In this document: piece by piece, positions 1 to 64,000 of the stretch
How positions within the stretch are numbered: the stretch's first letter is position 1
Layout of the letters: each line of letters starts with the position of its first letter
Source: Rhodanobacter thiooxydans
Lineage (GTDB): Bacteria > Pseudomonadota > Gammaproteobacteria > Xanthomonadales > Rhodanobacteraceae
Direction: 5' to 3'
NCBI RefSeq assembly: GCF_021545845.1
Contig: NZ_CP088923.1
Location: 3,596,001 to 3,660,000 of the forward strand
Length of the DNA stretch: 64,000 bases
Notes under the pieces: model-generated
Database searches by the model: none
Told to the model about the DNA's origin: nothing
The model's input: only the letters and a program-made list of their open reading frames with translations
Made by a program: the position numbers and the translations under genes

Positions 1-378
1 CCCTCGTTCGCCCCCTCGACGCAGAAGCTCAGCTCGCGCGGGCAGACCCTGCGCGGGCGCAACCCTCCGTACATGGTCGACGGCGTGCCGCAATCGAGCC
101 CGCTGCGCAACGGCTCGCGCGACGCCTACACGATCGACCCGGCGATGATCGAGCGGATCGAGATCGTCGAGGGCTCCAACACGATGCAGGGCCTGGGCGC
201 CGCCGGCGGCCTCATCAACATCATCACCAGGCGGGCACCGAAACGGGACGGCGCGCGCCAGGACGTCACCGTCGGCACCAGCGCGCCCACTCGCGGCGGC
301 CATGGGCTGGACGACGACGACCCGTACTTCGCCGGCCGCGGCCGCGTGGTTTCGCACACCTGGCAGCAAGCGTCTTGA
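1..378 (+). pseudogene. TonB-dependent receptor remnant (plug domain plus short tail)
   Basis: The frame is open from the left edge. It encodes a TonB-dependent receptor plug: LRGRNPPYMVDGVPQ, then IERIEIVEGSN, then GLGAAGGLINIITRRAP, the usual plug signatures of siderophore-type receptors. After about 60 further bases it passes to a tail, DPYFAGRGRVVSHTWQQAS, which resembles a last barrel strand, and then stops. Nearly the whole 22-strand barrel (normally 450 or more residues) is absent, so I read an internal deletion that kept the frame. The N-terminus lies outside the window. The stop overlaps the start of a PepSY membrane protein, a common partner of iron-siderophore receptors. That the tail is truly the old C-terminus is inference. 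Confidence 0.7.
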
Positions 379-1487
379 GCGGGCCCGCCGCCACTGCCGG
401 ACCGATGCCCTGGCGACTGCGCGGACGCACGCGGCAGTGGCTGCAGCGGCTGCACCTGTGGCTCGGCCTCAGCGTCGGCATGGCGTATGCGCTGATCGCG
501 CTCAGCGGCAGCCTGCTCGCCTGGCAGCAGCCGTGGTTGCGCATGGCTTACCCACAGCTCACCGGACACGCCCTGCCCGACGCGGCGCAACGCGCGGCGG
601 TGCTCGCACGCATCGCCACGGAATGGCAGCCACAGGACCTGCGCGCGACCGACCTGCCGCTGCCCGGCCTGCCGGTTTGGCAGCTGTATTTCGGCGACGG
701 CGCGCGCCGTTACCTCGACCCGGCCAGCGGCGAGCTGCTGCTGACGCGCGCGCCGCGCGGCGACGCGCTGCAGGTGCTGCTTGAATGGCACACCCACCTG
801 CTGGGCGGCGAGACCGGCAAGGAACTACTGGGCATGCTCGGCTGGCTGGTGCTGTGTCTGCTCGCGTCCGGGCCGCTGCTGTGGTGGCCGGGCCGACGCC
901 ACGTCGCCGCCAGCCTGCGCCCGCACGCGCAGCCGTCCACGCGGCGCTGGCTGAGCTGGCACCGCAGTACCGGCGTGCTCGCGCTGCCGCTGATCCTGCT
1001 GCTCAGCCTCACCGGCACGCTGATGGTCTACGGCAAAGGCACCGGCCGGCTGCTGGGCGCGGTATTCGCCGAAGCGCCGCCGCCATCGCCCCCGGCGCCG
1101 ATCGCGTGGCGCGATGCGCCGATCGACTGGACCGCCGCGCTGGCCGCCGCCGAGCGCGCACTGCCGGGCGCCGCGCTGCACCGCGTGACGCTGCCGGAGG
1201 CGCGCAACGGCCAGCTGGTGATCCGCGCGCAGGCACCCGGCGAGTGGCACCAGGTCGGGCGCAGCACGATCTGGCTCGACCCCTGGAACGCCAGCGTGCT
1301 CGGCCACCTCGACGCTACCGCCAGCGGCGCCGGCACGCGCATGAACAACGCGGTCTACCCGCTGCACTCCGGCGGCGTCGGCGGCATGCCGTGGCGCGCG
1401 CTGGTGACCGCCGCGGGCGTGCTGCCGCCGTTCTTCCTGGTGACCGGCTTCCTGTTCTGGCGTGCGCGCATGAAACGGCGCGGCTGA
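375..1487 (+). CDS. PepSY-associated TM family protein
   Basis: A 370-residue integral membrane protein of the PepSY_TM family, which is often encoded next to TonB receptors and is thought to act in iron-siderophore reduction or uptake at the inner membrane. Visible features are an N-terminal helix after the basic RQWLQRLHLWLGLSVG segment, a periplasmic stretch with the PepSY-like YLDPASGELL, then helices around residues 150-170 (GWLVLCLLASGPLLWWPGR), 200-220 (LALPLILLLSLTGTLMVYG) and at the C-terminus (VLPPFFLVTGFLFWRAR). Histidines in HLWLG, EWHTHLLGGETG and LHSGG are typical of the family and may bind heme. The TTG start overlaps the stop of the receptor remnant (TTGA), suggesting former translational coupling. 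A start at MPWRLRG about 30 bases on is possible. Confidence 0.82.
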   Translation: MSGPAATAGPMPWRLRGRTRQWLQRLHLWLGLSVGMAYALIALSGSLLAWQQPWLRMAYPQLTGHALPDAAQRAAVLARIATEWQPQDLRATDLPLPGLPVWQLYFGDGARRYLDPASGELLLTRAPRGDALQVLLEWHTHLLGGETGKELLGMLGWLVLCLLASGPLLWWPGRRHVAASLRPHAQPSTRRWLSWHRSTGVLALPLILLLSLTGTLMVYGKGTGRLLGAVFAEAPPPSPPAPIAWRDAPIDWTAALAAAERALPGAALHRVTLPEARNGQLVIRAQAPGEWHQVGRSTIWLDPWNASVLGHLDATASGAGTRMNNAVYPLHSGGVGGMPWRALVTAAGVLPPFFLVTGFLFWRARMKRRG

Positions 1488-1547
1488 GGTCGATACCGGT
1501 GGCGGCCCACCCGCGCTAGCATGCGCGCTGGACACGGGGGATACGCC

Positions 1548-2180
1548 ATGCAGGGCGCCAATCGACGCCCCATCGCCGTGCGCGGCAGCGGCTGGGCGCA
1601 ACGCATCGCCGCGGCGCTGGCGCGCAGCCGGCTGACGCCCAACCAGATCTCCGTGCTCAGCGTGCTGTTCGCGCTGGCCGACGCCTGGGCGCTGCTGGCC
1701 CTGCCTGGCGCAGCCGGTGCGCTGCCGTGCGCGCTGGCGATCGGGCTGCGGCTGTTGTGCAACCTGTTCGACGGCATGGTCGCCGTCGAGGGCGGCAAGG
1801 GTACGGCGACCGGCGCGCTCTACAACGAGCTGCCGGACCGGCTGACCGATTCGCTGTTCCTGGTGGCGCTGGGCTACGCGATCGCGCTGCCCTGGCTCGG
1901 CTGGCTGGCCGCCCTGCTGGCCGCGCTCACCGCCTATATCCGCGTACTGGGCGGCGCCCTGGGCCACGCGCAGGATTTCCGCGGACCGATGGCCAAGCCG
2001 CACCGCATGTGGCTGCTGGGCGTGGCGCTGGTCTTGGCAGCGCTGCCGCCGGTGTGGCGCCAGCCGATCCTGTTCGCCTATCGCAGCACCGGTACGCAGC
2101 CCATCGTCCTCTTCGATTATGCGCCAGCCGCGCCGGTAAGCACGCCGTCGCGTTCCTCGACACCTGGCGTGGTGCGTTGA
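1548..2180 (+). pseudogene. CDP-alcohol phosphatidyltransferase family protein, 3' end replaced by IS66 sequence
   Basis: A multi-helix membrane protein of the CDP-alcohol phosphatidyltransferase family (phospholipid head-group transfer from CDP-diacylglycerol). The signature segment is NLFDGMVAVEGG...GALYNELPDRLTD. Compared with the family motif DxxDGxxAR...GxxxDxxxD, the first and third aspartates are Asn and the Arg of AR is Val, as in a subfamily I remember carrying NLLDGMVAVEGG. I start at ATG 1548, behind GGGGGA, rather than at the ATG at 1521. From roughly base 2075 the frame continues into IS66 tnpC sequence, so about the last 35 residues are foreign and the native C-terminus is lost. 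Whether the stub still works is unknown. Confidence 0.7.
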
Positions 2181-2548
2181 TGGTGGACAACTACGGCGGC
2201 TACAAGGCGCTGTTTGCCGCCGGCGTCACCGAACTGGCCTGCTGGGTGCATGCGCGGCGCACTTCGTCGATGCGCACCAGGCCAGTGGCAGCCCGCTGGC
2301 CAGGGAGGCGATCGACCGCATCGTCGAGCTTTACGCCATTGAAGCCAAGCTGCGCGACCTCGACGATGCCACCCGCCTGCGCGAGCGACGCCGCCATCTC
2401 GCCCCCCGGCTCGACGCCTTCAAACACTGGCTGGATGGCCTTCAGCCCAAGGCTCTGGGCAACAGCGGTCTGAGCCGCGCCGTCCATTACACTCTCCGAC
2501 GCCGGGAGGCGCTTATGCGCGTCCTCGACGACGGCGCCTGGCCGATCG
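2085..2548 (+). pseudogene. tnpC: IS66 transposase TnpC, middle fragment (frameshifted)
   Basis: Read across two one-base deletions (near 2127 and 2255), the translation is that of an IS66 TnpC catalytic region: [89 protein letters not shown] and finally [11 protein letters not shown]. The text breaks off after the codon start for the conserved PID and continues after the intron at 4541. Without the missing N-terminal part and with both frameshifts it cannot make a working transposase. Confidence 0.85.
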
Positions 2549-2662
2549 GTAGAGTCGAGATGTGGCGCGGTGGCGTTAGGTTTGGCATATCGGTTGCCGC
2601 CTCTTTCGATCGGCGGTGCCTTACTGTCCGGACCATGACTCCGTTTCCACATCCCGCTCATC

Positions 2663-2695
2663 GAACCGTACGTGCAGATTTCCCGCATACGGCTC
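2663..2695 (-). ncRNA. Group II intron domain V
   Basis: On the minus strand the segment starts GAGCCGTATGCGGG and ends GCACGTACGGTTC, forming the short domain V hairpin with the catalytic AGC triad near its base (GAGCC...GGUUC closing stem). It lies just downstream of the maturase stop codon, as expected. Domain V holds the metal-binding active site of the ribozyme, and its intact stem argues that splicing may still be possible. Confidence 0.85.
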
Positions 2696-2707
2696 TCTTT
2701 CAGTGCA

Positions 2708-4036
2708 TCAGACCTTCGCGTTCGACAAGTTCATGCGTGGCGACGTGAGGCGTATCAGTCCCCATTTCTCATGAAGACATTGGTCGGAGTACTGGCGGTA
2801 CCCCGTTCCCTTGCGGCCTTGTTTTCGCATCAACCAGATTCGTAGCCGTCGTCGGGTGTAGTCCTGTACAAGTCGATAACTGGAAGACACCGGCCCTTGG
2901 TTAAAGTAGCCAGCCCAGCCTCGAAGCAGCGGATTGAGTTCGTCAATCCGTGAGGACACATCCTTGTTGAACCATCGCGACGACGTAGCGTCGTGGACTT
3001 TCCGAAGTACGCTCTTGATGGCCTTCTTCGATGGAGCCGAACCCCAGTACGGGCGCCCGTCCTTGCCAAAGAAGCGGCCGACGGTGTAACCGAGAAAATC
3101 GAAGCGCTCGGCCGGCAATCGAACCAGCCGGGTCTTCTTCTCGTTGACCGTCAACCCCAGTTGCGTCATCAAGTGGCGCACCACCTCCAGCGCTCGCTCG
3201 CCTCGTCCTGACGGACAGAGGATCACGAAGTCGTCTGCGTAGTTGACCACCTCGGCACCCAGTTCTTGTGCGTATCCGAAGCGATGCCACGCCAGCATGA
3301 AGCGCCGGAAATACAGGTTGGCCAGAAGGGGCGAAATGATGCCGCCTTGCGGCGTGCCGCGATGATGGCTTTTCGCCTCGGTGCTGATGCGTACGCCCTG
3401 TGGCCTACGCTCCATCACCGCCGCATCCAGCCACCGTCGAATCATCGCCAGCAACGTGCCGTCGGCGATCCGACGGGCGACACAACGCATCAGGTCGCCG
3501 TGGGGAATGGTGTTGAAATAATCGGACAGGTCCGCATCGACGACTTCACGCGCTCCACGTTGAGTAATACCAAAATGGATGCAACGCAACGCCATCTTCG
3601 CGTCACGCCCCGGCCGGAAACCAAACTGCCGAGGCGAGAGGTCTTCATCGAAGATCGGGCCGATCACCAGCAACACCGCCATCTGCACTACCCGGTCCCG
3701 TATCGTTGGAATACCGAGCGGCCGTTCCCCTCCATTGGCCTTGGGGATCCATACGCGCAACAGGGGCATTGGCCGATAACTCTTGGCGCGCAACTCCTGC
3801 TGCAATCTTTCCAACCAGCACCCGCGTCCGTGGTCTTCAATATGCTCGAAGCGCTCTCCATCGCTGCCCGGCGCACCGTGATTGGCACGGCACCGTCGGT
3901 ATGCTTCGTCGAGCACGTCCGTGCGACACACCTTGTCCCACAGACTATGGAAACGTGCGGTCGGTTCTGCCTTGGCTTTCGCCTGCAATGCGGTCTGCAA
4001 CGTCCGAACCTTTTCGGGCGAGGTTCCTAGACTCAT
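2708..4036 (-). CDS. ltrA: Group II intron reverse transcriptase/maturase
   Basis: A 442-residue intron-encoded protein that assists splicing and retrohoming of its host intron. RT blocks appear in order: [26 protein letters not shown] (catalytic Asp), [26 protein letters not shown] (the YADD active site) and FDFLGYTV. The maturase domain X contains LRGWAGYF. The protein ends soon after (RMNLSNAKV) with no visible HNH endonuclease, so this is an En-minus type that would rely on other routes for target priming. I chose ATG 4036, behind GAGG, over the upstream 4060 start. The frame is intact with no internal stops, so the intron could be active. Confidence 0.93.
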
Positions 4037-4540
4037 CGTCAATCCTCGGGTTCTTGCCACGTTCCGACATTTGCCCTGAAACAGGGGGCCTTGGCTCCAC
4101 CGGCATTACCCGGCTTCGTCGCTACTACGCCCCCATCCGCCATCCGCTCCGGCCGGCTCCACCTCTCACGAGGCCGCCGTTGCACGGTTGCCTTCCGCGC
4201 ACCGATGCGGACTTCCCTTGTTGCGTCAATGATCATGACTACGCGTGCTGCCACCACTACCCCGGTGGGATCCTCGGATGCGTTTCTCGCTCGCTTCTCC
4301 GACGACGACGGCCTTTCCCGTTATTGTGGCGGGTCGGCTCCCACAACGATGTTTCGAGGCCTGCTCAGTGTTCACTCACGTTGCGGCCCGCGTAGCGCGC
4401 TGACCTCCTTCGAGGCCGTTTCAGGAAGTGCTTCAGCCCATTCGTTGCCTCTTGGACCGCCCCTTGTGCTTCCGGCTGGAACGAGAGTTTGCCGGGTCGG
4501 TTTCGCACCGACGAACCATTGACACCTTTACAAGGCACAC

Positions 4541-4764
4541 ACAACAACCCCATCAAAAACGCCATCCGGCCCATCCCCGTCGGTCGCAAGAACTGGCTCT
4601 TCGCCGGCTCCGAAACCGCCGGTCGGCGCGCCGCGGCCATCATGAGCCTGATCGCCACCGCCAAGGCCAACGGCCTTGAACCCCACGCTTGGCTCACTGA
4701 CGTCCTCACTCGACTACCCACAACCAAGGACCGCGATATCCACACGTTACTGCCATTGGCATAG
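4541..4764 (+). pseudogene. tnpC: IS66 transposase TnpC, C-terminal fragment
   Basis: This is the exon downstream of the group II intron. It translates as NNPIKNAIRPIPVGRKNWLF, AGSETAGRRAAAIMSLIATA and KANGLEPHAWLTDVLTRLP, ending HTLLPLA and a stop. It is the standard IS66 TnpC C-terminus (NNxxENxIRPxxxGRKNWLF followed by the AxxxY/LxxTAKxNGxxP helix). There is no frameshift in this part. Confidence 0.88.
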
Positions 4765-4786
4765 CCACCTGGCGGGCAACAAGGTG

Positions 4787-4804
4787 TGACGGGCGGACGC
4801 TTAC
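4787..4804. repeat. IS66 right terminal inverted repeat
   Basis: TGACGGGCGGACGCTTAC ends the element; its reverse complement starts GTAAGCG, the usual IS66 terminus. The matching left repeat is absent from the window. Bases 4805-4980, between this repeat and the first island gene, show no recognisable feature. Confidence 0.75.
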
Positions 4805-4980
4805 GGACAACCTCATGTCCGTGGTGATCTCCACACTCATTCAGATGAGTACGGGGGTCCCCGCGATGCCTGCGCATCCACGCCCGGCAGACATGAGAGA
4901 ATCGCCCGTCCATCGCCAATGGCTTTCGGATGGCCTTGCGCAGCGCAGACGTCCAGACGTCCGAAACAAACGCCAGTCGG

Positions 4981-5421
4981 CTAGTCAGAAGCCGCATCAA
5001 TGATGTGCATTCGCACCTCACCGAGCAATGGTTCTCTGAAGTATGAGATGCGCCAGTCCTTGTACGTGGAGTACGGACTGCTCACCATGTCGACACCGCG
5101 AGCTACCAGTTCCGAATAGGTACGTTCGACGTCATCGACCCCGAAGCCAATGTGATAGAAGCCTTCCCCATGTTCCTTCAGGTGGCGGTGCAGCTCACTG
5201 TCCGCGGCTACCGGTGCTACCACCTCGAGATTCATGTTGGCCAATCTGAAAATGGCTACTTCCGCACCGCGGCTCGGAACGGGCCCGCGTTCACCAACCT
5301 TGATGCCGAGCAGCCTCTCGAACCGTGCCACGGCCCGGTTAAGATCAGCCACCACGAACGCCAGGTGATGGACCCGGTCGATGGTTGGCGAAGCTTCCAT
5401 TTGACTGGCCTCTGTGGTCAC
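4981..5421 (-). CDS. VOC (glyoxalase/epimerase) family protein
   Basis: A 146-residue single vicinal-oxygen-chelate domain most like methylmalonyl-CoA epimerases. It has the N-terminal VHHLAFVVADLNRAVARFE strand-helix unit with the first metal histidine, NLEVVAP supplying an acidic ligand, and FYHIGFGVDDVERTYSEL with the second histidine, ending in VRMHIIDA. Epimerases of this type invert an alpha carbon next to a CoA thioester; that this copy acts on a CoA intermediate of the island pathway is inference. It is the last gene of the minus-strand operon, 6 bases after the regulator. VOC domains also serve as dioxygenases and lyases, so the reaction is open. Confidence 0.75.
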   Translation of the reverse strand: MTTEASQMEASPTIDRVHHLAFVVADLNRAVARFERLLGIKVGERGPVPSRGAEVAIFRLANMNLEVVAPVAADSELHRHLKEHGEGFYHIGFGVDDVERTYSELVARGVDMVSSPYSTYKDWRISYFREPLLGEVRMHIIDAASD

Positions 5422-5427
5422 GATGCC

Positions 5428-7281
5428 TCAATTGATCTGATTTTGCTTCAGGCGCCGCCATAGCGTGGTCGGACTGATACCAAGATATTCGGCGGACTCG
5501 GATCGCTTGCCCCCGAACATCTTCAATACCCGAGTGATCTCCTCCAGTTCGACGTTCTTGAGGTGACCCTGGGCTGCACTTTCACTGCTGTTGTCAGTGT
5601 AGATTTCCGGCGCCAGACGCGGCAGGTAATCCACGATGGCCTGGCTGCTTTGGTAAAGCTGGCCTGACACGACCAGCCGCTCGATGAGGTTCTCCAACTG
5701 GCGCACATTTCCCGGCCAGTGGTAACCACGGAAAATCGGTGAGAGCCCATCCACCAGGACATCCACGTCGATGCTGACACGGTATTTTGCAACCGCGCGG
5801 CGCGCCATGTAGCCGGTCAGCATGACGATGTCCTCCGGGTGCTCGCGCAATGGCGGCATGCGGATGCGGAAGGTATTGAGCCGATAATAAAGATCTTCCC
5901 TGAAGCGGCCGGCATGCATCTCGGCTGCCAGATCGACGTTGCAGGCAACGATGAACTTGACGTCCAGGGGTATTGCCTTGCGCCCGCCGACTGGCATCAC
6001 CTCCATTTCCTGCAGCACCCGCAGCAACTTCGCTTGGTGTGCCAGGCACAACGAATTGATCTCGTCCATGAAAAATGAACCGCCATTGGCCGCCTCAAGC
6101 AGCCCGGATCGGCCACCGCTCTTGGCGCCGGTAAACGCGCCGTCCAGGTAGCCAAACAACTCCGACTCGAACAAATCGACCGGGATAGCCGAACAATTCA
6201 CCGTGACAAACGGGCCGCTGGCGTGGTCACTGGCAGCGTGCACCGCGCGCGCTGCCAACTCCTTGCCGGTTCCGGTCTCGCCATGCAACAGGACGATGCG
6301 GGCGCTGGCACCGTAGACGTCCAGCAGCTTCTGCACTTCGGCCATGGACTGCGACCGGAACACCAATCGCCGACTGTCACTGGGAACCTCGGCAGGCTGG
6401 CTGAGCTCGAAGCGATAGGCATATATCGGGGTACCGTCAGCAAGCTCCAGCACGTCCTTGCTGACCACGCACGGACGAGTGCCAAGCATCGTCTGCTCGG
6501 CATGCAGGCGCGGCGCGTCGAGTAGCTGCTTGTCGAGGATGCCTTCCAGGCGCTGTCGCTTGGCGAAGCGCGGAATCTGCGACAGAGCCGCGCTGTTCGA
6601 AGCCATCACGGAGCCGTCCCGTGCGGTGAAAACAGTGGGGCACGAGCTGCCATCGAGGGCTAGTCGCAACAATGATTCCTGCTGGCGCTGGTGAGCGTGT
6701 TGCCCGGCCCAGCGAATCGCCTTGTGCAGCAGGGCGCGACAGGAAGTGCGTGAATAAATCAGTACCGAGCTGATGTTCCACTGGTCTGCAAGATCGCAGG
6801 CATAACTCGAACCGATGACCACACCGTAACCCTCGTTGCGATGTCGGTGGAATATTTCCTTGATCTCTTCGGCCGTCGTGTAGGTGCAGTGCAGGACTTC
6901 GATATCATCGAACACCTTCAGCACGTCGAGGTCGTTCTCCTGGCGTTCGTAGGTCAGCAGCAGGATTCGCCGCGAAATGCGCCGCGCCGTCAGGACCGCA
7001 TGGATCAGATCCGCCGAGGTGACCTTGAGGCCAACGACAGGTACCGACAGGGTGTCCTTCAAATAGAACGAGTTCGCCCCGGCACTGACGAAGACATCGA
7101 CCTGCTGCGCCTCCACCAGCTCCTGTGCCGAGCGCACGGCATCACTGAACAGGCGATCGATGACTGTGATTCGCGCGACACCGCGAAACTCGTCCACCAC
7201 GCTGTGGATCACTTGGGTGAACTTGGAATTGCCAATGACGCATACGCGCGGCCGGCTCAGATTGTCAGCACTGAATCCCAC
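5428..7281 (-). CDS. Sigma-54-dependent transcriptional activator with PrpR-type sensor domain
   Basis: A 617-residue enhancer-binding protein. Residues 1-180 resemble the PrpR N-terminal sensor (PRVCVIGNSKFTQVIHSVV..., FVSAGANSFYL, VPVVGLKVTSADLIHAV), a PAS-like part follows (about 200-300), then the AAA+ domain with Walker A GETGTGKE, the sigma-54 contact loop GAFTGA, Walker B GGSFFMDEI and arginine-finger region FREDLYYRLN. The C-terminal Fis-type helix-turn-helix is RSESAEYLGISPTTLWRRLK. PrpR itself responds to 2-methylcitrate, so a dicarboxylate or CoA-derived effector is plausible. I chose GTG 7281, preceded by GGAGG at a 6-base spacing, over an upstream ATG at 7329. Its likely target is the sigma-54 promoter at the head of the same operon. 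Confidence 0.9.
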   Translation of the reverse strand: MGFSADNLSRPRVCVIGNSKFTQVIHSVVDEFRGVARITVIDRLFSDAVRSAQELVEAQQVDVFVSAGANSFYLKDTLSVPVVGLKVTSADLIHAVLTARRISRRILLLTYERQENDLDVLKVFDDIEVLHCTYTTAEEIKEIFHRHRNEGYGVVIGSSYACDLADQWNISSVLIYSRTSCRALLHKAIRWAGQHAHQRQQESLLRLALDGSSCPTVFTARDGSVMASNSAALSQIPRFAKRQRLEGILDKQLLDAPRLHAEQTMLGTRPCVVSKDVLELADGTPIYAYRFELSQPAEVPSDSRRLVFRSQSMAEVQKLLDVYGASARIVLLHGETGTGKELAARAVHAASDHASGPFVTVNCSAIPVDLFESELFGYLDGAFTGAKSGGRSGLLEAANGGSFFMDEINSLCLAHQAKLLRVLQEMEVMPVGGRKAIPLDVKFIVACNVDLAAEMHAGRFREDLYYRLNTFRIRMPPLREHPEDIVMLTGYMARRAVAKYRVSIDVDVLVDGLSPIFRGYHWPGNVRQLENLIERLVVSGQLYQSSQAIVDYLPRLAPEIYTDNSSESAAQGHLKNVELEEITRVLKMFGGKRSESAEYLGISPTTLWRRLKQNQIN

Positions 7282-7367
7282 GAGCCACCTCCGTATCCAA
7301 CATCCACAACCCGATGCAAACGCCCCCAAGCCTTCAACGCAGCCGGTTATCTGAAGCTAGCATGCCG

Positions 7368-8003
7368 TCAGCGAAAAACCCATGGCTCGTTCAGCTGACG
7401 TGTCACCTCGTAGGCACGAATCGCATCGGCCATCGTCAAGGTCTCGCCGATGTCATCGAGCCCATGCAGCAAGTTGTGCTGGCGCCCTGGATCAAGCTCG
7501 AACACCAGCCGGGTATCACCCAACACCAGTTCCCTGCGAGCCACATCGATGCTCGCCGTCATGCCCGGGGACGGAAGGCACTGCGCGAACAGTCGATCAA
7601 TCACGGATTGTTCCAGGCGGATCGGCAAGACTCCGTTGTTGAAACAGTTATTGAAGAAGATGTCGCCGAAACTTGGCGCAAGGATCACGCGTACCCCGAA
7701 ATCACGCAGCGCCCAAACCGCGTGCTCCCGACTTGAACCACAACCGAAATTGGCCTGTGTCAAGACCACCGAGGCCCCGCGATATGGCGCCTGATTGAGC
7801 ACGAAATCCGGATTCTCGCGTCGGCTCCCCGGCGGCGTATCAAGCTCACCGGAGTCAAGGTAGCGCTCGTCATCGAACAGGAACACGCCAAAGCCGTGCG
7901 ACTCCAGGCTCTTCAGGTACTGCTTCGGCAACAGCACGTCGGTGTCGATGTTGGCGCGATCGATCGGAACGACAACGCCCTCGTGGTGGGTCCATGCCTG
8001 CAT
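7368..8003 (-). CDS. leuD: 3-isopropylmalate dehydratase small subunit-like hydratase subunit
   Basis: A 211-residue LeuD-type swivel-domain subunit of the aconitase superfamily. Visible motifs are VPIDRANIDTDVLLPKQYLK at the start, NFGCGSSREHAVWALRDFG (substrate-binding GSSREH loop) and FGDIFFNNCFNNGVLPI. With the large subunit encoded 1 base upstream it should form a (de)hydratase of an alkylmalate/alkylmaleate. Length fits LeuD (about 200-215). There is no leuA or leuB nearby and the gene sits in a catabolic operon, so I infer a substrate other than isopropylmalate (for example a substituted maleate), although motifs alone do not exclude leucine synthesis. Confidence 0.85.
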   Translation of the reverse strand: MQAWTHHEGVVVPIDRANIDTDVLLPKQYLKSLESHGFGVFLFDDERYLDSGELDTPPGSRRENPDFVLNQAPYRGASVVLTQANFGCGSSREHAVWALRDFGVRVILAPSFGDIFFNNCFNNGVLPIRLEQSVIDRLFAQCLPSPGMTASIDVARRELVLGDTRLVFELDPGRQHNLLHGLDDIGETLTMADAIRAYEVTRQLNEPWVFR

Positions 8004-8004
8004 A

Positions 8005-9417
8005 TCAGAGCTCCCTCACGTCAGCGAGCGCGCCCGCGATCGCCGCGGCTACCGCCATGGCCGGCGACATCAGGTGCGTGCGGCCACCTCGTCCCTGGCG
8101 CCCTTCGAAATTGCGATTGGAGGTGGAGGCACAGCGTTCGCCCGGTTTGAGCCGGTCGGGGTTCATGCCAAGACACATCGAGCAGCCCGGTTCACGCCAC
8201 TCAAAACCGGACGCAAGGAACACTTTATCAAGGCCCTCGCGCTCGGCCTGCAGCTTGACCATCCCTGAGCCGGGCACCACGAGTGCCCGCTTTACTCGGG
8301 CATGCACGTGATGACCCCGCGCCAGGTCTGCCGCCAGCCGAAGATCCTCGATGCGCGAGTTGGTGCAGGACCCGATGAACACCTTGTCGACTGGCGTACC
8401 GGCAATCGGCTGCCCCTCCTCCAACCCCATGTAGGTGAGAGCGCGGCGCCACCCGTCGCGTTGGGTATCGTCACGGGCGCTCTCCAACAACGGGACGCGC
8501 CCATCGATCGGGACAACCATTTCCGGCGACGTTCCCCACGTAACGCACGGCGGCACGTCACCCGCCGCGATGACGACCCGTCGGTCGTATTGCACGCCAG
8601 GGTCGCTGTGCAAGCCCGCCCAATACGCCCTTGCCCGCCCCCACATCTCGCCAACTGGCGCATATGACCGCCCACGCACGTAGGCTTCGGTCACCGCGTC
8701 GTAGCCGATCAGACCGACCCGCGCTCCGGCCTCGACGCTCATGTTGCACAGGGTCATCCGTGCCTCCATCGACGCGGCTTCAACTGCCGTCCCGCGAAAC
8801 TCCATCGCGTGCCCGCTGCCGCCTCCAGTGCCGACCAGGCCGATGACATGCAAGGCCAGATCCTTGACTCCTGCACCGGGAGCAAATTGCCCGTTGACCT
8901 CGACCGCCATGTTCTTGAGCTTGCGGCAGCGCAGCGTCTGCGTGGCCAGCACGTGTTCGACCTCGCTGCTGCCCACGCCGTAACCGAGCGTGGCCAGCGC
9001 CCCGTGCGTAGTCGTGTGCGAATCGCCACAGGCAACGGTCATGCCGGGCAGCGTCAGACCCTGTTCCGGTCCCACAATGTGTACGATGCCCTGACGCGGA
9101 TCATTCAGCCTGAACATGGGCACCGTGAATTCGGCGCAGTTTTTTTCGAGCGTCTCCACCTGCAGTCGCGCAAGTGGATCGGTGAACCCCGCCAGGCCCT
9201 GAACCCGACCCTCGGTCGGCACGTTGTGATCCGGCATCGCGATGGCGGAGCTACGGCGCCATGGAGCACGGCCGGCCCGGCGCAAATTGGAAAAGCCCTG
9301 TGGCGAAGTAACCTCGTGCAGCAGTTGCAGATCGATGTAAACCAGGCTCGAACCATCTGCCAGGTCGGCCACGTGATGGCTGTTCCACAGTTTGTCGTAG
9401 AGAGTCATCGGAGTCAT
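8005..9417 (-). CDS. leuC: 3-isopropylmalate dehydratase large subunit-like hydratase subunit
   Basis: A 470-residue LeuC-type protein carrying the [4Fe-4S] cluster. Cluster cysteines are in [14 protein letters not shown] and in [11 protein letters not shown]. The active-site stretch [13 protein letters not shown] and the [20 protein letters not shown] loop are intact. Close agreement with the E. coli-type LeuC throughout suggests true hydratase activity. The pair leuC-leuD stands between a lipoprotein gene (6 bases away) and the regulator, with no other leucine genes, so it probably hydrates a pathway intermediate of the island such as citraconate, dimethylmaleate or a larger alkylmaleate. 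That assignment is inference from context. Confidence 0.87.
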
Positions 9418-9423
9418 GGTGCG

Positions 9424-9789
9424 TTACCTATACGGAACCCATTGATACAGCTCACGCCGGCTCGGGTCGAGCCGGCGATATCCGCAATAGCTGTCCAGGC
9501 GCCCACCCGAAAGCGGCACGATCATGCAGTTCGGAAGCTCGCAGTCGGCTGCGTCGATGGCCTGGGCCGAAAGTTGCGCACGTGCTGCCAACAATTGTCG
9601 TTCGGACGCAGCCACGCCGGAGTCGGCAACACTGGCGCGGAAGTGATTGACCCACGTCCGCACGTAGGCATGGCAGACCTCGCCGCCAGCCAGCGGTGGC
9701 GTCGCCACGACACGCGGTGGCGGAACGGCAGCGCAGGCACTCAGCACTGCTGCCGCCACGCTAAGAATCGAACAGCGCCAGACATTCAT
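9424..9789 (-). CDS. Small predicted lipoprotein
   Basis: A 121-residue protein starting MNVWRCSILSVAAAVLSACA: a short basic start, hydrophobic core and lipobox LSAC, so it should be lipidated and face the periplasm. I chose ATG 9789 behind GGAG; the longer frame would put charged residues ahead of the signal. It overlaps the end of the amidase gene by 29 bases, indicating translational coupling. The mature part contains four further cysteines (EVCHAYV, ADCELPNCM, SYCGYRR) that could form disulfides. I do not recognise a family, and the position within the operon is the only clue to its role. Confidence 0.65.
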   Translation of the reverse strand: MNVWRCSILSVAAAVLSACAAVPPPRVVATPPLAGGEVCHAYVRTWVNHFRASVADSGVAASERQLLAARAQLSAQAIDAADCELPNCMIVPLSGGRLDSYCGYRRLDPSRRELYQWVPYR

Positions 9790-10354
9790 CAAGCTCCACC
9801 ACGTCCGCATACTTGAGTTGCAAGTCACGCAGGTTGGCCTCGTGCGCCGCCGCGTCACGATCGCCCACCGCCTGGCGCGGGACTAGCACGCGCAAATTGT
9901 TCTGCAGCGCGTCCAATGCCGTGGCGCGCACACAACCGCTGGTAGTCAACCCGGTTACCACCACGCCATCCACGCCGGCGGCGTACAACCGCCCAGCAAG
10001 GTCGGTGCCGAAGAATCCACTGGCGCCGTGCTTGACGATCACCAGTTCGCCCGGTGCCGGTTGCACGCGGGGATCGATCTCCACCAACGGCGATCCCGCA
10101 ACATGGTCATCCAGCGCAGGCAGCTTCTCACGGAATACGCTCGCCTGCGCTGGATCGTCATACATGAGCCTCGTGTAGAACACAGGGGCGCCCATTGCGC
10201 GAAAACTTTCCAACAAGCGCTGGTTGGCCTCAATGACCTCGTCGCACTCGCTGCCCAGCCGGCTGCGTACGGGGTCGGTAAAACCGATGGTGAGATCGAC
10301 CAGAATCAGCGCGTAGCGCTTTGCCCGTCGCAACTCTCTCGATTCAAGTGCCAT
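9761..10354 (-). CDS. Isochorismatase-family amidohydrolase (N-carbamoylsarcosine amidase-like)
   Basis: A 197-residue cysteine hydrolase of the isochorismatase fold. The catalytic triad is visible: Asp in ALILVDLTIGFTD, Lys in IVKHGASGFFGTDLAG and Cys in VTGLTTSGCVRATALDA, with the usual cis-peptide region before the cysteine. The GASGFFGTDL wording is that of N-carbamoylsarcosine amidase and maleamate amidase relatives, which release ammonia from carbamoyl or half-amide substrates. It follows hyuB by 15 bases. Together with the HyuA/HyuB ring-opening enzymes it suggests two-step breakdown of a cyclic amide or imide; the exact substrate is unknown. Confidence 0.85.
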   Translation of the reverse strand: MALESRELRRAKRYALILVDLTIGFTDPVRSRLGSECDEVIEANQRLLESFRAMGAPVFYTRLMYDDPAQASVFREKLPALDDHVAGSPLVEIDPRVQPAPGELVIVKHGASGFFGTDLAGRLYAAGVDGVVVTGLTTSGCVRATALDALQNNLRVLVPRQAVGDRDAAAHEANLRDLQLKYADVVELDECLALFDS

Positions 10355-10369
10355 GTCTCCCCCCTCTGC

Positions 10370-12223
10370 TCAGGTCCACATTGGCGTAACCGGCGCCGGC
10401 AATCCGGTATCGGCCATGCAGCGCTCCTTCAACTCGGCAATCGTCCCGCCGCGATTGAACAAAGTGATCGGCGGACGCTTCCTGCCCATCTCGGCACGCA
10501 AACCGACAGTAGCCGACTCGTCGACGGCATCTGCCTCGATGACCACGCCATAGCGGCGCGCGCCGTCCACCGTGACCAAGCCCTTGCGTACATCCGCCAA
10601 TACCTTGGCTGGATCGCGCTCGAGCGGATCACCCCAGCCACCGGCGCCCCAGGTATCGAAGTACAGCAAGTCGCCGGCCTTGATCTGCACGCGGTCACAC
10701 TTGGACGGCAGAATCTGGCGGGTACCATCCGTGCGCACCAGCTCCTTGCGACTACGCTGGCCCGGCTCACCACCATTGACGCCCCACGGGTGGGTCAACC
10801 AACGATCGTCGTGGATGGAAACCTCGCCATCGGCCAGCAGGCGATACACGACCCGCAAGCCATTGCCGCCGCGATGCAGGCCGGCGCCTCCGGAATCGGC
10901 AATCGTCTCGTAGGTTTCCATGCGCAGCGGGAAATACGCTTCGACGAACTCGTTCGGTACGTTGGTGAAGCCCGGCCACAACGAGTGCCCATCCGGTCCG
11001 TCACCGGCAGGTCGACCTGGAATACCACCGAAACCGATCTGGAACAGCTGGAACCACTCGCCATTGGCATCGTATCCGGAATACATGAGGTGCGGCGAAT
11101 CCGAGAAACCGGCCGCGTTCATGGCTTGCGGCGAACCCTGGCCAAGCAGGCCACCCATGACGTCGAACAGGCGGCCGAGCAGGTGAGTGCGACACGATAC
11201 GGCCGCCGGAAAGTTCGGGCGAAGAATCGAACCCTTCGGAATCCGGACTTCGACGAGGTCGTAGAAGCCGTCGTTGAGCAGGATCGCCGGATCGAAGAGG
11301 CTGATCGTCAAGGCGCCGAAGAAGATCTTGAACATTTCCTCGTTGAGATAGAAGTTCACTGAAGACGGTGCTTGTGGATCGGTGCCTTCGAAATCGAAAA
11401 TCGCCTTGTCACCCTCGCGCCAGAGCGCGCAGCGCAAGGTGTATGGGCCGTGGCCGGCGCCATCGTCACAGATGTAGTCCTCGAAGGTCTGCTGCTGCAC
11501 CGGAATCACCCGCTGGATGATCTCCTTCATCGCGCGGTGGGTGCGCTCGAGCATCATCTGCTGAGCGCTGTAAAACCCGTCGTCGCCAAAACGCTCGGCC
11601 AATTCCACGCAGCGCCGACCGGCACTGCGACAGGCGGCCACCAGCGCATTGAGATCGGAGTGATTCCAGCGCGGCACGCGCACGTTGTGCAGAATCACAT
11701 CGAGCATGTCGGCGTTGAGGTTGCCGGCACGGTAAAGCTTGACTGGTGGAATCCGGATACCCTCCTCCCACACGGTACGCGAGTCGGTCGGCAGGCTGCC
11801 CGGCACCTTGCCACCCACGTCGGTCATGTGGCCGAACATAGCCGCGTAATTGATCAGGCGGCCATCCTTGAAGACCGGCAGCAGTACCAACCAGTCAGGC
11901 ATGTGACTGACCGCCCCATTGCACATGTACGGATCGTTGGTGAGAAATACATCTCCATCCTCGACCGTACCTTCATAGGCGTCCAGCAGACCCGCGATAA
12001 ACGAGCCAAACTGACCCACCAGCATTTTGCCGTCGGCCCCGGCAATGATCGGAAACGCATCGCCCTGTTCACGGATGCCGGGGCTCATCGCGGTGCGAAA
12101 CAGTACGGTATCCATCTCGCTGCGCGCGTTGGCAAGGGCGTTCTCGATGATGTCCACGGTAACCGCGTCCACTTCAACGCGGCGCAAGGGTTCGGAATGA
12201 CTTTGAATGATACGTGCGCTCAC
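10370..12223 (-). CDS. hyuB: Hydantoinase B/oxoprolinase family protein
   Basis: A 617-residue HyuB-type subunit. Typical stretches are the N-terminal VDAVTVDIIENALANARSEM, LFRTAMSPGIREQGDAF, the DVFLTNDPYMCNGAVSHMPD segment, IFDFEGTDPQA and the glycine-rich SGGAGLHRGGNGL. Members act with a HyuA ATPase subunit in ATP-dependent cleavage of cyclic amides (N-methylhydantoinase, 5-oxoprolinase) or in ATP-dependent carboxylation (acetone or acetophenone carboxylases). There is no third small carboxylase subunit gene here, which favours the hydrolase reading, though weakly. It overlaps hyuA by 4 bases (ATGA). Confidence 0.88.
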   Translation of the reverse strand: MSARIIQSHSEPLRRVEVDAVTVDIIENALANARSEMDTVLFRTAMSPGIREQGDAFPIIAGADGKMLVGQFGSFIAGLLDAYEGTVEDGDVFLTNDPYMCNGAVSHMPDWLVLLPVFKDGRLINYAAMFGHMTDVGGKVPGSLPTDSRTVWEEGIRIPPVKLYRAGNLNADMLDVILHNVRVPRWNHSDLNALVAACRSAGRRCVELAERFGDDGFYSAQQMMLERTHRAMKEIIQRVIPVQQQTFEDYICDDGAGHGPYTLRCALWREGDKAIFDFEGTDPQAPSSVNFYLNEEMFKIFFGALTISLFDPAILLNDGFYDLVEVRIPKGSILRPNFPAAVSCRTHLLGRLFDVMGGLLGQGSPQAMNAAGFSDSPHLMYSGYDANGEWFQLFQIGFGGIPGRPAGDGPDGHSLWPGFTNVPNEFVEAYFPLRMETYETIADSGGAGLHRGGNGLRVVYRLLADGEVSIHDDRWLTHPWGVNGGEPGQRSRKELVRTDGTRQILPSKCDRVQIKAGDLLYFDTWGAGGWGDPLERDPAKVLADVRKGLVTVDGARRYGVVIEADAVDESATVGLRAEMGRKRPPITLFNRGGTIAELKERCMADTGLPAPVTPMWT

Positions 12224-14295
12224 GACACTTTCTCCTGATCTCCGTTGGGGCGAATCAACAGATTGCCGACGTTGTCGACGCTGGCGTGGTAACCCGGAAA
12301 GATCACCGTCGTTGAATCGATTTCCACGACAATGGCGGGGCCGGCGATGCGCTGGGCAATGCGCAGCAAGCCACGGTCGTAGACCGTGGCGGTGTACTCC
12401 ACTCCCGCGTGATAGATCACCTGTTCACCGACGACGGCCGCCTTCAGATCACCGCGGTCCGGTTCCAGCTTCTTGCCGGCAATGGTCGACTGTGATGCGC
12501 GTGCGATCGCGCGCAGATTGACAAGTTCGTGCGCATCGCTGAGTGCGAACGTGAACTGACGCTCATGCTCGGCATCGAAAGCTGCAGTCAGGGTACCCAG
12601 ACCTTGCTCGCGCAACAGCGCCGGATCGACTTCCAGGGTCAGCAGCAGGGCTTGCCCCTGGTAACGCACGTCGGCCTGCCAGTTCAACTGCTGCTGGCCC
12701 ACGGGAACATTCTGTTCCTCAAGCGAGCTCCGGACGTTCTCGCTGAGGCCATCGATAATCTCGATGACTTCATCCACGCTCATGTCACTCAGGCGGCGAA
12801 TGACCGATCGCGATGCCTCGTCCTTGATACGCGTTGTCGCATCACCATACGCACACAGCACGCCAGGGCCCGGCGGCACGATGACCGGCCACGAGTTCAT
12901 CAGGATGCCCAGCGCATTGCCATGCAATGGCCCCGCACCACCGAAGACGCACAGCGCGAATTCGCGCGGGTCGTAGCCCTGCTCGATGCTGATCAGCCTG
13001 AGCGCACCGTACATGTGCTCGTTGGCGATACGCACGATACCCTCGGCCGCCTCGTGCAGGGAGATACCCATCGCATCGGCGATCTTTTGCACGGCGGCCT
13101 CGGCAAGGTCGCGCCGCAGGGCAAAGTCACCGCCCAGTCGCTGAACCTCCGGTAGGTAGCCAAGTACGATGTTTGCGTCGGTGACCGTGGCCTCTGTACC
13201 CCCCATGTTGTAGGCCGCTGGACCCGGCGATGCGCCGGCACTTTCAGGGCCAACCCGCAACGCACCCGTCAGCTCCGGTACCGACACAATCGATCCGCCT
13301 CCAGCACCGATGCTGCGCACGTCAACCGATGGTGCGCGCACCGAAATATCCCCGACGCGGGTTTCCCGGCGCAGCTTGGCATGGTTTTCGTCGATCAACG
13401 CGACGTCGGTGGATGTCCCGCCGACGTCACAGGTCAACACCCGCGAGTAGCCTGCTCGCGAGCAAAACCAGACTGCACCCGAGACGCCGCCGGCGGGGCC
13501 CGACAACAACATGTTGACAGGTGCTTGCGTGGCTGACTGGGAGGTCGCCAGGCCGCCGTCCGAACGCAGAATGGACAGCCTGACATCCGGCCGCAAGCGC
13601 ACTTTCAACTCGTTCTGAAGGCGCTCCACATACTTCGCCATCTGCGGGCGTACGTAACTGTTGACGACCGTCGTCTCGGTGCGCTCGTACTCCTGCATCT
13701 CTGGCACGACCTCGGACGACAGCGAGACCGGCACCCCGGGCATCACCTCGGCTGCAATGCGACCGATGCGTTGCTCGTTTTCGCCATTCACGTAGGCATT
13801 GATCAGACTGATGGTCAGTGCCTCGACGCCAGCCTTGCGCAGTCCCTCGAGGCCAACACGAATGCCGTCCTCGTCGAGGCTTTTTACCACCTTGCCCTGG
13901 GCGTCGACGCGCTCGTCGGCTTCAATCGTCAGCTCCAGCGGAGCCAGCAGCTCGCCCTTATTGAAGATGACCCAGCCGCCCAGTCCACCAGGCACGAATG
14001 ACCTGGCAATGTGCAATACCTGCTTGTAGCCACGGGTGGTGACGAGCCCGACTCGGGCACCACGTCGAGTGAGAATCGCATTCGTCGCCACCGTGGTCCC
14101 GTGCATCACCGAGCGGACCCGTGAGGGGTCGACACCGGAAGCCTTGCAGATCTTCTCGATGCCATCGAGTACCCCGATCGACGAGTCATCCGGCGTCGAG
14201 GGCACCTTGGCGGTGTAACTATCACCCGTGTTCTCCTCTACCAGCAACAAGTCGGTAAAGGTCCCGCCAACGTCAACACCCAGTCGATAAGTCAT
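12220..14295 (-). CDS. hyuA: Hydantoinase A/oxoprolinase family protein
   Basis: A 691-residue ATP-binding subunit with the ASKHA fold. Phosphate loops are LGVDVGGTFTDLLLVEE at the N-terminus and VLTCDVGGTSTDVALIDE in the middle; MHGTTVATNAIL, GGGSI and FGGAGPLHG are further hallmarks. It would phosphorylate the carbonyl oxygen of a cyclic amide, or another substrate, so that HyuB can complete hydrolysis. It is full length for the HyuA family, starts 50 bases after the DUF1329 gene and overlaps hyuB, so the two are made together. Substrate is not readable from sequence; carboxylase function remains an alternative. Confidence 0.89.
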   Translation of the reverse strand: MTYRLGVDVGGTFTDLLLVEENTGDSYTAKVPSTPDDSSIGVLDGIEKICKASGVDPSRVRSVMHGTTVATNAILTRRGARVGLVTTRGYKQVLHIARSFVPGGLGGWVIFNKGELLAPLELTIEADERVDAQGKVVKSLDEDGIRVGLEGLRKAGVEALTISLINAYVNGENEQRIGRIAAEVMPGVPVSLSSEVVPEMQEYERTETTVVNSYVRPQMAKYVERLQNELKVRLRPDVRLSILRSDGGLATSQSATQAPVNMLLSGPAGGVSGAVWFCSRAGYSRVLTCDVGGTSTDVALIDENHAKLRRETRVGDISVRAPSVDVRSIGAGGGSIVSVPELTGALRVGPESAGASPGPAAYNMGGTEATVTDANIVLGYLPEVQRLGGDFALRRDLAEAAVQKIADAMGISLHEAAEGIVRIANEHMYGALRLISIEQGYDPREFALCVFGGAGPLHGNALGILMNSWPVIVPPGPGVLCAYGDATTRIKDEASRSVIRRLSDMSVDEVIEIIDGLSENVRSSLEEQNVPVGQQQLNWQADVRYQGQALLLTLEVDPALLREQGLGTLTAAFDAEHERQFTFALSDAHELVNLRAIARASQSTIAGKKLEPDRGDLKAAVVGEQVIYHAGVEYTATVYDRGLLRIAQRIAGPAIVVEIDSTTVIFPGYHASVDNVGNLLIRPNGDQEKVS

Positions 14296-14345
14296 AACTA
14301 CCCCATTTACGTGTTTCGGGTTTCATTGAGAAAAACAGGCAGCGC

Positions 14346-15596
14346 TTACCGCGCAACTTTTTCCAGCTGCTGCAAGTTCACGTCGTCAGCGTGAATTCCC
14401 TGCGTATTCAATCGCGCGTCGTCACCAAGAATGAAGATGGTTGCGTGCCTTCTCTGGTAATCGATCGTGAAACCGGTGGCGGAAATCATGCCTACGTCAC
14501 CATCGCCGGTGGGAATGGTCTTCAGGCCGTAGTACATCCATTTCCAGAAATCGCCCTTCCGGTCATACGCCTCCGCCATGTAGAAACGCGGAAACTGCGT
14601 ATCCATGTAAAGCACCTTCTTGCTGTATGGATGTCCAGGTGGCGTGATCGCCTCGATGACCCACACTTCGCGCGGCTCCCAACTATCCTTCGGGTTCCAA
14701 TGTGGTGCATCGGCCAAATCAACCACTGGGAATTCCGCATTGCCCGACGCCTTGGAATCCCACGTCACGGCCGTCGAGTGAGGCGTCGCCAGGATCCAGC
14801 GCTTGCCGAGCAGGCGATAGCTGGCGTACCACGTCGGGTGGGCGTTGAAAATCTCGATATCGTCGTTGAGTTGATCACTACCACCGATCGGATCCATCCA
14901 CGTACCGCCAGACAAGCGCCGGGTGCGCCGCACCGACTTCAGGTATGCCCATGAATCCTCGAGCTTGGGCGAGTCGTAACGCTGCACGAACAGGCCGAGG
15001 CCACGAATATCGTTGGGATAGGTGGCATACATCAGGGTCTTGGAAAGGATGCTGCCATCTCCTTCGACGACCGTATCGGTACCAAGCCGACCCTTCATGT
15101 AGTAGCGAAGGAAGCGCCAGACCTGACGACGCTCGAGCCCACTTTTCTCGCTGATGAGTAGGTACGCGTAGCGCGGATAGTCCTGGATATTCTTGATCGG
15201 CTGAGCGTAATACCCGTTCCAGATCAGCTTGTCCGCAGCATGCGGATCATCTGCGGTCACATCCGGGAATGGCATGCCAGCGACCCAACCTTCGACCAGC
15301 CGCGTATCCGGGTTGTACTTGGCTTTGCCAGCGTTGGCCTTGGTCGCCGCCATGTAGTCCTTGCCCAGCACGACGGGCTTCGATGCGGCAAGCGTGATCA
15401 CCAGCCCCTCGTTGCGGATCAACGTCTGCATCCGATCCGTGAGGAGATCGGAAACCTTGTGCCCCTCGAAGGTGTCGGTCTGCCGTGCGTCGAGGTTTGA
15501 CGCCTGTATCGTGTCGCCGGGTTTCAGGTTGGCTGCAATTGCGGTGCCGGCGATTCCCGCAATAAGAAGGATGACTGCCGAAACGATGATTTTCAT
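14346..15596 (-). CDS. DUF1329 outer-membrane lipoprotein-sorting-like protein
   Basis: A 416-residue exported protein of the DUF1329 family (LolA/LolB-like fold). The start MKIIVSAVILLIAGIAGTAI with a following ANLKPGD gives a cleavable signal peptide, behind AAGGAGA. Typical family text is NDIRGLGLFVQRY and the final part YQRRHATIFILGD. DUF1329 genes are repeatedly found with DUF1302, RND and YCF48 genes in clusters for hydrophobic substrates, and a role in moving lipophilic compounds across the periplasm is suspected. It lies 14 bases downstream of the DUF1302 gene. Function is inferred from family and neighbours only. Confidence 0.85.
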   Translation of the reverse strand: MKIIVSAVILLIAGIAGTAIAANLKPGDTIQASNLDARQTDTFEGHKVSDLLTDRMQTLIRNEGLVITLAASKPVVLGKDYMAATKANAGKAKYNPDTRLVEGWVAGMPFPDVTADDPHAADKLIWNGYYAQPIKNIQDYPRYAYLLISEKSGLERRQVWRFLRYYMKGRLGTDTVVEGDGSILSKTLMYATYPNDIRGLGLFVQRYDSPKLEDSWAYLKSVRRTRRLSGGTWMDPIGGSDQLNDDIEIFNAHPTWYASYRLLGKRWILATPHSTAVTWDSKASGNAEFPVVDLADAPHWNPKDSWEPREVWVIEAITPPGHPYSKKVLYMDTQFPRFYMAEAYDRKGDFWKWMYYGLKTIPTGDGDVGMISATGFTIDYQRRHATIFILGDDARLNTQGIHADDVNLQQLEKVAR

Positions 15597-15610
15597 GAGT
15601 CTGTTCTCCT

Positions 15611-17284
15611 TTAGAACTGGTAGGTTGTCCGGACAGCCAATTGATTGTTACCGGCGAAATAACCGAACAGGTTGGTGTCATTGAACCCCGTCAGTGCTCT
15701 GTTCTGGGAACGGCGGTTGAAGAAAATGTCCGCCTCGGCCTTGACGCGCCAGTGGTTGCCGAATGCAAATTCCACGCTGGGGATGACGAACCCGCCGCCA
15801 TAGGTAAGATCACTGCCGAGCGCCAGGGTCGGGTTGATCCGGTCATTGCTGTAATTCATGGCGAGAATTCCGGTAATCAACGCCGAATTGCGCTTGGTAC
15901 GCCCACTGAACCCGGCCAGATTCACGATCTCATCGGCGCGGTCGAACTTGGTTATCGTCGTGTTGAACAACTGGACCGACAGGAAGGACGGACGGCTGGT
16001 CTTGAGGAACGAGGTGAGGTCCACCTGCTTGTCCAGCCGGACCATCGTCTTGATGACGGGCCGATCGACAATGCCGCAGAAGCCCGGGAAGAATGCACAA
16101 CCACCCGCCTCGCCGGCCAGCACGCCAACGTTGTAGGTCGCGTGCGGGATGTAGGACGCCTCGGCGGAAAACACGGCATCAATGCCCACCAGATAACGGT
16201 TGACCGAGCCCCCGAATACGGTGATGTACGGGAAGATCAACTCGCCCACCGTCGAGCCTGGATCGGACATGTACCGACCCTTCCAGGCACCCAGGAAGGT
16301 TCGACCCGTCACGGAGTCCCGTACGCCCAGTGGACTGTTCGGGTTCGGGTTGATGACCGGGACTTGAGAAGGGCCACGGAAAGCAGCCAGCGAGTAGCCC
16401 CATTCACCGGCGGTGGCGGTCCAGCGCATGCCGAAGGAATCATCACGCTGCCGCGCGCCAGGGTGCGAGAAGTTATACGGCACGTCCGCACCGAACGGTG
16501 CCGACGCAAACGTGATGCCACGATTCGGCGTGTTCGCCCAACGGCCACCCTCGACGTCGTAATTGTTCCCTCGCGTGTAGCCGGGATTGGTCCGCCCCGG
16601 GATGTAGATCAGCTGCATGCTGCCGTCCCATGCATCGACGCGCTGGTTGAAGTTCAGCATCCACAAGGGCTTGCGCAGCTCTTCGTTTTCGGCCTCCAGG
16701 AACGAACGCCAGCGGAAGTCGTAGCCGTGAATAACGTCCATCGACTGGAAGAAATCCGTTTCGCCCCAGACGACCTGCTGCTTCCCGAGCTTCAGTGTGC
16801 TGCCGCTGGCAACCTCCACTTGCCACCAGAGCTCGCGAACATCGAGCTCGTTGTAGACGTCATCCATCAACCGCACGCTGGATCTCGAGCGATGGCTGAA
16901 AAGGTCGGTTGCGGCGTATTCATCGGCAGTCCGCTGCAGATCCCTCAGGTATTTCGTTTCGTACTCGCGAACACCGCGAACCGTAAGGTTCACCTGTGAT
17001 TTGCCAAAGTCGCGGAACAGGTTCAGTCGGGCCGAGCCGCGCGCCATCGACACGTCGTTCTTGTAATCGCCGCGTGGCTTGCCGTTCGTGGCCGGGTTCG
17101 ACAGATATGGGTCCTGAAGATTCATGGAAATGTGTGCGCGTACGTAGCCGCCCACTTCCCAGCCGTCAAAAAGGCCTTGGTCGGCAAGGGCAACATCTGA
17201 TGAGAACATTCCATACAAGGCAATACCACATACGGCAGAGAGCCTGCAGATGCTCGGCATGAGAAGGCGTGGTTCTGTTTTCAT
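15611..17284 (-). CDS. DUF1302 outer-membrane porin-like protein
   Basis: A 557-residue exported protein of the DUF1302 family. A signal peptide (CRLSAVCGIALYGMFSSDV followed by ALADQG) leads to a long beta-rich protein full of alternating hydrophobic stretches and aromatic-ended strands, finishing RTTYQF with the C-terminal phenylalanine of outer-membrane barrels. LKLGKQQVVWGETD is a family hallmark. I start at ATG 17284, 6 bases after GGGGAG, rather than the ATG two codons before. The partner genes (RND, YCF48, DUF1329) are contiguous. A role as outer-membrane channel for a hydrophobic substrate is inferred. Confidence 0.85.
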   Translation of the reverse strand: MKTEPRLLMPSICRLSAVCGIALYGMFSSDVALADQGLFDGWEVGGYVRAHISMNLQDPYLSNPATNGKPRGDYKNDVSMARGSARLNLFRDFGKSQVNLTVRGVREYETKYLRDLQRTADEYAATDLFSHRSRSSVRLMDDVYNELDVRELWWQVEVASGSTLKLGKQQVVWGETDFFQSMDVIHGYDFRWRSFLEAENEELRKPLWMLNFNQRVDAWDGSMQLIYIPGRTNPGYTRGNNYDVEGGRWANTPNRGITFASAPFGADVPYNFSHPGARQRDDSFGMRWTATAGEWGYSLAAFRGPSQVPVINPNPNSPLGVRDSVTGRTFLGAWKGRYMSDPGSTVGELIFPYITVFGGSVNRYLVGIDAVFSAEASYIPHATYNVGVLAGEAGGCAFFPGFCGIVDRPVIKTMVRLDKQVDLTSFLKTSRPSFLSVQLFNTTITKFDRADEIVNLAGFSGRTKRNSALITGILAMNYSNDRINPTLALGSDLTYGGGFVIPSVEFAFGNHWRVKAEADIFFNRRSQNRALTGFNDTNLFGYFAGNNQLAVRTTYQF

Positions 17285-17296
17285 GATCATCTCCCC

Positions 17297-19681
17297 CTAA
17301 TAGGTGTCAGTCAGGATCGGCTCGATGGAAGACGCCAGTCTCGCTTTCTTGAAAATGAAATCCGGCTTGAAAACCAAAGCGAGGGACGGCATGACGTACA
17401 GCGCGGTAAAGGCCGACGTCATCAGCCAGATACCAATCAGAATTCCCATTTCCGCCTGGAAACGCAGCGACGACCAGGCCCACAACAACACGCCGGCAGC
17501 CAGCACCAGCGCAGTCAAAGCCACCCCACGACCAGCCGAACCCAGCGTCTGCCGAACTGCTTCTTCGGGCGTCGCCTGCGGGTTGTTTTCGAGGTGTTCC
17601 TTGATTCCGTCGACGATGTAAAAGGCGTAATCGACGCCCAGCCCGATGCCGAGCGCAACGACCGGCAGGGTGCTGATGCTCATGCCAATGCCATGCCATG
17701 CCATGAAGGCAAAGGTCACCACATTGGAGATCAGCACGGGGACGATGAAGAACACGCCACTGACCGAGGTTCGGTACGCCACCAGGCAACACAGGACAAC
17801 CACCAGAAACGCCAGGGCGATGGCTTTCACCTGATCACGCAACACGATTTCATTGACCGCCGCGATGTTTCCGAGCACCCCGCCGGCGAGGCGCGCCGTC
17901 GCATGTGCAAGTGGATTTTCGTCGATGAACGTACCTGCGTTGTGAATTGCCTGGCGCAGTGTTTCTCCCCTGCGATCGTGGAAGAACATGGTGACGGCGC
18001 CGTTCTGGAACTGCACGTCGGTAAACTGGTTCAGGTCACCCGGGCTGGATCCCTGCATGTAGAAGTTGATCAGCTCCCCGTTCTCCAGCGCGTCGGCCCC
18101 AAGCTCCCGGTATCGGGGATTGCCCTCATGCAGGTTTCTGCGGATATCCACGACAATATCCGCCAGCGAGATGCTTCCGCCGATTTCCGGTTGGCGTTCC
18201 ATGTACCGCGAGAATCTGAGCATCCAGTCCAGCACTTCCGGACTCTTGAGTGCGTCAGGGGCATCTCCTTCCACGGCGACGAACATCTGCTCGGAGCCCG
18301 GATACTTGCTGTTGATCAGGGCGCTGGCCTGGTTGAAGGCGGAGTCTTGCCGCAAGATCGGCGAGCCCGCACTTGCGTCACCCACGGTCAGCCGCGTGGC
18401 TTCGAAGAAGAAGACCGCCAGCAGAAGCGCGGTAAGCGGTGCCACGAAGTAGCGTGCCCGGGTCGTCACCACCCACGTGGCGGAATGCGTGAAGATGGCC
18501 AGGATCCCTTCCAGCCGGACCGAGTGGACGTATCGATCGGGGCGCTTGATCCACGACAGCAGAACCGGGGTCAGCACCACGGCGGAAACCGTAATCGTCA
18601 TGACCCAGATCGAGCCGACGATGGCCACTTTGTGCATCAGCGGTATTGGCGTGATGATGACGCAGAGGACCGCGCCCGCATCCGCCCACAACCCGAGCAT
18701 GCCGGGGCGAAACAATTCGCGCATCGATTCCTGTGCGGCTGCTCGCGGCTCGACGCCGCGGCCCACCGTGAGATCATCAAATCGCGTGATCAGCTGGACC
18801 GAATGTGAAAATGCGCGCGCCGTGATGATGAAGGCGACGACAATCACCAGTGGATCGAAGTTGTAACCGAGCAGTGAGCCGATGCCGAGCGCCCAGGTGG
18901 CGGAAACCAGCCCCGCGATCAAGGGCAGCAGCGTGCCTCGCCATGTCCGGGTGATCATGAAGAGCAACACCAGCATCGCGACCAGCGAGAGCAGCGCGAT
19001 CGAGACGGTTTCACCAAGATAGTGCGCGACCCAGCCGTAGAGGATGGGTTCTCCGACGACATGCAAACTGACCTGATCCTTGATCGGGGACGAATCCAGG
19101 ATCTTCTGCACCTGCGGAAAGATCTTCTTGTAGTCCACCAGGTGGTCGTAAAAGTCCACCTGTATCAGTGCCGAGCCAAGATCCCGGTCGACATACAAGC
19201 CATACACCATGGGGCTGTCCAGCACCGCTTGCCGCAAGGTGTCGATTTCCGCCTGGTTTTTCGGCAAATTCGGCCACATCAGCGTTCGCGTCTCGATGCC
19301 TTCACTCGACGCCTCGATACGCTTCAGCTTGCTCGATGCCAGGGATGTGATCTGGGACTGGTTGACACCGGTCACAGTCTGCATCTCGTCGGTGATGCGC
19401 TTGATTTCGCCGAGCACCGGCAGGGTGAAGATGTTTCCGTCCACGGCGCGTACCAGCACCGTGACGCGATTGGCAGCCGCGAACGTGTCCTGGTACTTCT
19501 CGTATATTTTCACGTACGGGTGATTCTGCGGAATCATGTCACCGAAGCGCGATTGAATGTCCAGCCTGGTCAGGCTTGCGGCGAAGAACGTGGTAATCAG
19601 CGCAATGACAATGCATACCTTGACGCGATGTCGAATCGCGTAAGTTGAAATGATTACAGCGAGGTCGATTGGGTTCTTCAT
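17297..19681 (-). CDS. RND/MmpL-type transporter
   Basis: A 794-residue inner-membrane protein of the RND superfamily, of the shorter MmpL/HpnN-like class with two repeats. After a first helix (residues 20-40) comes a periplasmic loop, then a helix block at about 230-390 (SIALLSLVAMLVLLFMITR and the following helices), a second periplasmic loop, and a second block at about 620-780 containing VVALGIGLGVDYAFYIVDG, the conserved RND helix with the proton-relay Asp. The start MKNPIDLAV overlaps the YCF48 stop as ATGA, behind GAGGGG. This RND class with YCF48, DUF1302 and DUF1329 recurs in clusters for steroid-like, terpenoid and other lipophilic compounds; whether it imports or exports cannot be read here. 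Confidence 0.88.
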   Translation of the reverse strand: MKNPIDLAVIISTYAIRHRVKVCIVIALITTFFAASLTRLDIQSRFGDMIPQNHPYVKIYEKYQDTFAAANRVTVLVRAVDGNIFTLPVLGEIKRITDEMQTVTGVNQSQITSLASSKLKRIEASSEGIETRTLMWPNLPKNQAEIDTLRQAVLDSPMVYGLYVDRDLGSALIQVDFYDHLVDYKKIFPQVQKILDSSPIKDQVSLHVVGEPILYGWVAHYLGETVSIALLSLVAMLVLLFMITRTWRGTLLPLIAGLVSATWALGIGSLLGYNFDPLVIVVAFIITARAFSHSVQLITRFDDLTVGRGVEPRAAAQESMRELFRPGMLGLWADAGAVLCVIITPIPLMHKVAIVGSIWVMTITVSAVVLTPVLLSWIKRPDRYVHSVRLEGILAIFTHSATWVVTTRARYFVAPLTALLLAVFFFEATRLTVGDASAGSPILRQDSAFNQASALINSKYPGSEQMFVAVEGDAPDALKSPEVLDWMLRFSRYMERQPEIGGSISLADIVVDIRRNLHEGNPRYRELGADALENGELINFYMQGSSPGDLNQFTDVQFQNGAVTMFFHDRRGETLRQAIHNAGTFIDENPLAHATARLAGGVLGNIAAVNEIVLRDQVKAIALAFLVVVLCCLVAYRTSVSGVFFIVPVLISNVVTFAFMAWHGIGMSISTLPVVALGIGLGVDYAFYIVDGIKEHLENNPQATPEEAVRQTLGSAGRGVALTALVLAAGVLLWAWSSLRFQAEMGILIGIWLMTSAFTALYVMPSLALVFKPDFIFKKARLASSIEPILTDTY

Positions 19682-20661
19682 TGCTGCCCCTCGGCCGGCC
19701 ATGCACGATATTCATTCAGGCTGACTAGTTGACCTATTTCGTGCCCGACCAATACGGATTTCTGCCGCGCGGGAAGCACGCGCATGTAATACCTCCTGCT
19801 CAAGTTGTCGGCGTGCACGCGTTGCCACTTCAGCGCGTCACGGTAGGCACTGAACACCGTCCCTTGTTCACCAACCGCGATCCAGCCGTCCTGCTTGGCG
19901 ACAACGTCATAGAAATGGTCCGTGGTCAGCTCGGGCAGGAGCGTCCAGTCATGCCCCGCGTTGCCGCTGCGGTAGATATGCCCCCGGTTGCCGACGATCA
20001 CCCCGACGTCGCCCGCAAAGGCGATGGACTGCAAGCTCTCGCCGTCGAGCTCGATCAGCTCCCAGGTGGCACCCTCGTCGTCACTGCGCAGCAGTCTTCC
20101 CGCCTCGGCGGTGATCCACAGCGAATGGCCCGGGCCGGAGCGAATGCGATTGAGCACGATGTCTTCCGGCGCGCGCATTCGTGTCCATGACTTGCCGTCT
20201 GCGGAGCCGCGAAACACCGCGCCCATCTCGCCGACCACCCAGAAATTCCCGTCCAGGAAAGCGGCATCGATAAGTTTGCGGGCGACATTGCCGAGCGGTA
20301 GTTCCTGCGTCGTCCACTCTTCGCCGTTTTCGCGGACCCAGAGGCGCCCGTCATTGCCCACCACCACCAGGGTGCCGGCGTCGCTGGCTGCTATCGCCTG
20401 CAGGTTTTCGCGAGGCTCAAGCAGAGTGCGCTGCCAGCTTCCGGTTTTCTGGTCCATGGTCAACAACGCCCCGTCCTGACCAACAAACCAGTAGTGCTGT
20501 CCATCATCGACACCGCCTAGAAACTGGTCACGCTGTTCGATCAGAGGTTGCGCCATGGACGTGGTCTTGACGTCGATCTGCACGAAGACCGCTGCGTAAC
20601 CAAGCGCCGCAATCAGGAGCCAAGGCGAGAGCCGGGCAAGCACACTCCAAAGTCGTGCCAT
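19678..20661 (-). CDS. YCF48/BNR-type beta-propeller protein with membrane anchor
   Basis: A 327-residue protein. It begins MARLWSVLARLSPWLLIAAL, an N-terminal anchor or uncleaved signal, followed by about seven blades of the YCF48 (Hcf136-like) propeller with the recurring pattern GxxGxxxxSxDxGxTW: WFVGQDGALLTM, VVVGNDGRLWVRENGEEW, WVVGEMGAVFRGSADGKSW, LRSDDEGATWELI, GVIVGNRGHIYRSGNAGHDW, AVGEQGTVFSAYRDALKW. Such propellers are scaffolds and assembly factors; next to RND genes they are probably periplasmic partners of the transporter. The start shares one base with the lyase stop (TGATG), so translation is coupled. Confidence 0.85.
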   Translation of the reverse strand: MARLWSVLARLSPWLLIAALGYAAVFVQIDVKTTSMAQPLIEQRDQFLGGVDDGQHYWFVGQDGALLTMDQKTGSWQRTLLEPRENLQAIAASDAGTLVVVGNDGRLWVRENGEEWTTQELPLGNVARKLIDAAFLDGNFWVVGEMGAVFRGSADGKSWTRMRAPEDIVLNRIRSGPGHSLWITAEAGRLLRSDDEGATWELIELDGESLQSIAFAGDVGVIVGNRGHIYRSGNAGHDWTLLPELTTDHFYDVVAKQDGWIAVGEQGTVFSAYRDALKWQRVHADNLSRRYYMRVLPARQKSVLVGHEIGQLVSLNEYRAWPAEGQQ

Positions 20662-21584
20662 CACGCCAGCCTCCCGGCTTTCTGGGTCGCCTGGCGTTTC
20701 AGCCAGTTGTATGCGTGTCCGCCCAGCGGGGAACCCAGCAATTCGCTGCAATGGTCAACCACCGCGACCAGGGCCAGCGGATCGATGCCTGTGCGCAGGC
20801 CCATCGATTCGATCATCAACACAACATCTTCGGTGGCCACGTTGCCGCTCGCTCCCGGAGAGAAGGGGCATCCGCCCAGACCACCGATCGAGCTGTCGAA
20901 AGCGCGTATGCCCTCGTCAAGCGCGGCAAGTACGTTCGCCAGTGCCATGCCTCGTGTGTCGTGAAAGTGGCAGGCAATCCGCTCCGCGCCGTAACTCGCC
21001 ACCAGGCGGGAAATCAGCAGATGGACCTGGGCCGGGTTGGCCGCACCTATGGTGTCGGCGACGATCAGCTTGTCAGCGCCGGCTTCGATCATCTTTGCGG
21101 CAAGACGCTCTACCCGGGCGACGGGAGTCTCACCCTCAAACGGACATTCGTACGCGACGGCCAGATAGGCCCAACCTTGGATGTCATCCTCTCTGGCGCG
21201 GCGCATCAACTCTGCGCAGATCACCGTCGTCTGTTCGAGACTCAGGTTGATGTTGCGCCGGTTCATGGTTTCGGTAGCAGACAGGACCACCGACAACGTA
21301 CGCGCGCCCGCCACGCTCGCCAGTTCATAGCCACGCGCATTCGGGATCAGCGCCGAGTAACGGACCAGGTCCGGGCGTGGCAACTGTGCGAACACCGCCA
21401 CCGTGTTGGCCATTTGCGGAACGGCCTTGGGCGAGACGAAACTGCCTGCTTCGACGCTGCGCAAGCCGGCGTCGACCAATGCCTGAATCATGGTGATGCG
21501 CTCGGCGACGTCGAGCACGCGTGCCTGGTTCTGCAACCCATCCCGGGGGCCAACCTCATTGATGACCACGTCGACGGTGCTCAT
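20661..21584 (-). CDS. Hydroxymethylglutaryl-CoA lyase-type enzyme
   Basis: A 307-residue TIM-barrel lyase of the HMG-CoA lyase family, which cleaves 3-hydroxyacyl-CoA dicarboxylates to acetyl-CoA or another acyl-CoA and a keto acid. Catalytic features are present: VGPRDGLQNQ (Arg-Asp), metal histidines in CHFHDTRGMALAN and the cysteine loop GGLGGCPFSPGASGNVATED. I start at ATG 21584, one base after the CoA-transferase stop; the longer frame overlaps that gene. With the CoA-transferase it forms an activate-and-cleave pair. HMG-CoA, citramalyl-CoA and larger alkylmalyl-CoA are all candidate substrates, and the sequence does not decide among them. Confidence 0.87.
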   Translation of the reverse strand: MSTVDVVINEVGPRDGLQNQARVLDVAERITMIQALVDAGLRSVEAGSFVSPKAVPQMANTVAVFAQLPRPDLVRYSALIPNARGYELASVAGARTLSVVLSATETMNRRNINLSLEQTTVICAELMRRAREDDIQGWAYLAVAYECPFEGETPVARVERLAAKMIEAGADKLIVADTIGAANPAQVHLLISRLVASYGAERIACHFHDTRGMALANVLAALDEGIRAFDSSIGGLGGCPFSPGASGNVATEDVVLMIESMGLRTGIDPLALVAVVDHCSELLGSPLGGHAYNWLKRQATQKAGRLA

Positions 21585-21585
21585 C

Positions 21586-22785
21586 TCAGGCCACCACTTT
21601 GCGGTCGCGCAGCGCTGCGACCTTGTTGCGCGCATACCCAAGGACATCGACAAGCACCGATTCCGTATGCTCACCCAGGAGTGGTGGCGCGCCGAAGTCA
21701 TCCGCCGCGTCGAGGGACAACTTGATCGGATTGCCCGGTGCCTCGACCGTTTCGCCGCTCGGCTGCGGGATGCTGACCACCATGTTCCGGTGCAGGACCT
21801 GCGGATCGGACAAGGCTTCGCTGAACTGATTGACCGGTGCACAAGGGATGCGCGCCGCACTGAGCTTCTCTACCCAATACGCTGTGCTCTGAGTACCAAT
21901 CGCCTCGTCCAATTTCTGGTCGATGAACGCCTTGTCAGCCAGCCTCCCGGGTTGCGTCTTGTACTTCTCGGCGCGAAATTCGTCTATGTCAAGCAGATCA
22001 ACGAGACTTGCCCAAAAACTGTCGTAAATCACGGCGACGATGACGAATCCGTCAGCCGTCCGGTAAGTGTTGTAAGGGACATGAACGAAATGTCCGTTGC
22101 CCAGTGGCTCGGGGTTTTCGCCGCTCATCAAGTGCATGGTTGCCATGTAATTCAACATGCTTATCTGGCAATCCAGCATGCTGATGTCTACATGCTGGCC
22201 CCGCCCATGCGATGCGCGCGCCTGGAGTGCGGCGAGTATTCCCATCACCGCGAACATGCCTCCACCCAAATCGCCAATCGGTATTCCCGAGCGCATCGGC
22301 CGGTCGGGACTTTCACCCGTGATCGACATGCCGCCGCCAATACCCTGCACGACCTGGTCAAATGCCGGGCGCTTGTAATTTGGACCGTCTTGACCGAACC
22401 CCGAAATAGAGCAGGTAATGATTCGCTGGTTTATCTTGGCGAGGTGAGAATGGTCAATACGCAGTCTGGCAGTAACACCGGCACTGAAGTTGTCGATAAC
22501 AACATCCGCAGCACGTACCAGGTCGTAGAAAACCTGCAGGCCTTCCTCCTGCTTCAAATCAATGCAGACGCTTCTCTTTCCACGATTCAAGGTAATGAAA
22601 TAAGCACCCATGCCGTGGCGTGAATATTTCGCATTGTTGGCCAGCAAGGCGCGGGTGCCTTCGCCGCCAAGTGGCTCCACCTTGATCGAATCAGCACCAA
22701 GATCCGCCAGAATCATTCCGGCGTACGGACCCGAAAGCATATGCGTCAGATCCAATATGCGTATTTTTTCCAGTGCCTTGCTCAT
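21586..22785 (-). CDS. Class III CoA-transferase (CaiB/BaiF family)
   Basis: A 399-residue family III CoA-transferase, about the standard length. The N-terminal ILDLTHMLSGPYAGMILADL and ADSIKVEP, the YFITLNRGKRSVCIDL strand and the catalytic aspartate in RPAFDQVVQGIGGGM are all present, followed by GIPIGDLGGGMFAVMGILAA. These enzymes move CoA from a donor such as succinyl-CoA to a carboxylate through aspartyl intermediates. Being coupled to the lyase gene, it probably activates the hydroxydicarboxylate that the lyase cleaves. A 172-base gap with a hairpin separates it from the upstream NTF2-like gene, the longest gap in the operon. Confidence 0.9.
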   Translation of the reverse strand: MSKALEKIRILDLTHMLSGPYAGMILADLGADSIKVEPLGGEGTRALLANNAKYSRHGMGAYFITLNRGKRSVCIDLKQEEGLQVFYDLVRAADVVIDNFSAGVTARLRIDHSHLAKINQRIITCSISGFGQDGPNYKRPAFDQVVQGIGGGMSITGESPDRPMRSGIPIGDLGGGMFAVMGILAALQARASHGRGQHVDISMLDCQISMLNYMATMHLMSGENPEPLGNGHFVHVPYNTYRTADGFVIVAVIYDSFWASLVDLLDIDEFRAEKYKTQPGRLADKAFIDQKLDEAIGTQSTAYWVEKLSAARIPCAPVNQFSEALSDPQVLHRNMVVSIPQPSGETVEAPGNPIKLSLDAADDFGAPPLLGEHTESVLVDVLGYARNKVAALRDRKVVA

Positions 22786-22904
22786 GGCGGTTCGGCTTTC
22801 CTTTCAATTGGTACCGAGGCCCGACCGAAATCGGTACGGGGTGCAAGTAGAACCTCCGCGCCTGTCAGCACAGGAACGCGTTACTTGAGGGTGCAGTATC
22901 CCGA

Positions 22905-22932
22905 CCTTCCCCTGCCCGTCGGCAGGGGAAGG
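22905..22932. repeat. Perfect hairpin inside the operon (REP-like or attenuator)
   Basis: CCTTCCCCTGCC, a 4-base loop, then GGCAGGGGAAGG: a perfect 12-bp stem. There is no T-run on either side, so it is not a canonical terminator. It resembles the CCTCCCCTGC/GCAGGGGAGG palindromes elsewhere in this window. Placed between the NTF2-like and CoA-transferase genes it could damp read-through or protect the mRNA end. Confidence 0.7.
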
Positions 22933-22957
22933 CGCGACTCACTCATGCTTGTTCAGA

Positions 22958-23350
22958 TCAGGGTAGGACGCTGACGCCGTTCATGAACACGTAGTAGCGG
23001 AAGAACTTTCCGTTCCTGACGTAAAAGAAATTGCAATTCTTCATCGGCGGATCGAAAGTTCCGTCAGGCTTCTCCAGCGTGACATTGAAGCGCGTCGCCA
23101 CGGTCTGGTTTTCGGGATCGGCGGTGACTTCGAAATCACCGTGCCAAGTCCTTTTGTAGGTGGTGAACAGCGTCTCGAACATGTTGCGCACGCCCTCGAT
23201 GCCGTCGTGATCGTGATTGGCGGTCTGGACGGTCACCACGATGTCATCGTGCATGCACGCGAGCACGGCATCCATGTTCTTTTTGTCCACGTTTCCGAAA
23301 TAGCTGGTGACGGCAAGGTCGATCAATTGCTGACGGGTGAGCTTGGACAT
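22958..23350 (-). CDS. SnoaL/NTF2-like protein
   Basis: A 130-residue alpha+beta-cone protein of the NTF2 superfamily: helical start LTRQQLIDLAVTSYFGNVD, then MDAVLACMHDDIVVTVQ, TFDPPMKNCNFFYVRNGKFF and YYVFMNGV. Members of this fold work as isomerases, dehydratases, cyclases or bare binding modules for small hydrophobic substrates. No diagnostic catalytic pair can be named from the sequence alone. It is second in the operon, 17 bases after the racemase-fold gene. Confidence 0.75.
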   Translation of the reverse strand: MSKLTRQQLIDLAVTSYFGNVDKKNMDAVLACMHDDIVVTVQTANHDHDGIEGVRNMFETLFTTYKRTWHGDFEVTADPENQTVATRFNVTLEKPDGTFDPPMKNCNFFYVRNGKFFRYYVFMNGVSVLP

Positions 23351-23367
23351 TCAATTTCTCCAGTGGG

Positions 23368-24114
23368 TCAATTGGCGAAGCCGTGATACACAGCGTCATT
23401 TGGCGCCTGGGGCGCCGGGTAGGCCTTGCGGCTATGCCTTAGGCCCAGAGTCAAGAACATTTCGCACAACTTCCAGGCGACCTGGCCGGGATTGATCACC
23501 GGCACCGGCAGGCGTTCCGAAAGGTAGGTGTGGGACTGATGCATCGTGGTGGAACCCAGGACGATGACGTCTGCGCCGTCCTCCTTGATGGCCTTGCGCG
23601 CCGCGTCCTCCAACTTCTGGAAAACGACTTCCTCCTTGCCGGCAAGTAACTCTTCGAGATCCGGACGGGTGTTGATCGACCGCAGCGACGCCACCCGGGG
23701 CCACAGGTGATACGCGGTCAAGGTTTTTTCGTAGAGCGCAAACCACTCGTCCCACATCGTCAGCACAGTGAATTTCTTGCCCAACATGCATGCGACATGG
23801 AAAGCCGCGGCACCCGGCGCGATCACGGGTATATCCAGGCGCGAACGCAATGCATCCAGGCCGGAATCACTGACGGTATCGATACACACCGCCGCGTAGC
23901 CTTCCTCCTGCGCACGCAGGCCTGCCTCGACAACGGAAAAATCCATCAGCAGGGAGTCGTAGGCACTATCGCCAAGCGCAGCACCCTTGGCGACCGACAC
24001 GAATTCGGGCTCGAAACCGGGCAGTACCAGACGCGGCGGCAACTGCGAGGCCCGCGCGGCGACTCCTTCGGCACCCATGGGGATCGGGACAATGATCTTG
24101 ATTCGTTGAACCAT
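23368..24114 (-). CDS. Asp/Glu/hydantoin racemase-fold protein lacking both canonical cysteines
   Basis: A 248-residue member of the Asp/Glu racemase superfamily (hydantoin racemase, maleate isomerase, arylmalonate decarboxylase). The fold is clear: IKIIVPIPMGAEG at the start, VCIDTVSDSGLDALRSRLDI, VIAPGAAAFHVACMLGKKF and DVIVLGSTTMHQSHTYLSER. Where hydantoin racemases have the catalytic Cys in IACFDDPG this protein has Thr (DTVSDSG), and where they have VLGCAGM it has VLGSTTM. A cysteine lies three residues before the first site, so a shifted mechanism is possible. First gene of the operon; start ATG 24114 behind GGAG. Confidence 0.85.
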   Translation of the reverse strand: MVQRIKIIVPIPMGAEGVAARASQLPPRLVLPGFEPEFVSVAKGAALGDSAYDSLLMDFSVVEAGLRAQEEGYAAVCIDTVSDSGLDALRSRLDIPVIAPGAAAFHVACMLGKKFTVLTMWDEWFALYEKTLTAYHLWPRVASLRSINTRPDLEELLAGKEEVVFQKLEDAARKAIKEDGADVIVLGSTTMHQSHTYLSERLPVPVINPGQVAWKLCEMFLTLGLRHSRKAYPAPQAPNDAVYHGFAN

Positions 24115-24208
24115 TGTTTGACTTCTCCGCTTGTGCACCGCAAGCTATGCTGCAGCGCAGTAAAATGATCCGGAAGCTCAAAAATGCCGGCGGCGTCATG
24201 AGATTGCA

Positions 24209-24224
24209 GCAAGTTCAATGCCAA
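24209..24224 (-). promoter_or_regulatory. Sigma-54 (-24/-12) promoter of the island operon
   Basis: On the minus strand TTGGCATTGAACTTGC fits the consensus TGGCAC-N5-TTGC: the GG and GC dinucleotides are exactly 10 bases apart. Transcription would start near 24197, leaving a leader of about 80 bases before the first gene. The operon itself encodes a sigma-54 activator (5428-7281), which supports function. Confidence 0.8.
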
Positions 24225-24287
24225 GTCGGCATTTTCGTTCCTAATCAAATACTTGCTTGATTATCCGGCGAACTGCAAAAACACGTC

Positions 24288-24325
24288 GACATTTCAAAAT
24301 GAAATGTCTTGAGTTCAAAATGGAA
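24288..24325. promoter_or_regulatory. Tandem operator-like repeats upstream of the sigma-54 promoter
   Basis: Two copies of the core TTCAAAATGRAA, at 24293-24304 and 24314-24325, are 21 bp apart, two helical turns. The first lies in a perfect 9-bp inverted repeat (GACATTTCA, AAA, TGAAATGTC). They sit about 100 and 122 bases upstream of the predicted start site, the usual place for enhancer-binding-protein sites. A weaker copy, GCCAAAATGGGA, occurs at 24349-24360. Confidence 0.7.
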
Positions 24326-24360
24326 CACTTGGCTCACTGTCTTCCGGCGCCAAAATGGGA

Positions 24361-24852
24361 TGTTATTCACATATCCCCGGTGGTTTTATGGCCGGTCAGG
24401 GAGTCAGATCAGGCCAGCCAGGGATGACGCGTCGATTACCCACGAAAGCTCGCGGAAATATCGGCGTTGCATGTAATGCAGCGCCCGCCAAGCCATGTTT
24501 CCGCGAATGCCTTGCGCAAGGCCGAGTCGTCATACGGCGTGATTGGTTCGGATGCAGGCCACGACGCGTTTCGAAGGTCTGCACGCCGTGACCTTCAACT
24601 CGATCCGGGGGGATAGCGCAGCGATTGCCCGTTCGAGAGGCTGCGCAGTGGAGACGATGCGCGCGTCACCTGATTCTTGGGGCCCACCATCCACCCGGCC
24701 ACGTACCGGAGAAGGACCCGGAGGGTTCCTGCGCAACAAGAACGACAGGCTGTGGCCAGGGCACGGCTCGCAATCGCTCGGGTGTGCTTGACAGCGCCCG
24801 ACAGGGCGGCAGCTGCCTTGCGGCCACCCATTACCTGGCCTGGAGCACGGTC
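24361..24852. other. Non-coding stretch between the operon promoter and the enoyl-CoA hydratase pseudogene
   Basis: About 490 bases with no supportable gene. Short frames on both strands lack start signals and family resemblance. GC content rises across the stretch toward the level of the core chromosome, so part of it may be old chromosomal sequence at the island edge. Confidence 0.5.
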
Positions 24853-25500
24853 ATGGCTGACTCAAGCGAAATCCTCAGCGACGTCGAAGCACGCGTCATG
24901 ACTCCGAGCTTCAATCGCGTGGCACGCAAAAATTCGATAACGTCCACGATGTATACCCGACTTGCGGAAGCGCTGGAGCAGGCCGTGGATGACGCTTCCG
25001 TGCACGTCGTTCTGATCCTGGGCGATGCCTCGATCTTCACTGCAGGCAACGACATCGCCGACTTCATCGAGCAGATCGAGGCGTCGATCAAGCCACCACA
25101 AATAGCGCCACCGCTGATGCGGTTTTTGCGACTGCTGGCCGCCTTCCCCAAACCGCTGGTCGCCGCGGTTTGCGGTCCGGCGGTCGGGATCGGTACCACG
25201 CTGCTATTCCACAGCGATCTGGTCTGTGCTGGTGACAACACGAAGTTCGCCACGCCGTTCGTCATCTGGGCCTGGTGCCCGAGTTGGCATCAAGCCTGTT
25301 CGCGCCGCAGATACTGGGCTATCACCGGGCGGCTGAAGCTTGCGCTGGCGCAGGCGCGCAAGCTTGCGGACAAGCCGTCGTCTGCGTTGGTCGAGACCAA
25401 GCGACTCATGAAGCTGGCGCGACAAAGTGCCGTGCAGCAGCGCCTAGAGGGTAGAGAGCACCAGCTTTGGACGGATGATGCGCGGCCAGGCGGCGCGTGA
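24853..25500 (+). pseudogene. Enoyl-CoA hydratase/isomerase pseudogene
   Basis: The frame opens with crotonase-family text: FNRVARKNSITSTMYTRLAE, ASIFTAGNDIADFIE (oxyanion-hole strand) and FPKPLVAAVCGPAVGIGTTL, then NTKFATPFV. Near 25265 a frameshift moves the expected LGLVPELASSLFAPQILGYH into the +1 frame. Shortly after GYHRAAEA about 40 residues are missing before LALAQARKLADKPSSALVET resumes in the first frame. Frameshift plus deletion destroy the second half of the active site. It points away from the island operon and may once have supplied a beta-oxidation step of the same pathway. Confidence 0.82.
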
Positions 25501-25624
25501 AGCATTCACCGCTTGCATGGAAAAACGTAAACCTGATTTTTCCGGACTCTGAACAAGCCGCGTGGCGACGCACCCACCGGCTCCGGCACGCCGCACGTCA
25601 CTGCGCTGCGGTTACACTGCGCGG

Positions 25625-26611
25625 ATGCAGATCGGCGCCTACCGCATCGACCCGCCGCTGGTGCTCGCCCCAATGGCGGGCGTCACCGACAAGCCGTTCC
25701 GCCTGCTGTGCAAGCGGCTGGGCGCGGGGCTGGCCGTGTCGGAGATGACCAACGCCGACCCGAAGCTGTGGCACACGCGCAAGTCGCTCATGCGGATGGA
25801 CCACGCCGGCGAACCCGAGCCGGTCAGCGTGCAGATCGCCGGCTACGACCCGGCGATGCTGGCCGAGGCGGCGCGCTTCAACGTCGCCAACGGCGCGCAG
25901 CTGATCGACATCAACATGGGCTGCCCGGCGAAGAAGGTGTGCAACGTGTGGTCGGGCTCGGCTTTGCTGCAGGACGAGCCGCTGGTGGCGCGCATCGTGA
26001 AGGCGGTGGTGGATGCGGTGGACGTGCCGGTGACGCTGAAGATCCGCACCGGCTGGGATCGGCAGAACCGCAACGCGCTGGCCATCGCGCACATCGCCGA
26101 GGACGCCGGTATCGCCGCACTGGCTGTGCACGGGCGCACCCGCGCCGACAGGTACGAAGGCGAGGCCGAGTACGCCACCATCGCCGCGGTGAAGGCGGCC
26201 GTGCGCATGCCGGTGCTGGCCAACGGCGACATGTGCACGCCACAGCAGGCGAAGCAGGTGCTCGACGCCACCGGCGCCGACGCGGTGATGATCGGCCGCG
26301 GCGCGCAGGGGCGGCCGTGGATCTTCCGCGAGATCGCCCACTACCTAGCCACCGGCGAACTGCTGCCCGAACCCGAGCCGGCCGAGGTCGCCGCGATACT
26401 GCTCGGCCATCTCGAACAGCTCTACGCGTTCTATGGCGAGCCGGCCGGCGTGCGCATCGCGCGCAAGCACCTGGGCTGGTATGCGAAGGACCGCGCCGAG
26501 AACGCCGCCTTCCGCCAGGTGGTCAACCGCGCCGAGAACGCCACCGAGCAGTTGCGCCTGACCCGCGACTACTTCGCCGCGCTGCAGGACGAGGCGCGTC
26601 TGGCGGCCTGA
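25625..26611 (+). CDS. dusB: tRNA-dihydrouridine synthase B
   Basis: A 328-residue FMN-dependent enzyme that reduces uridines in the D-loop of tRNA. The N-terminal IDPPLVLAPMAGVTDKPFR, the DINMGCPAKKV loop with the catalytic cysteine, LKIRTGWD, AVHGRTRADRYEGEAEY and MIGRGAQGRPWIFREI are all DusB hallmarks. The start is ATG 25625; the longer frame upstream has no support. In many proteobacteria dusB is followed by fis. Here a methyltransferase gene follows on the same strand and fis is not in the window. First clear core gene right of the island. Confidence 0.95.
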   Translation: MQIGAYRIDPPLVLAPMAGVTDKPFRLLCKRLGAGLAVSEMTNADPKLWHTRKSLMRMDHAGEPEPVSVQIAGYDPAMLAEAARFNVANGAQLIDINMGCPAKKVCNVWSGSALLQDEPLVARIVKAVVDAVDVPVTLKIRTGWDRQNRNALAIAHIAEDAGIAALAVHGRTRADRYEGEAEYATIAAVKAAVRMPVLANGDMCTPQQAKQVLDATGADAVMIGRGAQGRPWIFREIAHYLATGELLPEPEPAEVAAILLGHLEQLYAFYGEPAGVRIARKHLGWYAKDRAENAAFRQVVNRAENATEQLRLTRDYFAALQDEARLAA

Positions 26612-26700
26612 ACGCGGTCGCCGCAGAATCGTCGACCGCGCCCTGCGGCCATGGCGGAGGAGTACCGTAGCCGGCAGCAGCGACTCCTTGAACATCGACG

Positions 26701-27534
26701 ATGAACAGCAGCACGACCGCAGGTGAATTCCCCTATATCCACGGCTTTTCCGCGGAGGAGCAGTCGCGGCTGGTGCGGCAGGCGCACATGTTCGAAACCA
26801 GCCTGTTCAGCCACATCGACTACAGCGACGCGACGCGCCTGCTGGAAGTCGGTTGCGGGGTTGGCGCCCAGACCGAGATCCTGTTGCGACGGTTTCCGCA
26901 ATTGCACGTCACCGGCATCGACCGCTCCGCCGCCCAACTTGCCGCCGCCAGCCACAACCTGGGCCAAACCCCCTGGTGCGCGACGCGCTATACCCTGCAG
27001 CAGGCCGACGCCACCGACCTTCCCTTCGCCGAACGCAGTTTCGATGCGGCCTACCTGTGCTGGGTGCTCGAGCACATGCCCAGCCCGGCGCGCGTACTCA
27101 GCGAGGTACGCCGCGTGCTCAGCCCCAGCGCCACCGTCTACGTCACCGAGGTGCTCAACTCCTCCTTTTTCCTCGACCCCTATTCGCCGAACCTGCTGCG
27201 CTACTGGATGGCCTTCAACGATTACCAGTACGACAGCGGCGGCGACCCGTTCATCGGCGCCAAGCTGGGCAACCTGCTGCTGGCCGGCGGCTACCGCGAC
27301 GTGCAGACGGAGGTGAAGAGCATCCATCTGGACAACCGCCAGCCCGCGCGCCGCAAGCACATGATCGAATTTTGGGAAGAACTGCTGTTGTCGGCGGCCG
27401 AACAACTGGTGCTGGCCGGAAAGGTCGAGGCCGCCACGGTCGCCGGCATGCGCACGGAGCTGCAGGCGGTCCGCAACGATCCTGATGCGGTGTTCTTCTT
27501 CGCGTTCGTGCAGGCGCGCGCCAGCCCCTACTGA
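26701..27534 (+). CDS. Class I SAM-dependent methyltransferase
   Basis: A 277-residue Rossmann-fold methyltransferase. Motif I is LLEVGCGVGAQTEIL, followed by VTGIDRSAAQLAAA (acidic residue binding the SAM ribose), QQADATDLPFAERSFDAAYL and WVLEHMPSPARVLSEVRRVL. The C-terminal region after residue 160 is helical and specific to this subfamily. The substrate cannot be read from the sequence. It lies 89 bases after dusB and 175 bases before metK, all on one strand; proximity to the SAM synthetase gene is suggestive but not proof of a link. Confidence 0.85.
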   Translation: MNSSTTAGEFPYIHGFSAEEQSRLVRQAHMFETSLFSHIDYSDATRLLEVGCGVGAQTEILLRRFPQLHVTGIDRSAAQLAAASHNLGQTPWCATRYTLQQADATDLPFAERSFDAAYLCWVLEHMPSPARVLSEVRRVLSPSATVYVTEVLNSSFFLDPYSPNLLRYWMAFNDYQYDSGGDPFIGAKLGNLLLAGGYRDVQTEVKSIHLDNRQPARRKHMIEFWEELLLSAAEQLVLAGKVEAATVAGMRTELQAVRNDPDAVFFFAFVQARASPY

Positions 27535-27709
27535 GTCATGCGCGGGCCGCCCCGCCGCGCCGCAGCAGGCCGTAAAGCCGTCCAAACGACTGAACATGGG
27601 CCTAACCCAACAGCCACCAGAATCGCCGCAAGCTGCAAAACCGGGGGCGGCGATGTATCATGCCCGACTTCTTTTATCTTTCTATCCGCACGAAGGGATA
27701 TAAACCGCG

Positions 27710-28909
27710 ATGTCCAACTACCTGTTCACCTCCGAATCGGTCTCCGAAGGCCATCCGGACAAGGTCGCCGACCAGATCTCCGACGCCGTGCTCGACGCGA
27801 TCATCGCGCAGGACCCGCGCGCCCGCGTCGCCTGCGAAACCATGGTCAAGACCGGCGTGGCGATCGTCGCCGGCGAAATCACCACCGGCGCGTGGATCGA
27901 CCTGGAGGCGCTGACCCGCAAGGTGATCGTCGACATCGGCTACGACTCCAGCGACGTCGGCTTCGACGGCGCCACCTGCGGCGTGATCAACCTGATCGGC
28001 AAGCAGTCGCCGGACATCAACCAGGGTGTGGACCGCAAGAACCCGGAAGACCAGGGCGCCGGCGACCAGGGCCTGATGTTCGGCTACGCCACCAACGAGA
28101 CGAAGGACTTCATGCCGGCGGCGATCTACTACTCGCACCGCCTGGTCGAGCAGCAGGCAAAAGTCCGCAAGCGGAAGAATTCGCCGCTGCCATGGCTGCG
28201 CCCGGACGCGAAGAGCCAGGTCACCCTGCACTACGAGCAGGGCGTGGCCACCGCCATCGACGCCGTGGTGCTGTCGACCCAGCATGACCCGTCGGTCAAG
28301 CAGAAGGACCTGATCGAGGCGGTGCGCGAGACCATCCTCAAGCCCGTGCTGCCGGCCAAGCTGCTGCACAAGGGCACCAAGATCCACATCAACCCGACCG
28401 GCAAGTTCGTCATCGGCGGCCCGGTGGGCGACTGCGGCCTGACCGGCCGCAAGATCATCGTCGACACCTACGGCGGCTGGGCCCGTCACGGCGGCGGCGC
28501 GTTCTCGGGCAAGGATCCGTCCAAGGTGGACCGCTCGGCCGCCTACGCCGCGCGCTATGTGGCCAAGAACATCGTGGCTGCCGGCATCGCCGACCGCTGC
28601 GAGGTGCAGGTCAGCTACGCGATCGGCGTGGCGCACCCCACCTCGATCTCGGTCACCACCTTCGGCACCGGCAAGATCAGCGACGAGAAAATCGAGAAGC
28701 TGATCCGCAACCATTTCGACCTGCGTCCGTACGGCATCCTGCAGATGCTCGACCTGATCCATCCGATGTACCAGCAGACCGCCAGCTACGGCCATTTCGG
28801 CCGCACCCCGCAGCTGGTCAAGGACGCCAACGGCAAGTCCTACACCACGTTCTCATGGGAAAAGATCGACCGCGCCGAGGCGCTGCGCAAGGACGCGAAG
28901 CTGAAGTAA
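27710..28909 (+). CDS. metK: S-adenosylmethionine synthetase
   Basis: A 399-residue MetK making S-adenosylmethionine from methionine and ATP. Diagnostic stretches are [36 protein letters not shown] (the GAGDQG signature) and [19 protein letters not shown], the second signature with the triphosphate-binding lysines. Length is standard (about 385-400). It begins the methyl cycle completed further on by ahcY and metF. A good terminator follows 34 bases after the stop. The first gene upstream on the same strand is a SAM-dependent methyltransferase. Confidence 0.97.
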
Positions 28910-28943
28910 GGCAGCTGCGCGCGCATGCCGCGCACCCGTCGAA

Positions 28944-28975
28944 ACAGGCCGCCTCCGGGCGGCCTGTCTTGTTTT
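28944..28975 (+). terminator. Rho-independent terminator of metK
   Basis: ACAGGCCGCC, a TCCG loop and GGCGGCCTGT form a perfect 10-bp GC-rich stem, followed by the T-rich run CTTGTTTT. It lies directly after metK. Confidence 0.88.
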
Positions 28976-29152
28976 AGGCTGGTCAGGGGCATGCTTTGGG
29001 GGGGGATCACCCGGATCATCCGCCCTTGCGATGCCGTACGACTTGACGCCGCTGACTTCCAGGATTCCCAGCCGCATGACATCACGCCGCAGGGGCACAC
29101 CCGATATCCGTAGCCAGGCTCCGCCGAACCCGCGGCTGGCCGATAGACGTCC

Positions 29153-30244
29153 ATGAAACGACACGACCCGATCCGGCCCGACACGGAGCAGTCCAAGCGC
29201 ACCCCGCTGATGGTGGCGCTGATCCTGGCCTGGCTCGGCACGCTCATCGCCTGGGCCTTGTTCGAGTGGCGCGGCGTGTCGTCGATCGCGTTGCGCACGG
29301 TGCTGGGCGCCAACATCGTCTTCCATCCGGTGATGTTTGCCATCGTCCGCCGACGCCTGCTGTCGCAACGTGTCATCGACATCACCTGCCTGGTCTTCGT
29401 CGCCGTGATCTGCGCCGGCTGCATGGTGCTCAAGCTGTATTTTCCCGAGGTAGGCGCCACCATCGATCTCAGGCCGCTGTACCTGTGGATTCCGATCATC
29501 TACGTCATGGCCTTCATGCTCACCAGCCACCGGACCGGGCTGATCGTCTCACTGTCGGTCCAGGTACTGCTGTTCGCGATCAGCCTGCCGTACCTGATCC
29601 ACCACCCCGAGCGGCCGGAAGGCAACTTCACCATCCAGCTGCACATCGTGTCCGCTGTGCTGGTGGCCGCGCTGTACTTTTTCTCCAGCTACCAGCAGCG
29701 CCTGCAGATCGCGCAGCTCACCGTCGACGAACTGGGGCAGCTGGCCAACACCGACGTGCTCACCTGCCTGCCCAACCGGCGGCGGCTCGCGGAGATCCTC
29801 GAGTTCGAGCTGGTGCGCTTCGCCCGCTACGGACGCGCGTTCGCGCTGATCATGATCGACGTCGACCACTTCAAGAGCATCAACGACCGCTTCGGCCACA
29901 AGGTCGGCGACCATGTACTGGTGGCGCTGGCGGCACGCGCGGGAGAAGCGCTGCGCGACGTGGATACGCTGGGGCGCTGGGGCGGCGAGGAGTTCGTCGT
30001 GATCCTGCCGGAAACCGATGCCGCCGACGGCCTGCGCAAGGCCGAAGCCCTGTGCACCCACGTGGCTGCGCAACCGCTGATCGGCGAGCACGCCATCACC
30101 ATCAGCTGCGGCGTGGCCAGCGTCGCTCCCAGCGACACCGCCGAAAGCCTGCTCAAGCGCGCCGACGTGGCCCTGTACGCCGCCAAGCAGCAGGGGCGCA
30201 ATCGCGCCGAGCACGCGATCCTCGCAGCAGCGTCGTCGGGCTGA
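29153..30244 (+). CDS. Membrane-bound diguanylate cyclase (GGDEF)
   Basis: A 363-residue protein with six predicted membrane helices (residues about 18-190), a short coiled linker (YQQRLQIAQLTVDELGQLAN) and a C-terminal GGDEF domain. Active-site features are DVLTCLPNRR, LIMIDVDHFKSINDRFGH (metal Asp) and the signature GGEEF in RWGGEEFVVILPETD. GGEEF is a catalytically competent variant, so c-di-GMP synthesis is expected. No RxxD inhibitory site precedes it at the usual distance. No EAL domain is present. It stands alone behind the metK terminator. Confidence 0.92.
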   Translation: MKRHDPIRPDTEQSKRTPLMVALILAWLGTLIAWALFEWRGVSSIALRTVLGANIVFHPVMFAIVRRRLLSQRVIDITCLVFVAVICAGCMVLKLYFPEVGATIDLRPLYLWIPIIYVMAFMLTSHRTGLIVSLSVQVLLFAISLPYLIHHPERPEGNFTIQLHIVSAVLVAALYFFSSYQQRLQIAQLTVDELGQLANTDVLTCLPNRRRLAEILEFELVRFARYGRAFALIMIDVDHFKSINDRFGHKVGDHVLVALAARAGEALRDVDTLGRWGGEEFVVILPETDAADGLRKAEALCTHVAAQPLIGEHAITISCGVASVAPSDTAESLLKRADVALYAAKQQGRNRAEHAILAAASSG

Positions 30245-30283
30245 TACCGGTCCACCGCCGGCATGGCCCATAGCCAGAACGCG

Positions 30284-30832
30284 TCAGCGCCATGCACTGC
30301 CCGGTGCCGGTACGTCATGGCGCGACGCCCGCCGACCGACAGGCGGCAGGCCGAATGCCTCGCGAACGCGATCGGCAGGCCAGTCGATACCCTTCGGTTT
30401 CAGCACGATCATGCGCGCCAGGTCGAGGGGTACTTCGCGCGCCGAAGTCGCCTCGCGACTGCAGATGGCGCAATCGGCCCACCACGCGAACTGGTTCAGG
30501 CTGCCCAGCACCGAGCGCGAGTTGCTGGCGACCACCTGCAGCGGCAGCATGGCTTCGATCTTGGCCACCGCGAGATCTGCGGGAATCTCCAGATCGAGCA
30601 GAGCCGCCAACAGGGCGGCCGCAAAGCGTTGCGGTGCCGTCGCACAAGGAGCCGCGTCGATCGCCACCGCAAAACGGGTCGGCTCGCTCACCGCCAGCAC
30701 TAACTGGATGCGCCCCACCCGCACCAGCGTGGCCGTCCATTCGCCGAGCCGGTTGCCGGCCGATGCCGGATCGGCCTCGGGCGCTTCCTTCATCGCCTTG
30801 AGCAGTTTGGCGGTGCAGCGGAAGGCAGTCAC
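30284..30832 (-). CDS. DUF6933-like protein
   Basis: A protein of about 182 residues whose N-terminal half reads TAFRCTAKLLKAMKEAP...LGEWTATLVRVGRIQLVLAV...TRFAVAI, the pattern of DUF6933 proteins (FRCTxKLLK..., LGDWxAxLxxxxRxKxVLFxN). Later parts include KIEAMLPLQVVASNSRSVLG and LNQFAWWADCAI. I take GTG 30832, which overlaps the stop of an upstream remnant (GTGA); the frame is open further upstream but reads as non-protein. Function is unknown. It lies downstream of the Fic gene on the same strand. Confidence 0.6.
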   Translation of the reverse strand: MTAFRCTAKLLKAMKEAPEADPASAGNRLGEWTATLVRVGRIQLVLAVSEPTRFAVAIDAAPCATAPQRFAAALLAALLDLEIPADLAVAKIEAMLPLQVVASNSRSVLGSLNQFAWWADCAICSREATSAREVPLDLARMIVLKPKGIDWPADRVREAFGLPPVGRRASRHDVPAPGSAWR

Positions 30833-30963
30833 CGCGGGGCTTCGCGCATGGCTGCGACGACCGCCCGGGTCTCGACGCTCACATGGGTGGCCTGCCGCAT
30901 CGCTGTAAGGTCGTTGAGGTAGTGCTGGACGAGAATGCGTGACGCGGCAGTCTCTGCAGAATA
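30829..30963 (-). pseudogene. 3' remnant of an unidentified small gene
   Basis: The minus strand has a 44-codon open stretch, SRILVQHYLNDLTAMRQATH followed by VSVETRAVVAAMREAPR, whose stop overlaps the GTG start of the DUF6933-like gene. It reads as real protein (amphipathic helices) but has no start codon near its beginning and abuts the end of the Fic gene. It looks like a decayed upstream cistron; I cannot assign a family. Confidence 0.4.
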
Positions 30964-30992
30964 TTAGGATCAAGCAAGCGGCAGCGAGCTCG

Positions 30993-32156
30993 TCACAGCG
31001 GCGTAGCGCCTTCGCTCAGCAGCGCGTAGTAACTCTGGTAAATCCAGATGCGGTTGCGCTGCTGACCGGTGATTTCATTGAGCAGGCCCATCTCCTGCAG
31101 GGCACCGATGGCCGAGCGCACGGTGGGTGGGGCTACGGTCAGTGTCTTGTGGATGGTCGGTGCATCAAGAATCGGACGTCGGATGAACTGTTCGAACACT
31201 TGCAGCGCGTTGCCGGCGCGGCGACCCAGTCCGCGCACTTTTTCACGATCCTCCGCAAACAGTGCCAGGATGCGCTGGGCGGTATCTACGGCCTGCTGCG
31301 AAGTGGATTCCACGCCTTCGAGGAAAAACAGCAGCCACGCCTCCCAGTCGCCGGTCTTGCGCACGACGTCGAATTGCGCGTAGTACTGCTGGCGTCGGGT
31401 CTTGAAATACAGGCTGAGGTAAAGCGAAGGCTCGCGCAGCACGCCTTCGGCGCAAAGGATCAGCGCGATCAGCAGACGCCCGACGCGACCGTTGCCATCG
31501 TTGAACGGATGGATCGTCTCGAACTGCACATGAACCAGCGCCGCCTTGATCAGGGCCGGCATCTCGTTCCGGTCGGTGTGCAGGAAGGCTTCCAGCTCGC
31601 TCAGGCAATCCGCCAGACGCTCGGGCGGTGGCGGCACAAAACCGGCCAGCGCAGGCGATTTGCCACCGATCCAGTTCTGGCCGATACGAAGCTCACCGGG
31701 ATGCCTGGTCGCGCCACGACCTCCACGCAACAGCACGCCGTGAATCTCGCGGATCAGCCGCAATGACAGTGGAAAGTCATCTTCGCGCAGGCGCTTGAGG
31801 CCATGCTGGAGCGCAGCTACGTAGTTGGACACCTCCTCCACATCGTCGATCGGCACCCCCGGCATCTCGGCCAGTTCGTACAGCAACAAGTCGGACAGCG
31901 AGGATTGAGTGCCCTCGATCTGCGAAGACAGCAAGGCTTCCTTGCGCACGTACTGATACAGGAATAACGCCGGGTCGGGCAGCATCAGGGTGATGCCATC
32001 CAAGCGACCAAGCGCCTGGTTGGCGCGCTCGAGCTGCGCAACCAGAGCAGGACCAAACATCAACGGTGGTTTTGGCGGCAGCGGCTTCGGTACGAAAGCC
32101 TTGTAACGACTGCCAGCGAGGCTGCCAGCCACGTAGTCACCGGTTCTTCGTTCCAT
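30993..32156 (-). CDS. Fic family protein with N-terminal inhibitory helix and C-terminal winged helix
   Basis: A 387-residue Fic enzyme expected to transfer AMP (or another nucleotide monophosphate) to target proteins. The core motif HPFNDGNGRVGR is complete. An inhibitory helix motif, SSQIEGTQSS, lies near residue 77, so this is a self-inhibited (class II) Fic in which the Glu blocks ATP gamma-phosphate binding. The region from about residue 310 (APTIHKTLTVAPPTVRSAIG and ALQEMGLLNEITGQQRNRIW) is a winged helix for DNA binding, as in Fic proteins that act on transcription or gyrase. An AT-rich palindromic element sits just upstream. Confidence 0.9.
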   Translation of the reverse strand: MERRTGDYVAGSLAGSRYKAFVPKPLPPKPPLMFGPALVAQLERANQALGRLDGITLMLPDPALFLYQYVRKEALLSSQIEGTQSSLSDLLLYELAEMPGVPIDDVEEVSNYVAALQHGLKRLREDDFPLSLRLIREIHGVLLRGGRGATRHPGELRIGQNWIGGKSPALAGFVPPPPERLADCLSELEAFLHTDRNEMPALIKAALVHVQFETIHPFNDGNGRVGRLLIALILCAEGVLREPSLYLSLYFKTRRQQYYAQFDVVRKTGDWEAWLLFFLEGVESTSQQAVDTAQRILALFAEDREKVRGLGRRAGNALQVFEQFIRRPILDAPTIHKTLTVAPPTVRSAIGALQEMGLLNEITGQQRNRIWIYQSYYALLSEGATPL

Positions 32157-32190
32157 GACGCTGCCCCCGTTTTCCCAATCCAGGCACTGT

Positions 32191-32231
32191 AGATTTTTGA
32201 GAAAATTATGGCAATAAATTTTTCCTAAAAT
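32191..32231 (-). promoter_or_regulatory. AT-rich dyad upstream of the Fic gene
   Basis: TTTTGAGAAAA (32195-32205) and TTTTCCTAAAA (32220-32230) form an imperfect inverted repeat in an AT-rich island of about 40 bases inside GC-rich DNA. It lies 39 bases upstream of the Fic start and may hold its promoter and an operator, possibly for autoregulation through the winged helix. Confidence 0.4.
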
Positions 32232-32314
32232 AAAACAACCACTGCCATGGGAAAGATTCGCATTGCGCCTGCCTCAAAGGCAGATGGCCAATACGCTCCA
32301 GCTATAATGGGCGG

Positions 32315-34201
32315 ATGTCTCTCATCCAACTGCAACGCGTCGACTTCAGCATCGGCGGCCCGCTCCTGCTCGAACATGTCGATCTGTCGATCGAGTCGAA
32401 CGAGCGGGTGTGCATCGTCGGCCGCAACGGCGAAGGCAAATCCACCCTGATGAAGCTGATCGCCGGCGAGCTGCATGCCGACGATGGCGAGGTGCGGGTA
32501 CAGAACGGCGTGGTGATCGCGCGGATGGCGCAGGAAGTGCCACACGGCACCGAAGGCAGCGTGTTCGACGTGGTCGCCGAGGGACTGGGCGACCTCGGCC
32601 ACCTGCTGGCGCGCTACCACCACCTGCTCGACGAGGGCGACTTCGATGCGCTGGGCGACGTGCAGCACCAGATCGAGGCGCAGCACGGCTGGGACCTGGA
32701 CCGCCGCGTGAGCGACGTGCTGGCCCAGCTGGAGCTTCCTGGCGAAACCGACTTCGCCGCGCTGTCCGGCGGCATGAAGCGCCGCGTGCTGCTGGCGCAG
32801 GCGCTGGTGCGCAAGCCCGACGTGCTGCTGCTGGACGAGCCCACCAACCACCTCGACATCGAAGCGATCGGCTGGCTGGAAAGCTTCCTCAAGCAGTTCG
32901 CCGGCAGCATCGTCTTCGTCACCCACGACCGCAGCTTCCTGCGCGCGCTGGCCACGCGCATCGTCGAAATCGACCGCGGCGCGCTGACCGACTGGCCCGG
33001 CGACTACGACAACTACCTGCGCCGGCGCGAGGAACGCCTGCATGCCGAAGCCCAGGCCAATGCGCTGTTCGACAAGAAGCTGGCACAGGAGGAAGTGTGG
33101 ATCCGCCAGGGCATCAAGGCCCGGCGTACCCGCAACGAGGGCCGCGTGCGTGCGCTGAAGGCGCTGCGCGTGGAACGCGCCGAGCGACGCAACCTCGGCG
33201 GCAACGTGAAGATGACGGCGGCCAATGCGCAGGCCTCCGGCAAGAAGGTGATCGACCTCAAGCACGTGCACCAGGCCTACGGCGGCCGCGTGCTGATCGA
33301 CGACCTCACCACCACCGTGATGCGCGGCGACCGCATCGGCATCATCGGTCCGAACGGCGCCGGCAAGAGCACCCTGCTGAAGATCATGCTGGGCGAGCTC
33401 AAGCCGCAGCGCGGCAGCGCGGAGCTGGGCACCGGCATCCAGGTCGCCTACTTCGACCAGCACCGGCTGCAGCTCAACGACCAGCTCAACGCCCTGGACA
33501 ACGTGGCCGAGGGCCGCGAGTACATCGAGCTCAACGGCCAGCGCAAGCACATCATCGGCTACCTGCAGGATTTCCTGTTCTCGCCCGAACGCGCGCGCGC
33601 CCCGATCACCCGCCTGTCCGGCGGCGAGCGCAACCGCCTGCTGCTGGCCAAACTGTTCGCGCAGCCGTCCAACCTGCTGGTGATGGACGAACCGACCAAC
33701 GACCTCGACGTCGAGACGCTCGAACTGCTGGAAGAACTGCTCACCGACTACCAGGGCACCCTGCTGCTGGTCTCGCACGACCGCGCCTTCCTCGACAACG
33801 TGGTCTCCAGCACGCTGGTGCTGGAAGGCGAAGGCCGCATCGGCGAATACGTGGGCGGCTACACCGACTGGCTGCGTCAGCGGCCGCAACCCCCTCATCC
33901 CGGCGAAAGCCGGGAGCCAGCGCCTTCCGCCACGAACAAGTCGCTGGACCCCGGCCTTCGCCGGGATGACGAGAAAAAGGCCAAGCCCAAGCGCAGCTTC
34001 AAGGAACAGCACGAGCTGGAGCAGCTGCCGCAACGCATCGAGCAACTGGAAACCAACGTCGCCACACACACCGCGGCGATGAACGATCCCGCGTTCTTCC
34101 AGCAGGACAGCGCCGCCATCGTCAAGGCGAACGAGGCGCTGGTGGCGTTGCAGGCCGAACTCGACACGGCTTATGCGCGCTGGTCGGAACTGGACGGCTG
34201 A
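32315..34201 (+). CDS. uup: ABC-F family ATPase Uup
   Basis: A 628-residue duplicated ATPase without membrane segments. The first ABC domain has Walker A GRNGEGKST, signature LSGGMKRR and Walker B VLLLDEPTNHLD; the second has GPNGAGKST, LSGGERNRLLLAKL and LLVMDEPTNDLD. The linker with EEVWIRQGIKARRTRNEGR is characteristic of Uup rather than EttA. A C-terminal coiled coil (residues about 565-625) follows. ABC-F proteins act on ribosomes; Uup is also linked to replication-repair. Between residues about 525 and 552 the reading frame runs through an inserted palindromic repeat (PHPGESREP...DPGLRRDDE), lengthening the linker to the coiled coil. Confidence 0.93.
   Translation: MSLIQLQRVDFSIGGPLLLEHVDLSIESNERVCIVGRNGEGKSTLMKLIAGELHADDGEVRVQNGVVIARMAQEVPHGTEGSVFDVVAEGLGDLGHLLARYHHLLDEGDFDALGDVQHQIEAQHGWDLDRRVSDVLAQLELPGETDFAALSGGMKRRVLLAQALVRKPDVLLLDEPTNHLDIEAIGWLESFLKQFAGSIVFVTHDRSFLRALATRIVEIDRGALTDWPGDYDNYLRRREERLHAEAQANALFDKKLAQEEVWIRQGIKARRTRNEGRVRALKALRVERAERRNLGGNVKMTAANAQASGKKVIDLKHVHQAYGGRVLIDDLTTTVMRGDRIGIIGPNGAGKSTLLKIMLGELKPQRGSAELGTGIQVAYFDQHRLQLNDQLNALDNVAEGREYIELNGQRKHIIGYLQDFLFSPERARAPITRLSGGERNRLLLAKLFAQPSNLLVMDEPTNDLDVETLELLEELLTDYQGTLLLVSHDRAFLDNVVSSTLVLEGEGRIGEYVGGYTDWLRQRPQPPHPGESREPAPSATNKSLDPGLRRDDEKKAKPKRSFKEQHELEQLPQRIEQLETNVATHTAAMNDPAFFQQDSAAIVKANEALVALQAELDTAYARWSELDG
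33891..33973. repeat. Palindromic repeat inserted in frame within uup
   Basis: CCTCATCCCGGCGAAAGCCG near 33892 is mirrored by CGGCCTTCGCCGGGATGACG near 33952-33971, giving two facing arms around a 38-base centre. The arms match the widespread TCATCCCGGCGAAGGCCGGG type of dispersed repeat. Its length keeps the uup frame open and encodes a PHPGESREP...LDPGLRRDDE insert. Confidence 0.8.
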
Positions 34202-34267
34202 CATTCGGCACCGTGTCGCCAAGATGGCGGCGTATCATTCGCGGATTGCCCCTTGCGGATGATCGCC

Positions 34268-34897
34268 ATGTACACGCTCTACTACGCTCCCGGCTCCGCC
34301 AACCTCGCCGTCCACCTCGCCTTGCTGGAGATCGGCGCGCCACACGAACTCAAGCGCGTCGACATCGACAAGGGTGAGCAGCGCAGCGCCGCCTACCTGG
34401 CGATCAATCCGAACGGCGTGGTGCCGACCCTGGTGATCGATGGCGTGCCGCACGGCGAGGCCGCGGCGCTGGCGATGCTGCTGGCCGAGCGGCATCCTGA
34501 AGCCGCGCTGGCGCCGGCCCCCGGCAGCGCGCAGCGTGCGGACTTCCTGCAATGGATGCTGTACCTGGCCAACAACCTGCAACCGCTGTTCCGCCAGTGG
34601 TTCTATCCCGCGGACCATCTGCCGGAAGGCGCCGATACGATCAAGCAGGCCGCCCGCGCCGGCATCGAGAAATGCTGGTCGAAGATCGACGCGCATCTCG
34701 CCGCGCACGGTCCTTACATGCTGGGCGACAACTTCAGCCTGGTCGACCTGTACGCGCTGATGCTGATGCGCTGGTCGCGCAACATGCCCAGGCCGGCGAC
34801 GGCATGGCCGCAGCTGGCCGCGCTGGCCAGCACGCTGAAAGCCCGCCCGTCGTGGAAACAGGTGTGCGAGGCCGAAGGCCTGGTCGAGTGGGCCTGA
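34268..34897 (+). CDS. Glutathione S-transferase family protein
   Basis: A protein of about 209 residues with an N-terminal thioredoxin-like domain (YTLYYAPGSANLAVHLALLE, then NPNGVVPTLVIDG with the cis-proline, then GEAAALAMLLAER, the Glu/Ser motif binding glutathione) and a helical C-terminal domain (GPYMLGDNFSLVDLYALML). The serine in the PGSAN segment is the likely catalytic residue of a beta/theta-like bacterial GST. Three candidate starts (34253 TTG, 34259 and 34268 ATG) are in frame; I prefer 34268 because the family begins at MYTLYY. Substrate unknown. Confidence 0.85.
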   Translation: MYTLYYAPGSANLAVHLALLEIGAPHELKRVDIDKGEQRSAAYLAINPNGVVPTLVIDGVPHGEAAALAMLLAERHPEAALAPAPGSAQRADFLQWMLYLANNLQPLFRQWFYPADHLPEGADTIKQAARAGIEKCWSKIDAHLAAHGPYMLGDNFSLVDLYALMLMRWSRNMPRPATAWPQLAALASTLKARPSWKQVCEAEGLVEWA

Positions 34898-34901
34898 ACG
34901 C

Positions 34902-35177
34902 ATGAGTGACGGCGCCGACACCTGGGCCGTCTATCTGCTCGAATGTGTCGATGGCCGCGTCTACACCGGCATCGCGCGCGACCCCGAACAACGCTACGCG
35001 AAACATCTCAGCGGCAAGGGCGCGCGCTTCACCCGTTCCAACCCGCCGAAGCAACTGCTGGGCTGGGTGTGGGTCGCCAGCCGCGGCGAGGCGCTCAAGC
35101 TGGAAATTGCCTGGAAGCGGCTGCCACGCGAGCAGCGCATCGCGGCGCTGCAGGCCGTCATCACGCACGCGCCGTAG
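34902..35177 (+). CDS. GIY-YIG nuclease family protein (UPF0213/YhbQ type)
   Basis: A 91-residue single GIY-YIG domain. The motif appears as WAVYLLEC...VYTGIARDPEQRYAKHLSG: the two short strands, the Arg in EQRYAKH and the glutamate in EALKLEIAWKRLP are the expected catalytic elements. Small proteins of this type nick DNA with little specificity and their physiological role is unclear. It starts 4 bases after the GST stop and is probably co-transcribed with it. Confidence 0.85.
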   Translation: MSDGADTWAVYLLECVDGRVYTGIARDPEQRYAKHLSGKGARFTRSNPPKQLLGWVWVASRGEALKLEIAWKRLPREQRIAALQAVITHAP

Positions 35178-35264
35178 GAACCCGCTCGCGGGCGATGCTT
35201 TGAAGGCCGGGATTCGGGATTCGGGATTCGCAAGATCAAAGGCGTCGCCCGCGAGCGGGCTCCT
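35176..35264. repeat. GGAGCCCGCT-family palindrome with a heptamer tandem in the loop
   Basis: Facing arms AGGAACCCGCTCGCGGGCGA (35176-35195) and CGTCGCCCGCGAGCGGGCTC (about 35243-35262) belong to the same family as 58109-58169 and 62606-62637. Between the arms GGGATTC is repeated three times (35209-35229). The element lies in the gap between the GIY-YIG gene and the convergent ppc. Confidence 0.75.
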
Positions 35265-35320
35265 GGAAGGTGGGGGCTATCCGGCAAAACTGGCTGAAGA
35301 GCCGAAGTGGGAGGGCGCGA

Positions 35321-38026
35321 TCAGCCGGTGTTCTGCAATCCCTGTGCCACGCCGTTGACGCAGGCGACCAGCGCCTGCAGCACGGCATCGTCCTGGCGGT
35401 CGCTGGCGCGCCAGCGCTGCAGCAGGTCGACCTGCAGCAGGCTCATCGGGTCCACATAAGGATTGCGCAGGCGGATCGAGGCGGCCAGGCGCGGCTCGCC
35501 GCGCAGCAGCACCCCGCTGCCCTTCAGCTGCAGCAGCCAGCGGCGGGTGCGCGCGAACTCGTCGCGGACCAGTCCGAAGAATTCCTCGTGCAGCGGGCCG
35601 GACAGTTTCGAGAACGCCTCGGCGATGGGCAGGTCGCACTTGGCCAGCACCATTTCCACGTCGTCGAGCAGGTTGCAGAAGAACGCCCAATCGCGCGCCA
35701 TCTCCACCAGCGTCTCTTCGCCAAATTGCCGTGCACCCTGCTCCAACGCACTGCCCAGGCCATACCAGCCAGGCAGGATCGAGCGGCACTGGGTCCACGC
35801 GAACACCCACGGGATCGCGCGCAGGTCCTGCACGCCGCGCATGCTGCGGCGACTGGCCGGGCGCGAGCCCAGGGTCATCCGTTCGATCACGTCGACCGGG
35901 GTGGCGCTGCGGAAGTAGTCGACGAAACCGTCGCGCTCGACGAAGGCGCGGTAGCTCTGTCGGCTGGTCGATGACAGCGTGTTCATCACTTCGCGCCAGC
36001 GCTCCTCGCGCGATTCGTCTTCGCGCGGGCGCAGCGAGGCGCGCAGCACCGCGCCCACGGTCTGCTCCAGGTTGCGCAGCGCCAGCGCGCGGATGCCGTA
36101 CTTGCGGTGGATCACCTCGCCCTGCTCGGTCACCCGCAGCACGCCGGCCACCGCGCCGCGCGGCGCGGACATCAGCGCCGGCGTGATGCGCGCACCGCCG
36201 CGGCTGGCCGAGCCGCCGCGGCCGTGGAAAAACGCCAGTTGGATGCCGGCCGCGTGCGCCACCTCCAGCAACTCCACCTGGGCGCGCTGCAGGCCCCAGC
36301 GCGAGGCCAGCGTGCCGCCATCCTTGCCGCTGTCGGAGTAACCCAGCATCACCCACTGCTGGTCGCCGCGCGCAGCGAGGTGGCGGCGGTAGACTGGATC
36401 GTCGAGCAGCGCGCGCAAGGTGGCCGGCGCGCTCTTCAGATCGTCGACGGTCTCGAACAGCGGCGCGATGTTGAGCGGTACGTCGTTCGCCGGATCGACC
36501 AGTCCGCCACGCCGCGCCAGCGCCAGTACCGCCAGCACGTCGGCGGCCGAGCGCGCCATGCTGATGATGTACAGGCCGGTGGCGTCGCAGCCGTGGCTCT
36601 TGCGGCTGTCGCGCAGGATGGCGAACACCGCCTGCAGCGAGGTGGCGTTGGCATCATGGCTGTCCGGAAAAACCGCATCGCCGCTGGCGTACGGGCGCAG
36701 CCGGTCGGCGCGCGCGGCGCCGTCGCGCGTGGCCCAGTCCGGCTCGGCCAGCAGTGCCGCCAGCGCATCGTCGTGCACGCGCGAATCCTGCCGCACGTCG
36801 AGCCGCGCCAGGTGGAAGCCGAAGCTGCGCACGCGGCACTGCAGGCGTTCCACCGCATAGGCGCCGGCGTGCACGCCGCGATGCTGGAACAGGCTGTCGG
36901 CGATCAGCTGCAGGTCGTCCAGAAATTCATCACTGGACGCATAGCCGTCCGCGTCGTCGTCCTGGGTCAGCGCCAACCGTGCGCCAACCAGTTGCAGCAG
37001 GCAGCGGTACGGCATGTCGGCGTGGCGCGGGCGGATCTGCGCCGCGGCCGCGGGAAAACGCGCGCGGTAGTCGGCCAGCCGCACGCGCAGCGCATCGGAC
37101 GCCGCCACCCGCCCCTCGGTCTGGCTGAGCGATCGCGCCAGCGCAGCCACGTCCTCGCGGTAGCGCTCCAGCACCAGCGCGCGCTGCGAGTCGAGGCAGT
37201 CGGCGATGGTGTCGGCGCCCACGTTCGGGTTGCCGTCCATGTCGCCGCCAACCCAGCTGGCGAAGCGCAGCAGCCGTGGCAGCCGGATCGCCACGCCGTA
37301 GGTTGTCTGCAGCGCCTGCGCCAGCGATTCGTACAACGTCGGCACGATCCGGTACAGCGGATGGGCCAGGTAGAAATCGACGTGCTCGCGCTCGTCCAGC
37401 ACACTGGGCCGCACCGGCGAGGCCTCGGCGGTCTGCCAGCCGGCGGACAGCGCCATGTAGATGCGGTCGTCGTCGTCCTTGCGCTCCTGCGGCGTGCGCT
37501 CGCGGTCGAAGCCGTCGATCAGCGAGGCGACGATCGCCTGCTCCTTCTCCAGCAGCGAGCGGCGCACCGCCTCGGTCGGGTGCGCGGTGAACACCGGCTC
37601 GATCCACAGCCGGTCGAGCCAGCCGACCAGCTCGTCGGCGCCCACGCCCTCGGCCTTCAGGCGACCGAGCACGTCGAGCAGCGACTCCGGCTGCGGCGCG
37701 CTGCCCTCGCGCTGGTAGTCGCGGCGGCGGCGGATGCGGTGCACCCGCTCGGCGGTGTTCACCGCCTGGAAGTAGGTGGCGAACGCGCGCGCCAGCGCTT
37801 CGGCGTCGCGGGCGTCGAGGCCGGCCAGCGAGGCGGCCAGTTCCTCCAGCGTGGCGCCTTCACGGCGGCGGCGGATCGCCGCCTGGCGCACCTGCTCGAC
37901 CCGCTCGAAGAACGCCCTGCCGCCCTGTTCGGCGAGCATGCGCCCGACCATCGCGCCGAGCCGGCCGACATCCTCGCGCAGCGGGCCGTCGGGCGGCAGG
38001 AACTCGGGTTCGCGACTTGCTTCCAC
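35321..38026 (-). CDS. ppc: Phosphoenolpyruvate carboxylase
   Basis: A 901-residue enzyme that carboxylates phosphoenolpyruvate to oxaloacetate, feeding the TCA cycle. The catalytic histidine lies in [13 protein letters not shown], the second signature in [12 protein letters not shown], and the substrate loop in [13 protein letters not shown]. The C-terminus is the invariant QNTG. I choose GTG 38026, 7 bases after GGAG and just ahead of the conserved [14 protein letters not shown]; the open frame continues 104 codons upstream but overlaps the riboswitch region and reads as non-protein. It is a lone gene, divergent from ahcY. Confidence 0.95.
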
Positions 38027-38135
38027 ACGGCAACTCCATGGCAGGCCAGATTCCCAGCGTAACCAATCCCGGCGCGGGTGACACCCAACCATGCGGCATA
38101 AGCCCATATCTGCCGTTACAATGGCCCTCCTGCAC

Positions 38136-38226
38136 TGCCCGCCGAGGGGCGCTGCGACCGTTGCCGTGAACGAACTTCGCGGGAACCGGCCAGGCTCGGC
38201 GCGGCACGTTCCACAACGGCGCCCGG
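38136..38226 (+). ncRNA. SAH riboswitch upstream of ahcY
   Basis: GCCGAGGGGCGCTGCGACCG (38141-38160) and CCAGGCTCGGC (38190-38200) are the two conserved strands of the S-adenosylhomocysteine riboswitch core: GCCGAG pairs with CTCGGC (P1). GGGCGC at 38147-38152 can pair with GCGCCC at 38219-38224 as the pseudoknot. The element ends about 87 bases before the ahcY start. Known members switch ahcY on when SAH accumulates. The match is by eye. Confidence 0.88.
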
Positions 38227-38312
38227 TTGTTTGTACGCGAGTCCCTTCGCAGCAGACCGGCCATCCGTGGCCGGACTCTTCACAGGAGCCTCGCACTAAC
38301 CGGAGCTTACCG

Positions 38313-39752
<1,440 letters not shown>

Positions 39753-39774
39753 GCGGGGCTTCGTTGGTGCATAT

Positions 39775-39806
39775 ACGAAACGGGCGCCGTGAGGCGCCCG
39801 TTTCGT
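39775..39806 (+). terminator. Terminator-like hairpin after ahcY
   Basis: ACGAAACGGGCGCC, GTGA, GGCGCCCGTTTCGT: a perfect 14-bp stem with a 4-base loop, 22 bases after the ahcY stop. The T-run is part of the stem's 3' arm. It stands between convergent ahcY and the DUF3228 gene and could serve both. Confidence 0.8.
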
Positions 39807-39847
39807 AGGCGTAGACGCAAAAACACCCATCAAAACGCCCGGATGGA

Positions 39848-40405
39848 TCAGGGCCGCCAGTTCGCGTTGGTCTCCCAGAACGCCACGCTGCGCCGATAAG
39901 CCTCGCGGTCCAGCGGCACGCCGGAGCCGCCCTCGTCCACGCCCAGCGCGTTGCGCAGCATGGTGATCGGCGCCATCGGGATTTCCTCGGGCTCCATGGT
40001 GTAGAGGCAGCCGACGATGCCCCAGTCGGCGTCGATCGGCTCGCCTTCCTTCGCCAGCTGCTCGCGGCTGTAGAGGATCGGAATCAGCCAGTTCGCCACC
40101 GGTGATTCCACGCCCTCGAACCAGCGCACCAGCACCGGCAGTTCGGCCTTGGTGCGTGCCTCGTAGGCGCTGCGCAGCCGGTGGCGGTTGGCCTCGGTAA
40201 TCGGCACGGTGAGGCAGCGCGTGGTGGTCCAGTTGCGGTGCACGTGCAGTTTGCAGAACGGCGCGTAGCCATCCAGCACGCGCGACGGCGGCTCGTCGTT
40301 CAGGCGCTGCTGGAACGCTTCGGGACTGCAGTCCTGGATAGTGTTGCCGCGCCGCTCGCGCGGAAACAGGCGGGCACGGGCGAACGGGGTGAGGACGATG
40401 GACAT
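39848..40405 (-). CDS. DUF3228 family protein
   Basis: A 185-residue soluble protein of the conserved DUF3228 family. Characteristic stretches are SIVLTPFARARLFPRERRGN, TIQDCSPEAFQQRL, DGYAPFCKLHVHRNWTTTRC, ADWGIVGCLYTMEPEEIPMA and PITMLRNALGVDEGGSGVPL. ATG 40405 is the first start that gives family text; the open frame upstream overlaps metF and is not credible. No function is known to me. The family's even spread of conserved aromatic, Cys and acidic residues suggests an enzyme or binding fold, but that is a guess. Confidence 0.82.
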   Translation of the reverse strand: MSIVLTPFARARLFPRERRGNTIQDCSPEAFQQRLNDEPPSRVLDGYAPFCKLHVHRNWTTTRCLTVPITEANRHRLRSAYEARTKAELPVLVRWFEGVESPVANWLIPILYSREQLAKEGEPIDADWGIVGCLYTMEPEEIPMAPITMLRNALGVDEGGSGVPLDREAYRRSVAFWETNANWRP

Positions 40406-40597
40406 GACCGAGCCGATGGAAAACCCCAGCGTAGCGCACGCGGCGCTTGTTCCTGCCGGGAGCCATGCCCGATTGATGATGACGTCATGCCTGCGCAAGC
40501 GGACATCACGCGGGGTTTCCCTGCCTCGCATCTGGAAGTCTATCTTTCCATCGCGATGAACGTATAGAATTGCTCGCAGCCGCCGCGAAGGACGCCC

Positions 40598-41422
40598 ATG
40601 CCCGCCATCAGCTTCGAATTCTTCCCGCCCAAGACCGACGAGCAGCGCGCTCAGCTCGACCGCGCGGCGCAGGTGCTGAAGGCGCACGGGCCGGAATATG
40701 CCTCGGTCACCTTCGGCGCCGGCGGTTCCACGCTCAGCTACACCGGCGACACCGTGGCGCGGCTGCACACGCAGCATGGCTTCAACGTGGCGCCGCACCT
40801 GTCGTGCATGGGCGGCACGCGGGCGGAGATCGCCGCGCTGCTGGACGGCTACCGCGCCGCCGGTTACCGGCGCCTCGTGGCGTTGCGTGGCGACATGCCC
40901 TCGGGCATGGCCAGCGCGGGCGACTTCCGCTACGCCGCCGAACTGGTGGGCTTCATCCGCGAGCACTGCGGCGACCATTTCCACATCGAGGTGGCGGCGT
41001 ACCCGGAAACCCATCCGCAGGCCGACGACGCGCTGTGCGACCTCAGGCATTTCAAGGCGAAGATCGACGCCGGCGCGAACGGTGCGATCACCCAGTACTT
41101 CTTCAACCCCGATGCGTATTTCCGCTTCATCGACGACGTGCACCGGCTCGGCGTCGAGGTGCCGATCGTGCCGGGCATCATGCCGATCGCGAACTTCAGC
41201 CAGCTGAAGCGCTTCTCCGACCTGTGCGGAGCCGAGATCCCGCGCTGGATCGCCAAGCGCATGCAGGCCCACGGCGACGACGCCGACTCGATCCGCGCGC
41301 TCGGTGCCGAGGTGGTGGCGCAGCTGTGCCGGCGCCTGCTCGACGGCGGCGCGCCCGGGCTGCACTTCTACACGCTGAACCGGGCGAAGGCGACCCAGGC
41401 GGTGCTGCAGCAACTTTTTTGA
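40598..41422 (+). CDS. metF: 5,10-methylenetetrahydrofolate reductase
   Basis: A 274-residue FAD enzyme reducing methylene-THF to methyl-THF, the methyl donor for methionine synthesis. Family text covers the whole length: ISFEFFPPKTDEQRAQL (with the catalytic Glu), YASVTFGAGGST, VAPHLSCMGGTRAEIAALL, LRGDMP, ITQYFFNPDAYFRF and VPGIMPIANFSQLKRFSDLC. It is the short bacterial form without a regulatory domain. A -10-like TATAGAAT lies 30-odd bases upstream of the start. With metK and ahcY in the same 15 kb it completes much of the methyl cycle, though the genes are separate transcription units. Confidence 0.95.
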   Translation: MPAISFEFFPPKTDEQRAQLDRAAQVLKAHGPEYASVTFGAGGSTLSYTGDTVARLHTQHGFNVAPHLSCMGGTRAEIAALLDGYRAAGYRRLVALRGDMPSGMASAGDFRYAAELVGFIREHCGDHFHIEVAAYPETHPQADDALCDLRHFKAKIDAGANGAITQYFFNPDAYFRFIDDVHRLGVEVPIVPGIMPIANFSQLKRFSDLCGAEIPRWIAKRMQAHGDDADSIRALGAEVVAQLCRRLLDGGAPGLHFYTLNRAKATQAVLQQLF

Positions 41423-41447
41423 TCCGCGCGGCGGATATGCTGGCGCG

Positions 41448-42023
41448 ATGTACCGCCTGGCCGCCCTGCTTCCATTGATACTGCTGGCCGTCACTGCTCC
41501 GGTCGCGGCACAGTCGCCGATCCATCGCTGCATCGGCGCGAACGGTGGCGCGGTGTTCACCGACCAGCCCTGCACGGCGCTGCAAGCCAGTCCGGTCAAC
41601 CCGGACGACCCGCCCGTGCAGGCCGCGTCGCTGCGGGAGCCGCCGCCGATCCTGTGCGCCGCCAGCCCAGGCGAATTGCGCCAGAGCGTGATCGACGCGT
41701 TCGCCAGCCGTGACGCCAACCGCCTCGCCGGCCTGATGCTGTGGGACGGTTACGGCCGCGGTGCGGTGATCGCGGACATCCGTTCGCTGGCCGAACTGAT
41801 GAAGCAGCCGCTGCTGGACGTGGACTTGCCGGGCGGCGCCACACCGGCCCCTGCCGCCAGCATCGACACCCCACCAGTGACGGACACCGCACCCGCGACG
41901 CCATCGCCCGGCGAGCAACTGGTGCTGCATACCGCCGGCAACGAGGGCAGCGGCGTCCCGCGCGAACTGCGTTTCGACCTCGTACGCCAGGCCGGCTGCC
42001 TGTGGCTGCGCAGCGCGAATTGA
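41448..42023 (+). CDS. Exported DUF4124-like protein
   Basis: A 191-residue protein with a signal peptide (MYRLAALLPLILLAVTAPVA, cleavage near AAQS). Mature residues IHRCIGANGGAVFTDQPC follow the DUF4124 pattern (xYRCxxxxGxxxxxDxPC), a small disulfide-bearing periplasmic module found many times in Xanthomonadales. The rest is a linker rich in Pro and Ala, then a short beta-rich end containing RELRFDLVRQAGCLWLRSAN. It starts 25 bases after metF but has no obvious functional link to it. Role unknown. Confidence 0.72.
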   Translation: MYRLAALLPLILLAVTAPVAAQSPIHRCIGANGGAVFTDQPCTALQASPVNPDDPPVQAASLREPPPILCAASPGELRQSVIDAFASRDANRLAGLMLWDGYGRGAVIADIRSLAELMKQPLLDVDLPGGATPAPAASIDTPPVTDTAPATPSPGEQLVLHTAGNEGSGVPRELRFDLVRQAGCLWLRSAN

Positions 42024-42088
42024 CGCAGCCATTGACGCCACCCCGGCGACCAGCAGTTATCATGGGCGGTCCCCAACGGAGAACCGAC

Positions 42089-43006
42089 ATGGCCCAGCAA
42101 TACCCCGAATGGATCTGGCAGAACGGCAGCATCAAGCCCTGGGCCGAGGCGACCACCCACGTGATGTCGCATGCGCTGAACTACGGCTCGTCGGTGTTCG
42201 AGGGCATCCGCAGCTACGCCACGCCCGACGGCGCGGCGATCTTCCGCCTCACCGACCACCTGAACCGGCTGTACATGTCCGCCAAGATCTACGACATGGC
42301 GCTGCCGTACACCGCCGACGAACTGGCCGCGGCCTGTCGTGAAGTCATCCGCCGGAACGGCCTGGGCGCTTCCTACCTGCGCCCGCTGGCGTATCGCGGA
42401 CTGGGCGGCTTCGGCCTCTCCGCCGAAACCCCGATCGACATGGCGGTGGCCGCCTGGCAGATGGGCCCGTACCTCGGCGCCGAAGCGCTGCAGAACGGCA
42501 TCGACGCCTGCGTGTCGAGCTGGCAGCGCTTCGCGCCGAACACCATCCCGGCCGGCGCCAAGGCCGGCGGCAATTACCTGTCCGGTCAGCTGATCGCGCG
42601 CGAGGCGCGCCGCCTGGGCTTCGGCGAAGGCATTGCGCTGGCTTCCACCGGTCTGCTCAGCGAAGGCGCCGGCGAGAACCTGTTCCTGGTCTTCGACGGC
42701 GTGCTGCACACGCCGCCGGCCAGCGCCTCGCTGCTCACCGGCATCACTCGCAACACGCTGATGACGCTGGCCCGCGAAGACGGTATCGAGGTGGTCGAGC
42801 GCGACATCCCGCGCGAATACCTCTACCTCGCCGAGGAAGTGCTGATGTGCGGCACCGCCGCCGAAATCACCCCGATCCGCGCGGTCGACGGCAAGCAGGT
42901 CGGCACCGGCAAGGCCGGCCGCGTGACCCTGCGCCTGCAGGAACTGTTCTTCGGCCTGTTCGACGGCCGCACCCACGACAAGTGGGGCTGGCTGGAGCAG
43001 GTGTGA
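42089..43006 (+). CDS. ilvE: Branched-chain amino acid aminotransferase
   Basis: A 305-residue fold-type IV PLP aminotransferase for the last step of valine, leucine and isoleucine synthesis. Visible marks are the N-terminal IWQNGSIKPW, HALNYGSSVFEGIRSY, the PLP lysine in PAGAKAGGNYLSGQLIAREA, LSEGAGENLFLVFDG, and the cofactor-phosphate region GITRNTLMTLARE with CGTAAEITPI. Start ATG 42089 follows ACGGAG. It stands alone, with repeats downstream. D-amino-acid transaminases share the fold, but the GENLF and KAGGNYL wording fits IlvE. Confidence 0.93.
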   Translation: MAQQYPEWIWQNGSIKPWAEATTHVMSHALNYGSSVFEGIRSYATPDGAAIFRLTDHLNRLYMSAKIYDMALPYTADELAAACREVIRRNGLGASYLRPLAYRGLGGFGLSAETPIDMAVAAWQMGPYLGAEALQNGIDACVSSWQRFAPNTIPAGAKAGGNYLSGQLIAREARRLGFGEGIALASTGLLSEGAGENLFLVFDGVLHTPPASASLLTGITRNTLMTLAREDGIEVVERDIPREYLYLAEEVLMCGTAAEITPIRAVDGKQVGTGKAGRVTLRLQELFFGLFDGRTHDKWGWLEQV

Positions 43007-43303
43007 CGTGTTGCCCCCCTGCGCAGCAGGGGGGAGCTGGGGCGGGGTCGCTCTTCGCCAAGCCAACATCAAAAGCGACCCCCTCCCGGCCCTCCCCCTG
43101 CTAGCAGGGGGAGGAGCAAAGCCGCGGTGCTCCCCTGCTTGACGGGGAGGAGCCGCTGTACTCCCTCCCTTGCATCGCAGGGGAGGGTCGGGGTGGGGTC
43201 GCTCTTGATCTCCGCTCCCGGCAAACCCGGACAACCCACCACCTGAAGGACTCCCTGCGGTCGCCAACCTCCCCCTCATGGCAAGGGGGAGGAGCTTGCG
43301 GCG
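43007..43303. repeat. Cluster of CCTCCCCTGC/GCAGGGGAGG palindromes
   Basis: The gap between ilvE and the convergent histidine kinase gene holds several facing copies: CCCCCCTGCGCAGCAGGGGG (near 43013), CCCTCCCCCTGCTAGCAGGG (near 43092), CTCCCTTGCATCGCAGGGGA (near 43166) and CTCCCCCTCATGGCAAGGGG (near 43269), each followed or preceded by GGGGTCGCTCTT-type text. No gene is supported. The copies are imperfect relatives of one dispersed family. Confidence 0.75.
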
Positions 43304-44587
43304 TCAACCGAACCTGATGCTGGCAATCGCCCCGTTGGCGTCGTTGCGCGGGCGCATCGACACGTCCCAGCCGTACAGCTCGCACAGCCGGCGCACGATC
43401 GCCAAGCCCAGGCCGGCGCCGCTGCCGCCGGCGCCTTCGCCGCGCACGCCGCGCTGGAACAGCCGCTCGGCGTCCTCCGGCTTGATCCCGGGGCCGGTGT
43501 CGATCACCTCGATGCGGCCATCGCCCACTTCGACGCGCACGCTGCCCTCCAGCGTGTACTTGATCGCGTTGCCGACTAGGTTGGTCAGCGCCACCGACAG
43601 CACCGAGGCCGGCGCGTTGACGCTGACCGGCGCGCTGACGGCAAGCTCGATGGTCAGCGGCTTGCCGCGCATCTGCGGGCGCTGGCTCTCGATCACGTCG
43701 GCGGCGACCTTGCCCACCTCGGTGGTCTCGCCGCGGGTAGGCCCGCGTCGCTCGGCGCGCGACAATAGCAGCAGCGCCTCGATCAGTTCGGTGGCCTGGC
43801 GCGAGGCGCGCTCGATGCGCTTGAGGCGTTCGGCGAGCTTGGGCGTGAGGTCGGGTGAGCCCTGCAACAGTTCGGTGGTGGAGGCGATCACCGCCAGCGG
43901 CGTGCGCAGCTCGTGGCTGACGTCGGAATTGAATTCGCGGTCGCGCTCGACCATCGCGGTGAGCCGCGCCGAGTACTCGTCGAGCGCGTGCGCCAGCTCG
44001 CCCACTTCGTCGTCGGCGAAATGCGGCGCCAGCGGCTCGGCCTTGCCGGCCTTGCGAAAATCGCGCAGGCGGTTGGCCAGCTCGCTGACCGGCTTGAGCA
44101 CCTTGCGCGACAGCCACAGGCCGAGTACCAGCGAGAGCAGGCCAAACAGGAATACCGCGCCGATCACGCTGAAGAGCAGTTGCTGCTTGCCGAGCTCTTC
44201 GCGCGACACGTCATATTGCAGAAAGCTGATGATGCCGCCTTCGCGATAAACGGCGAGCTTGTAATGGTGCTCCTTGCCGTCCGGTCCTGGTTCGAAAATG
44301 TCGTGCACCCCGTTTTTGAGGCTCTGCCAGGTGAGCGGTGCCTTGTACAAGGTGCGGTCACTGAGCACGGTGCCGGTGAGCAAGCGGGAGCCGCTGGGGG
44401 CACCGGGATGCTCGCGCGCCTGCTGATTCGCCCACTTGGCGTCGTCCATCAGGCTGGCATTGACCAGCTGATCCTCCACCCGCGTGCGGATGTTCAACGC
44501 CGCAAACGCAAACAACGCGCTGAGGCCGAAGCCGAACAGCGCGAAGGAGACGACGAGGCGGAACCGCAGCTTACGCCTGGATTGCAT
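43304..44587 (-). CDS. Sensor histidine kinase
   Basis: A 427-residue membrane sensor. Helix one covers residues about 9-31 (VVSFALFGFGLSALFAFAAL), a periplasmic sensing domain of about 100 residues follows, then helix two (LLFSVIGAVFLFGLLSLVLG), a HAMP linker, the H-box FNSDVSHELRTPLAVIAST with the phospho-accepting His, and the ATPase with NLVGNAIKYT (N box), IEVIDTGPGIK (G1) and GAGLGLAIVRRLCELY (G2). The start MQSRRKLRF overlaps the response-regulator stop by 17 bases, giving an RR-HK operon. The signal is unknown. Confidence 0.92.
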   Translation of the reverse strand: MQSRRKLRFRLVVSFALFGFGLSALFAFAALNIRTRVEDQLVNASLMDDAKWANQQAREHPGAPSGSRLLTGTVLSDRTLYKAPLTWQSLKNGVHDIFEPGPDGKEHHYKLAVYREGGIISFLQYDVSREELGKQQLLFSVIGAVFLFGLLSLVLGLWLSRKVLKPVSELANRLRDFRKAGKAEPLAPHFADDEVGELAHALDEYSARLTAMVERDREFNSDVSHELRTPLAVIASTTELLQGSPDLTPKLAERLKRIERASRQATELIEALLLLSRAERRGPTRGETTEVGKVAADVIESQRPQMRGKPLTIELAVSAPVSVNAPASVLSVALTNLVGNAIKYTLEGSVRVEVGDGRIEVIDTGPGIKPEDAERLFQRGVRGEGAGGSGAGLGLAIVRRLCELYGWDVSMRPRNDANGAIASIRFG

Positions 44588-45257
44588 CCGGCTCGACCAT
44601 CCGATAGCCAATGCCGTGCCGCGTGTGGATCAGCGGCTTGTCGAAGGGTTTGTCGATCGCCGCGCGCAGGCCGTGGATGTGCACGCGCAAGCTGTCGCTG
44701 TCGGGCAGTTCCTCGCCCCACACGCGCTGCTCCAGGTCCTGCCGGGTGACCACCGACGGGCTCGCCTCCATCAGCGCTTGCAGCAGCTTCAGGCCGATCG
44801 GGTTGAGCTGGATCGACTTGCCTTCGCGGTTCACCGTGAGCGTGTCCAGGTTGAAGGTGAGGTCGGCCACCTTCAGCACGCGGCTCTGCGGGCCCTTGCC
44901 GCGGCGCGCCAGCACTTCCAGCCGCGCCGCCAGCTCCTGCAGCGCGAACGGCTTGGTCATGTAGTCGTCGGCGCCGGATTCGAAACCGGTCAGCTTCTGT
45001 TCCAGCGCGTCGCGCGCGGTCAGCATCAGGATCGGGGTCTGCTTGTGCGCCTCGTGGCGCAGCTTGCGCGCGACTTCCAGGCCGTCCATGCCAGGCAGGG
45101 TGAGATCGAGCACGATCACGTCGAAATCGTGCACCACCGCCAGATGCAGGCCGGTCACGCCGTCACCGGCGAAATCCACCACGTGGCCGCGGTCTTCCAG
45201 ATAGTCGCCGATGTTGGTGGCGATATCGCTGTTGTCTTCGATTACCAGTACGCGCAT
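44571..45257 (-). CDS. OmpR/PhoB-family response regulator
   Basis: A 228-residue two-domain regulator. The receiver has the acidic pair in VLVIEDNSDIA, the phospho-acceptor Asp in VIVLDLTLPGMDG, Thr in PILMLTARD and the invariant Lys in YMTKPFALQEL. The C-terminal winged helix is of OmpR type, with TRQDLEQRVWGEELPDSDSL and VHIHGLRAAIDKP (recognition helix) and the final HTRHGIGYRM wing. It partners with the kinase encoded immediately downstream. Target genes are not evident; auto-control is usual for the family. Confidence 0.93.
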   Translation of the reverse strand: MRVLVIEDNSDIATNIGDYLEDRGHVVDFAGDGVTGLHLAVVHDFDVIVLDLTLPGMDGLEVARKLRHEAHKQTPILMLTARDALEQKLTGFESGADDYMTKPFALQELAARLEVLARRGKGPQSRVLKVADLTFNLDTLTVNREGKSIQLNPIGLKLLQALMEASPSVVTRQDLEQRVWGEELPDSDSLRVHIHGLRAAIDKPFDKPLIHTRHGIGYRMVEPDAIQA

Positions 45258-45371
45258 GGGTCACTCCTGCGCAGCCGGCGCACGGGCCGGCTGGAGCTGC
45301 AAGCTTAACAATCTTGGGTGAAGCCGGTGCGCCGGCGGCACCGTGAAACTGAATGGGGACTGGCACGGCAA

Positions 45372-45414
45372 GAAAAAAGCCCGGATGCGCGACTTGCCGT
45401 CGCCCACCCGGGCC
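45372..45414 (-). terminator. Rho-independent terminator downstream of rimK
   Basis: On the minus strand GGCCCGGG is matched by CCGGGC after a loop of about 25 bases, followed by TTTTTTC. The hairpin lies about 150 bases after the rimK stop and points the same way. Confidence 0.65.
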
Positions 45415-45565
45415 CAAGAGCTACTGCCCCGATACCATTGTCTGCCTCACCGGGCCACGCAGGCCGCGGTACCGCAAAAAACAGTGCCCGCTTTATAGGG
45501 GGTGCCGGGTTACGGTGCGGTTAACCCGTGCTCATCCGGCCGTGATGCCATCGTGCAATGGCAGC

Positions 45566-46486
45566 TCAGGCCCTGACCGGCTTGCGATGCGGGCGGGTCT
45601 CGGCAGGCACTTCGCGCGCCTGCGCCTCCAGCAGCTCCACCACCGCGCCGGCCACGTCGACGCCGGTGGCGGCCTCGATGCCTTCCAGCCCAGGCGAGGC
45701 ATTCACTTCCAGCAGCAGCGGGCCACGCTTCGAGCGGAGTAGATCGACGCCGGCGATGCCCAGCCCCAGCGCGCCGGCCGCGCGCACGGCGATGCGTTTC
45801 TCCTCGACGCTCAGCGTAGCCGCCATCGCAGTGCCGCCGCGGTGCAGATTGGCGCGAAAATCGCCCGGCGTGGCGTCGCGCTGCATCGCCGCCACCACCT
45901 TCTTGCCGACCACGAAGCAGCGCAGGTCGCTGCCCTTCGCCTCGGCCACGAACTCCTGCACCAGGAAGTTCGCGTATAGCCCGCGGAACGCCTCGATCAC
46001 GCTCTGCGAGGCGGCACGCTTCTCGGCCAGCACCACGCCGGTGCCCTGGCTGCCCTCGTTGAGCTTGATCACGTGCGGCGGATCGCCGAGCAGGGCCAGC
46101 ACGTCGTCGGCGTCGTCCGGGTTGTCGCCGAACACCGTCACCGGCATGTCGATGCCCTGCGCGGCGAGGATCTGCAGGCAGCGCAGCTTGTCGCGCGCGC
46201 GCAGCACCGCGTCGGACGGGTTCGGCGTGTACACGCCCATCATTTCCAGCTGGCGCAGCACCGCGGTGCCGTAGAACGTGCTGGTGGTACCGATGCGCGG
46301 GATCACCGCGTCGATGTCGCGCACCTCCCTGCCCTTGTAGCGGATCGACGAGGCGCCCGGTGCGACGCGCACGTAGCAGCGCAACGGATCGAACACGCGC
46401 ACCACGTGCCCGCGCACGCGCGCCGCCTCGACCAGACGCTTGGTCGAATAGAGCCGGGTGTTGCGCGAGAGGATCGCAATCTTCAT
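45566..46486 (-). CDS. rimK: RimK-family ATP-grasp alpha-L-glutamate ligase
   Basis: A 306-residue ATP-grasp ligase of the RimK family, which adds glutamate residues to the C-terminus of ribosomal protein S6 in enterobacteria and pseudomonads. It begins [20 protein letters not shown], has [11 protein letters not shown], the ATP-grasp lysine in [36 protein letters not shown], and the metal-binding [15 protein letters not shown]. Length matches RimK (about 300). I start at ATG 46486; the frame extends 25 codons further into the neighbour. The RimB-like protease gene is 7 bases upstream, so the two form an operon. Confidence 0.93.
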
Positions 46487-46493
46487 GGGCGGG

Positions 46494-46961
46494 TCATCGA
46501 AGGTCCGTGGTTGCAAGCAGCGGGCGCGGCTGGGTGTAGGAGCGTGCCGGGTCCACCGCAAAGCGCCCGTTCAGCGCACTGCGGCCCAGCAGCATCGGAA
46601 ACAGCATATGCCGGCGATCGATCAGGTTGATGTCGACGCTGAAGCGCTGCCCAGCCAGTTGTACCTCGCTGCGGATGAACCAGCGCTCGGTGCGCCGCCC
46701 GCCGGTGTCGGTGACCGCGCGGCGATCCCACGCCGGCGCCTCGCAACGGGTTTCCACCGGCTGGCGCCGCCCGACATGGAGCGTGAAGCGCAGCCAGGTC
46801 ACGCCGTCGCGCTGGAATTCTTCGAGGGTATCCACATGCAGCGAACTGCTGCGCGCTCCGGTGTCGAGCTTGGCCTTGAGCATGCCGATGCCCAATTGCG
46901 GCAACGCCAGCCGCTCGCGCCAGCCCAAGGTCGTCAGGGCCGCGGTGATCAGATCCGCCAT
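46494..46961 (-). CDS. RimB-like retropepsin-fold aspartic protease (DUF785)
   Basis: A 155-residue retropepsin-like protein formerly called ATP-dependent zinc protease (DUF785). The catalytic aspartate is in [20 protein letters not shown], and the family continues with [28 protein letters not shown] and [20 protein letters not shown]. In Pseudomonas the rimABK operon pairs such a protein (RimB) with RimK to tune S6 glutamylation; the same pairing here supports that role. RimA (DUF1456) is not in the window. It is located just downstream of the tRNA-Gly gene. Confidence 0.87.
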
Positions 46962-46991
46962 AGGGTTTCGGGATGTTCGGCGACCGGGGAG

Positions 46992-47065
46992 TGGAGCGGG
47001 TGAAGGGAATCGAACCCTCGTCAGTAGCTTGGGAAGCTACAGCTCTACCATTGAGCTACACCCGC
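46992..47065 (-). tRNA. tRNA-Gly (anticodon CCC)
   Basis: On the minus strand GCGGGTG pairs with CACCCGC as the acceptor stem. The D arm GCTC...GAGC, the anticodon arm GTAGC-TTCCCAA-GCTAC (anticodon CCC, reading GGG) and the T arm with TTCGATT are all present. The discriminator is T and CCA is encoded in the gene. The length is 74 nt including CCA. Confidence 0.95.
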
Positions 47066-47111
47066 CGGGCGCACGGATGGTAACCCGGGATTCGCGTGGT
47101 TGGAAAGCTCG

Positions 47112-47310
47112 GGGGAGCGAAGAGCACCCCACCCCGGCCCTCCCCTGCCATGCAGGGGAGGGAGCAGGGCGCGCCGCTTCACGACCCCGGCCTCGCGACG
47201 AAGAGCACCCCACCCCGGCCCTCCCCTGCCATGCAGGGGAGGGGGCGAAGCGCGCAACTCCACGCCCGGTCCCTCCCCCTGCATCGCAGGGGGAGGTCAG
47301 GAGGGGGTGA
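47112..47310. repeat. Cluster of CCTCCCCTGC/GCAGGGGAGG palindromes
   Basis: Two near-identical units, each reading GAAGAGCACCCCACCCCGGC, then CCTCCCCTGCCATGCAGGGG and AGGG (47119-47163 and 47200-47244), are followed by an inverted-type copy, CCTCCCCCTGCATCGCAGGG (near 47271). The first two copies differ only at their edges, indicating recent duplication. They fill the spacer between tRNA-Gly and the DUF6600 gene. Confidence 0.8.
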
Positions 47311-47485
47311 GGCTCTTGCGAAAGGCGCCCGCATGCACAAGTGGGCACGGCGCCCAACGCGTGCTGAACAGCCCTCTGCGGACACTCTGGCGGCCGTCAT
47401 CGCCGGCCTGACAATGCACGTTGACCGCACCATGACGAACGCCCGCCCCGCTCCAGCCTCATACGCACTCCCCAAGGAGAGCCGC

Positions 47486-49747
47486 ATGCCCAGGTTTGCC
47501 AAGTTCCCCGTTTCGTGGCGCCGCCGCTGGCAAGCGCTGGCGCTGATGCTGCTGTGCCTGGTCGCCGGCCTGGCCCACGCGCAGGGCGGCGCCAACGACC
47601 GCGCCGATCCGCCGAGCCGGGTGGCGCGACTGTCGTACATCGCCGGCGACCTCGGCTTTCTGCCTGCCGGCGCGAAAGACTGGAGCGACGCCAACATCAA
47701 CCGCCCGCTGACCCGCGGCGACAAACTGTCCACCGCCCGCGGCGCGCGCGCCGAACTGGAGTTCGGCGGCGGCACGCTGCGCATGGACGGGCGGACCGAC
47801 TTCGGCCTGCTCGACCTCAACGACAACCTGGCCCAACTCGAGCTGACCCAGGGCACGCTCAGCCTCACCGTGCGCCGCCTCGACGACGGCCAGAGCTACG
47901 AGATCGACACTCCGACGGTGGCGCTGGTGGCCGACCAGCCCGGCACCTTCCGCGTCGACGTCGACGATCGCGACGGCAGCACCCGGGTCACCGCGCTCGA
48001 TGGCCGCGCCACCGTGTTCGGCGAGAACAATGCGCAGCGCCCGATCAACCCCGGCCGCAGCTACCTCTTCACCGACTCCAGCCTGGCCTCGGTGACGATC
48101 ACCGACGACGCCGGCGGCGACGCGTTCGACGACTGGGCCAGCCAGCGCGACCGCCGCTACACGCGCTCGTCCAGCCGCCGCTACGTGTCCGATGACGTGG
48201 TGGGCTACCAGGACCTCGACCGCTACGGCAGCTGGCGGGAAACCCGCGAGTACGGCGCGGTGTGGTACCCCTCCGACGTCGGCGTCGACTGGGCGCCGTA
48301 CCGCAGCGGCCACTGGGCGTACATCGCGCCGTGGGGCTGGACCTGGGTGGACGACGCGCCGTGGGGCTTCGCGCCCTACCACTACGGCCGCTGGGCCTAC
48401 CTCGGCGGCGGCTGGGGCTGGATCCCGGGCCCGCTCGAGGTGCGCCCGGTCTACGCGCCGGCGCTGGTGGCCTTCGTCGGCGGCGGCGGCTGGTCGATCG
48501 GCATCGGCAGCGCGCCGGTGGGCTGGTTCCCGCTCGGCCCGGGCGAGGTCTACAACCCGTGGTACCGCTGCGACCGCAGCTACTACACGCGCGTCAACGT
48601 CACCAACATCTACGTGCACAACACCGTCAACCGCACCACCGTCATCAACAACATCAACAACCAGTACAACTACTACCGCACAGGCCGTCCGCTCCGCGAC
48701 GCCAGCTACGCCAACCGCATGGCGCCGCGCGGCTTCACCGCCGTACCCGGCCGCAGCTTCGCTGAAGGACACCGCGTGCAACGCGACCTGCTCGATGTCG
48801 ATCCGCGCAAGCTCGCCGGCGCACCGGTACCGGTGCGCGGCATCGACCGCTTGCGCCCGCAGGAAAACGCCGACCGGCCGCCGCGCAGTGCGCACGCACG
48901 CGACCTGCCCGCCGGCGGCTTCGACCGTGAGGTGGTGGCGCGACGCGCACCCCCGGCGCCCCGCGAGGCCGCCTTCCCCCGCCCCGGCGACAATCGCTTC
49001 GCCACGCCGCGCAGCAACGTGCGCGTGCTCGACGACATGGGCCGGCCCGGGCGCAGCCAGCGCCCCGACCTGACCGATCGCAACGACGCCAGCCCGCGCC
49101 GGCCGGCGACCATGCCCGGGCAGCTTCCGGTCGCTCCGCGCATCACCGCGGCCGACCCCGGGGACCGGCCGCAGATGTCGCGCGACGCTGCCGAACTGCG
49201 CTCGGCCCGCTTCGCCCATCCGCGTGGACGCGACGACGCGAACCGCCCCGAGGCGATGCCGCGTCCGGGTGTCAGCTACATCGCGCCCGCCGCCGAAGGG
49301 CGGTCGCGCGCAATCCCCGACAACCGCCCGCTGCCGTCGGAGCCGGCGCCGATCCGTGGCGCCGAATCCCGCCGCCTGCCCACGCCGGCGGACGATGCTC
49401 GCGTGCAGCGCTACCCGTCCGAACGCGCCATGCAGCAGCAACGCCCGCAGCCGATGGAGCCGACGTTGCGCGAACCGGCCGCGCCGCGCTTCCAGCGGCC
49501 CGAACCCGCGCCGCGCGAGTACGTGCACGAAGCGCCGCGCCCGCTGCCCGCCCCGGACCGCAGCGAACCGATGCCGCGCTACCAGCCGCCGCAACGTGCG
49601 ATGCCAGAACCCCGCGCCATGCCGGAGCCGCACGCCATGCCGGAGCCGCACGCCATGCCGCAGCCGCGCGCCGAAACACGGCAGCCACAACGCGGCGAGG
49701 CGCCCAACCCCAAGCGGCAGGTGCGTGAGGACCAGGGAGAGCACTGA
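47486..49747 (+). CDS. Large exported DUF6600/FecR-like envelope protein
   Basis: A 753-residue protein with a signal peptide (RRWQALALMLLCLVAGLAHA) behind AAGGAGA. Residues about 45-210 form a FecR-like beta domain (VARLSYIAGDLGFLPAG, LRMDGRTDFGLLDL, YEIDTPTVALVADQPGTFRV, DGSTRVTALDGRATVFG). Next comes the Trp/Tyr-rich DUF6600 region (SGHWAYIAPWGWTWVDDAPW, HYGRWAYLGGGWGWIPGPL). From residue about 420 the protein is low-complexity, rich in Pro, Arg, Ala and Glu, ending in tandem AMPEPR/AMPEPH units. Probably periplasmic or surface-attached. Function unknown. A long open frame before the ATG encodes only the repeat cluster and is ignored. Confidence 0.85.
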   Translation: MPRFAKFPVSWRRRWQALALMLLCLVAGLAHAQGGANDRADPPSRVARLSYIAGDLGFLPAGAKDWSDANINRPLTRGDKLSTARGARAELEFGGGTLRMDGRTDFGLLDLNDNLAQLELTQGTLSLTVRRLDDGQSYEIDTPTVALVADQPGTFRVDVDDRDGSTRVTALDGRATVFGENNAQRPINPGRSYLFTDSSLASVTITDDAGGDAFDDWASQRDRRYTRSSSRRYVSDDVVGYQDLDRYGSWRETREYGAVWYPSDVGVDWAPYRSGHWAYIAPWGWTWVDDAPWGFAPYHYGRWAYLGGGWGWIPGPLEVRPVYAPALVAFVGGGGWSIGIGSAPVGWFPLGPGEVYNPWYRCDRSYYTRVNVTNIYVHNTVNRTTVINNINNQYNYYRTGRPLRDASYANRMAPRGFTAVPGRSFAEGHRVQRDLLDVDPRKLAGAPVPVRGIDRLRPQENADRPPRSAHARDLPAGGFDREVVARRAPPAPREAAFPRPGDNRFATPRSNVRVLDDMGRPGRSQRPDLTDRNDASPRRPATMPGQLPVAPRITAADPGDRPQMSRDAAELRSARFAHPRGRDDANRPEAMPRPGVSYIAPAAEGRSRAIPDNRPLPSEPAPIRGAESRRLPTPADDARVQRYPSERAMQQQRPQPMEPTLREPAAPRFQRPEPAPREYVHEAPRPLPAPDRSEPMPRYQPPQRAMPEPRAMPEPHAMPEPHAMPQPRAETRQPQRGEAPNPKRQVREDQGEH
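49612..49674 (+). repeat. 18-bp tandem repeat in the DUF6600 gene
   Basis: The unit GCCATGCCGGAGCCGCAC and near copies occur about four times in a row, encoding AMPEPR, AMPEPH, AMPEPH and AMPQPR. Such in-frame tandems change length easily and so may vary among strains. Confidence 0.75.
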
Positions 49748-49768
49748 ACCCGCGAGCATGGCTCCACT

Positions 49769-49846
49769 CCCCTGCGTGCGGGGGAGAGGCAGCGCACTAA
49801 GCGGTTGTCCTCCCCCGCTCGCAGGGGAGGCTGGGGTGGGGCAAAG
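49769..49846. repeat. CCTCCCCTGC-family palindrome
   Basis: CCACTCCCCTGCGTGCGGGG (49769) and TCCTCCCCCGCTCGCAGGGG (49809) are two head-to-head copies with the GGGTGGGG tail, in the spacer between the DUF6600 gene and trmB. Confidence 0.7.
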
Positions 49847-49861
49847 CTCTACAATGCTCGG

Positions 49862-50563
49862 ATGCCGACGATCGACGACTCCACCCCTGAATACATGCGC
49901 CGCATCCGCAGCTTCGTGCTGCGCGAAGGGCGCATGACACCGGCGCAGCAGCGTGCATTCGACACGCTGTGGTCCCGCTACGGCATCGACTACCGGGGCG
50001 CCCCGCACGACTTCGCTGCGAACTTCGGCCGCGCCGCGCCGCGCGTGCTGGAAATCGGCTTCGGCAACGGCGAAGCACTGGCCTGGGCCAGCGAGCACGA
50101 CCTGGCGCGTGACTTCATCGGCGTGGAAGTGCACGGCCCCGGCGTGGGCCGCCTGATGAACGCGCTGGCCGCGCGCAACGCGCAGAACGTGCGGCTGTAC
50201 AAGCACGACGCCGTGGAAGTGCTGCAGCACGAGATCGCCCCGGGCACGCTGGCCGAGGCGCGCATCTGGTTCCCCGACCCGTGGCACAAGAAGCGCCACC
50301 ATAAACGCCGCCTGATCCAGCCCGAATTCGTCGCCCTGCTCGCCTCGCGCATGGAAAACGGCGGCCTGCTGCACCTGGCCACCGACTGGCAGCCCTACGC
50401 CGAGCACATGCTGGAGGTGATGGAAGCGGCGCCCGACTGGCGCAACGCTACTGGCCCTGGCGAGTACGCCGAGAAGCCTGCATGGCGCATCGAGACCCAC
50501 TTCGAGCGGCGCGGGCTGAAGCTGGGGCATGGGGTGTGGGATCTGCTTTACCGCAGAGCCTGA
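49862..50563 (+). CDS. trmB: tRNA (guanine-N7-)-methyltransferase
   Basis: A 233-residue TrmB, which makes m7G46 in tRNA variable loops. Motif I is [16 protein letters not shown], followed by [15 protein letters not shown], the nucleotide-adjacent [13 protein letters not shown], and the family signature [18 protein letters not shown] with [19 protein letters not shown] 49862 gives the typical N-terminus [18 protein letters not shown]. The upstream frame is only repeat DNA. Flanked by dispersed palindromes on both sides, so probably a single-gene unit. Confidence 0.95.
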
Positions 50564-50728
50564 CCCCCTCCCAACCTCCCCTTACTTCGCAGGGGGAGGA
50601 GCAGAGCGGCGGTGTCCCCCCTACTGCGCAGAGGGAGGAAGAAAAGCTACCCGGCCCGCCTGCTGCACTTCCTCCCCTGCTTGCCCCTAAAGGGACTTCC
50701 TTCGGTCGCAGGGAGGGTTGGGGTGGGG
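50564..50728. repeat. CCTCCCCTGC-family palindrome cluster
   Basis: Between trmB and the DUF559 gene the copies read CCAACCTCCCCTTACTTCGC (50570), CCCCCTACTGCGCAGAGGGA (50617) and CTTCCTCCCCTGCTTGCCCC (50670), the last interrupted by AAAGGGACTTCCTTCGGTCG before the right arm CAGGGAGGGTTGGGGTGGGG. The insert AAGGGACTTCCTTCGGTCG also recurs near 51124, 56468 and 60330, so it is a module of its own. Confidence 0.7.
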
Positions 50729-51076
50729 TCAGGCTTTTGATCTTTCTTCAAGCACCCGAAAAATCTCCGCCAGCACATCCTGCGTGCGCAACAGCACGTC
50801 GTCGTTCCAGAAGCGCAGCACGCGATAACCCTCACGCTGCAAGGCCTCGGTGCGCCGCTGGTCGTACGCCAGTGCGTCGAGGTGCTGCCCGCCATCCAGC
50901 TCGATCACCAGTCGCGCGGGCACGCAGACGAAATCGACGATGTAACCGGCCAGCGGATATTGGCGGCGGAATTTGTGGCCAGCCAGTTGCTCGCTGCGCA
51001 GGAAGTACCACAGGCAGCGCTCGGCGTCGGTGCTGTCGTTGCGGAGCTGGCGGGCGCGGATCCATTTGAGGTGCAT
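50729..51076 (-). CDS. DUF559 (Vsr-like) endonuclease domain protein
   Basis: A 115-residue protein of the DUF559 family, a PD-(D/E)XK nuclease fold related to very-short-patch repair endonucleases. The order is RARQLRNDSTDAERCLWYFL, HKFRRQYPLAGYIVDFVCVP (with the metal-binding Asp), LVIELDGGQHLDALAYDQRR (the ExDG-type site and the QH) and YRVLRFWNDDVLLRTQDVL. Stand-alone copies scattered between repeats are common in this lineage. ATG 51076 is the first start in family text. Whether it helps the surrounding repeats move is unknown. Confidence 0.88.
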   Translation of the reverse strand: MHLKWIRARQLRNDSTDAERCLWYFLRSEQLAGHKFRRQYPLAGYIVDFVCVPARLVIELDGGQHLDALAYDQRRTEALQREGYRVLRFWNDDVLLRTQDVLAEIFRVLEERSKA

Positions 51077-51112
51077 GGCGAATCCTTCGCTTGGCATGGG
51101 CGAAGAGCGTAA

Positions 51113-51295
51113 CCCCCTCACCTAAAGGACTCCCTTCGGTCGCCGACCTCCCCCTGCCAGCAGGGGGAGGAGCAAAACGCTGTGCGCCTTTCCCTGCGAT
51201 GAGCAGGGGAGCAAAAAGCCGGCACCTCCATGCCGTCGCGCCGTGCTCCCTCCCCTGCTCGCAGGGGAGGGCCGGGGTGGGGTCGCTCTTGGCCC
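51113..51295. repeat. CCTCCCCTGC-family palindrome cluster
   Basis: Copies: CTCCCCCTGCCAGCAGGGGG (51148) with the AAGGACTCCCTTCGGTCGCC module before it; TTCCCTGCGATGAGCAGGGG (51190); CTCCCCTGCTCGCAGGGGAG (51250) with GGCCGGGGTGGGGTCGCTCT behind it. No gene is present. A -10-like TATACT near 51326, downstream of the cluster, may serve the SLC13 gene. Confidence 0.7.
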
Positions 51296-51428
51296 TTGGT
51301 TCACCAGCCATCGCACCACCCCGCTTATACTCGCGCTCATCCGCCCAGGGACGAATCGACCGCAGCGTGAAGTTCCCACTGCCCCGCCGTATCCATGATT
51401 GCCAGCTGCCCTGCCGGGACGTCAGCTA

Positions 51429-53270
51429 GTGGCGCTCTCGCTCACCCCCGAAATGATCCTGGTGCTCGGGCTGGTGGGCTTCACCATGCTGATGCTGGTG
51501 ATGGAGTGGATCCGCGCCGACATGGTGGCGCTGCTGGTGGTGGTGGTGATCGGCCTCACCGGATTGATTCCCGCCGACCGGGTGTTCAACGGCTTCGCCG
51601 GCAACGCGGTAATCGCGATCATCGCGATCATGATCATGGGCGAGGGGCTGGACCGCGCCGGCGTGCTCAACCTCACCGCGAACTTCGTGATGCACATGGC
51701 GCGCGGCGTGGAGTCGCGGCTGGGCGTGGTGATCAACCTGGTGGCCAGCCTGTTCAGCGCGGTGATCCCCAGCCAGGCGCTGGCCGCGCTGATGATCCCG
51801 GTGTCCAGCCGGCTGGCCGCGCGCACCGGCGTGCCGTTGTCGCGGCTGCTGCTGCCGATGGCGTTCTGCATCCTCACCGCCACCAACACCACGCTGATCG
51901 CGAACTCCTCGCTGATCGTGCTGAACGACCTGATCGCCAGCGCCAACGCCAACCTGATGCCCGGCGCGCACACCATCCCCAAATTCGGCCTGTTCAGCGT
52001 GACTCCGATCGGCCTGGCGCTGGCCTTGCTTGGCGTGGCGTATTTCTACTTCTTCGGCAGCAAGCTGCTGCCCGGACACGAGGACGAACGACTGAAGGTG
52101 ACGCCGGGGCGCACCGAGAGCTACTTCGCCGAGACCTACGGCATCGTCGGCGAGACCGCCGAACTCACCGTCACCGCGGAAAGCCCGCTGGTCGGCATGA
52201 GCATCGGCGAGGTCGAGCAGTTGCACGAGGCGCCGCTGATCCTGGCGATCAAGAGCGGCAACGACGCGCGCATGGCGCCGCCGGCCGACCACGTGATCTG
52301 GGTGGGCTCGGTGCTCGGCGTGCTCGGCCCGCGCGAGCAGCTGAACCAGTTCGCCAACAACCAGCTGTGCCGGCTGTCCACCCGCATGCGCCAGCTCGGC
52401 GAGCTGTTCAACCCCACCCGCGCCGGCATTTCGGAGGTGGTGATCCCGCCGGTGTCGCGCTTCATCAAGCACACCGTGGGCGAGCTGCGCCTGCGCAAGC
52501 GCTTCGGCATCTCGGTGCTGGCGGTGAACCGCGGCGACCAGGTATTCCGCGACGACGTGCGCTCGGTCAGCCTGCGCGCCGGCGACACCGTGGTGCTGCA
52601 CAGCAACTGGCGCGACCTGGCACTGGCCGCGGAAGACAAGGACCTGGTCGTCGTCACCGACATCCCGAAGGAGCAGCAGCGCCCCGGCAAGATCTGGCAG
52701 GCAGTGGGTTTCTTCCTGATGGCCCAGAGCCTGGCGTTGTTCACCAACCTCGACCTGTCGATCGCGATGATGACCGGCGCCATCGCGATGCTGCTGACCG
52801 GCGTGCTGAACATGGACGAGGCGTACAAGGCGGTGAACTGGAAAACCGTCTTCCTGATCGCCTGCCTGATCCCGCTGGGCTGGTCGATGGACGCCACCGG
52901 CACCGCTGCGTGGCTGGCGCAGCAGGTACTGCACTACCTGGGCAACTCCTCGCCCTACCTGCTGCAACTGGTGCTGGCCGTGCTCACCCTGCTGTTCTCG
53001 CAGGTGATGTCCAACGTGGGCGCCACCGTGATGATGGTGCCGATCGCGATCAGCGTGGCCGTCGCCACCGGCGGTAATCCGTCGGCCTACGCGTTGATTG
53101 TGGCGGTGTCCTCCTCCAACACCTTCCTGCTCAGCTCCGGCCACCCCGCGCTGATGATGGTCACCGGCCCCGGCGGCTACAAGGGCAAGGACTTCCTGCG
53201 CGTGGGCCTGCCGCTGACCTTGCTGGTCCTCGTCGTCACCCTGCTCGCGATCAACTTGATGTTCCATTGA
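51429..53270 (+). CDS. SLC13-family permease with internal TrkA-C domains
   Basis: A 613-residue transporter of the SLC13/DASS type, moving dicarboxylates, sulfate or related anions with sodium or protons. Membrane block one runs from residue 1 to about 215 and contains the family loop [20 protein letters not shown]. Two RCK_C/TrkA-C regulatory modules occupy about 225-400 ([20 protein letters not shown] and [20 protein letters not shown]). Membrane block two (about 430-610) carries [20 protein letters not shown] and [18 protein letters not shown] use GTG 51429 in place of the TTG at 51399. No neighbouring gene reveals the substrate. Confidence 0.9.
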
Positions 53271-53370
53271 ATGCACGCCGAACAAGCGACAGCAGCGCGC
53301 ATCGCTGGTATGTTCGCCGCCGGACCGCGCGCCGCACGATGCGCCGCCGTCGGCAACAGGGAATACGCAC

Positions 53371-54639
53371 TTGAACGAACCCAGGATCGCCCTCGTCGGG
53401 CTCGGCTACGTCGGGCTGCCGCTTGCGGTGGAGTTCGGCAAGCAGTTGGACACCATCGGCTTCGACACCAGCGCCAGCCGGGTTGACGAACTGCGGCGGG
53501 GCCATGACCACACGCTCGAAACCCCCGCCGGGGAACTCGCCGCGGCCGGTCGGCTCAGCTTCACCACCGACGTGCGCGACCTCGCACGCTGCAACGTGTT
53601 CATCGTCACCGTGCCCACTCCGGTGGACGAGGCGAACCGGCCGGACATGCGCCCGCTGGAGAGCGCCAGCGCCAGCATCGGCGGCGTGCTCAAGCGCGGC
53701 GACGTGGTGATCTACGAATCCACCGTCTACCCCGGCACCACCGAGGAAATCTGCGTGCCGGTGCTGGAGCGCGCCTCCGGGCTGCGCTTCAACCACGACT
53801 TCACCTGCGGCTACAGCCCGGAGCGGATCAACCCTGGCGACAAGCTGCACCGGTTGCCCACGATCACCAAGATCACCTCCGGTTCCACCCCGGAGACCGC
53901 CGACTTCGTCGACGCGCTGTACCGCCGCATCATCGCCGCCGGCACGCACAAGGCGCCCAGCATCAAGGTGGCCGAGGCGGCCAAGGTGATCGAGAACACC
54001 CAGCGCGACGTCAACATAGCGCTGGTGAACGAACTGGCGATGATCTTCAACACCATGGGCATCGACACCCAGGACGTGCTCGACGCCGCCGGCACCAAGT
54101 GGAACTTCCTGCCGTTCAAGCCCGGCCTGGTCGGCGGCCACTGCATCGGCGTGGACCCGTACTACCTCACGCACAAGGCGACCATCCTCGGCTATCACCC
54201 CGAGCTGATCCTCGCCGCGCGGCGCATCAACAGCCGCATGGGGTTGTACGTGGCGCACCAGGTGATGCGCCTGATGGCGAACAAGCGCATCCACGTGGTC
54301 GACTCGCGCATCCTGATCCTGGGGCTGACCTTCAAGGAGAACTGCCCGGACCTGCGCAACACGCGCGTGGTGGAAATCGTGCGTGAACTCGAAACGGCGC
54401 ATGCCCAAGTGGACGTGTACGACCCCTGGGCCGACCCTGAGGAGGCCCGGCAGAAGCTCGGCGTCGCCCCGATCGACGCCCCCGCCCGGCACGCCTACGA
54501 CGCCATCGTGCTGGCCGTGGCGCACCGGGATTTCCTCGGCCACGGCGACGCGGACATCCGCCGCTACGGCCGCGAGAACTGCGTCGTGTTCGACATCAAG
54601 AGCCTGCTGCCGCCCGCTGCGGTGGACGGCCGGCTGTAG
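53371..54639 (+). CDS. UDP-N-acetylhexosamine 6-dehydrogenase (TviB/WbpO type)
   Basis: A 422-residue NAD-dependent nucleotide-sugar dehydrogenase. It has the N-terminal Rossmann [57 protein letters not shown], the catalytic lysine in [20 protein letters not shown] and the catalytic cysteine in [16 protein letters not shown], ending with [18 protein letters not shown]. The wording follows TviB/WbpO, which oxidise UDP-GlcNAc or UDP-GalNAc to uronic acids for surface polysaccharides. The start is TTG 53371 behind AGGGA. No other sugar genes are adjacent, so it may be a detached member of a polysaccharide locus. Confidence 0.92.
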
Positions 54640-54654
54640 CCCGGCCCGCCAGCC

Positions 54655-55014
54655 TCACTTCGCCAGCTTCACCACGCCCGCCTCCACCTGCACCGCCACC
54701 ACGCGCAGATGCTCGCCGCGACACGGACCGCCGATGCACAGGCCGTCGGCCCGGTCGAAGGTGGCGCCGTGAACGCAGCAGGTCAGGGTGTCGTCCTTCA
54801 GCAGGAACTTGCCGGGGGCGTAGTCGAGGCGGCGGCCGGCGTGCGGGCAGACGTTGAGGTAGCCACGCACCTGGTCGCCCCGGCGCAGCAGGATGATGCT
54901 TTCCTCACCATCGGCCAGCACGGCATCGACCGCAGTGGCGCCGCCGTCGGGGATCTCGTCCAGCCGGCACAGCGCCTGCCGGTTCGTCGACTGGGCGGGA
55001 GTGAATGTATCCAT
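54655..55014 (-). CDS. Rieske [2Fe-2S] ferredoxin-like protein
   Basis: A 119-residue single Rieske domain. Cluster ligands are Cys and His in NVCPHAGRRLDYAPG and in TCCVHGATFDRADGLCIGGP; the PCRGEHL segment is the proline loop. Small soluble Rieske proteins pass electrons to oxygenases or nitrite reductases, but no oxygenase is adjacent. ATG 55014 removes a 40-residue non-family extension. It is convergent with the sugar dehydrogenase and divergent from the small membrane protein. Confidence 0.9.
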   Translation of the reverse strand: MDTFTPAQSTNRQALCRLDEIPDGGATAVDAVLADGEESIILLRRGDQVRGYLNVCPHAGRRLDYAPGKFLLKDDTLTCCVHGATFDRADGLCIGGPCRGEHLRVVAVQVEAGVVKLAK

Positions 55015-55091
55015 CGGCACTTGCCTCGCGGGCCGGATAGCCCCATGGTTGTGGCGTAAGTCGTTGATTTTACCACACGGATTTTTAACAC

Positions 55092-55367
55092 ATGCGCTTC
55101 GTCCTGCCGCTCCACCATCGTCCCCGCCATCCACTGGCGCGTGCCCTGTCGTTGCTGCTCGGCATCGCGGTGCTGGGCGTGCTGCTGGTGTTCGGGCTGG
55201 TGGTAGCCAGCGTGCTGCTGCTCGGCGGCCTGATGTGGCTGGCCGTGCGCCAGTGGAAGCTGGCCAGCGCCCCGGCCCGGCCGGCCGCCGCCAGGACCGA
55301 TACGAAGCCGACCGTGCTGGAAGGCGAGTTCGTGGTGATCCGCCAGGGACGGCCGGTCACGCATTGA
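55092..55367 (+). CDS. Small predicted membrane protein
   Basis: A 91-residue protein with one or two hydrophobic helices (LSLLLGIAVLGVLLVFGLVV and ASVLLLGGLMWLAV) and a short cytoplasmic-type tail ending VLEGEFVVIRQGRPVTH. The tail has a recurrent VLEGEF/YxVI pattern that I recall from small conserved proteins of Xanthomonadales, but I know no function. It starts 77 bases from the divergent Rieske gene, in an AT-richer spacer (TTTTACCACACGG) suitable for promoters. Confidence 0.65.
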   Translation: MRFVLPLHHRPRHPLARALSLLLGIAVLGVLLVFGLVVASVLLLGGLMWLAVRQWKLASAPARPAAARTDTKPTVLEGEFVVIRQGRPVTH

Positions 55368-55422
55368 ACCCGCGGCGGGGAAACCGGCGGATAATGCGCC
55401 TTCCCCACGCGGGTCCACCCCC

Positions 55423-56334
55423 ATGTCCGATACCGCTGCCTCCATCGCGGCCGCAAGGCCGCGCCGGCTGGCTGATCCCGGCTTACTGATCCCGTTGGCG
55501 TTGCTGGCGCTGTACGTGATCTGGGGCTCGACCTACCTGGGCATCCGCTTCGCGCTGGAAAGCTGGCCGCCGTTCCTGCTCGCCGGCGTGCGCTTCCTCG
55601 GTGCCGGCGTGGCGCTGTATGGCTTCCTGCGCTGGCGCGGCATGGCGCCGCCGACGCGCGAGCAGTGGCGCAACGCGGCAGTCGTCGGCCTGCTGCTGCT
55701 CGGCTTGGGCAACGGCCTGGTGTGCTTCGCCGAGCAGCGGGTGAGCTCGGGCATCGCTGCGGTGGCGGTGGCCAGCATGCCGCTGTTCGCGGCGCTGTTT
55801 TCGGGCATGTATGGCGAGTGGCCGCACCGGCGCGAGTCGATCGGCCTGGCCATCGGCTTCGCCGGCGTGATCGTGCTGAACCTGGGCAGCAGCCTGGCCG
55901 GCTCGTCGATCGGCGCGGCCGCCCTGCTGGTGGCCGCGGCAGCGTGGGCGTTCGGCTCGGTGTGGAGCCGGCGCCAGGCGATGCCGCCCGGTCCGATGAA
56001 CACCGCCGCACAGATGATCTGCGGCAGCGCCGCGCTGCTCGGCTTCGCCCTGCTCAGCGGCGAGCGGTTACCGGTGCACCCGACCGTGCGTTCCACCCTG
56101 GCGATCGTCTACCTGGCGGTGTTCGGCTCGATCATCGCGTTCAGCACTTACCTGTACGTGCTCAGGCACGCACGCCCGGCGCTGGCCACCAGCTACGCCT
56201 ACGTGAACCCACCGGTGGCGGTGCTGTTCGGCGTGCTGCTGGCCGGCGAGCACGTCGGACCGTTCGACCTGGCCGGCATGGCGATCATCCTGGCCGGCGT
56301 GGCGGTGATCACGCTGGCGAAGCAGAAGCGGTAG
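55423..56334 (+). CDS. EamA/DMT-family exporter (YedA-like)
   Basis: A 303-residue transporter with ten predicted helices in two EamA repeats. Repeat one opens with LALYVIWGSTYLGIRFALES and WPPFLLAGVRFLGAGVAL; repeat two has AAAWAFGSVWSRRQAMPPGP, FGSIIAFSTYLYVLRHARPA and SYAYVNPPVAVLFGVLLAGE. The wording matches the YedA branch of drug/metabolite exporters, whose substrates are mostly unknown. It follows the small membrane protein by 55 bases on the same strand. Downstream lies repeat DNA. Confidence 0.9.
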   Translation: MSDTAASIAAARPRRLADPGLLIPLALLALYVIWGSTYLGIRFALESWPPFLLAGVRFLGAGVALYGFLRWRGMAPPTREQWRNAAVVGLLLLGLGNGLVCFAEQRVSSGIAAVAVASMPLFAALFSGMYGEWPHRRESIGLAIGFAGVIVLNLGSSLAGSSIGAAALLVAAAAWAFGSVWSRRQAMPPGPMNTAAQMICGSAALLGFALLSGERLPVHPTVRSTLAIVYLAVFGSIIAFSTYLYVLRHARPALATSYAYVNPPVAVLFGVLLAGEHVGPFDLAGMAIILAGVAVITLAKQKR

Positions 56335-56640
56335 GTCAAGAGCGTTACCCCCACCTGACCCCACTGCTTTGCAGGGGGAGGGACCGAGCGTGCGGCCTTG
56401 GCCCTCCCCTTGTAACTCAGGGGCGTGCGGCCTTGCTCCCTCCCCTGCTTGCAGGGGAGGGTTGTGACCGAAGGGAATCCCTCGTGGGAGGGTGGGGTTG
56501 CTCTGCGCCGAAAAGCGTTACCCCCTTCCAACTTCCCCCTGCCTGGCAGGGGGAAGGGCGAACGAGGCGCCGCCTGCGGCGACGCAGCGTTGCTTCATTG
56601 AAGCGGGGGGGTCGACTATCGTCGGCTTGCCTGCCTATCC
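56335..56640. repeat. CCTCCCCTGC-family palindrome cluster
   Basis: Several copies: CCCACTGCTTTGCAGGGGGA (56360), GGCCCTCCCCTTGTAACTCA (56400), CCCTCCCCTGCTTGCAGGGG (56439) and AACTTCCCCCTGCCTGGCAG (56530), with the TTGTGACCGAAGGGAATCCC module between them. The 300-odd bases before atoE hold nothing else recognisable. Confidence 0.75.
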
Positions 56641-56682
56641 GCCGCCGCGCGACGATGTGGTGATTCACCGGCGGAGAGCGGC

Positions 56683-58095
56683 ATGAACGCGAGGCAGGAC
56701 GGCTGGATGGCGCACATGGCGCTGCGTAGCGCCGCGTGGGCGGAGCGCTGGTTTCCGGATGCGTGGGTGTTCGCCGCGCTGGGCGTGGTGGTGGTGGCGC
56801 TGGCGGCATTCGCCTTCGGCGCCACGCCGACCGCAACGGTCACGGCGTTCGGCGACGGCTTCTGGAGCCTGATCCCGTTCACCATGCAGATGGCCTTCGT
56901 GGTGATCGGCGGCTACGTGCTGGCCACCGCGCCGGTGGTGGCGCGCTTCATCGATGTGCTGGCGAGGGCGCCGCGCAGCGGCCGCGGTGCGGTGGTGTAC
57001 ATCGCGCTGGTCAGCATGCTGGCCTCGCTGCTCAGCTGGGGGTTCTCGCTGGTGTTCGGCGGGCTGCTGGTGCGCGCGCTGGCACGGCGCGACGACCTGC
57101 GCATGGATTACCGCGCGGCCGGCGCGGCGGCGTATCTCGGCCTAGGCGCGATCTGGGCGATGGGCCTGTCCTCGTCGGCGGCGCAGTTGCAGGCGAACCC
57201 GGCCAGCATGCCGCCGGGGCTGCTGGCGATCACCGGCGTACTGCCGTTCAGCCAGACCATCTTCCTGTGGCAGTCGATCGTGCTGACCACGGTGCTGATC
57301 GTGGTGTCGCTGCTGATCTGCTGGTACACCGCGCCATCGGATGCGAATGCGCGCACCTCGAAGGATTTCGACATCGGCGAAAGCTCGACGCCCGCGTTGC
57401 CGCCGCGCACGCGACCGGGCGAGTGGCTGGAGTACAGCCCGTTGCTGGCGCTGGCGATCGGCCTGCTCGGGCTGGGCTGGCTCGGCCACGAGTTCGCCAG
57501 CAAGCCGGCGGTGACCGCGATCGCCAACCTCAACACCTACAACTTTCTGTTCCTCACCTTGGGCATCCTGCTGCATTGGCGCCCGCGCAGCTTCCTCGAC
57601 GCGGTGAGCCGCGCGGTGCCGAGCACGTCCGGAGTGCTGATCCAGTTTCCGCTGTACGGCGGCATCGCCGCGCTGCTCACCCACGTGCCCGGCAGCGATG
57701 GCGCCACCCTCGCCCACCGGCTGTCGAACCTGTTCGTGCACATCGCCGGCACCGAGAGCTTCCCCGCGGTGATGGGCGCGTACTCGGCGATCCTCGGCTT
57801 CTTCGTGCCCTCCGGCGGCGGCAAGTGGCTGGTCGAGGCGCCGTACGTGATACAGGCGGCGAACGACCTGCACGTGCACCTGGGCTGGGCGGTGCAGGTG
57901 TACAACGCGGCCGAGGCGCTGCCGAACCTGATCAACCCGTTCTGGATGCTGCCGCTGCTCGGCGTACTCGGGCTGAAGGCGCGCGACGTGGTCGGCTACA
58001 CCTTCATGCAGCTGGTGGTGCACGTGCCGCTGGTGCTGGGCATGCTGTGGCTGCTGGGGCTGACGCTGACTTACGTGCCACCGGTGATGCCTTGA
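56683..58095 (+). CDS. atoE: Short-chain fatty acid transporter (AtoE family)
   Basis: A 470-residue permease with about twelve helices, of the AtoE/TIGR00366 family, which takes up short-chain fatty acids such as butyrate. Typical stretches are RWFPDAWVFAALGVVVVALA, FTMQMAFVVIGGYVLATAPV, LSWGFSLVFGGLLVRALARR, NTYNFLFLTLGILLHWRPRS, LIQFPLYGGIAALLTHVPGS and GFFVPSGGGKWLVEAPYV. No ato catabolic genes are adjacent; the symbol reflects the family, not a proven substrate. The start ATG 56683 follows GGCGGAGAGCGGC. Confidence 0.88.
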   Translation: MNARQDGWMAHMALRSAAWAERWFPDAWVFAALGVVVVALAAFAFGATPTATVTAFGDGFWSLIPFTMQMAFVVIGGYVLATAPVVARFIDVLARAPRSGRGAVVYIALVSMLASLLSWGFSLVFGGLLVRALARRDDLRMDYRAAGAAAYLGLGAIWAMGLSSSAAQLQANPASMPPGLLAITGVLPFSQTIFLWQSIVLTTVLIVVSLLICWYTAPSDANARTSKDFDIGESSTPALPPRTRPGEWLEYSPLLALAIGLLGLGWLGHEFASKPAVTAIANLNTYNFLFLTLGILLHWRPRSFLDAVSRAVPSTSGVLIQFPLYGGIAALLTHVPGSDGATLAHRLSNLFVHIAGTESFPAVMGAYSAILGFFVPSGGGKWLVEAPYVIQAANDLHVHLGWAVQVYNAAEALPNLINPFWMLPLLGVLGLKARDVVGYTFMQLVVHVPLVLGMLWLLGLTLTYVPPVMP

Positions 58096-58108
58096 GACGA
58101 GACCCACT

Positions 58109-58169
58109 GTAGGAGCCCGCTGGCGGGCGATGCTCTTGAGCGAAGGCATCGCCCGCCAGCGGGCTCCTG
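58109..58169. repeat. GGAGCCCGCT-family palindrome
   Basis: TAGGAGCCCGCTGGCGGGCG (58110) faces CGCCCGCCAGCGGGCTCCTG (58149) around a 19-base centre (ATGCTCTTGAGCGAAGGCAT). It lies 15 bases after atoE and could end its transcript. Same family as 35176-35264 and the half-copy near 62606. Confidence 0.8.
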
Positions 58170-58182
58170 CGACAAGCTGGAA

Positions 58183-58915
58183 TTACGGCTCGCGCAGTGC
58201 GGTGGTGACCGGCAACCGCGCGGCGCACACGGCGGGGAACAGGCCGCCGATGAAGCCGATCGCCAGCGCCCACTTCAGGCCGGTCCACAGCAGCGCCGCG
58301 GTCACCGCCAGCTTGAAGCTGAGCGTGCCGACCGCGCCCTGGGCCAGGGTCGAGGCGCTGTAGCCGTTGAATACCAGCCAGGCCAGCAAGCCACCGCCGA
58401 TACCGCCCAGCAACGCCAGCAGCATGGTCTCCAGCATCACTGCCACCACCACCGGCGGGCCGCGGAAGCCGATCGCGGGCAGCGTGGCGATCTCACGGGC
58501 GCGCGTGGCGACGGTAGTGCCCACGCCGGTGCGCGTGAAGCCGCCGCCGGCGGACAGCGGCGAGATGATCTCGCCGATCTGCGCGTCCTTGGTGGTGACC
58601 ACGCCGTCGAACGGCGCGCGCACCGCGCAATAGTCGAAGTTGACCTGCGCCACCGCGGCCTGGGCGTCGGCGGCGGCCACCTGCTTCTGTTACGCGGCGA
58701 GCTGGGCGCGCGTGTGTCGGCCAGGGTGCACGCCTGTTCGACCGCCTGTTTCGGCACCAGCCCCTGCGCCGCCAGCTCGCGCTGGCGCGCGGCGTCGCGC
58801 TCGTTCTGCGCCAGCGCCCCGGGTTGCGCCCGTGGTCTTCGCGCTGGTGGCGCTCGATGCGCAGTTCCTTCAACAGATCGGCGTTGTCCACATCCACTCC
58901 CGTTTCAACGGCCAT
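58183..58915 (-). pseudogene. macA/macB-type tripartite efflux remnant (adaptor fused to permease end)
   Basis: Minus-strand text starts like a HlyD/MacA adaptor (ADLLKELRIERHQREDHG), shifts frame to ALAQNERDAARQRELAAQGL and VPKQAVEQACTLADTRAQLA, meets an in-frame TAA at 58690-58692, and resumes with AVAQVNFDYCAVRAPFDGVV and TTKDAQIGEIISPL (lipoyl-like domain). Without a break it then becomes the C-terminal FtsX domain of a MacB permease: VATRAREIATLPAIGFRG, VVAVMLETMLLALLGGIGGG and GGLFPAVCAARLPVTTALRE. So a deletion joined two neighbouring genes and the rest decayed. Not functional. Confidence 0.85.
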
Positions 58916-59112
58916 GTTCCAGATGACGAGGCACAGCATGGGCGACATGCCGGATTGCTGTCAGAGCACGGCATCAACCATCGGCGGTGACAGCTGTCAT
59001 CCGCCACCGGACGGCTCCCCTGCAGACGACGAACGGGAACGCAGCGAATCGACACGCCGCGGCGGGCGGCATCCGGCGCCACGCCCGGCCCGGCTTTGCT
59101 ACGCTTGCGGCC

Positions 59113-59799
59113 ATGAACTACGCCATCATCCCGCCCGCCGTCCCCAGCCTGCCGATCCTCGGCTCCGACCAGCGCTTCCCGATCCGCCGGGTGTTCTGCA
59201 TCGGGCGCAACTACGCCGAACACGCGCGCGAGATGGGCGCCACGGTGGACCAGGCCGCGCCGATGTTCTTCTGCAAGCCGGCCGACGCGGTGGTCGCCGA
59301 TGGCGCCGACGTGCCCTACCCGCAGGCCACCGCCGACCTGCACCACGAGGTGGAGATGGTGGTGGCACTCGGTGCCGGCGGCCGCAACCTCAGCCCCGAC
59401 CAGGCCGCGGCGCTGATCTGGGGCTACGGCGTGGGCCTGGACTTGACCCGCCGCGACCTGCAGGCGCAGGCCAAGGCCAAGGGCCACCCTTGGGACGTGG
59501 CCAAGGGCTTCGACCACTCCGCCCCGGTCTCCGCGCTGCGCCCGGCCAACGAGGCGACGGTGGACGCGCAGACCGTGCTGCGGCTCAGCGTGAACGGCGC
59601 ACCGCGCCAGCAGGCCACGCTGGGTGAAATGGTGCACGACGTGCCGCACATCCTGGCGGCGCTGTCCACGCTGTTCGAGCTGAAGGCCGGCGACCTGGTG
59701 TTCACCGGCACCCCGGCCGGCGTGGCCGCACTGCAGCGCGGCGACCGCTTCCACGCCGAGCTGGTGGGTGTGGCGGAACTGCACGGCCGCATCGTCTGA
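59113..59799 (+). CDS. Fumarylacetoacetate hydrolase family protein
   Basis: A 228-residue FAH-fold hydrolase. It contains FCIGRNYAEHAREMG (the characteristic GRNYxxHxxE), MFFCKPADAVVADG, the metal ligands in LHHEVEMVVALGAGGR, YGVGLDLTRRDLQAQAKAKG, WDVAKGFDHSAPV and LVFTGTPAGVAALQRGD. The order and length match fumarylpyruvate or acylpyruvate hydrolases (about 225-235 residues), which cleave beta-diketo acids. It is a lone gene with no gentisate pathway next to it, so it may act in general repair, as YcgM-type proteins do. Confidence 0.9.
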   Translation: MNYAIIPPAVPSLPILGSDQRFPIRRVFCIGRNYAEHAREMGATVDQAAPMFFCKPADAVVADGADVPYPQATADLHHEVEMVVALGAGGRNLSPDQAAALIWGYGVGLDLTRRDLQAQAKAKGHPWDVAKGFDHSAPVSALRPANEATVDAQTVLRLSVNGAPRQQATLGEMVHDVPHILAALSTLFELKAGDLVFTGTPAGVAALQRGDRFHAELVGVAELHGRIV

Positions 59800-59890
59800 C
59801 GCTTCCACGCCGCCTTCATCTGGGCGCGCCTAGGTTGGCACGCTAAAGTCGTCCCGCCATCCGGCCCAACCCGAGGGGAGTAGACACAGC

Positions 59891-60301
59891 ATGAGCATGA
59901 TCAGCGAGTTCAAGGCCTTCGCCATGCGCGGCAACGTGATCGACCTGGCGGTCGGCGTGGTCATCGGCGGTGCGTTCGGCAAGATCGTCACCTCCCTGGT
60001 CGACCAGATCATCATGCCGCCAATCGGCTGGCTCACCGGTGGCATCGACTTCAGCCAGCTGAAGTGGGTGCTCAAGCCGGCCGACAACACCAACCCGGCG
60101 CACAAGGTGGCCGAGGTGGCGATCCAGTACGGCGCCTTCATCAACACGCTGATCCAGTTCATCATCATCGCCTTCGCGATCTTCATGATGGTCAAGGCGA
60201 TCAACAAGCTCAGCCGCAAGCAGGAAGCAGCGCCCGCCGCGCCGCCGGCCGACGTGGTATTGCTGACCGAGATCCGCGACCTGCTGAAGAACAAGCCATA
60301 G
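59891..60301 (+). CDS. mscL: Large-conductance mechanosensitive channel
   Basis: A 136-residue MscL, the emergency valve against osmotic downshock. The N-terminal helix and TM1 read [20 protein letters not shown] and [20 protein letters not shown] (the GxxxG/A pore constriction), then the periplasmic loop, TM2 ([20 protein letters not shown]) and the C-terminal bundle helix TEIRDLLKN. Length and order are standard for the family. AGGGGAG precedes the ATG by 10 bases. Confidence 0.96.
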
Positions 60302-60441
60302 CTCGCGCGGGAGCGCACCTTGTCCGCAAGGGGCTCCCTTCGGTCGTGCGTGATGCTCTTGCTCCGTTCGGAGCGAAATGCGCCAGAGGCAAAAGCTTTC
60401 GTGCGCCTGCGGCGCCCGAGTTACTTCTCTTTTGCTTGTCC

Positions 60442-61763
60442 CAGTACTGTCCGGGGAAAGCGCACGCGGAGCTTGGTAAACGGTTGATCTGAGGGCAGTA
60501 ACCGACGCTTTCCGGGTGTTAGCGATTTCAACCCGGTTTGCCTCAGGCTGGACGACGTCACCTCGGAGGACGTCGTCATGCATGAAGGGCGCTTTGTGTT
60601 TACGCAGCTCATGCAGCATCTGCCGATGCATACGTTTCGTCGCCTCGTTGCCAAGTTCGATGGCAATCGTTATGTGAAGCGATTCGCGTGCCTCGATCAG
60701 TTCCTGTGTATGGCCTTTGCTCAACTCACCGGACGCGAAAGCCTGCGCGATATCGAGATCTGTTTGCGCGCTCATCAGGCCAAGCTCTATCACTTGGGCA
60801 TTCGTGGGCATGTAGCACGCAGCACACTGGCCGATGCCAATGAACAACGTGACTGGCGCATCTATGCCGAGTTCGCGCAAACCCTGATCGCCACGGCGCG
60901 CCGTCTCTACGTCAACGAACCGCTCGACGTCGAATTGGCACACACTGCCTATGCGCTCGACTCCACCACGATCGAGTTGTGCCTGTCGGTGTTCCCGTGG
61001 GCGCGGGCGATGCATCCCGGCCGCGGTGGATTGAAGGTACATACGCTGCTCGACATTCGCGGCGCAATCCCTACGGTCATCAGCTTTTCCGAGTCCCGCC
61101 AGCACGATGTCCACATGCTCGACGAGCTCGTGCCTGAACCTGGCGCGATCTATCTGATGGACCGCGCCTATCTCGATTTCGAGCGGCTCTATCGATTCCA
61201 CTGCGAAGGTTCCTTCTTCCTGATGCGCACCAAGAAGAACCTCCGAGTGCGGCGACGCTACTCCCATCCGGTGTCTGATCGCACGCTCATCGGTTGCGAT
61301 CAGACCGTCGTGTTGACACGGGACGTCGTCCGCAAGAAATACCCTGGCCCGCTACGCCGTGTACGCGTGCGTGACACCGACAGCGGTCAGTCCATCGTCT
61401 TGCTGACCAATCACTTTGTGCTTCCTGCGGCGACCATCAGTGCCCTGTATCGCCACCGTTGGCAGATCGAAATTTTCTTCAAATGGATCAAGCAGCACCT
61501 GCGCATCAAGGCGTTCTTCGGCACCTCGCCCAACGCAGTGAAGACGCAGGTCTGGATCGCCGTCGCCGTCTACGTGCTGATCGCCATCGTGCGCAAGCGT
61601 CTCCAGCTGACGACTTCACTCTATGAACTTCTACAGATTCTGAGTGTGACGTTGTTCGAGCAAACCCCGCTGGAATGCGCCTTGCGGCGGCAGGAACCAC
61701 AGCTTTCTGCCGACGACGACGCTAACCAACTGATTCTATTTCCGGATTAACCGGACAGTACTG
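60442..61763 (+). mobile_element. IS4-family insertion sequence, complete
   Basis: The element is 1322 bp. Both ends carry CAGTACTGTCCGG as a 13-bp terminal inverted repeat (60442-60454; reverse complement at 61751-61763). An 8-bp direct repeat, GCTTGTCC, flanks it (60434-60441 and 61764-61771), so it arrived by transposition and has not been rearranged. The single transposase gene is intact, so the element may still be active. Confidence 0.92.
60578..61750 (+). CDS. IS4-family transposase
   Basis: A 390-residue DDE transposase with an N-terminal DUF4372-type domain (FTQLMQHLPMHTFRRLVAKF, CLDQFLCMAFAQLTGRESLR) and a C-terminal DDE_Tnp_1 domain. The first Asp is in YALDSTTIELCLSVFPWA, the second in IYLMDRAYLDFERLY, and the YREK-type signature with the catalytic Glu is YRHRWQIEIFFKWIKQHLRI. 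The frame has no interruptions and ends one base before the right inverted repeat. It belongs to the intact element at 60442-61763. Confidence 0.94.
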   Translation: MHEGRFVFTQLMQHLPMHTFRRLVAKFDGNRYVKRFACLDQFLCMAFAQLTGRESLRDIEICLRAHQAKLYHLGIRGHVARSTLADANEQRDWRIYAEFAQTLIATARRLYVNEPLDVELAHTAYALDSTTIELCLSVFPWARAMHPGRGGLKVHTLLDIRGAIPTVISFSESRQHDVHMLDELVPEPGAIYLMDRAYLDFERLYRFHCEGSFFLMRTKKNLRVRRRYSHPVSDRTLIGCDQTVVLTRDVVRKKYPGPLRRVRVRDTDSGQSIVLLTNHFVLPAATISALYRHRWQIEIFFKWIKQHLRIKAFFGTSPNAVKTQVWIAVAVYVLIAIVRKRLQLTTSLYELLQILSVTLFEQTPLECALRRQEPQLSADDDANQLILFPD

Positions 61764-61786
61764 GCTTGTCCAAAAGAGAAGTAACC

Positions 61787-62660
61787 CAGAGAAAACGACA
61801 CCCCGCTTGGCGCTTGCCGGGCATCGGGCAACTGCTCCTGCGTTGCCTCCACTCGGGCATCCATGCCCTCGCCATGCCCGGCAAGTTCGTGAGCCGGGGC
61901 CGGGCTTTTCGAACGGGCATCCTGCCCGTGCGAAAAGGCGAGTCCATCCATGGACTCGCCCGCTGCGCGGCCTGTCGACCCCGGCTCACCGCCGCACAGG
62001 GGCCCCGGGTAGAGCTGCGGGCCATCCTGGCCCGCACTCGGTGATGAAGCGGAAAGCAACAGCCACAGCAAAGCACCGCTTTGCTGTGGCTTTGCTGTGG
62101 CTTCGCTCTCGCTCTTGCTCTTGATCTGGTTCTCCTGAAGAGTGCGCGCAGGATGCGCGCTGCTCTACCCGGGGTCCCCTCTGCAGCGGCGGGCGGGTGG
62201 AGGAAAAGCCCGCAGGGTGGCCGGCATGGATGCCGGCCAGTTTGTCGCCAGCACAGGCGACGGCATGGATGCCGGAGTGGAGGCAACGCAGGGAGCGGTT
62301 GCCCGATGTGCTGTCGAAAAACCCCGTAGCCCGCACGCGAACCTTGCGGGCATGGCGAGGGCATGGATGCCCGAGTTGAGGCAACGCAAGAGCAGTTGCC
62401 CGATGCCCGGAAAGCGCGGAAGCGGGGTGGCCTTTCTCTTGGGTTACTTTCTCTTTACTCCGGGCATCCTGCCCTTCGCCCTTCGGGCCAGCTTCGCTGT
62501 TCGCGCACGCATCCTGCGTACGCGTGGCCACGCAAAGAGAAAGTAACTCGGCTGCCAAAGGCAGACGAAAGCTCTTCGCTCTGAAGCCCTCCCCCGCTGC
62601 AGAACAAGCAAAGGCATCGCCCGCGAGCGGGCTCCTACATGCGCGCTCCGCCACCCATGA
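61787..62660. repeat. Mosaic of nested inverted repeats
   Basis: About 870 bases without a gene. The text GGGCATCGGGCAACTGCTCC with the following CTCCACTCGGGCATCCATGC (61817-61864) recurs inverted at about 62355-62412 (GCATGGATGCCCGAGTTGAG, GAGCAGTTGCCCGATGCCC). A third, partial inverted copy is at about 62268-62312. Copies of GGGTTACTTTCTCTTTACTC and AAAGAGAAAGTAAC bracket 62440-62550, and half of a GGAGCCCGCT palindrome ends the block near 62637. The short frames here are by-products of the repeats. Confidence 0.75.
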
Positions 62661-62725
62661 CTTCTGGCCTAAGCGGCGATGGCCCGTGCCGCCATAATCG
62701 GGGTTCCCCCACGCGGAGTTCCCCG

Positions 62726-64000
62726 ATGCGCCGTCTCCCCCTCACCCTGCTTGCCGCCGGCCTGCTGGCCAGCGGCATCGCCAGCGCCGCTACCACGATC
62801 CCCGTCGCGGCCGTAAAGACGGCCGAACAACTGCGCGACCAGGCGCTGCACGACGACACCGCGTACAAGGTCACCGCGTCGCTGACCACCGAGGTCGGCG
62901 CGCGCCTGCCCGGCAGCGCGGCCGACCGCCGCGCGGTCGAGTGGGCCGTGGCGAAGTTCAAGGAGCTCGGCTACGACAAGGTCTACACCGAGCCGGTGAC
63001 GTACCCGTTGTGGGTCCGCCGCAGCGAGCACGCCGCGATCGTGGCGCCGTTTCCGCAGCCGCTGACGCTGACCGCACTAGGCTATTCGCCCGGCACGCCG
63101 AAGGGCGGGCTGAGCGCCGAGGTGGTGAGGTTCGACAGCCTCGACGCGCTGAAGGCGGCCGACCCGGCCAGCGTCAAGGGCCGGATCGTCTACGTCGACT
63201 ACCGTATGCAGCGCGCGAAGGACGGCCACGGCTACGGCATGGGCTCGGCGGTACGCGTGGCCGGCCCGGTGCTCGCCGCGGAGAAGGGCGCGGCCGGCTA
63301 TCTCTTGCGCTCGGCCGGCACCGACGTACACGAACGCGCGCCGCACACCGGCGTCGCCGGCTTCCGCGACTCGACCAAGGCGATCCCCGCCGCCGCGCTG
63401 GCCAACCCCGACGCCGACCAGCTCACCCGCGTGCTGGCCTACGGCAAACCGGTCACGCTGAAGCTCGACCTCGACTGCGGCGTGGTCGGCGAGTACACCG
63501 GCGCCAACGTGATCGGCGAGATCACCGGTCGCAAGCACCCCGACCAGGTGGTGGCGATCGGCGGCCACCTCGACTCGTGGGACCTGGGCACCGGCGCGAT
63601 CGACGACGGCGCTGGCGTGGCCATCGCGATGGCCGCCGGCAAGCTGATCCGCGAGCTGCCGCAGCGCCCCGACCGCACCATCCGGGTGATCGCGTTCGCC
63701 AACGAGGAGATGGGCCTGTGGGGCGGTCGCGCCTACGCCGACAAGCACGCGAAGGAGGTGGCGAAGTTCCAGCTCGGCACCGAGTCGGACTTCGGCGCCG
63801 GCCCGATCTGGCGCATGAGCGCCAGCGTGAAGCCCGCGGCACGCGACGCCATCGCGCAGATCGCCAGGGTGCTGGAGCCGGTCGGCGTGGCCTACGACAC
63901 CGAGCGCCCCGGCGGCGGCGGTTCGGACCTGTCGCAGATGCACGCCAAGGGCATGGCCGCGCTGTCGCTGACCCAGGACGGCACCAGGTACTTCGACTGG
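62726..64000 (+). CDS. Exported M28-family metallopeptidase (5' part, runs off the window)
   Basis: At least 425 residues are encoded with no stop before the right edge. A signal peptide (MRRLPLTLLAAGLLASGIAS, cleavage near ASAA) is followed by a PA-like insert domain (residues about 110-240) and an M28 zinc peptidase domain: GGHLDSWDLGTGAIDDGAGV supplies His and Asp ligands and IAFANEEMGLWGGRAYADKH the catalytic Glu pair; TESDFGAGPIW gives a further ligand. This layout is that of carboxypeptidase Q/plasma glutamate carboxypeptidase-like aminopeptidases. GCGGAG lies 7 bases before the ATG. The last ligand His is outside the window. Confidence 0.9.
   Translation, partial: MRRLPLTLLAAGLLASGIASAATTIPVAAVKTAEQLRDQALHDDTAYKVTASLTTEVGARLPGSAADRRAVEWAVAKFKELGYDKVYTEPVTYPLWVRRSEHAAIVAPFPQPLTLTALGYSPGTPKGGLSAEVVRFDSLDALKAADPASVKGRIVYVDYRMQRAKDGHGYGMGSAVRVAGPVLAAEKGAAGYLLRSAGTDVHERAPHTGVAGFRDSTKAIPAAALANPDADQLTRVLAYGKPVTLKLDLDCGVVGEYTGANVIGEITGRKHPDQVVAIGGHLDSWDLGTGAIDDGAGVAIAMAAGKLIRELPQRPDRTIRVIAFANEEMGLWGGRAYADKHAKEVAKFQLGTESDFGAGPIWRMSASVKPAARDAIAQIARVLEPVGVAYDTERPGGGGSDLSQMHAKGMAALSLTQDGTRYFDW

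Follow-up and report, generated by a model that had tools for sequence, protein, structure and literature searches.

The N-methylhydantoin/creatinine pathway consists of an ATP-dependent N-methylhydantoinase and an N-carbamoylsarcosine amidohydrolase, and cyclic imide metabolism proceeds through an imidase, a half-amidase and enzymes of the TCA cycle. In anaerobic nicotinate breakdown, a dimethylmaleate hydratase with LeuCD-type subunits is followed by a dimethylmalate lyase. The operon analysed here lies in a 64,000-nucleotide stretch of Rhodanobacter thiooxydans DNA (the window) and joins HyuA and HyuB, an isochorismatase-fold amidase (IsoCh), a LeuCD-type hydro-lyase, a class III CoA-transferase (CoAT3) and an HMG-CoA-lyase-type enzyme (HMGL) to a transport block and a PrpR-like activator. 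Our literature search found no description of a pathway with this gene set. The run of 16 genes, whose order recurs in several related bacteria, appears to encode an undescribed pathway from a hydrophobic N-containing ring to ordinary metabolites.

Architecture of the operon

Sixteen minus-strand ORFs are tightly packed between 4981 and 24138, and 15 of them gave Pfam matches, in the families named by an earlier sequence-only reading (Table 1). After similarity-based correction of the start codons, the 15 gene junctions measure 17, 172, 1, -1, -4, 6, 14, 50, -4, 15, -29, 6, 1, 38 and 6 nt; 12 of them are ≤17 nt, in keeping with the description of genes mostly overlapping or fewer than 20 bases apart. 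What that reading said of the surroundings also holds: the operon is less GC-rich than its flanks (0.602 over 4981-24226, versus 0.674 rightward and 0.722 at 1-2600), and it is bordered by an IS66 remnant, a fragment of 48 matched residues inside the ORF 1727-2473 (+), and by a pseudogene, a truncated enoyl-CoA hydratase ORF at 24625-25500 (+) that covers positions 5-126 of a 251-position profile. A group II intron, absent from that reading, separates the IS66 fragment from the 3′ end of the operon; its reverse transcriptase is at 2708-4060 and its Rfam matches are at 2604-2697 (RF00029) and 4376-4514 (RF02003).

Table 1. Features of the operon, in window coordinates
Feature	Position	Strand	Basis or remark
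Putative sigma-54 (-24/-12) promoter TGGCATTGAACTTGCT	24208..24223	-	~95 nt before ATG of AspRac (first gene)
AspRac, Asp/Glu/hydantoin-racemase fold, T and S replacing both racemase cysteines	23368..24114	-	PF01177; start corrected
SnoaL-like protein	22958..23350	-	PF12680; adjoins AspRac in relatives
CoAT3, class III CoA-transferase	21586..22785	-	PF02515; PDB matches
HMGL, HMG-CoA-lyase-type lyase	20661..21584	-	PRK05692, 336.6 bits (cut-off 246); start corrected
YCF48-like protein (AmeC-like)	19678..20661	-	PF14870; AmeABCD description
MMPL/HAE3-type RND transporter (AmeD-like)	17297..19681	-	PF03176; NCBIfam HAE3 159 bits, below cut-off of 351.9
DUF1302 protein (AmeA-like, outer membrane)	15611..17290	-	PF06980; AmeABCD description
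DUF1329/LolA-like periplasmic protein (AmeB-like)	14346..15596	-	PF07044; AmeABCD description
HyuA, ATP-binding subunit of ATP-dependent hydantoinase/lactamase-type hydrolase (predicted)	12220..14295	-	PF01968, PF05378
HyuB, metal-site subunit (predicted)	10370..12223	-	PF02538
IsoCh, isochorismatase-fold amidase (predicted)	9761..10354	-	PF00857; D20, K108, C141
hypLp, small putative lipoprotein	9424..9789	-	Relatives in 9/80 loci; start corrected
LeuC-type hydro-lyase, large subunit	8005..9417	-	TIGR00170, 658.5 bits (cut-off 560)
LeuD-type small subunit, V (not P) after SREHA, S (not R) in loop	7368..8003	-	TIGR00171, 213.1 bits (cut-off 116)
PrpR-like sigma-54 activator (PrpR_N, AAA+, Fis HTH)	5428..7329	-	PF06506, PF00158, PF02954
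VOC/methylmalonyl-CoA-epimerase-like protein	4981..5421	-	PF13669; 64.6 bits, below epimerase cut-off of 115

Sigma-54 control of the operon, as previously proposed, is supported by sequence patterns. The activator carries GAFTGA at residue 397, and it is called PrpR-like since it scores 436.8 bits against the PrpR equivalog cut-off of 499.2 (TIGR02329). The putative promoter alone is not beyond chance, with 11 window-wide matches of up to two mismatches versus 15 expected; it gains support because some relatives have like-placed sites. A strict TGGCA-N6-YTGC site (background 0.0097 per 400 bp) is also found upstream of AspRac in L106, L107 and L108; in all, 4 of the 13 stretches tested ahead of AspRac contain one and 9 do not. 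Such a site precedes CoAT3 in five of six tested relatives where this gene is separate from SnoaL, and is missing from the tested stretch of the G281 CoAT3 gene, as it is from those of 12 of the 16 CoAT3 genes in TonB-type clusters.

Conservation of the enzyme core

The view that the genes form one conserved unit is borne out by nine of the 80 named HyuB loci, from Pseudomonas, Halopseudomonas, Alloalcanivorax, Vreelandella, Dokdonella, Rhodanobacter and Ectothiorhodospiraceae, which keep the order HMGL-YCF48-RND-DUF1302-DUF1329-HyuA-HyuB-IsoCh-LeuC-LeuD. Two of the nine, L026 and L037, contain inserted extra genes, and the HMGL of L026 is found on the neighbouring stretch L125. The same families occur in a tenth locus (L094), but in a different order. 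Minimal clusters (L039, L045, L048, L049 and L053) comprise PrpR, a TonB receptor, CoAT3, HMGL, HyuA, HyuB, IsoCh, LeuC and LeuD, and no oxidoreductase is listed in them from PrpR to LeuD, the listing covering unrelated ORFs of 180 aa or more.

Of the loci, 53 span 20 kb or more. Within about 10 kb of HyuB, 45 of these have a lyase step (either CoA-transferase with HMGL or an isocitrate-lyase type), 39 have IsoCh, 24 a hydratase and 17 all three; each of the three was found in 0 of 29 control windows (20 spaced and 9 adjacent). The association of LeuCD, CoA-transferase and HMGL with HyuAB thus reaches far beyond the window genome. Seven of the 80 loci have none of the three steps, five of them on stretches of 4.5-15.5 kb and two (L090 and L099) on more than 20 kb. 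Eight plasmid HyuB loci include a lyase step in five cases, IsoCh in three and a hydratase in two; the HyuAB family is therefore not bound to a single pathway.

The exit enzymes vary among bacteria (gene names per the record annotation). Genes of the ICL/PEPM family replace CoA-transferase and HMGL in some and adjoin them in others: an Azospirillum stretch has LeuC/LeuD-like genes followed by an ICL/PEPM lyase, with HyuAB absent from the stretch, and two Comamonadaceae combine CoAT3-HMGL, a transporter protein, ICL/PEPM and PrpR, again without HyuAB. Neorhizobium petrolearium has the order MmgE/PrpD, 'oxaloacetate decarboxylase', HyuB, HyuA, cysteine hydrolase and AspRac, and Acidiphilium has two deacetylase-family genes between isochorismatase and LeuCD, the one tested being PuuE-allantoinase-like. 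Hydratase and lyase types thus interchange across bacteria in a manner fitting an alkylmalate.

All four AmeABCD protein families, likened by family, occur together in the operon. Whether the two halves of the operon belong together, on which the sequence-only reading had staked its claim, receives a divided answer: the enzyme core does co-occur, but YCF48, RND, DUF1302 and DUF1329 are all present in only 10 of the 80 loci. A TonB-receptor-type gene is found in 37 of the 80, so the transport half is optional.

Active-site features of the enzymes

HyuA contains the ASKHA phosphate/adenosine motifs DVGGTFTD (at 8), DVGGTSTD (at 290) and GASPGP (at 354), which match those described for CapAB in the available portion of PMC8453981. 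In HyuB, D55, H107, D110 and H132 are invariant in all 10 aligned sequences and align with D, H, D and H of CapB. These ATP and metal motifs of lactam and hydantoin hydrolases fit ATP-dependent ring hydrolysis, in agreement with the earlier assignment as cyclic-amide openers. The best PDB match of HyuA is N-methylhydantoinase (450 bits), followed by caprolactamase (351) and carboxylase subunits (≤290), and those of HyuB are likewise hydrolases. The CapA and CapB equivalog models of NCBIfam gave 497.7 and 199.1 bits, below their cut-offs of 1000 each, and the acetone/acetophenone carboxylase equivalogs gave 294.8 of 1500, 190.8 of 1250 and 123.7 of 1500.

The catalytic triad of the N-carbamoylsarcosine/maleamate amidase clade is Asp-Lys-Cys. 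It is intact in IsoCh, as the assignment to this fold implied; D20, K108 and C141 align with five PDB sequences, one itself a Cys-to-Ala form, and fit amide hydrolysis. The racemisation or isomerisation assigned earlier to AspRac fared otherwise. Hydantoin racemase, its best PDB match, uses two catalytic cysteines, and AspRac has T and S where 3qvj has them, as do 12 of the 12 aligned sequences, the window included. Racemisation or isomerisation by AspRac is therefore not supported.

LeuC and LeuD carry the Fe-S cysteine motifs GSCTN and GCSMCLG. In a strict set, placing the 26 cluster LeuC proteins on the tree requires six changes of label, four or more of them forced, and another tree is alike; cluster LeuC is several lineages, not one. 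After SREHA, 15 of 16 other LeuD proteins have P, but 19 of 24 from clusters have V, A or T, the remaining five keeping P; V also occurs in L193, a LeuD from outside the clusters that is a third copy in G277. The loop Arg is present in 15 of the 16 versus 8 of the 24. A second LeuC, 53% identical, is encoded elsewhere in the window genome. Together with the altered LeuD residues it hints at a substrate other than isopropylmalate, which is suggestive and not proof. In G284, cluster LeuC is the sole LeuC match and may therefore serve leucine synthesis.

The closest NCBIfam relatives of CoAT3 use dicarboxylates, all scoring below cut-off, the best being succinate--glutarate CoA-transferase (297.9 bits of 750); its PDB matches include succinate--hydroxymethylglutarate CoA-transferase. 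HMGL has the motifs GPRDG, HFHD and GGCP and scores above the HMG-CoA-lyase subfamily cut-off, and a separate paralogue (44%) is encoded in the window genome.

Discussion

We tentatively favour, with somewhat less than even confidence, the reading that the operon is a sigma-54-controlled catabolic system of five steps acting on a hydrophobic cyclic imide, the simplest choice being a C-substituted maleimide; we infer the order of the steps, the substrate class and each reaction. HyuA would use ATP to phosphorylate the ring amide, which HyuB would hydrolyse to the half-amide, and IsoCh would then release ammonia to give a cis-dicarboxylate (alkylmaleate). The LeuCD-type hydro-lyase would add water to form an alkylmalate, CoAT3 would convert this to its CoA thioester, and HMGL would split the thioester into an acyl-CoA and an oxo acid. 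The activator may sense an intermediate, and the AmeABCD-type RND system would deal with the hydrophobic substrate, probably by pumping out any surplus. AspRac, the SnoaL-like protein and the VOC protein are given no part in this scheme.

What other rings could be served by this set of enzymes? The best PDB matches of HyuA and HyuB (N-methylhydantoinase), IsoCh (N-carbamoylsarcosine amidohydrolase) and AspRac (hydantoin racemase) are hydantoin-pathway proteins, which counts against an imide and suggests that HyuAB might open a 5-substituted hydantoin, the amidase strip off the carbamoyl moiety and AspRac, with its racemase fold, handle the other enantiomer, with LeuCD, CoA-transferase and HMGL degrading the skeleton after deamination. 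We consider this unlikely, given the loss of both racemase cysteines and the failure of Pfam to show any transaminase or amino-acid dehydrogenase family in the 16-gene set; moreover, the product would offer LeuCD no cis-dicarboxylate for hydration. Another lactam or N-heterocycle (pyrrolinone, oxindole-like or dihydropyrimidine-like) could have its ring prepared by extra flavin enzymes of the relatives, since 7 of 10 mapped relatives have two OYE-type flavin reductases inside or close to the cluster, some repeatedly show FAD-binding, Zn-ADH and luciferase-like enzymes, and caprolactamase and IaaCE, a hydantoinase-like hydrolase, belong to the HyuAB family as far as the consulted sources describe it. 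This, too, seems unlikely, and slightly more so: no orthologue of the OYE pair is encoded in the window genome (35% at best), the minimal Alteromonadales-type clusters list no oxidoreductase, and a simple lactam provides IsoCh with no amide.

The natural substrate of HMGL is a 3-hydroxyglutaryl-CoA, one carbon longer than a malyl-CoA; this and the presence of a hydratase near only 24 of the 53 loci run against the imide. In a six-membered variant, ring opening and deamidation of a substituted glutarimide or glutaconimide would yield a 3-substituted glutaconate; hydration would turn this into a 3-hydroxyglutarate, which the CoA-transferase would activate and HMGL would cleave in the manner of HMG-CoA breakdown. 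The subfamily score of HMGL and the matches of CoAT3 to the hydroxymethylglutarate and glutarate (298 bits, cut-off 750) enzymes are consistent with this. LeuCD-type enzymes, however, act on vicinal cis-dicarboxylates, which glutaconate is not, yet LeuCD accompanies HyuAB in several LeuC lineages, and we regard this variant as rather unlikely. Least probable of all is that HyuAB carboxylates a hydrophobic ketone, which is then activated with CoA and cleaved by HMGL, with the amidase incidental. Acetophenone and acetone carboxylase subunits are homologous to HyuAB, and AmeABCD is known from monoterpene metabolism in the source available, but the carboxylase subunits score far under the hydrolases, Pfam found no additional carboxylase subunit family among the 16 genes, and IsoCh is present in 39 of the 53 loci.

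Returning to the favoured imide, tetrapyrrole-derived maleimides fit the chemistry as a guess. It is distinctly doubtful, though more conceivable than the ketone, that this operon, together with the minimal clusters of marine Alteromonadales and Halieaceae, supplies the missing route for beta,beta'-disubstituted maleimides from chlorophyll, haem and other tetrapyrroles. In such a route the imide would be opened at the expense of ATP, deamidated and hydrated to a dialkylmalate, which CoA-dependent cleavage would split into an acyl-CoA and a 2-oxo acid, all without a redox step; a Pfam scan of 57 neighbour proteins gave no pointer to tetrapyrroles.

Alpha- and Gammaproteobacteria share the modular pathway, and Betaproteobacteria have portions of it. 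No substrate was found, although the enzymes belong to known classes, so that a few purified proteins tried on a set of ring compounds could test it. With an imide as substrate, cyclic-imide metabolism would gain an entry that uses ATP and an exit that uses CoA, and a tetrapyrrole-derived maleimide would reveal the fate of chlorophyll and haem pyrrole rings. The cluster also offers a handle on genes annotated merely as hydantoinase/oxoprolinase or as spare leucine enzymes.

With cyclic imide metabolism the operon would share the logic from imide through half-amide to dicarboxylate, but the opener here would be the ATP-dependent HyuAB, and the acid would need hydration and retro-aldol cleavage. 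In anaerobic nicotinate breakdown, a dialkylmaleate is hydrated by LeuCD-type subunits and then cleaved, which is the logic proposed here, except that cleavage would use CoA-transferase and HMGL instead. The N-methylhydantoin/creatinine pathway has the same two enzyme families as HyuAB and IsoCh and supplies their best PDB matches; an amino-acid route follows there, whereas LeuCD, CoA-transferase and HMGL follow here. The caprolactamase CapAB of Pseudomonas jessenii, as presented in the accessible part of PMC8453981, is likewise a two-subunit ATP-dependent ring hydrolase with aligning ATP motifs and metal-site residues, but it converts caprolactam to an amino acid without a second amide, and the proteins here fall below the CapA and CapB cut-offs. 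AmeABCD of Castellaniella defragrans, an RND exporter known from monoterpene metabolism according to the accessible text of PMC6394551, has DUF1302, DUF1329, COG4447/YCF48 and HAE3-type RND proteins in common with the operon; there they accompany monoterpene genes, whereas here they stand amid ring- and dicarboxylate-type enzymes and are optional in relatives.

Organisation of the operon

Gene calling in the window gives an operon of sixteen genes, transcribed in the order of AspRac (a protein with the Asp/Glu/hydantoin-racemase fold), SnoaL, CoAT3 (class III CoA-transferase), HMGL (HMG-CoA-lyase-type lyase), YCF48, RND, DUF1302, DUF1329, HyuA and HyuB (the ATP-binding and metal-site subunits of an ATP-dependent hydantoinase/lactamase-type hydrolase), IsoCh (isochorismatase-fold amidase), a small putative lipoprotein, LeuC and LeuD (large and small hydro-lyase subunits), a PrpR-like sigma-54 activator and a VOC protein. 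With starts corrected, 12 of the 15 junctions are at most 17 nt; the wider ones are SnoaL-CoAT3 (172 nt), DUF1329-HyuA (50 nt) and LeuD-PrpR (38 nt). The GC content of the operon is 0.602, compared with 0.674 and 0.722 for the flanks. An IS66 fragment and a group II intron form the 3′ border, the intron lying directly beyond the last operon gene and carrying a reverse transcriptase and Rfam catalytic domains. Upstream of the operon, at the 5′ border, lies the ORF of a truncated enoyl-CoA hydratase, which is probably a pseudogene. The host genome (4.2 Mb, two contigs) holds a second LeuC and a second HMGL elsewhere, with 53% and 44% identity to the operon copies, and the latter are therefore probably dedicated copies.

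Coordinates of the operon and associated features (window positions unless a locus in another genome is named)
Feature	Position	Strand
Group II intron	2604-4514	-
Reverse transcriptase of the intron	2708-4060	
Operon, sixteen genes	4981-24138	-
YCF48/RND/DUF1302/DUF1329 block	14346-20661	
SnoaL-CoAT3 gap	22786-22957	
GSTTMH-motif AspRac, window	23368-24114	
Truncated enoyl-CoA hydratase ORF	24625-25500	+
GSTTMH-motif AspRac, other genomes	L159:11995-13421; L158:12004-13466	
Gene annotated REDY-like protein HapK, and methyltransferase with small partner gene, sphingomonad HyuAB cluster	L010:11692-12012; L010:12095-13683	

The strict sigma-54 pattern TGGCA-N6-YTGC has a background rate per 400 bp of 0.0097 when all loci are taken and of 0.0135 for the control windows. 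It is found upstream of 4 of the 13 AspRac genes tested, a number that includes two second copies; the four belong to the window, Rhodanobacter, Dokdonella and Pseudomonas 080ASC. Where CoAT3 is apart from SnoaL, the site precedes it in 5 of 6 relatives tested (G276, G277, G278, G280 and G282, not G281; G284 is outside this set); where CoAT3 follows SnoaL, in neither of two (G274, G275). The strict pattern was also looked for in the SnoaL-CoAT3 gap of the window, as a second site, and was not found there. It lies upstream of one of three genes of the flavin reductase family OYE and, across 16 TonB-type clusters, upstream of four CoAT3 genes and one TonB gene.

Conservation of the gene set

A HyuB match at E ≤ 1e-80 was found in 7 of the 274 genomes of a class-level sample, the window's own included; four of the other six have 64-70% identity and two 35-36%. 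The locus set consists of the best 80 named loci of at least 588 relatives, whose contigs were scanned with HyuB alignment A1. These loci were chosen by similarity to the window HyuB and are related by descent, and thus are not independent samples. Searches with the sixteen window proteins in the best 80 loci matched HyuA in 79, CoAT3 in 61, IsoCh and HMGL in 57 each, PrpR in 28, LeuC in 26, LeuD in 24, VOC in 22, YCF48 in 11, RND, DUF1302 and DUF1329 in 10 each, the lipoprotein in 9, SnoaL in 5 and AspRac in 3. One HyuB locus (L065) comes from a MAG labelled Klebsiella pneumoniae, a label that is perhaps wrong given the environmental relatives around it.

The gene order of the window from HMGL to LeuD is kept in nine of the best 80 loci (L026, L027, L029, L030, L031, L033, L034, L035 and L037). 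Among them, the Rhodanobacter cluster L026 is interrupted by an SDR and a Zn-dehydrogenase gene, and its HMGL and CoAT3 are found on stretch L125, which adjoins it. In L037, an EamA gene interrupts the cluster and PrpR is more distant. The sequence-only reading had treated the sixteen genes as one catabolic system, leaving room for two unrelated halves. For these nine loci unrelated halves are ruled out; more widely, among the best 80 loci, the transport half is an optional module.

Co-occurrence was counted in those 53 of the best 80 loci that span at least 20 kb, with extra hydratase and lyase queries. The lyase step (HMGL plus CoAT3, or the isocitrate-lyase-type family ICL/PEPM) is present in 45, IsoCh in 39, a hydratase (LeuC or MmgE/PrpD) in 24, and all three in 17. 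Each of the three is absent from all 29 controls, in which CoAT3 alone occurs twice and PrpR once. The controls are of two kinds: twenty spaced windows of 20 kb, taken from three genomes, and nine stretches next to clusters, namely those of twenty that contain neither any cluster part nor AspRac. Counting against the catabolic reading, 7 of the best 80 loci lack lyase step, IsoCh and hydratase alike, and the eight plasmid loci have them in 5, 3 and 2 cases, respectively. None of the three was found beside the two low-identity HyuB loci.

Active-site residues and the LeuCD lineage

Two features described for caprolactamase recur here: the phosphate and adenosine motifs, in HyuA, and the metal-site residues, in HyuB. 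For both subunits, the PDB ranking places hydrolases best and carboxylases next. Alignment shows the IsoCh triad, and the Fe-S cysteine motifs of LeuC, the signature motifs of HMGL and the GAFTGA loop of the PrpR-like activator are all present.

A role of AspRac as hydantoin racemase is ruled out, with Thr and Ser replacing both cysteines of 3qvj. The same replacement is seen in 12 of 12 aligned sequences, window included, as is an invariant Cys three residues before the Thr. The first gene of each tandem AspRac pair in Neorhizobium and Tistrella also has this Thr/Ser. Orthologues with 65-92% identity occur in 10 of 18 genomes searched; in Pseudomonas 080ASC, AspRac is about 28 kb away from HyuB. 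A GSTTMH-motif subfamily without racemase cysteines was noted in the window and two other loci, and in two alphaproteobacteria a second, divergent copy follows the first.

The LeuC tree has 42 rows with 26 cluster members, a strict set without L020 (LeuC about 15 kb from HyuA) and the farther L016 copy. Too-short rows (L097, Azospirillum L163 and the Rhodanobacter cluster copy, L191) are outside the tree, and 4 of the 34 LeuC matches are not among the sequences fetched. The 26 cluster members need six label changes, at least four of them forced by well-supported branches, and a wider tree (43 rows, 27 cluster members) gives the same result. Label changes count gains and losses alike; repeated recruitment of cluster LeuC is the likelier reading, not a proven one. 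The window LeuC falls in a group of 8 rows (support 96/94) together with the LeuC of seven same-order clusters, and the other LeuC of the genome is sister to a Rhodanobacter MAG copy and then a Dokdonella MAG copy.

Counting L192 and L193, the residue after SREHA is Pro in 15 of the 16 other LeuD, assumed to serve leucine synthesis (Val in L193), and Val in 16, Pro in 5, Ala in 2 and Thr in 1 of the 24 cluster LeuD. A loop position is Arg in 15 of 16 others (Lys in L192) and Lys in 10, Arg in 8, Ser in 5 and Ala in 1 of the cluster members. These residues suggest a substrate other than isopropylmalate. Leucine biosynthesis is thought an unlikely role for the window LeuCD, since the genome has another LeuC and the two LeuD residues differ.

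Possible substrate

Judged from the encoded families, the enzymes of the minimal clusters, with no redox enzyme listed, could turn a substituted maleimide into an acyl-CoA, an oxo acid and ammonia at the expense of one ATP; of the single accounts that cover the parts, this is the simplest. Accounts based on a hydantoin, a lactam or a six-membered ring are each less probable, at about the same low level. Maleimides are regarded as breakdown products of tetrapyrrole pigments (PMC8669743), and hence as a substrate they are plausible in the environment, nothing more. No tetrapyrrole-related gene was recognised by Pfam among 57 representative neighbour proteins, a subset of all neighbours. Judged by titles and abstract openings, no description of this gene set was found in the open-licence literature.

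Swapped modules in other bacteria

Known enzymes include ICL/PEPM lyases that cleave alkylmalates, a dimethylmaleate hydratase of LeuCD type and PuuE-like imidases. The first deacetylase-family gene of Acidiphilium matches PuuE allantoinase. A PuuE-like protein is present in the sphingomonad locus L014, which has this family and an ICL/PEPM family in common with L016.

Modules in other bacteria, with products as annotated
Organism	Gene content
Neorhizobium petrolearium	MmgE/PrpD, 'oxaloacetate decarboxylase', HyuB, HyuA (HyuAB by annotation), cysteine hydrolase, hypothetical, FAD oxidoreductase, two AspRac
Tistrella, first stretch	Frame resembling that of Neorhizobium, with ICL/PEPM, without HyuAB
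Tistrella, elsewhere	CoAT3-HMGL-NIPSNAP-isochorismatase
Azospirillum	FAD oxidoreductase, aconitase family, 3-isopropylmalate dehydratase, ICL/PEPM; without HyuAB in the stretch
Two Comamonadaceae	PrpR, CoAT3, HMGL, transporter protein, ICL/PEPM
Acidiphilium, run 1	HMGL, isochorismatase, two deacetylase-family genes, LeuC, LeuD
Acidiphilium, run 2	CoAT3, HyuA, HyuB, isochorismatase, with divergent HMGL

Accessory genes and the transport block

In 7 of the 10 genomes mapped, the cluster contains or lies close to two adjacent OYE-type genes, the family being assigned through one member by Pfam and another by PDB. In Pseudomonas MYb185 and Halopseudomonas, the pair sits exactly between SnoaL and CoAT3, at the position of the window's gap. 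The best match elsewhere in the window genome has 35% identity and is taken as no orthologue. A TonB-receptor-type family, with one member tested by Pfam, occurs in 37 of the best 80 loci.

Between L026 and the window, the YCF48/RND/DUF1302/DUF1329 block has 31-49% identity, compared with 73-88% from HyuA to VOC; to judge from these values, the transport cassette of L026 looks like the result of an in-place replacement of the whole unit. In Castellaniella, AmeABCD serves as an exporter for the detoxification of monoterpenes (PMC6394551), and the DUF1302, DUF1329, YCF48 and RND proteins of the window belong to the same four families.
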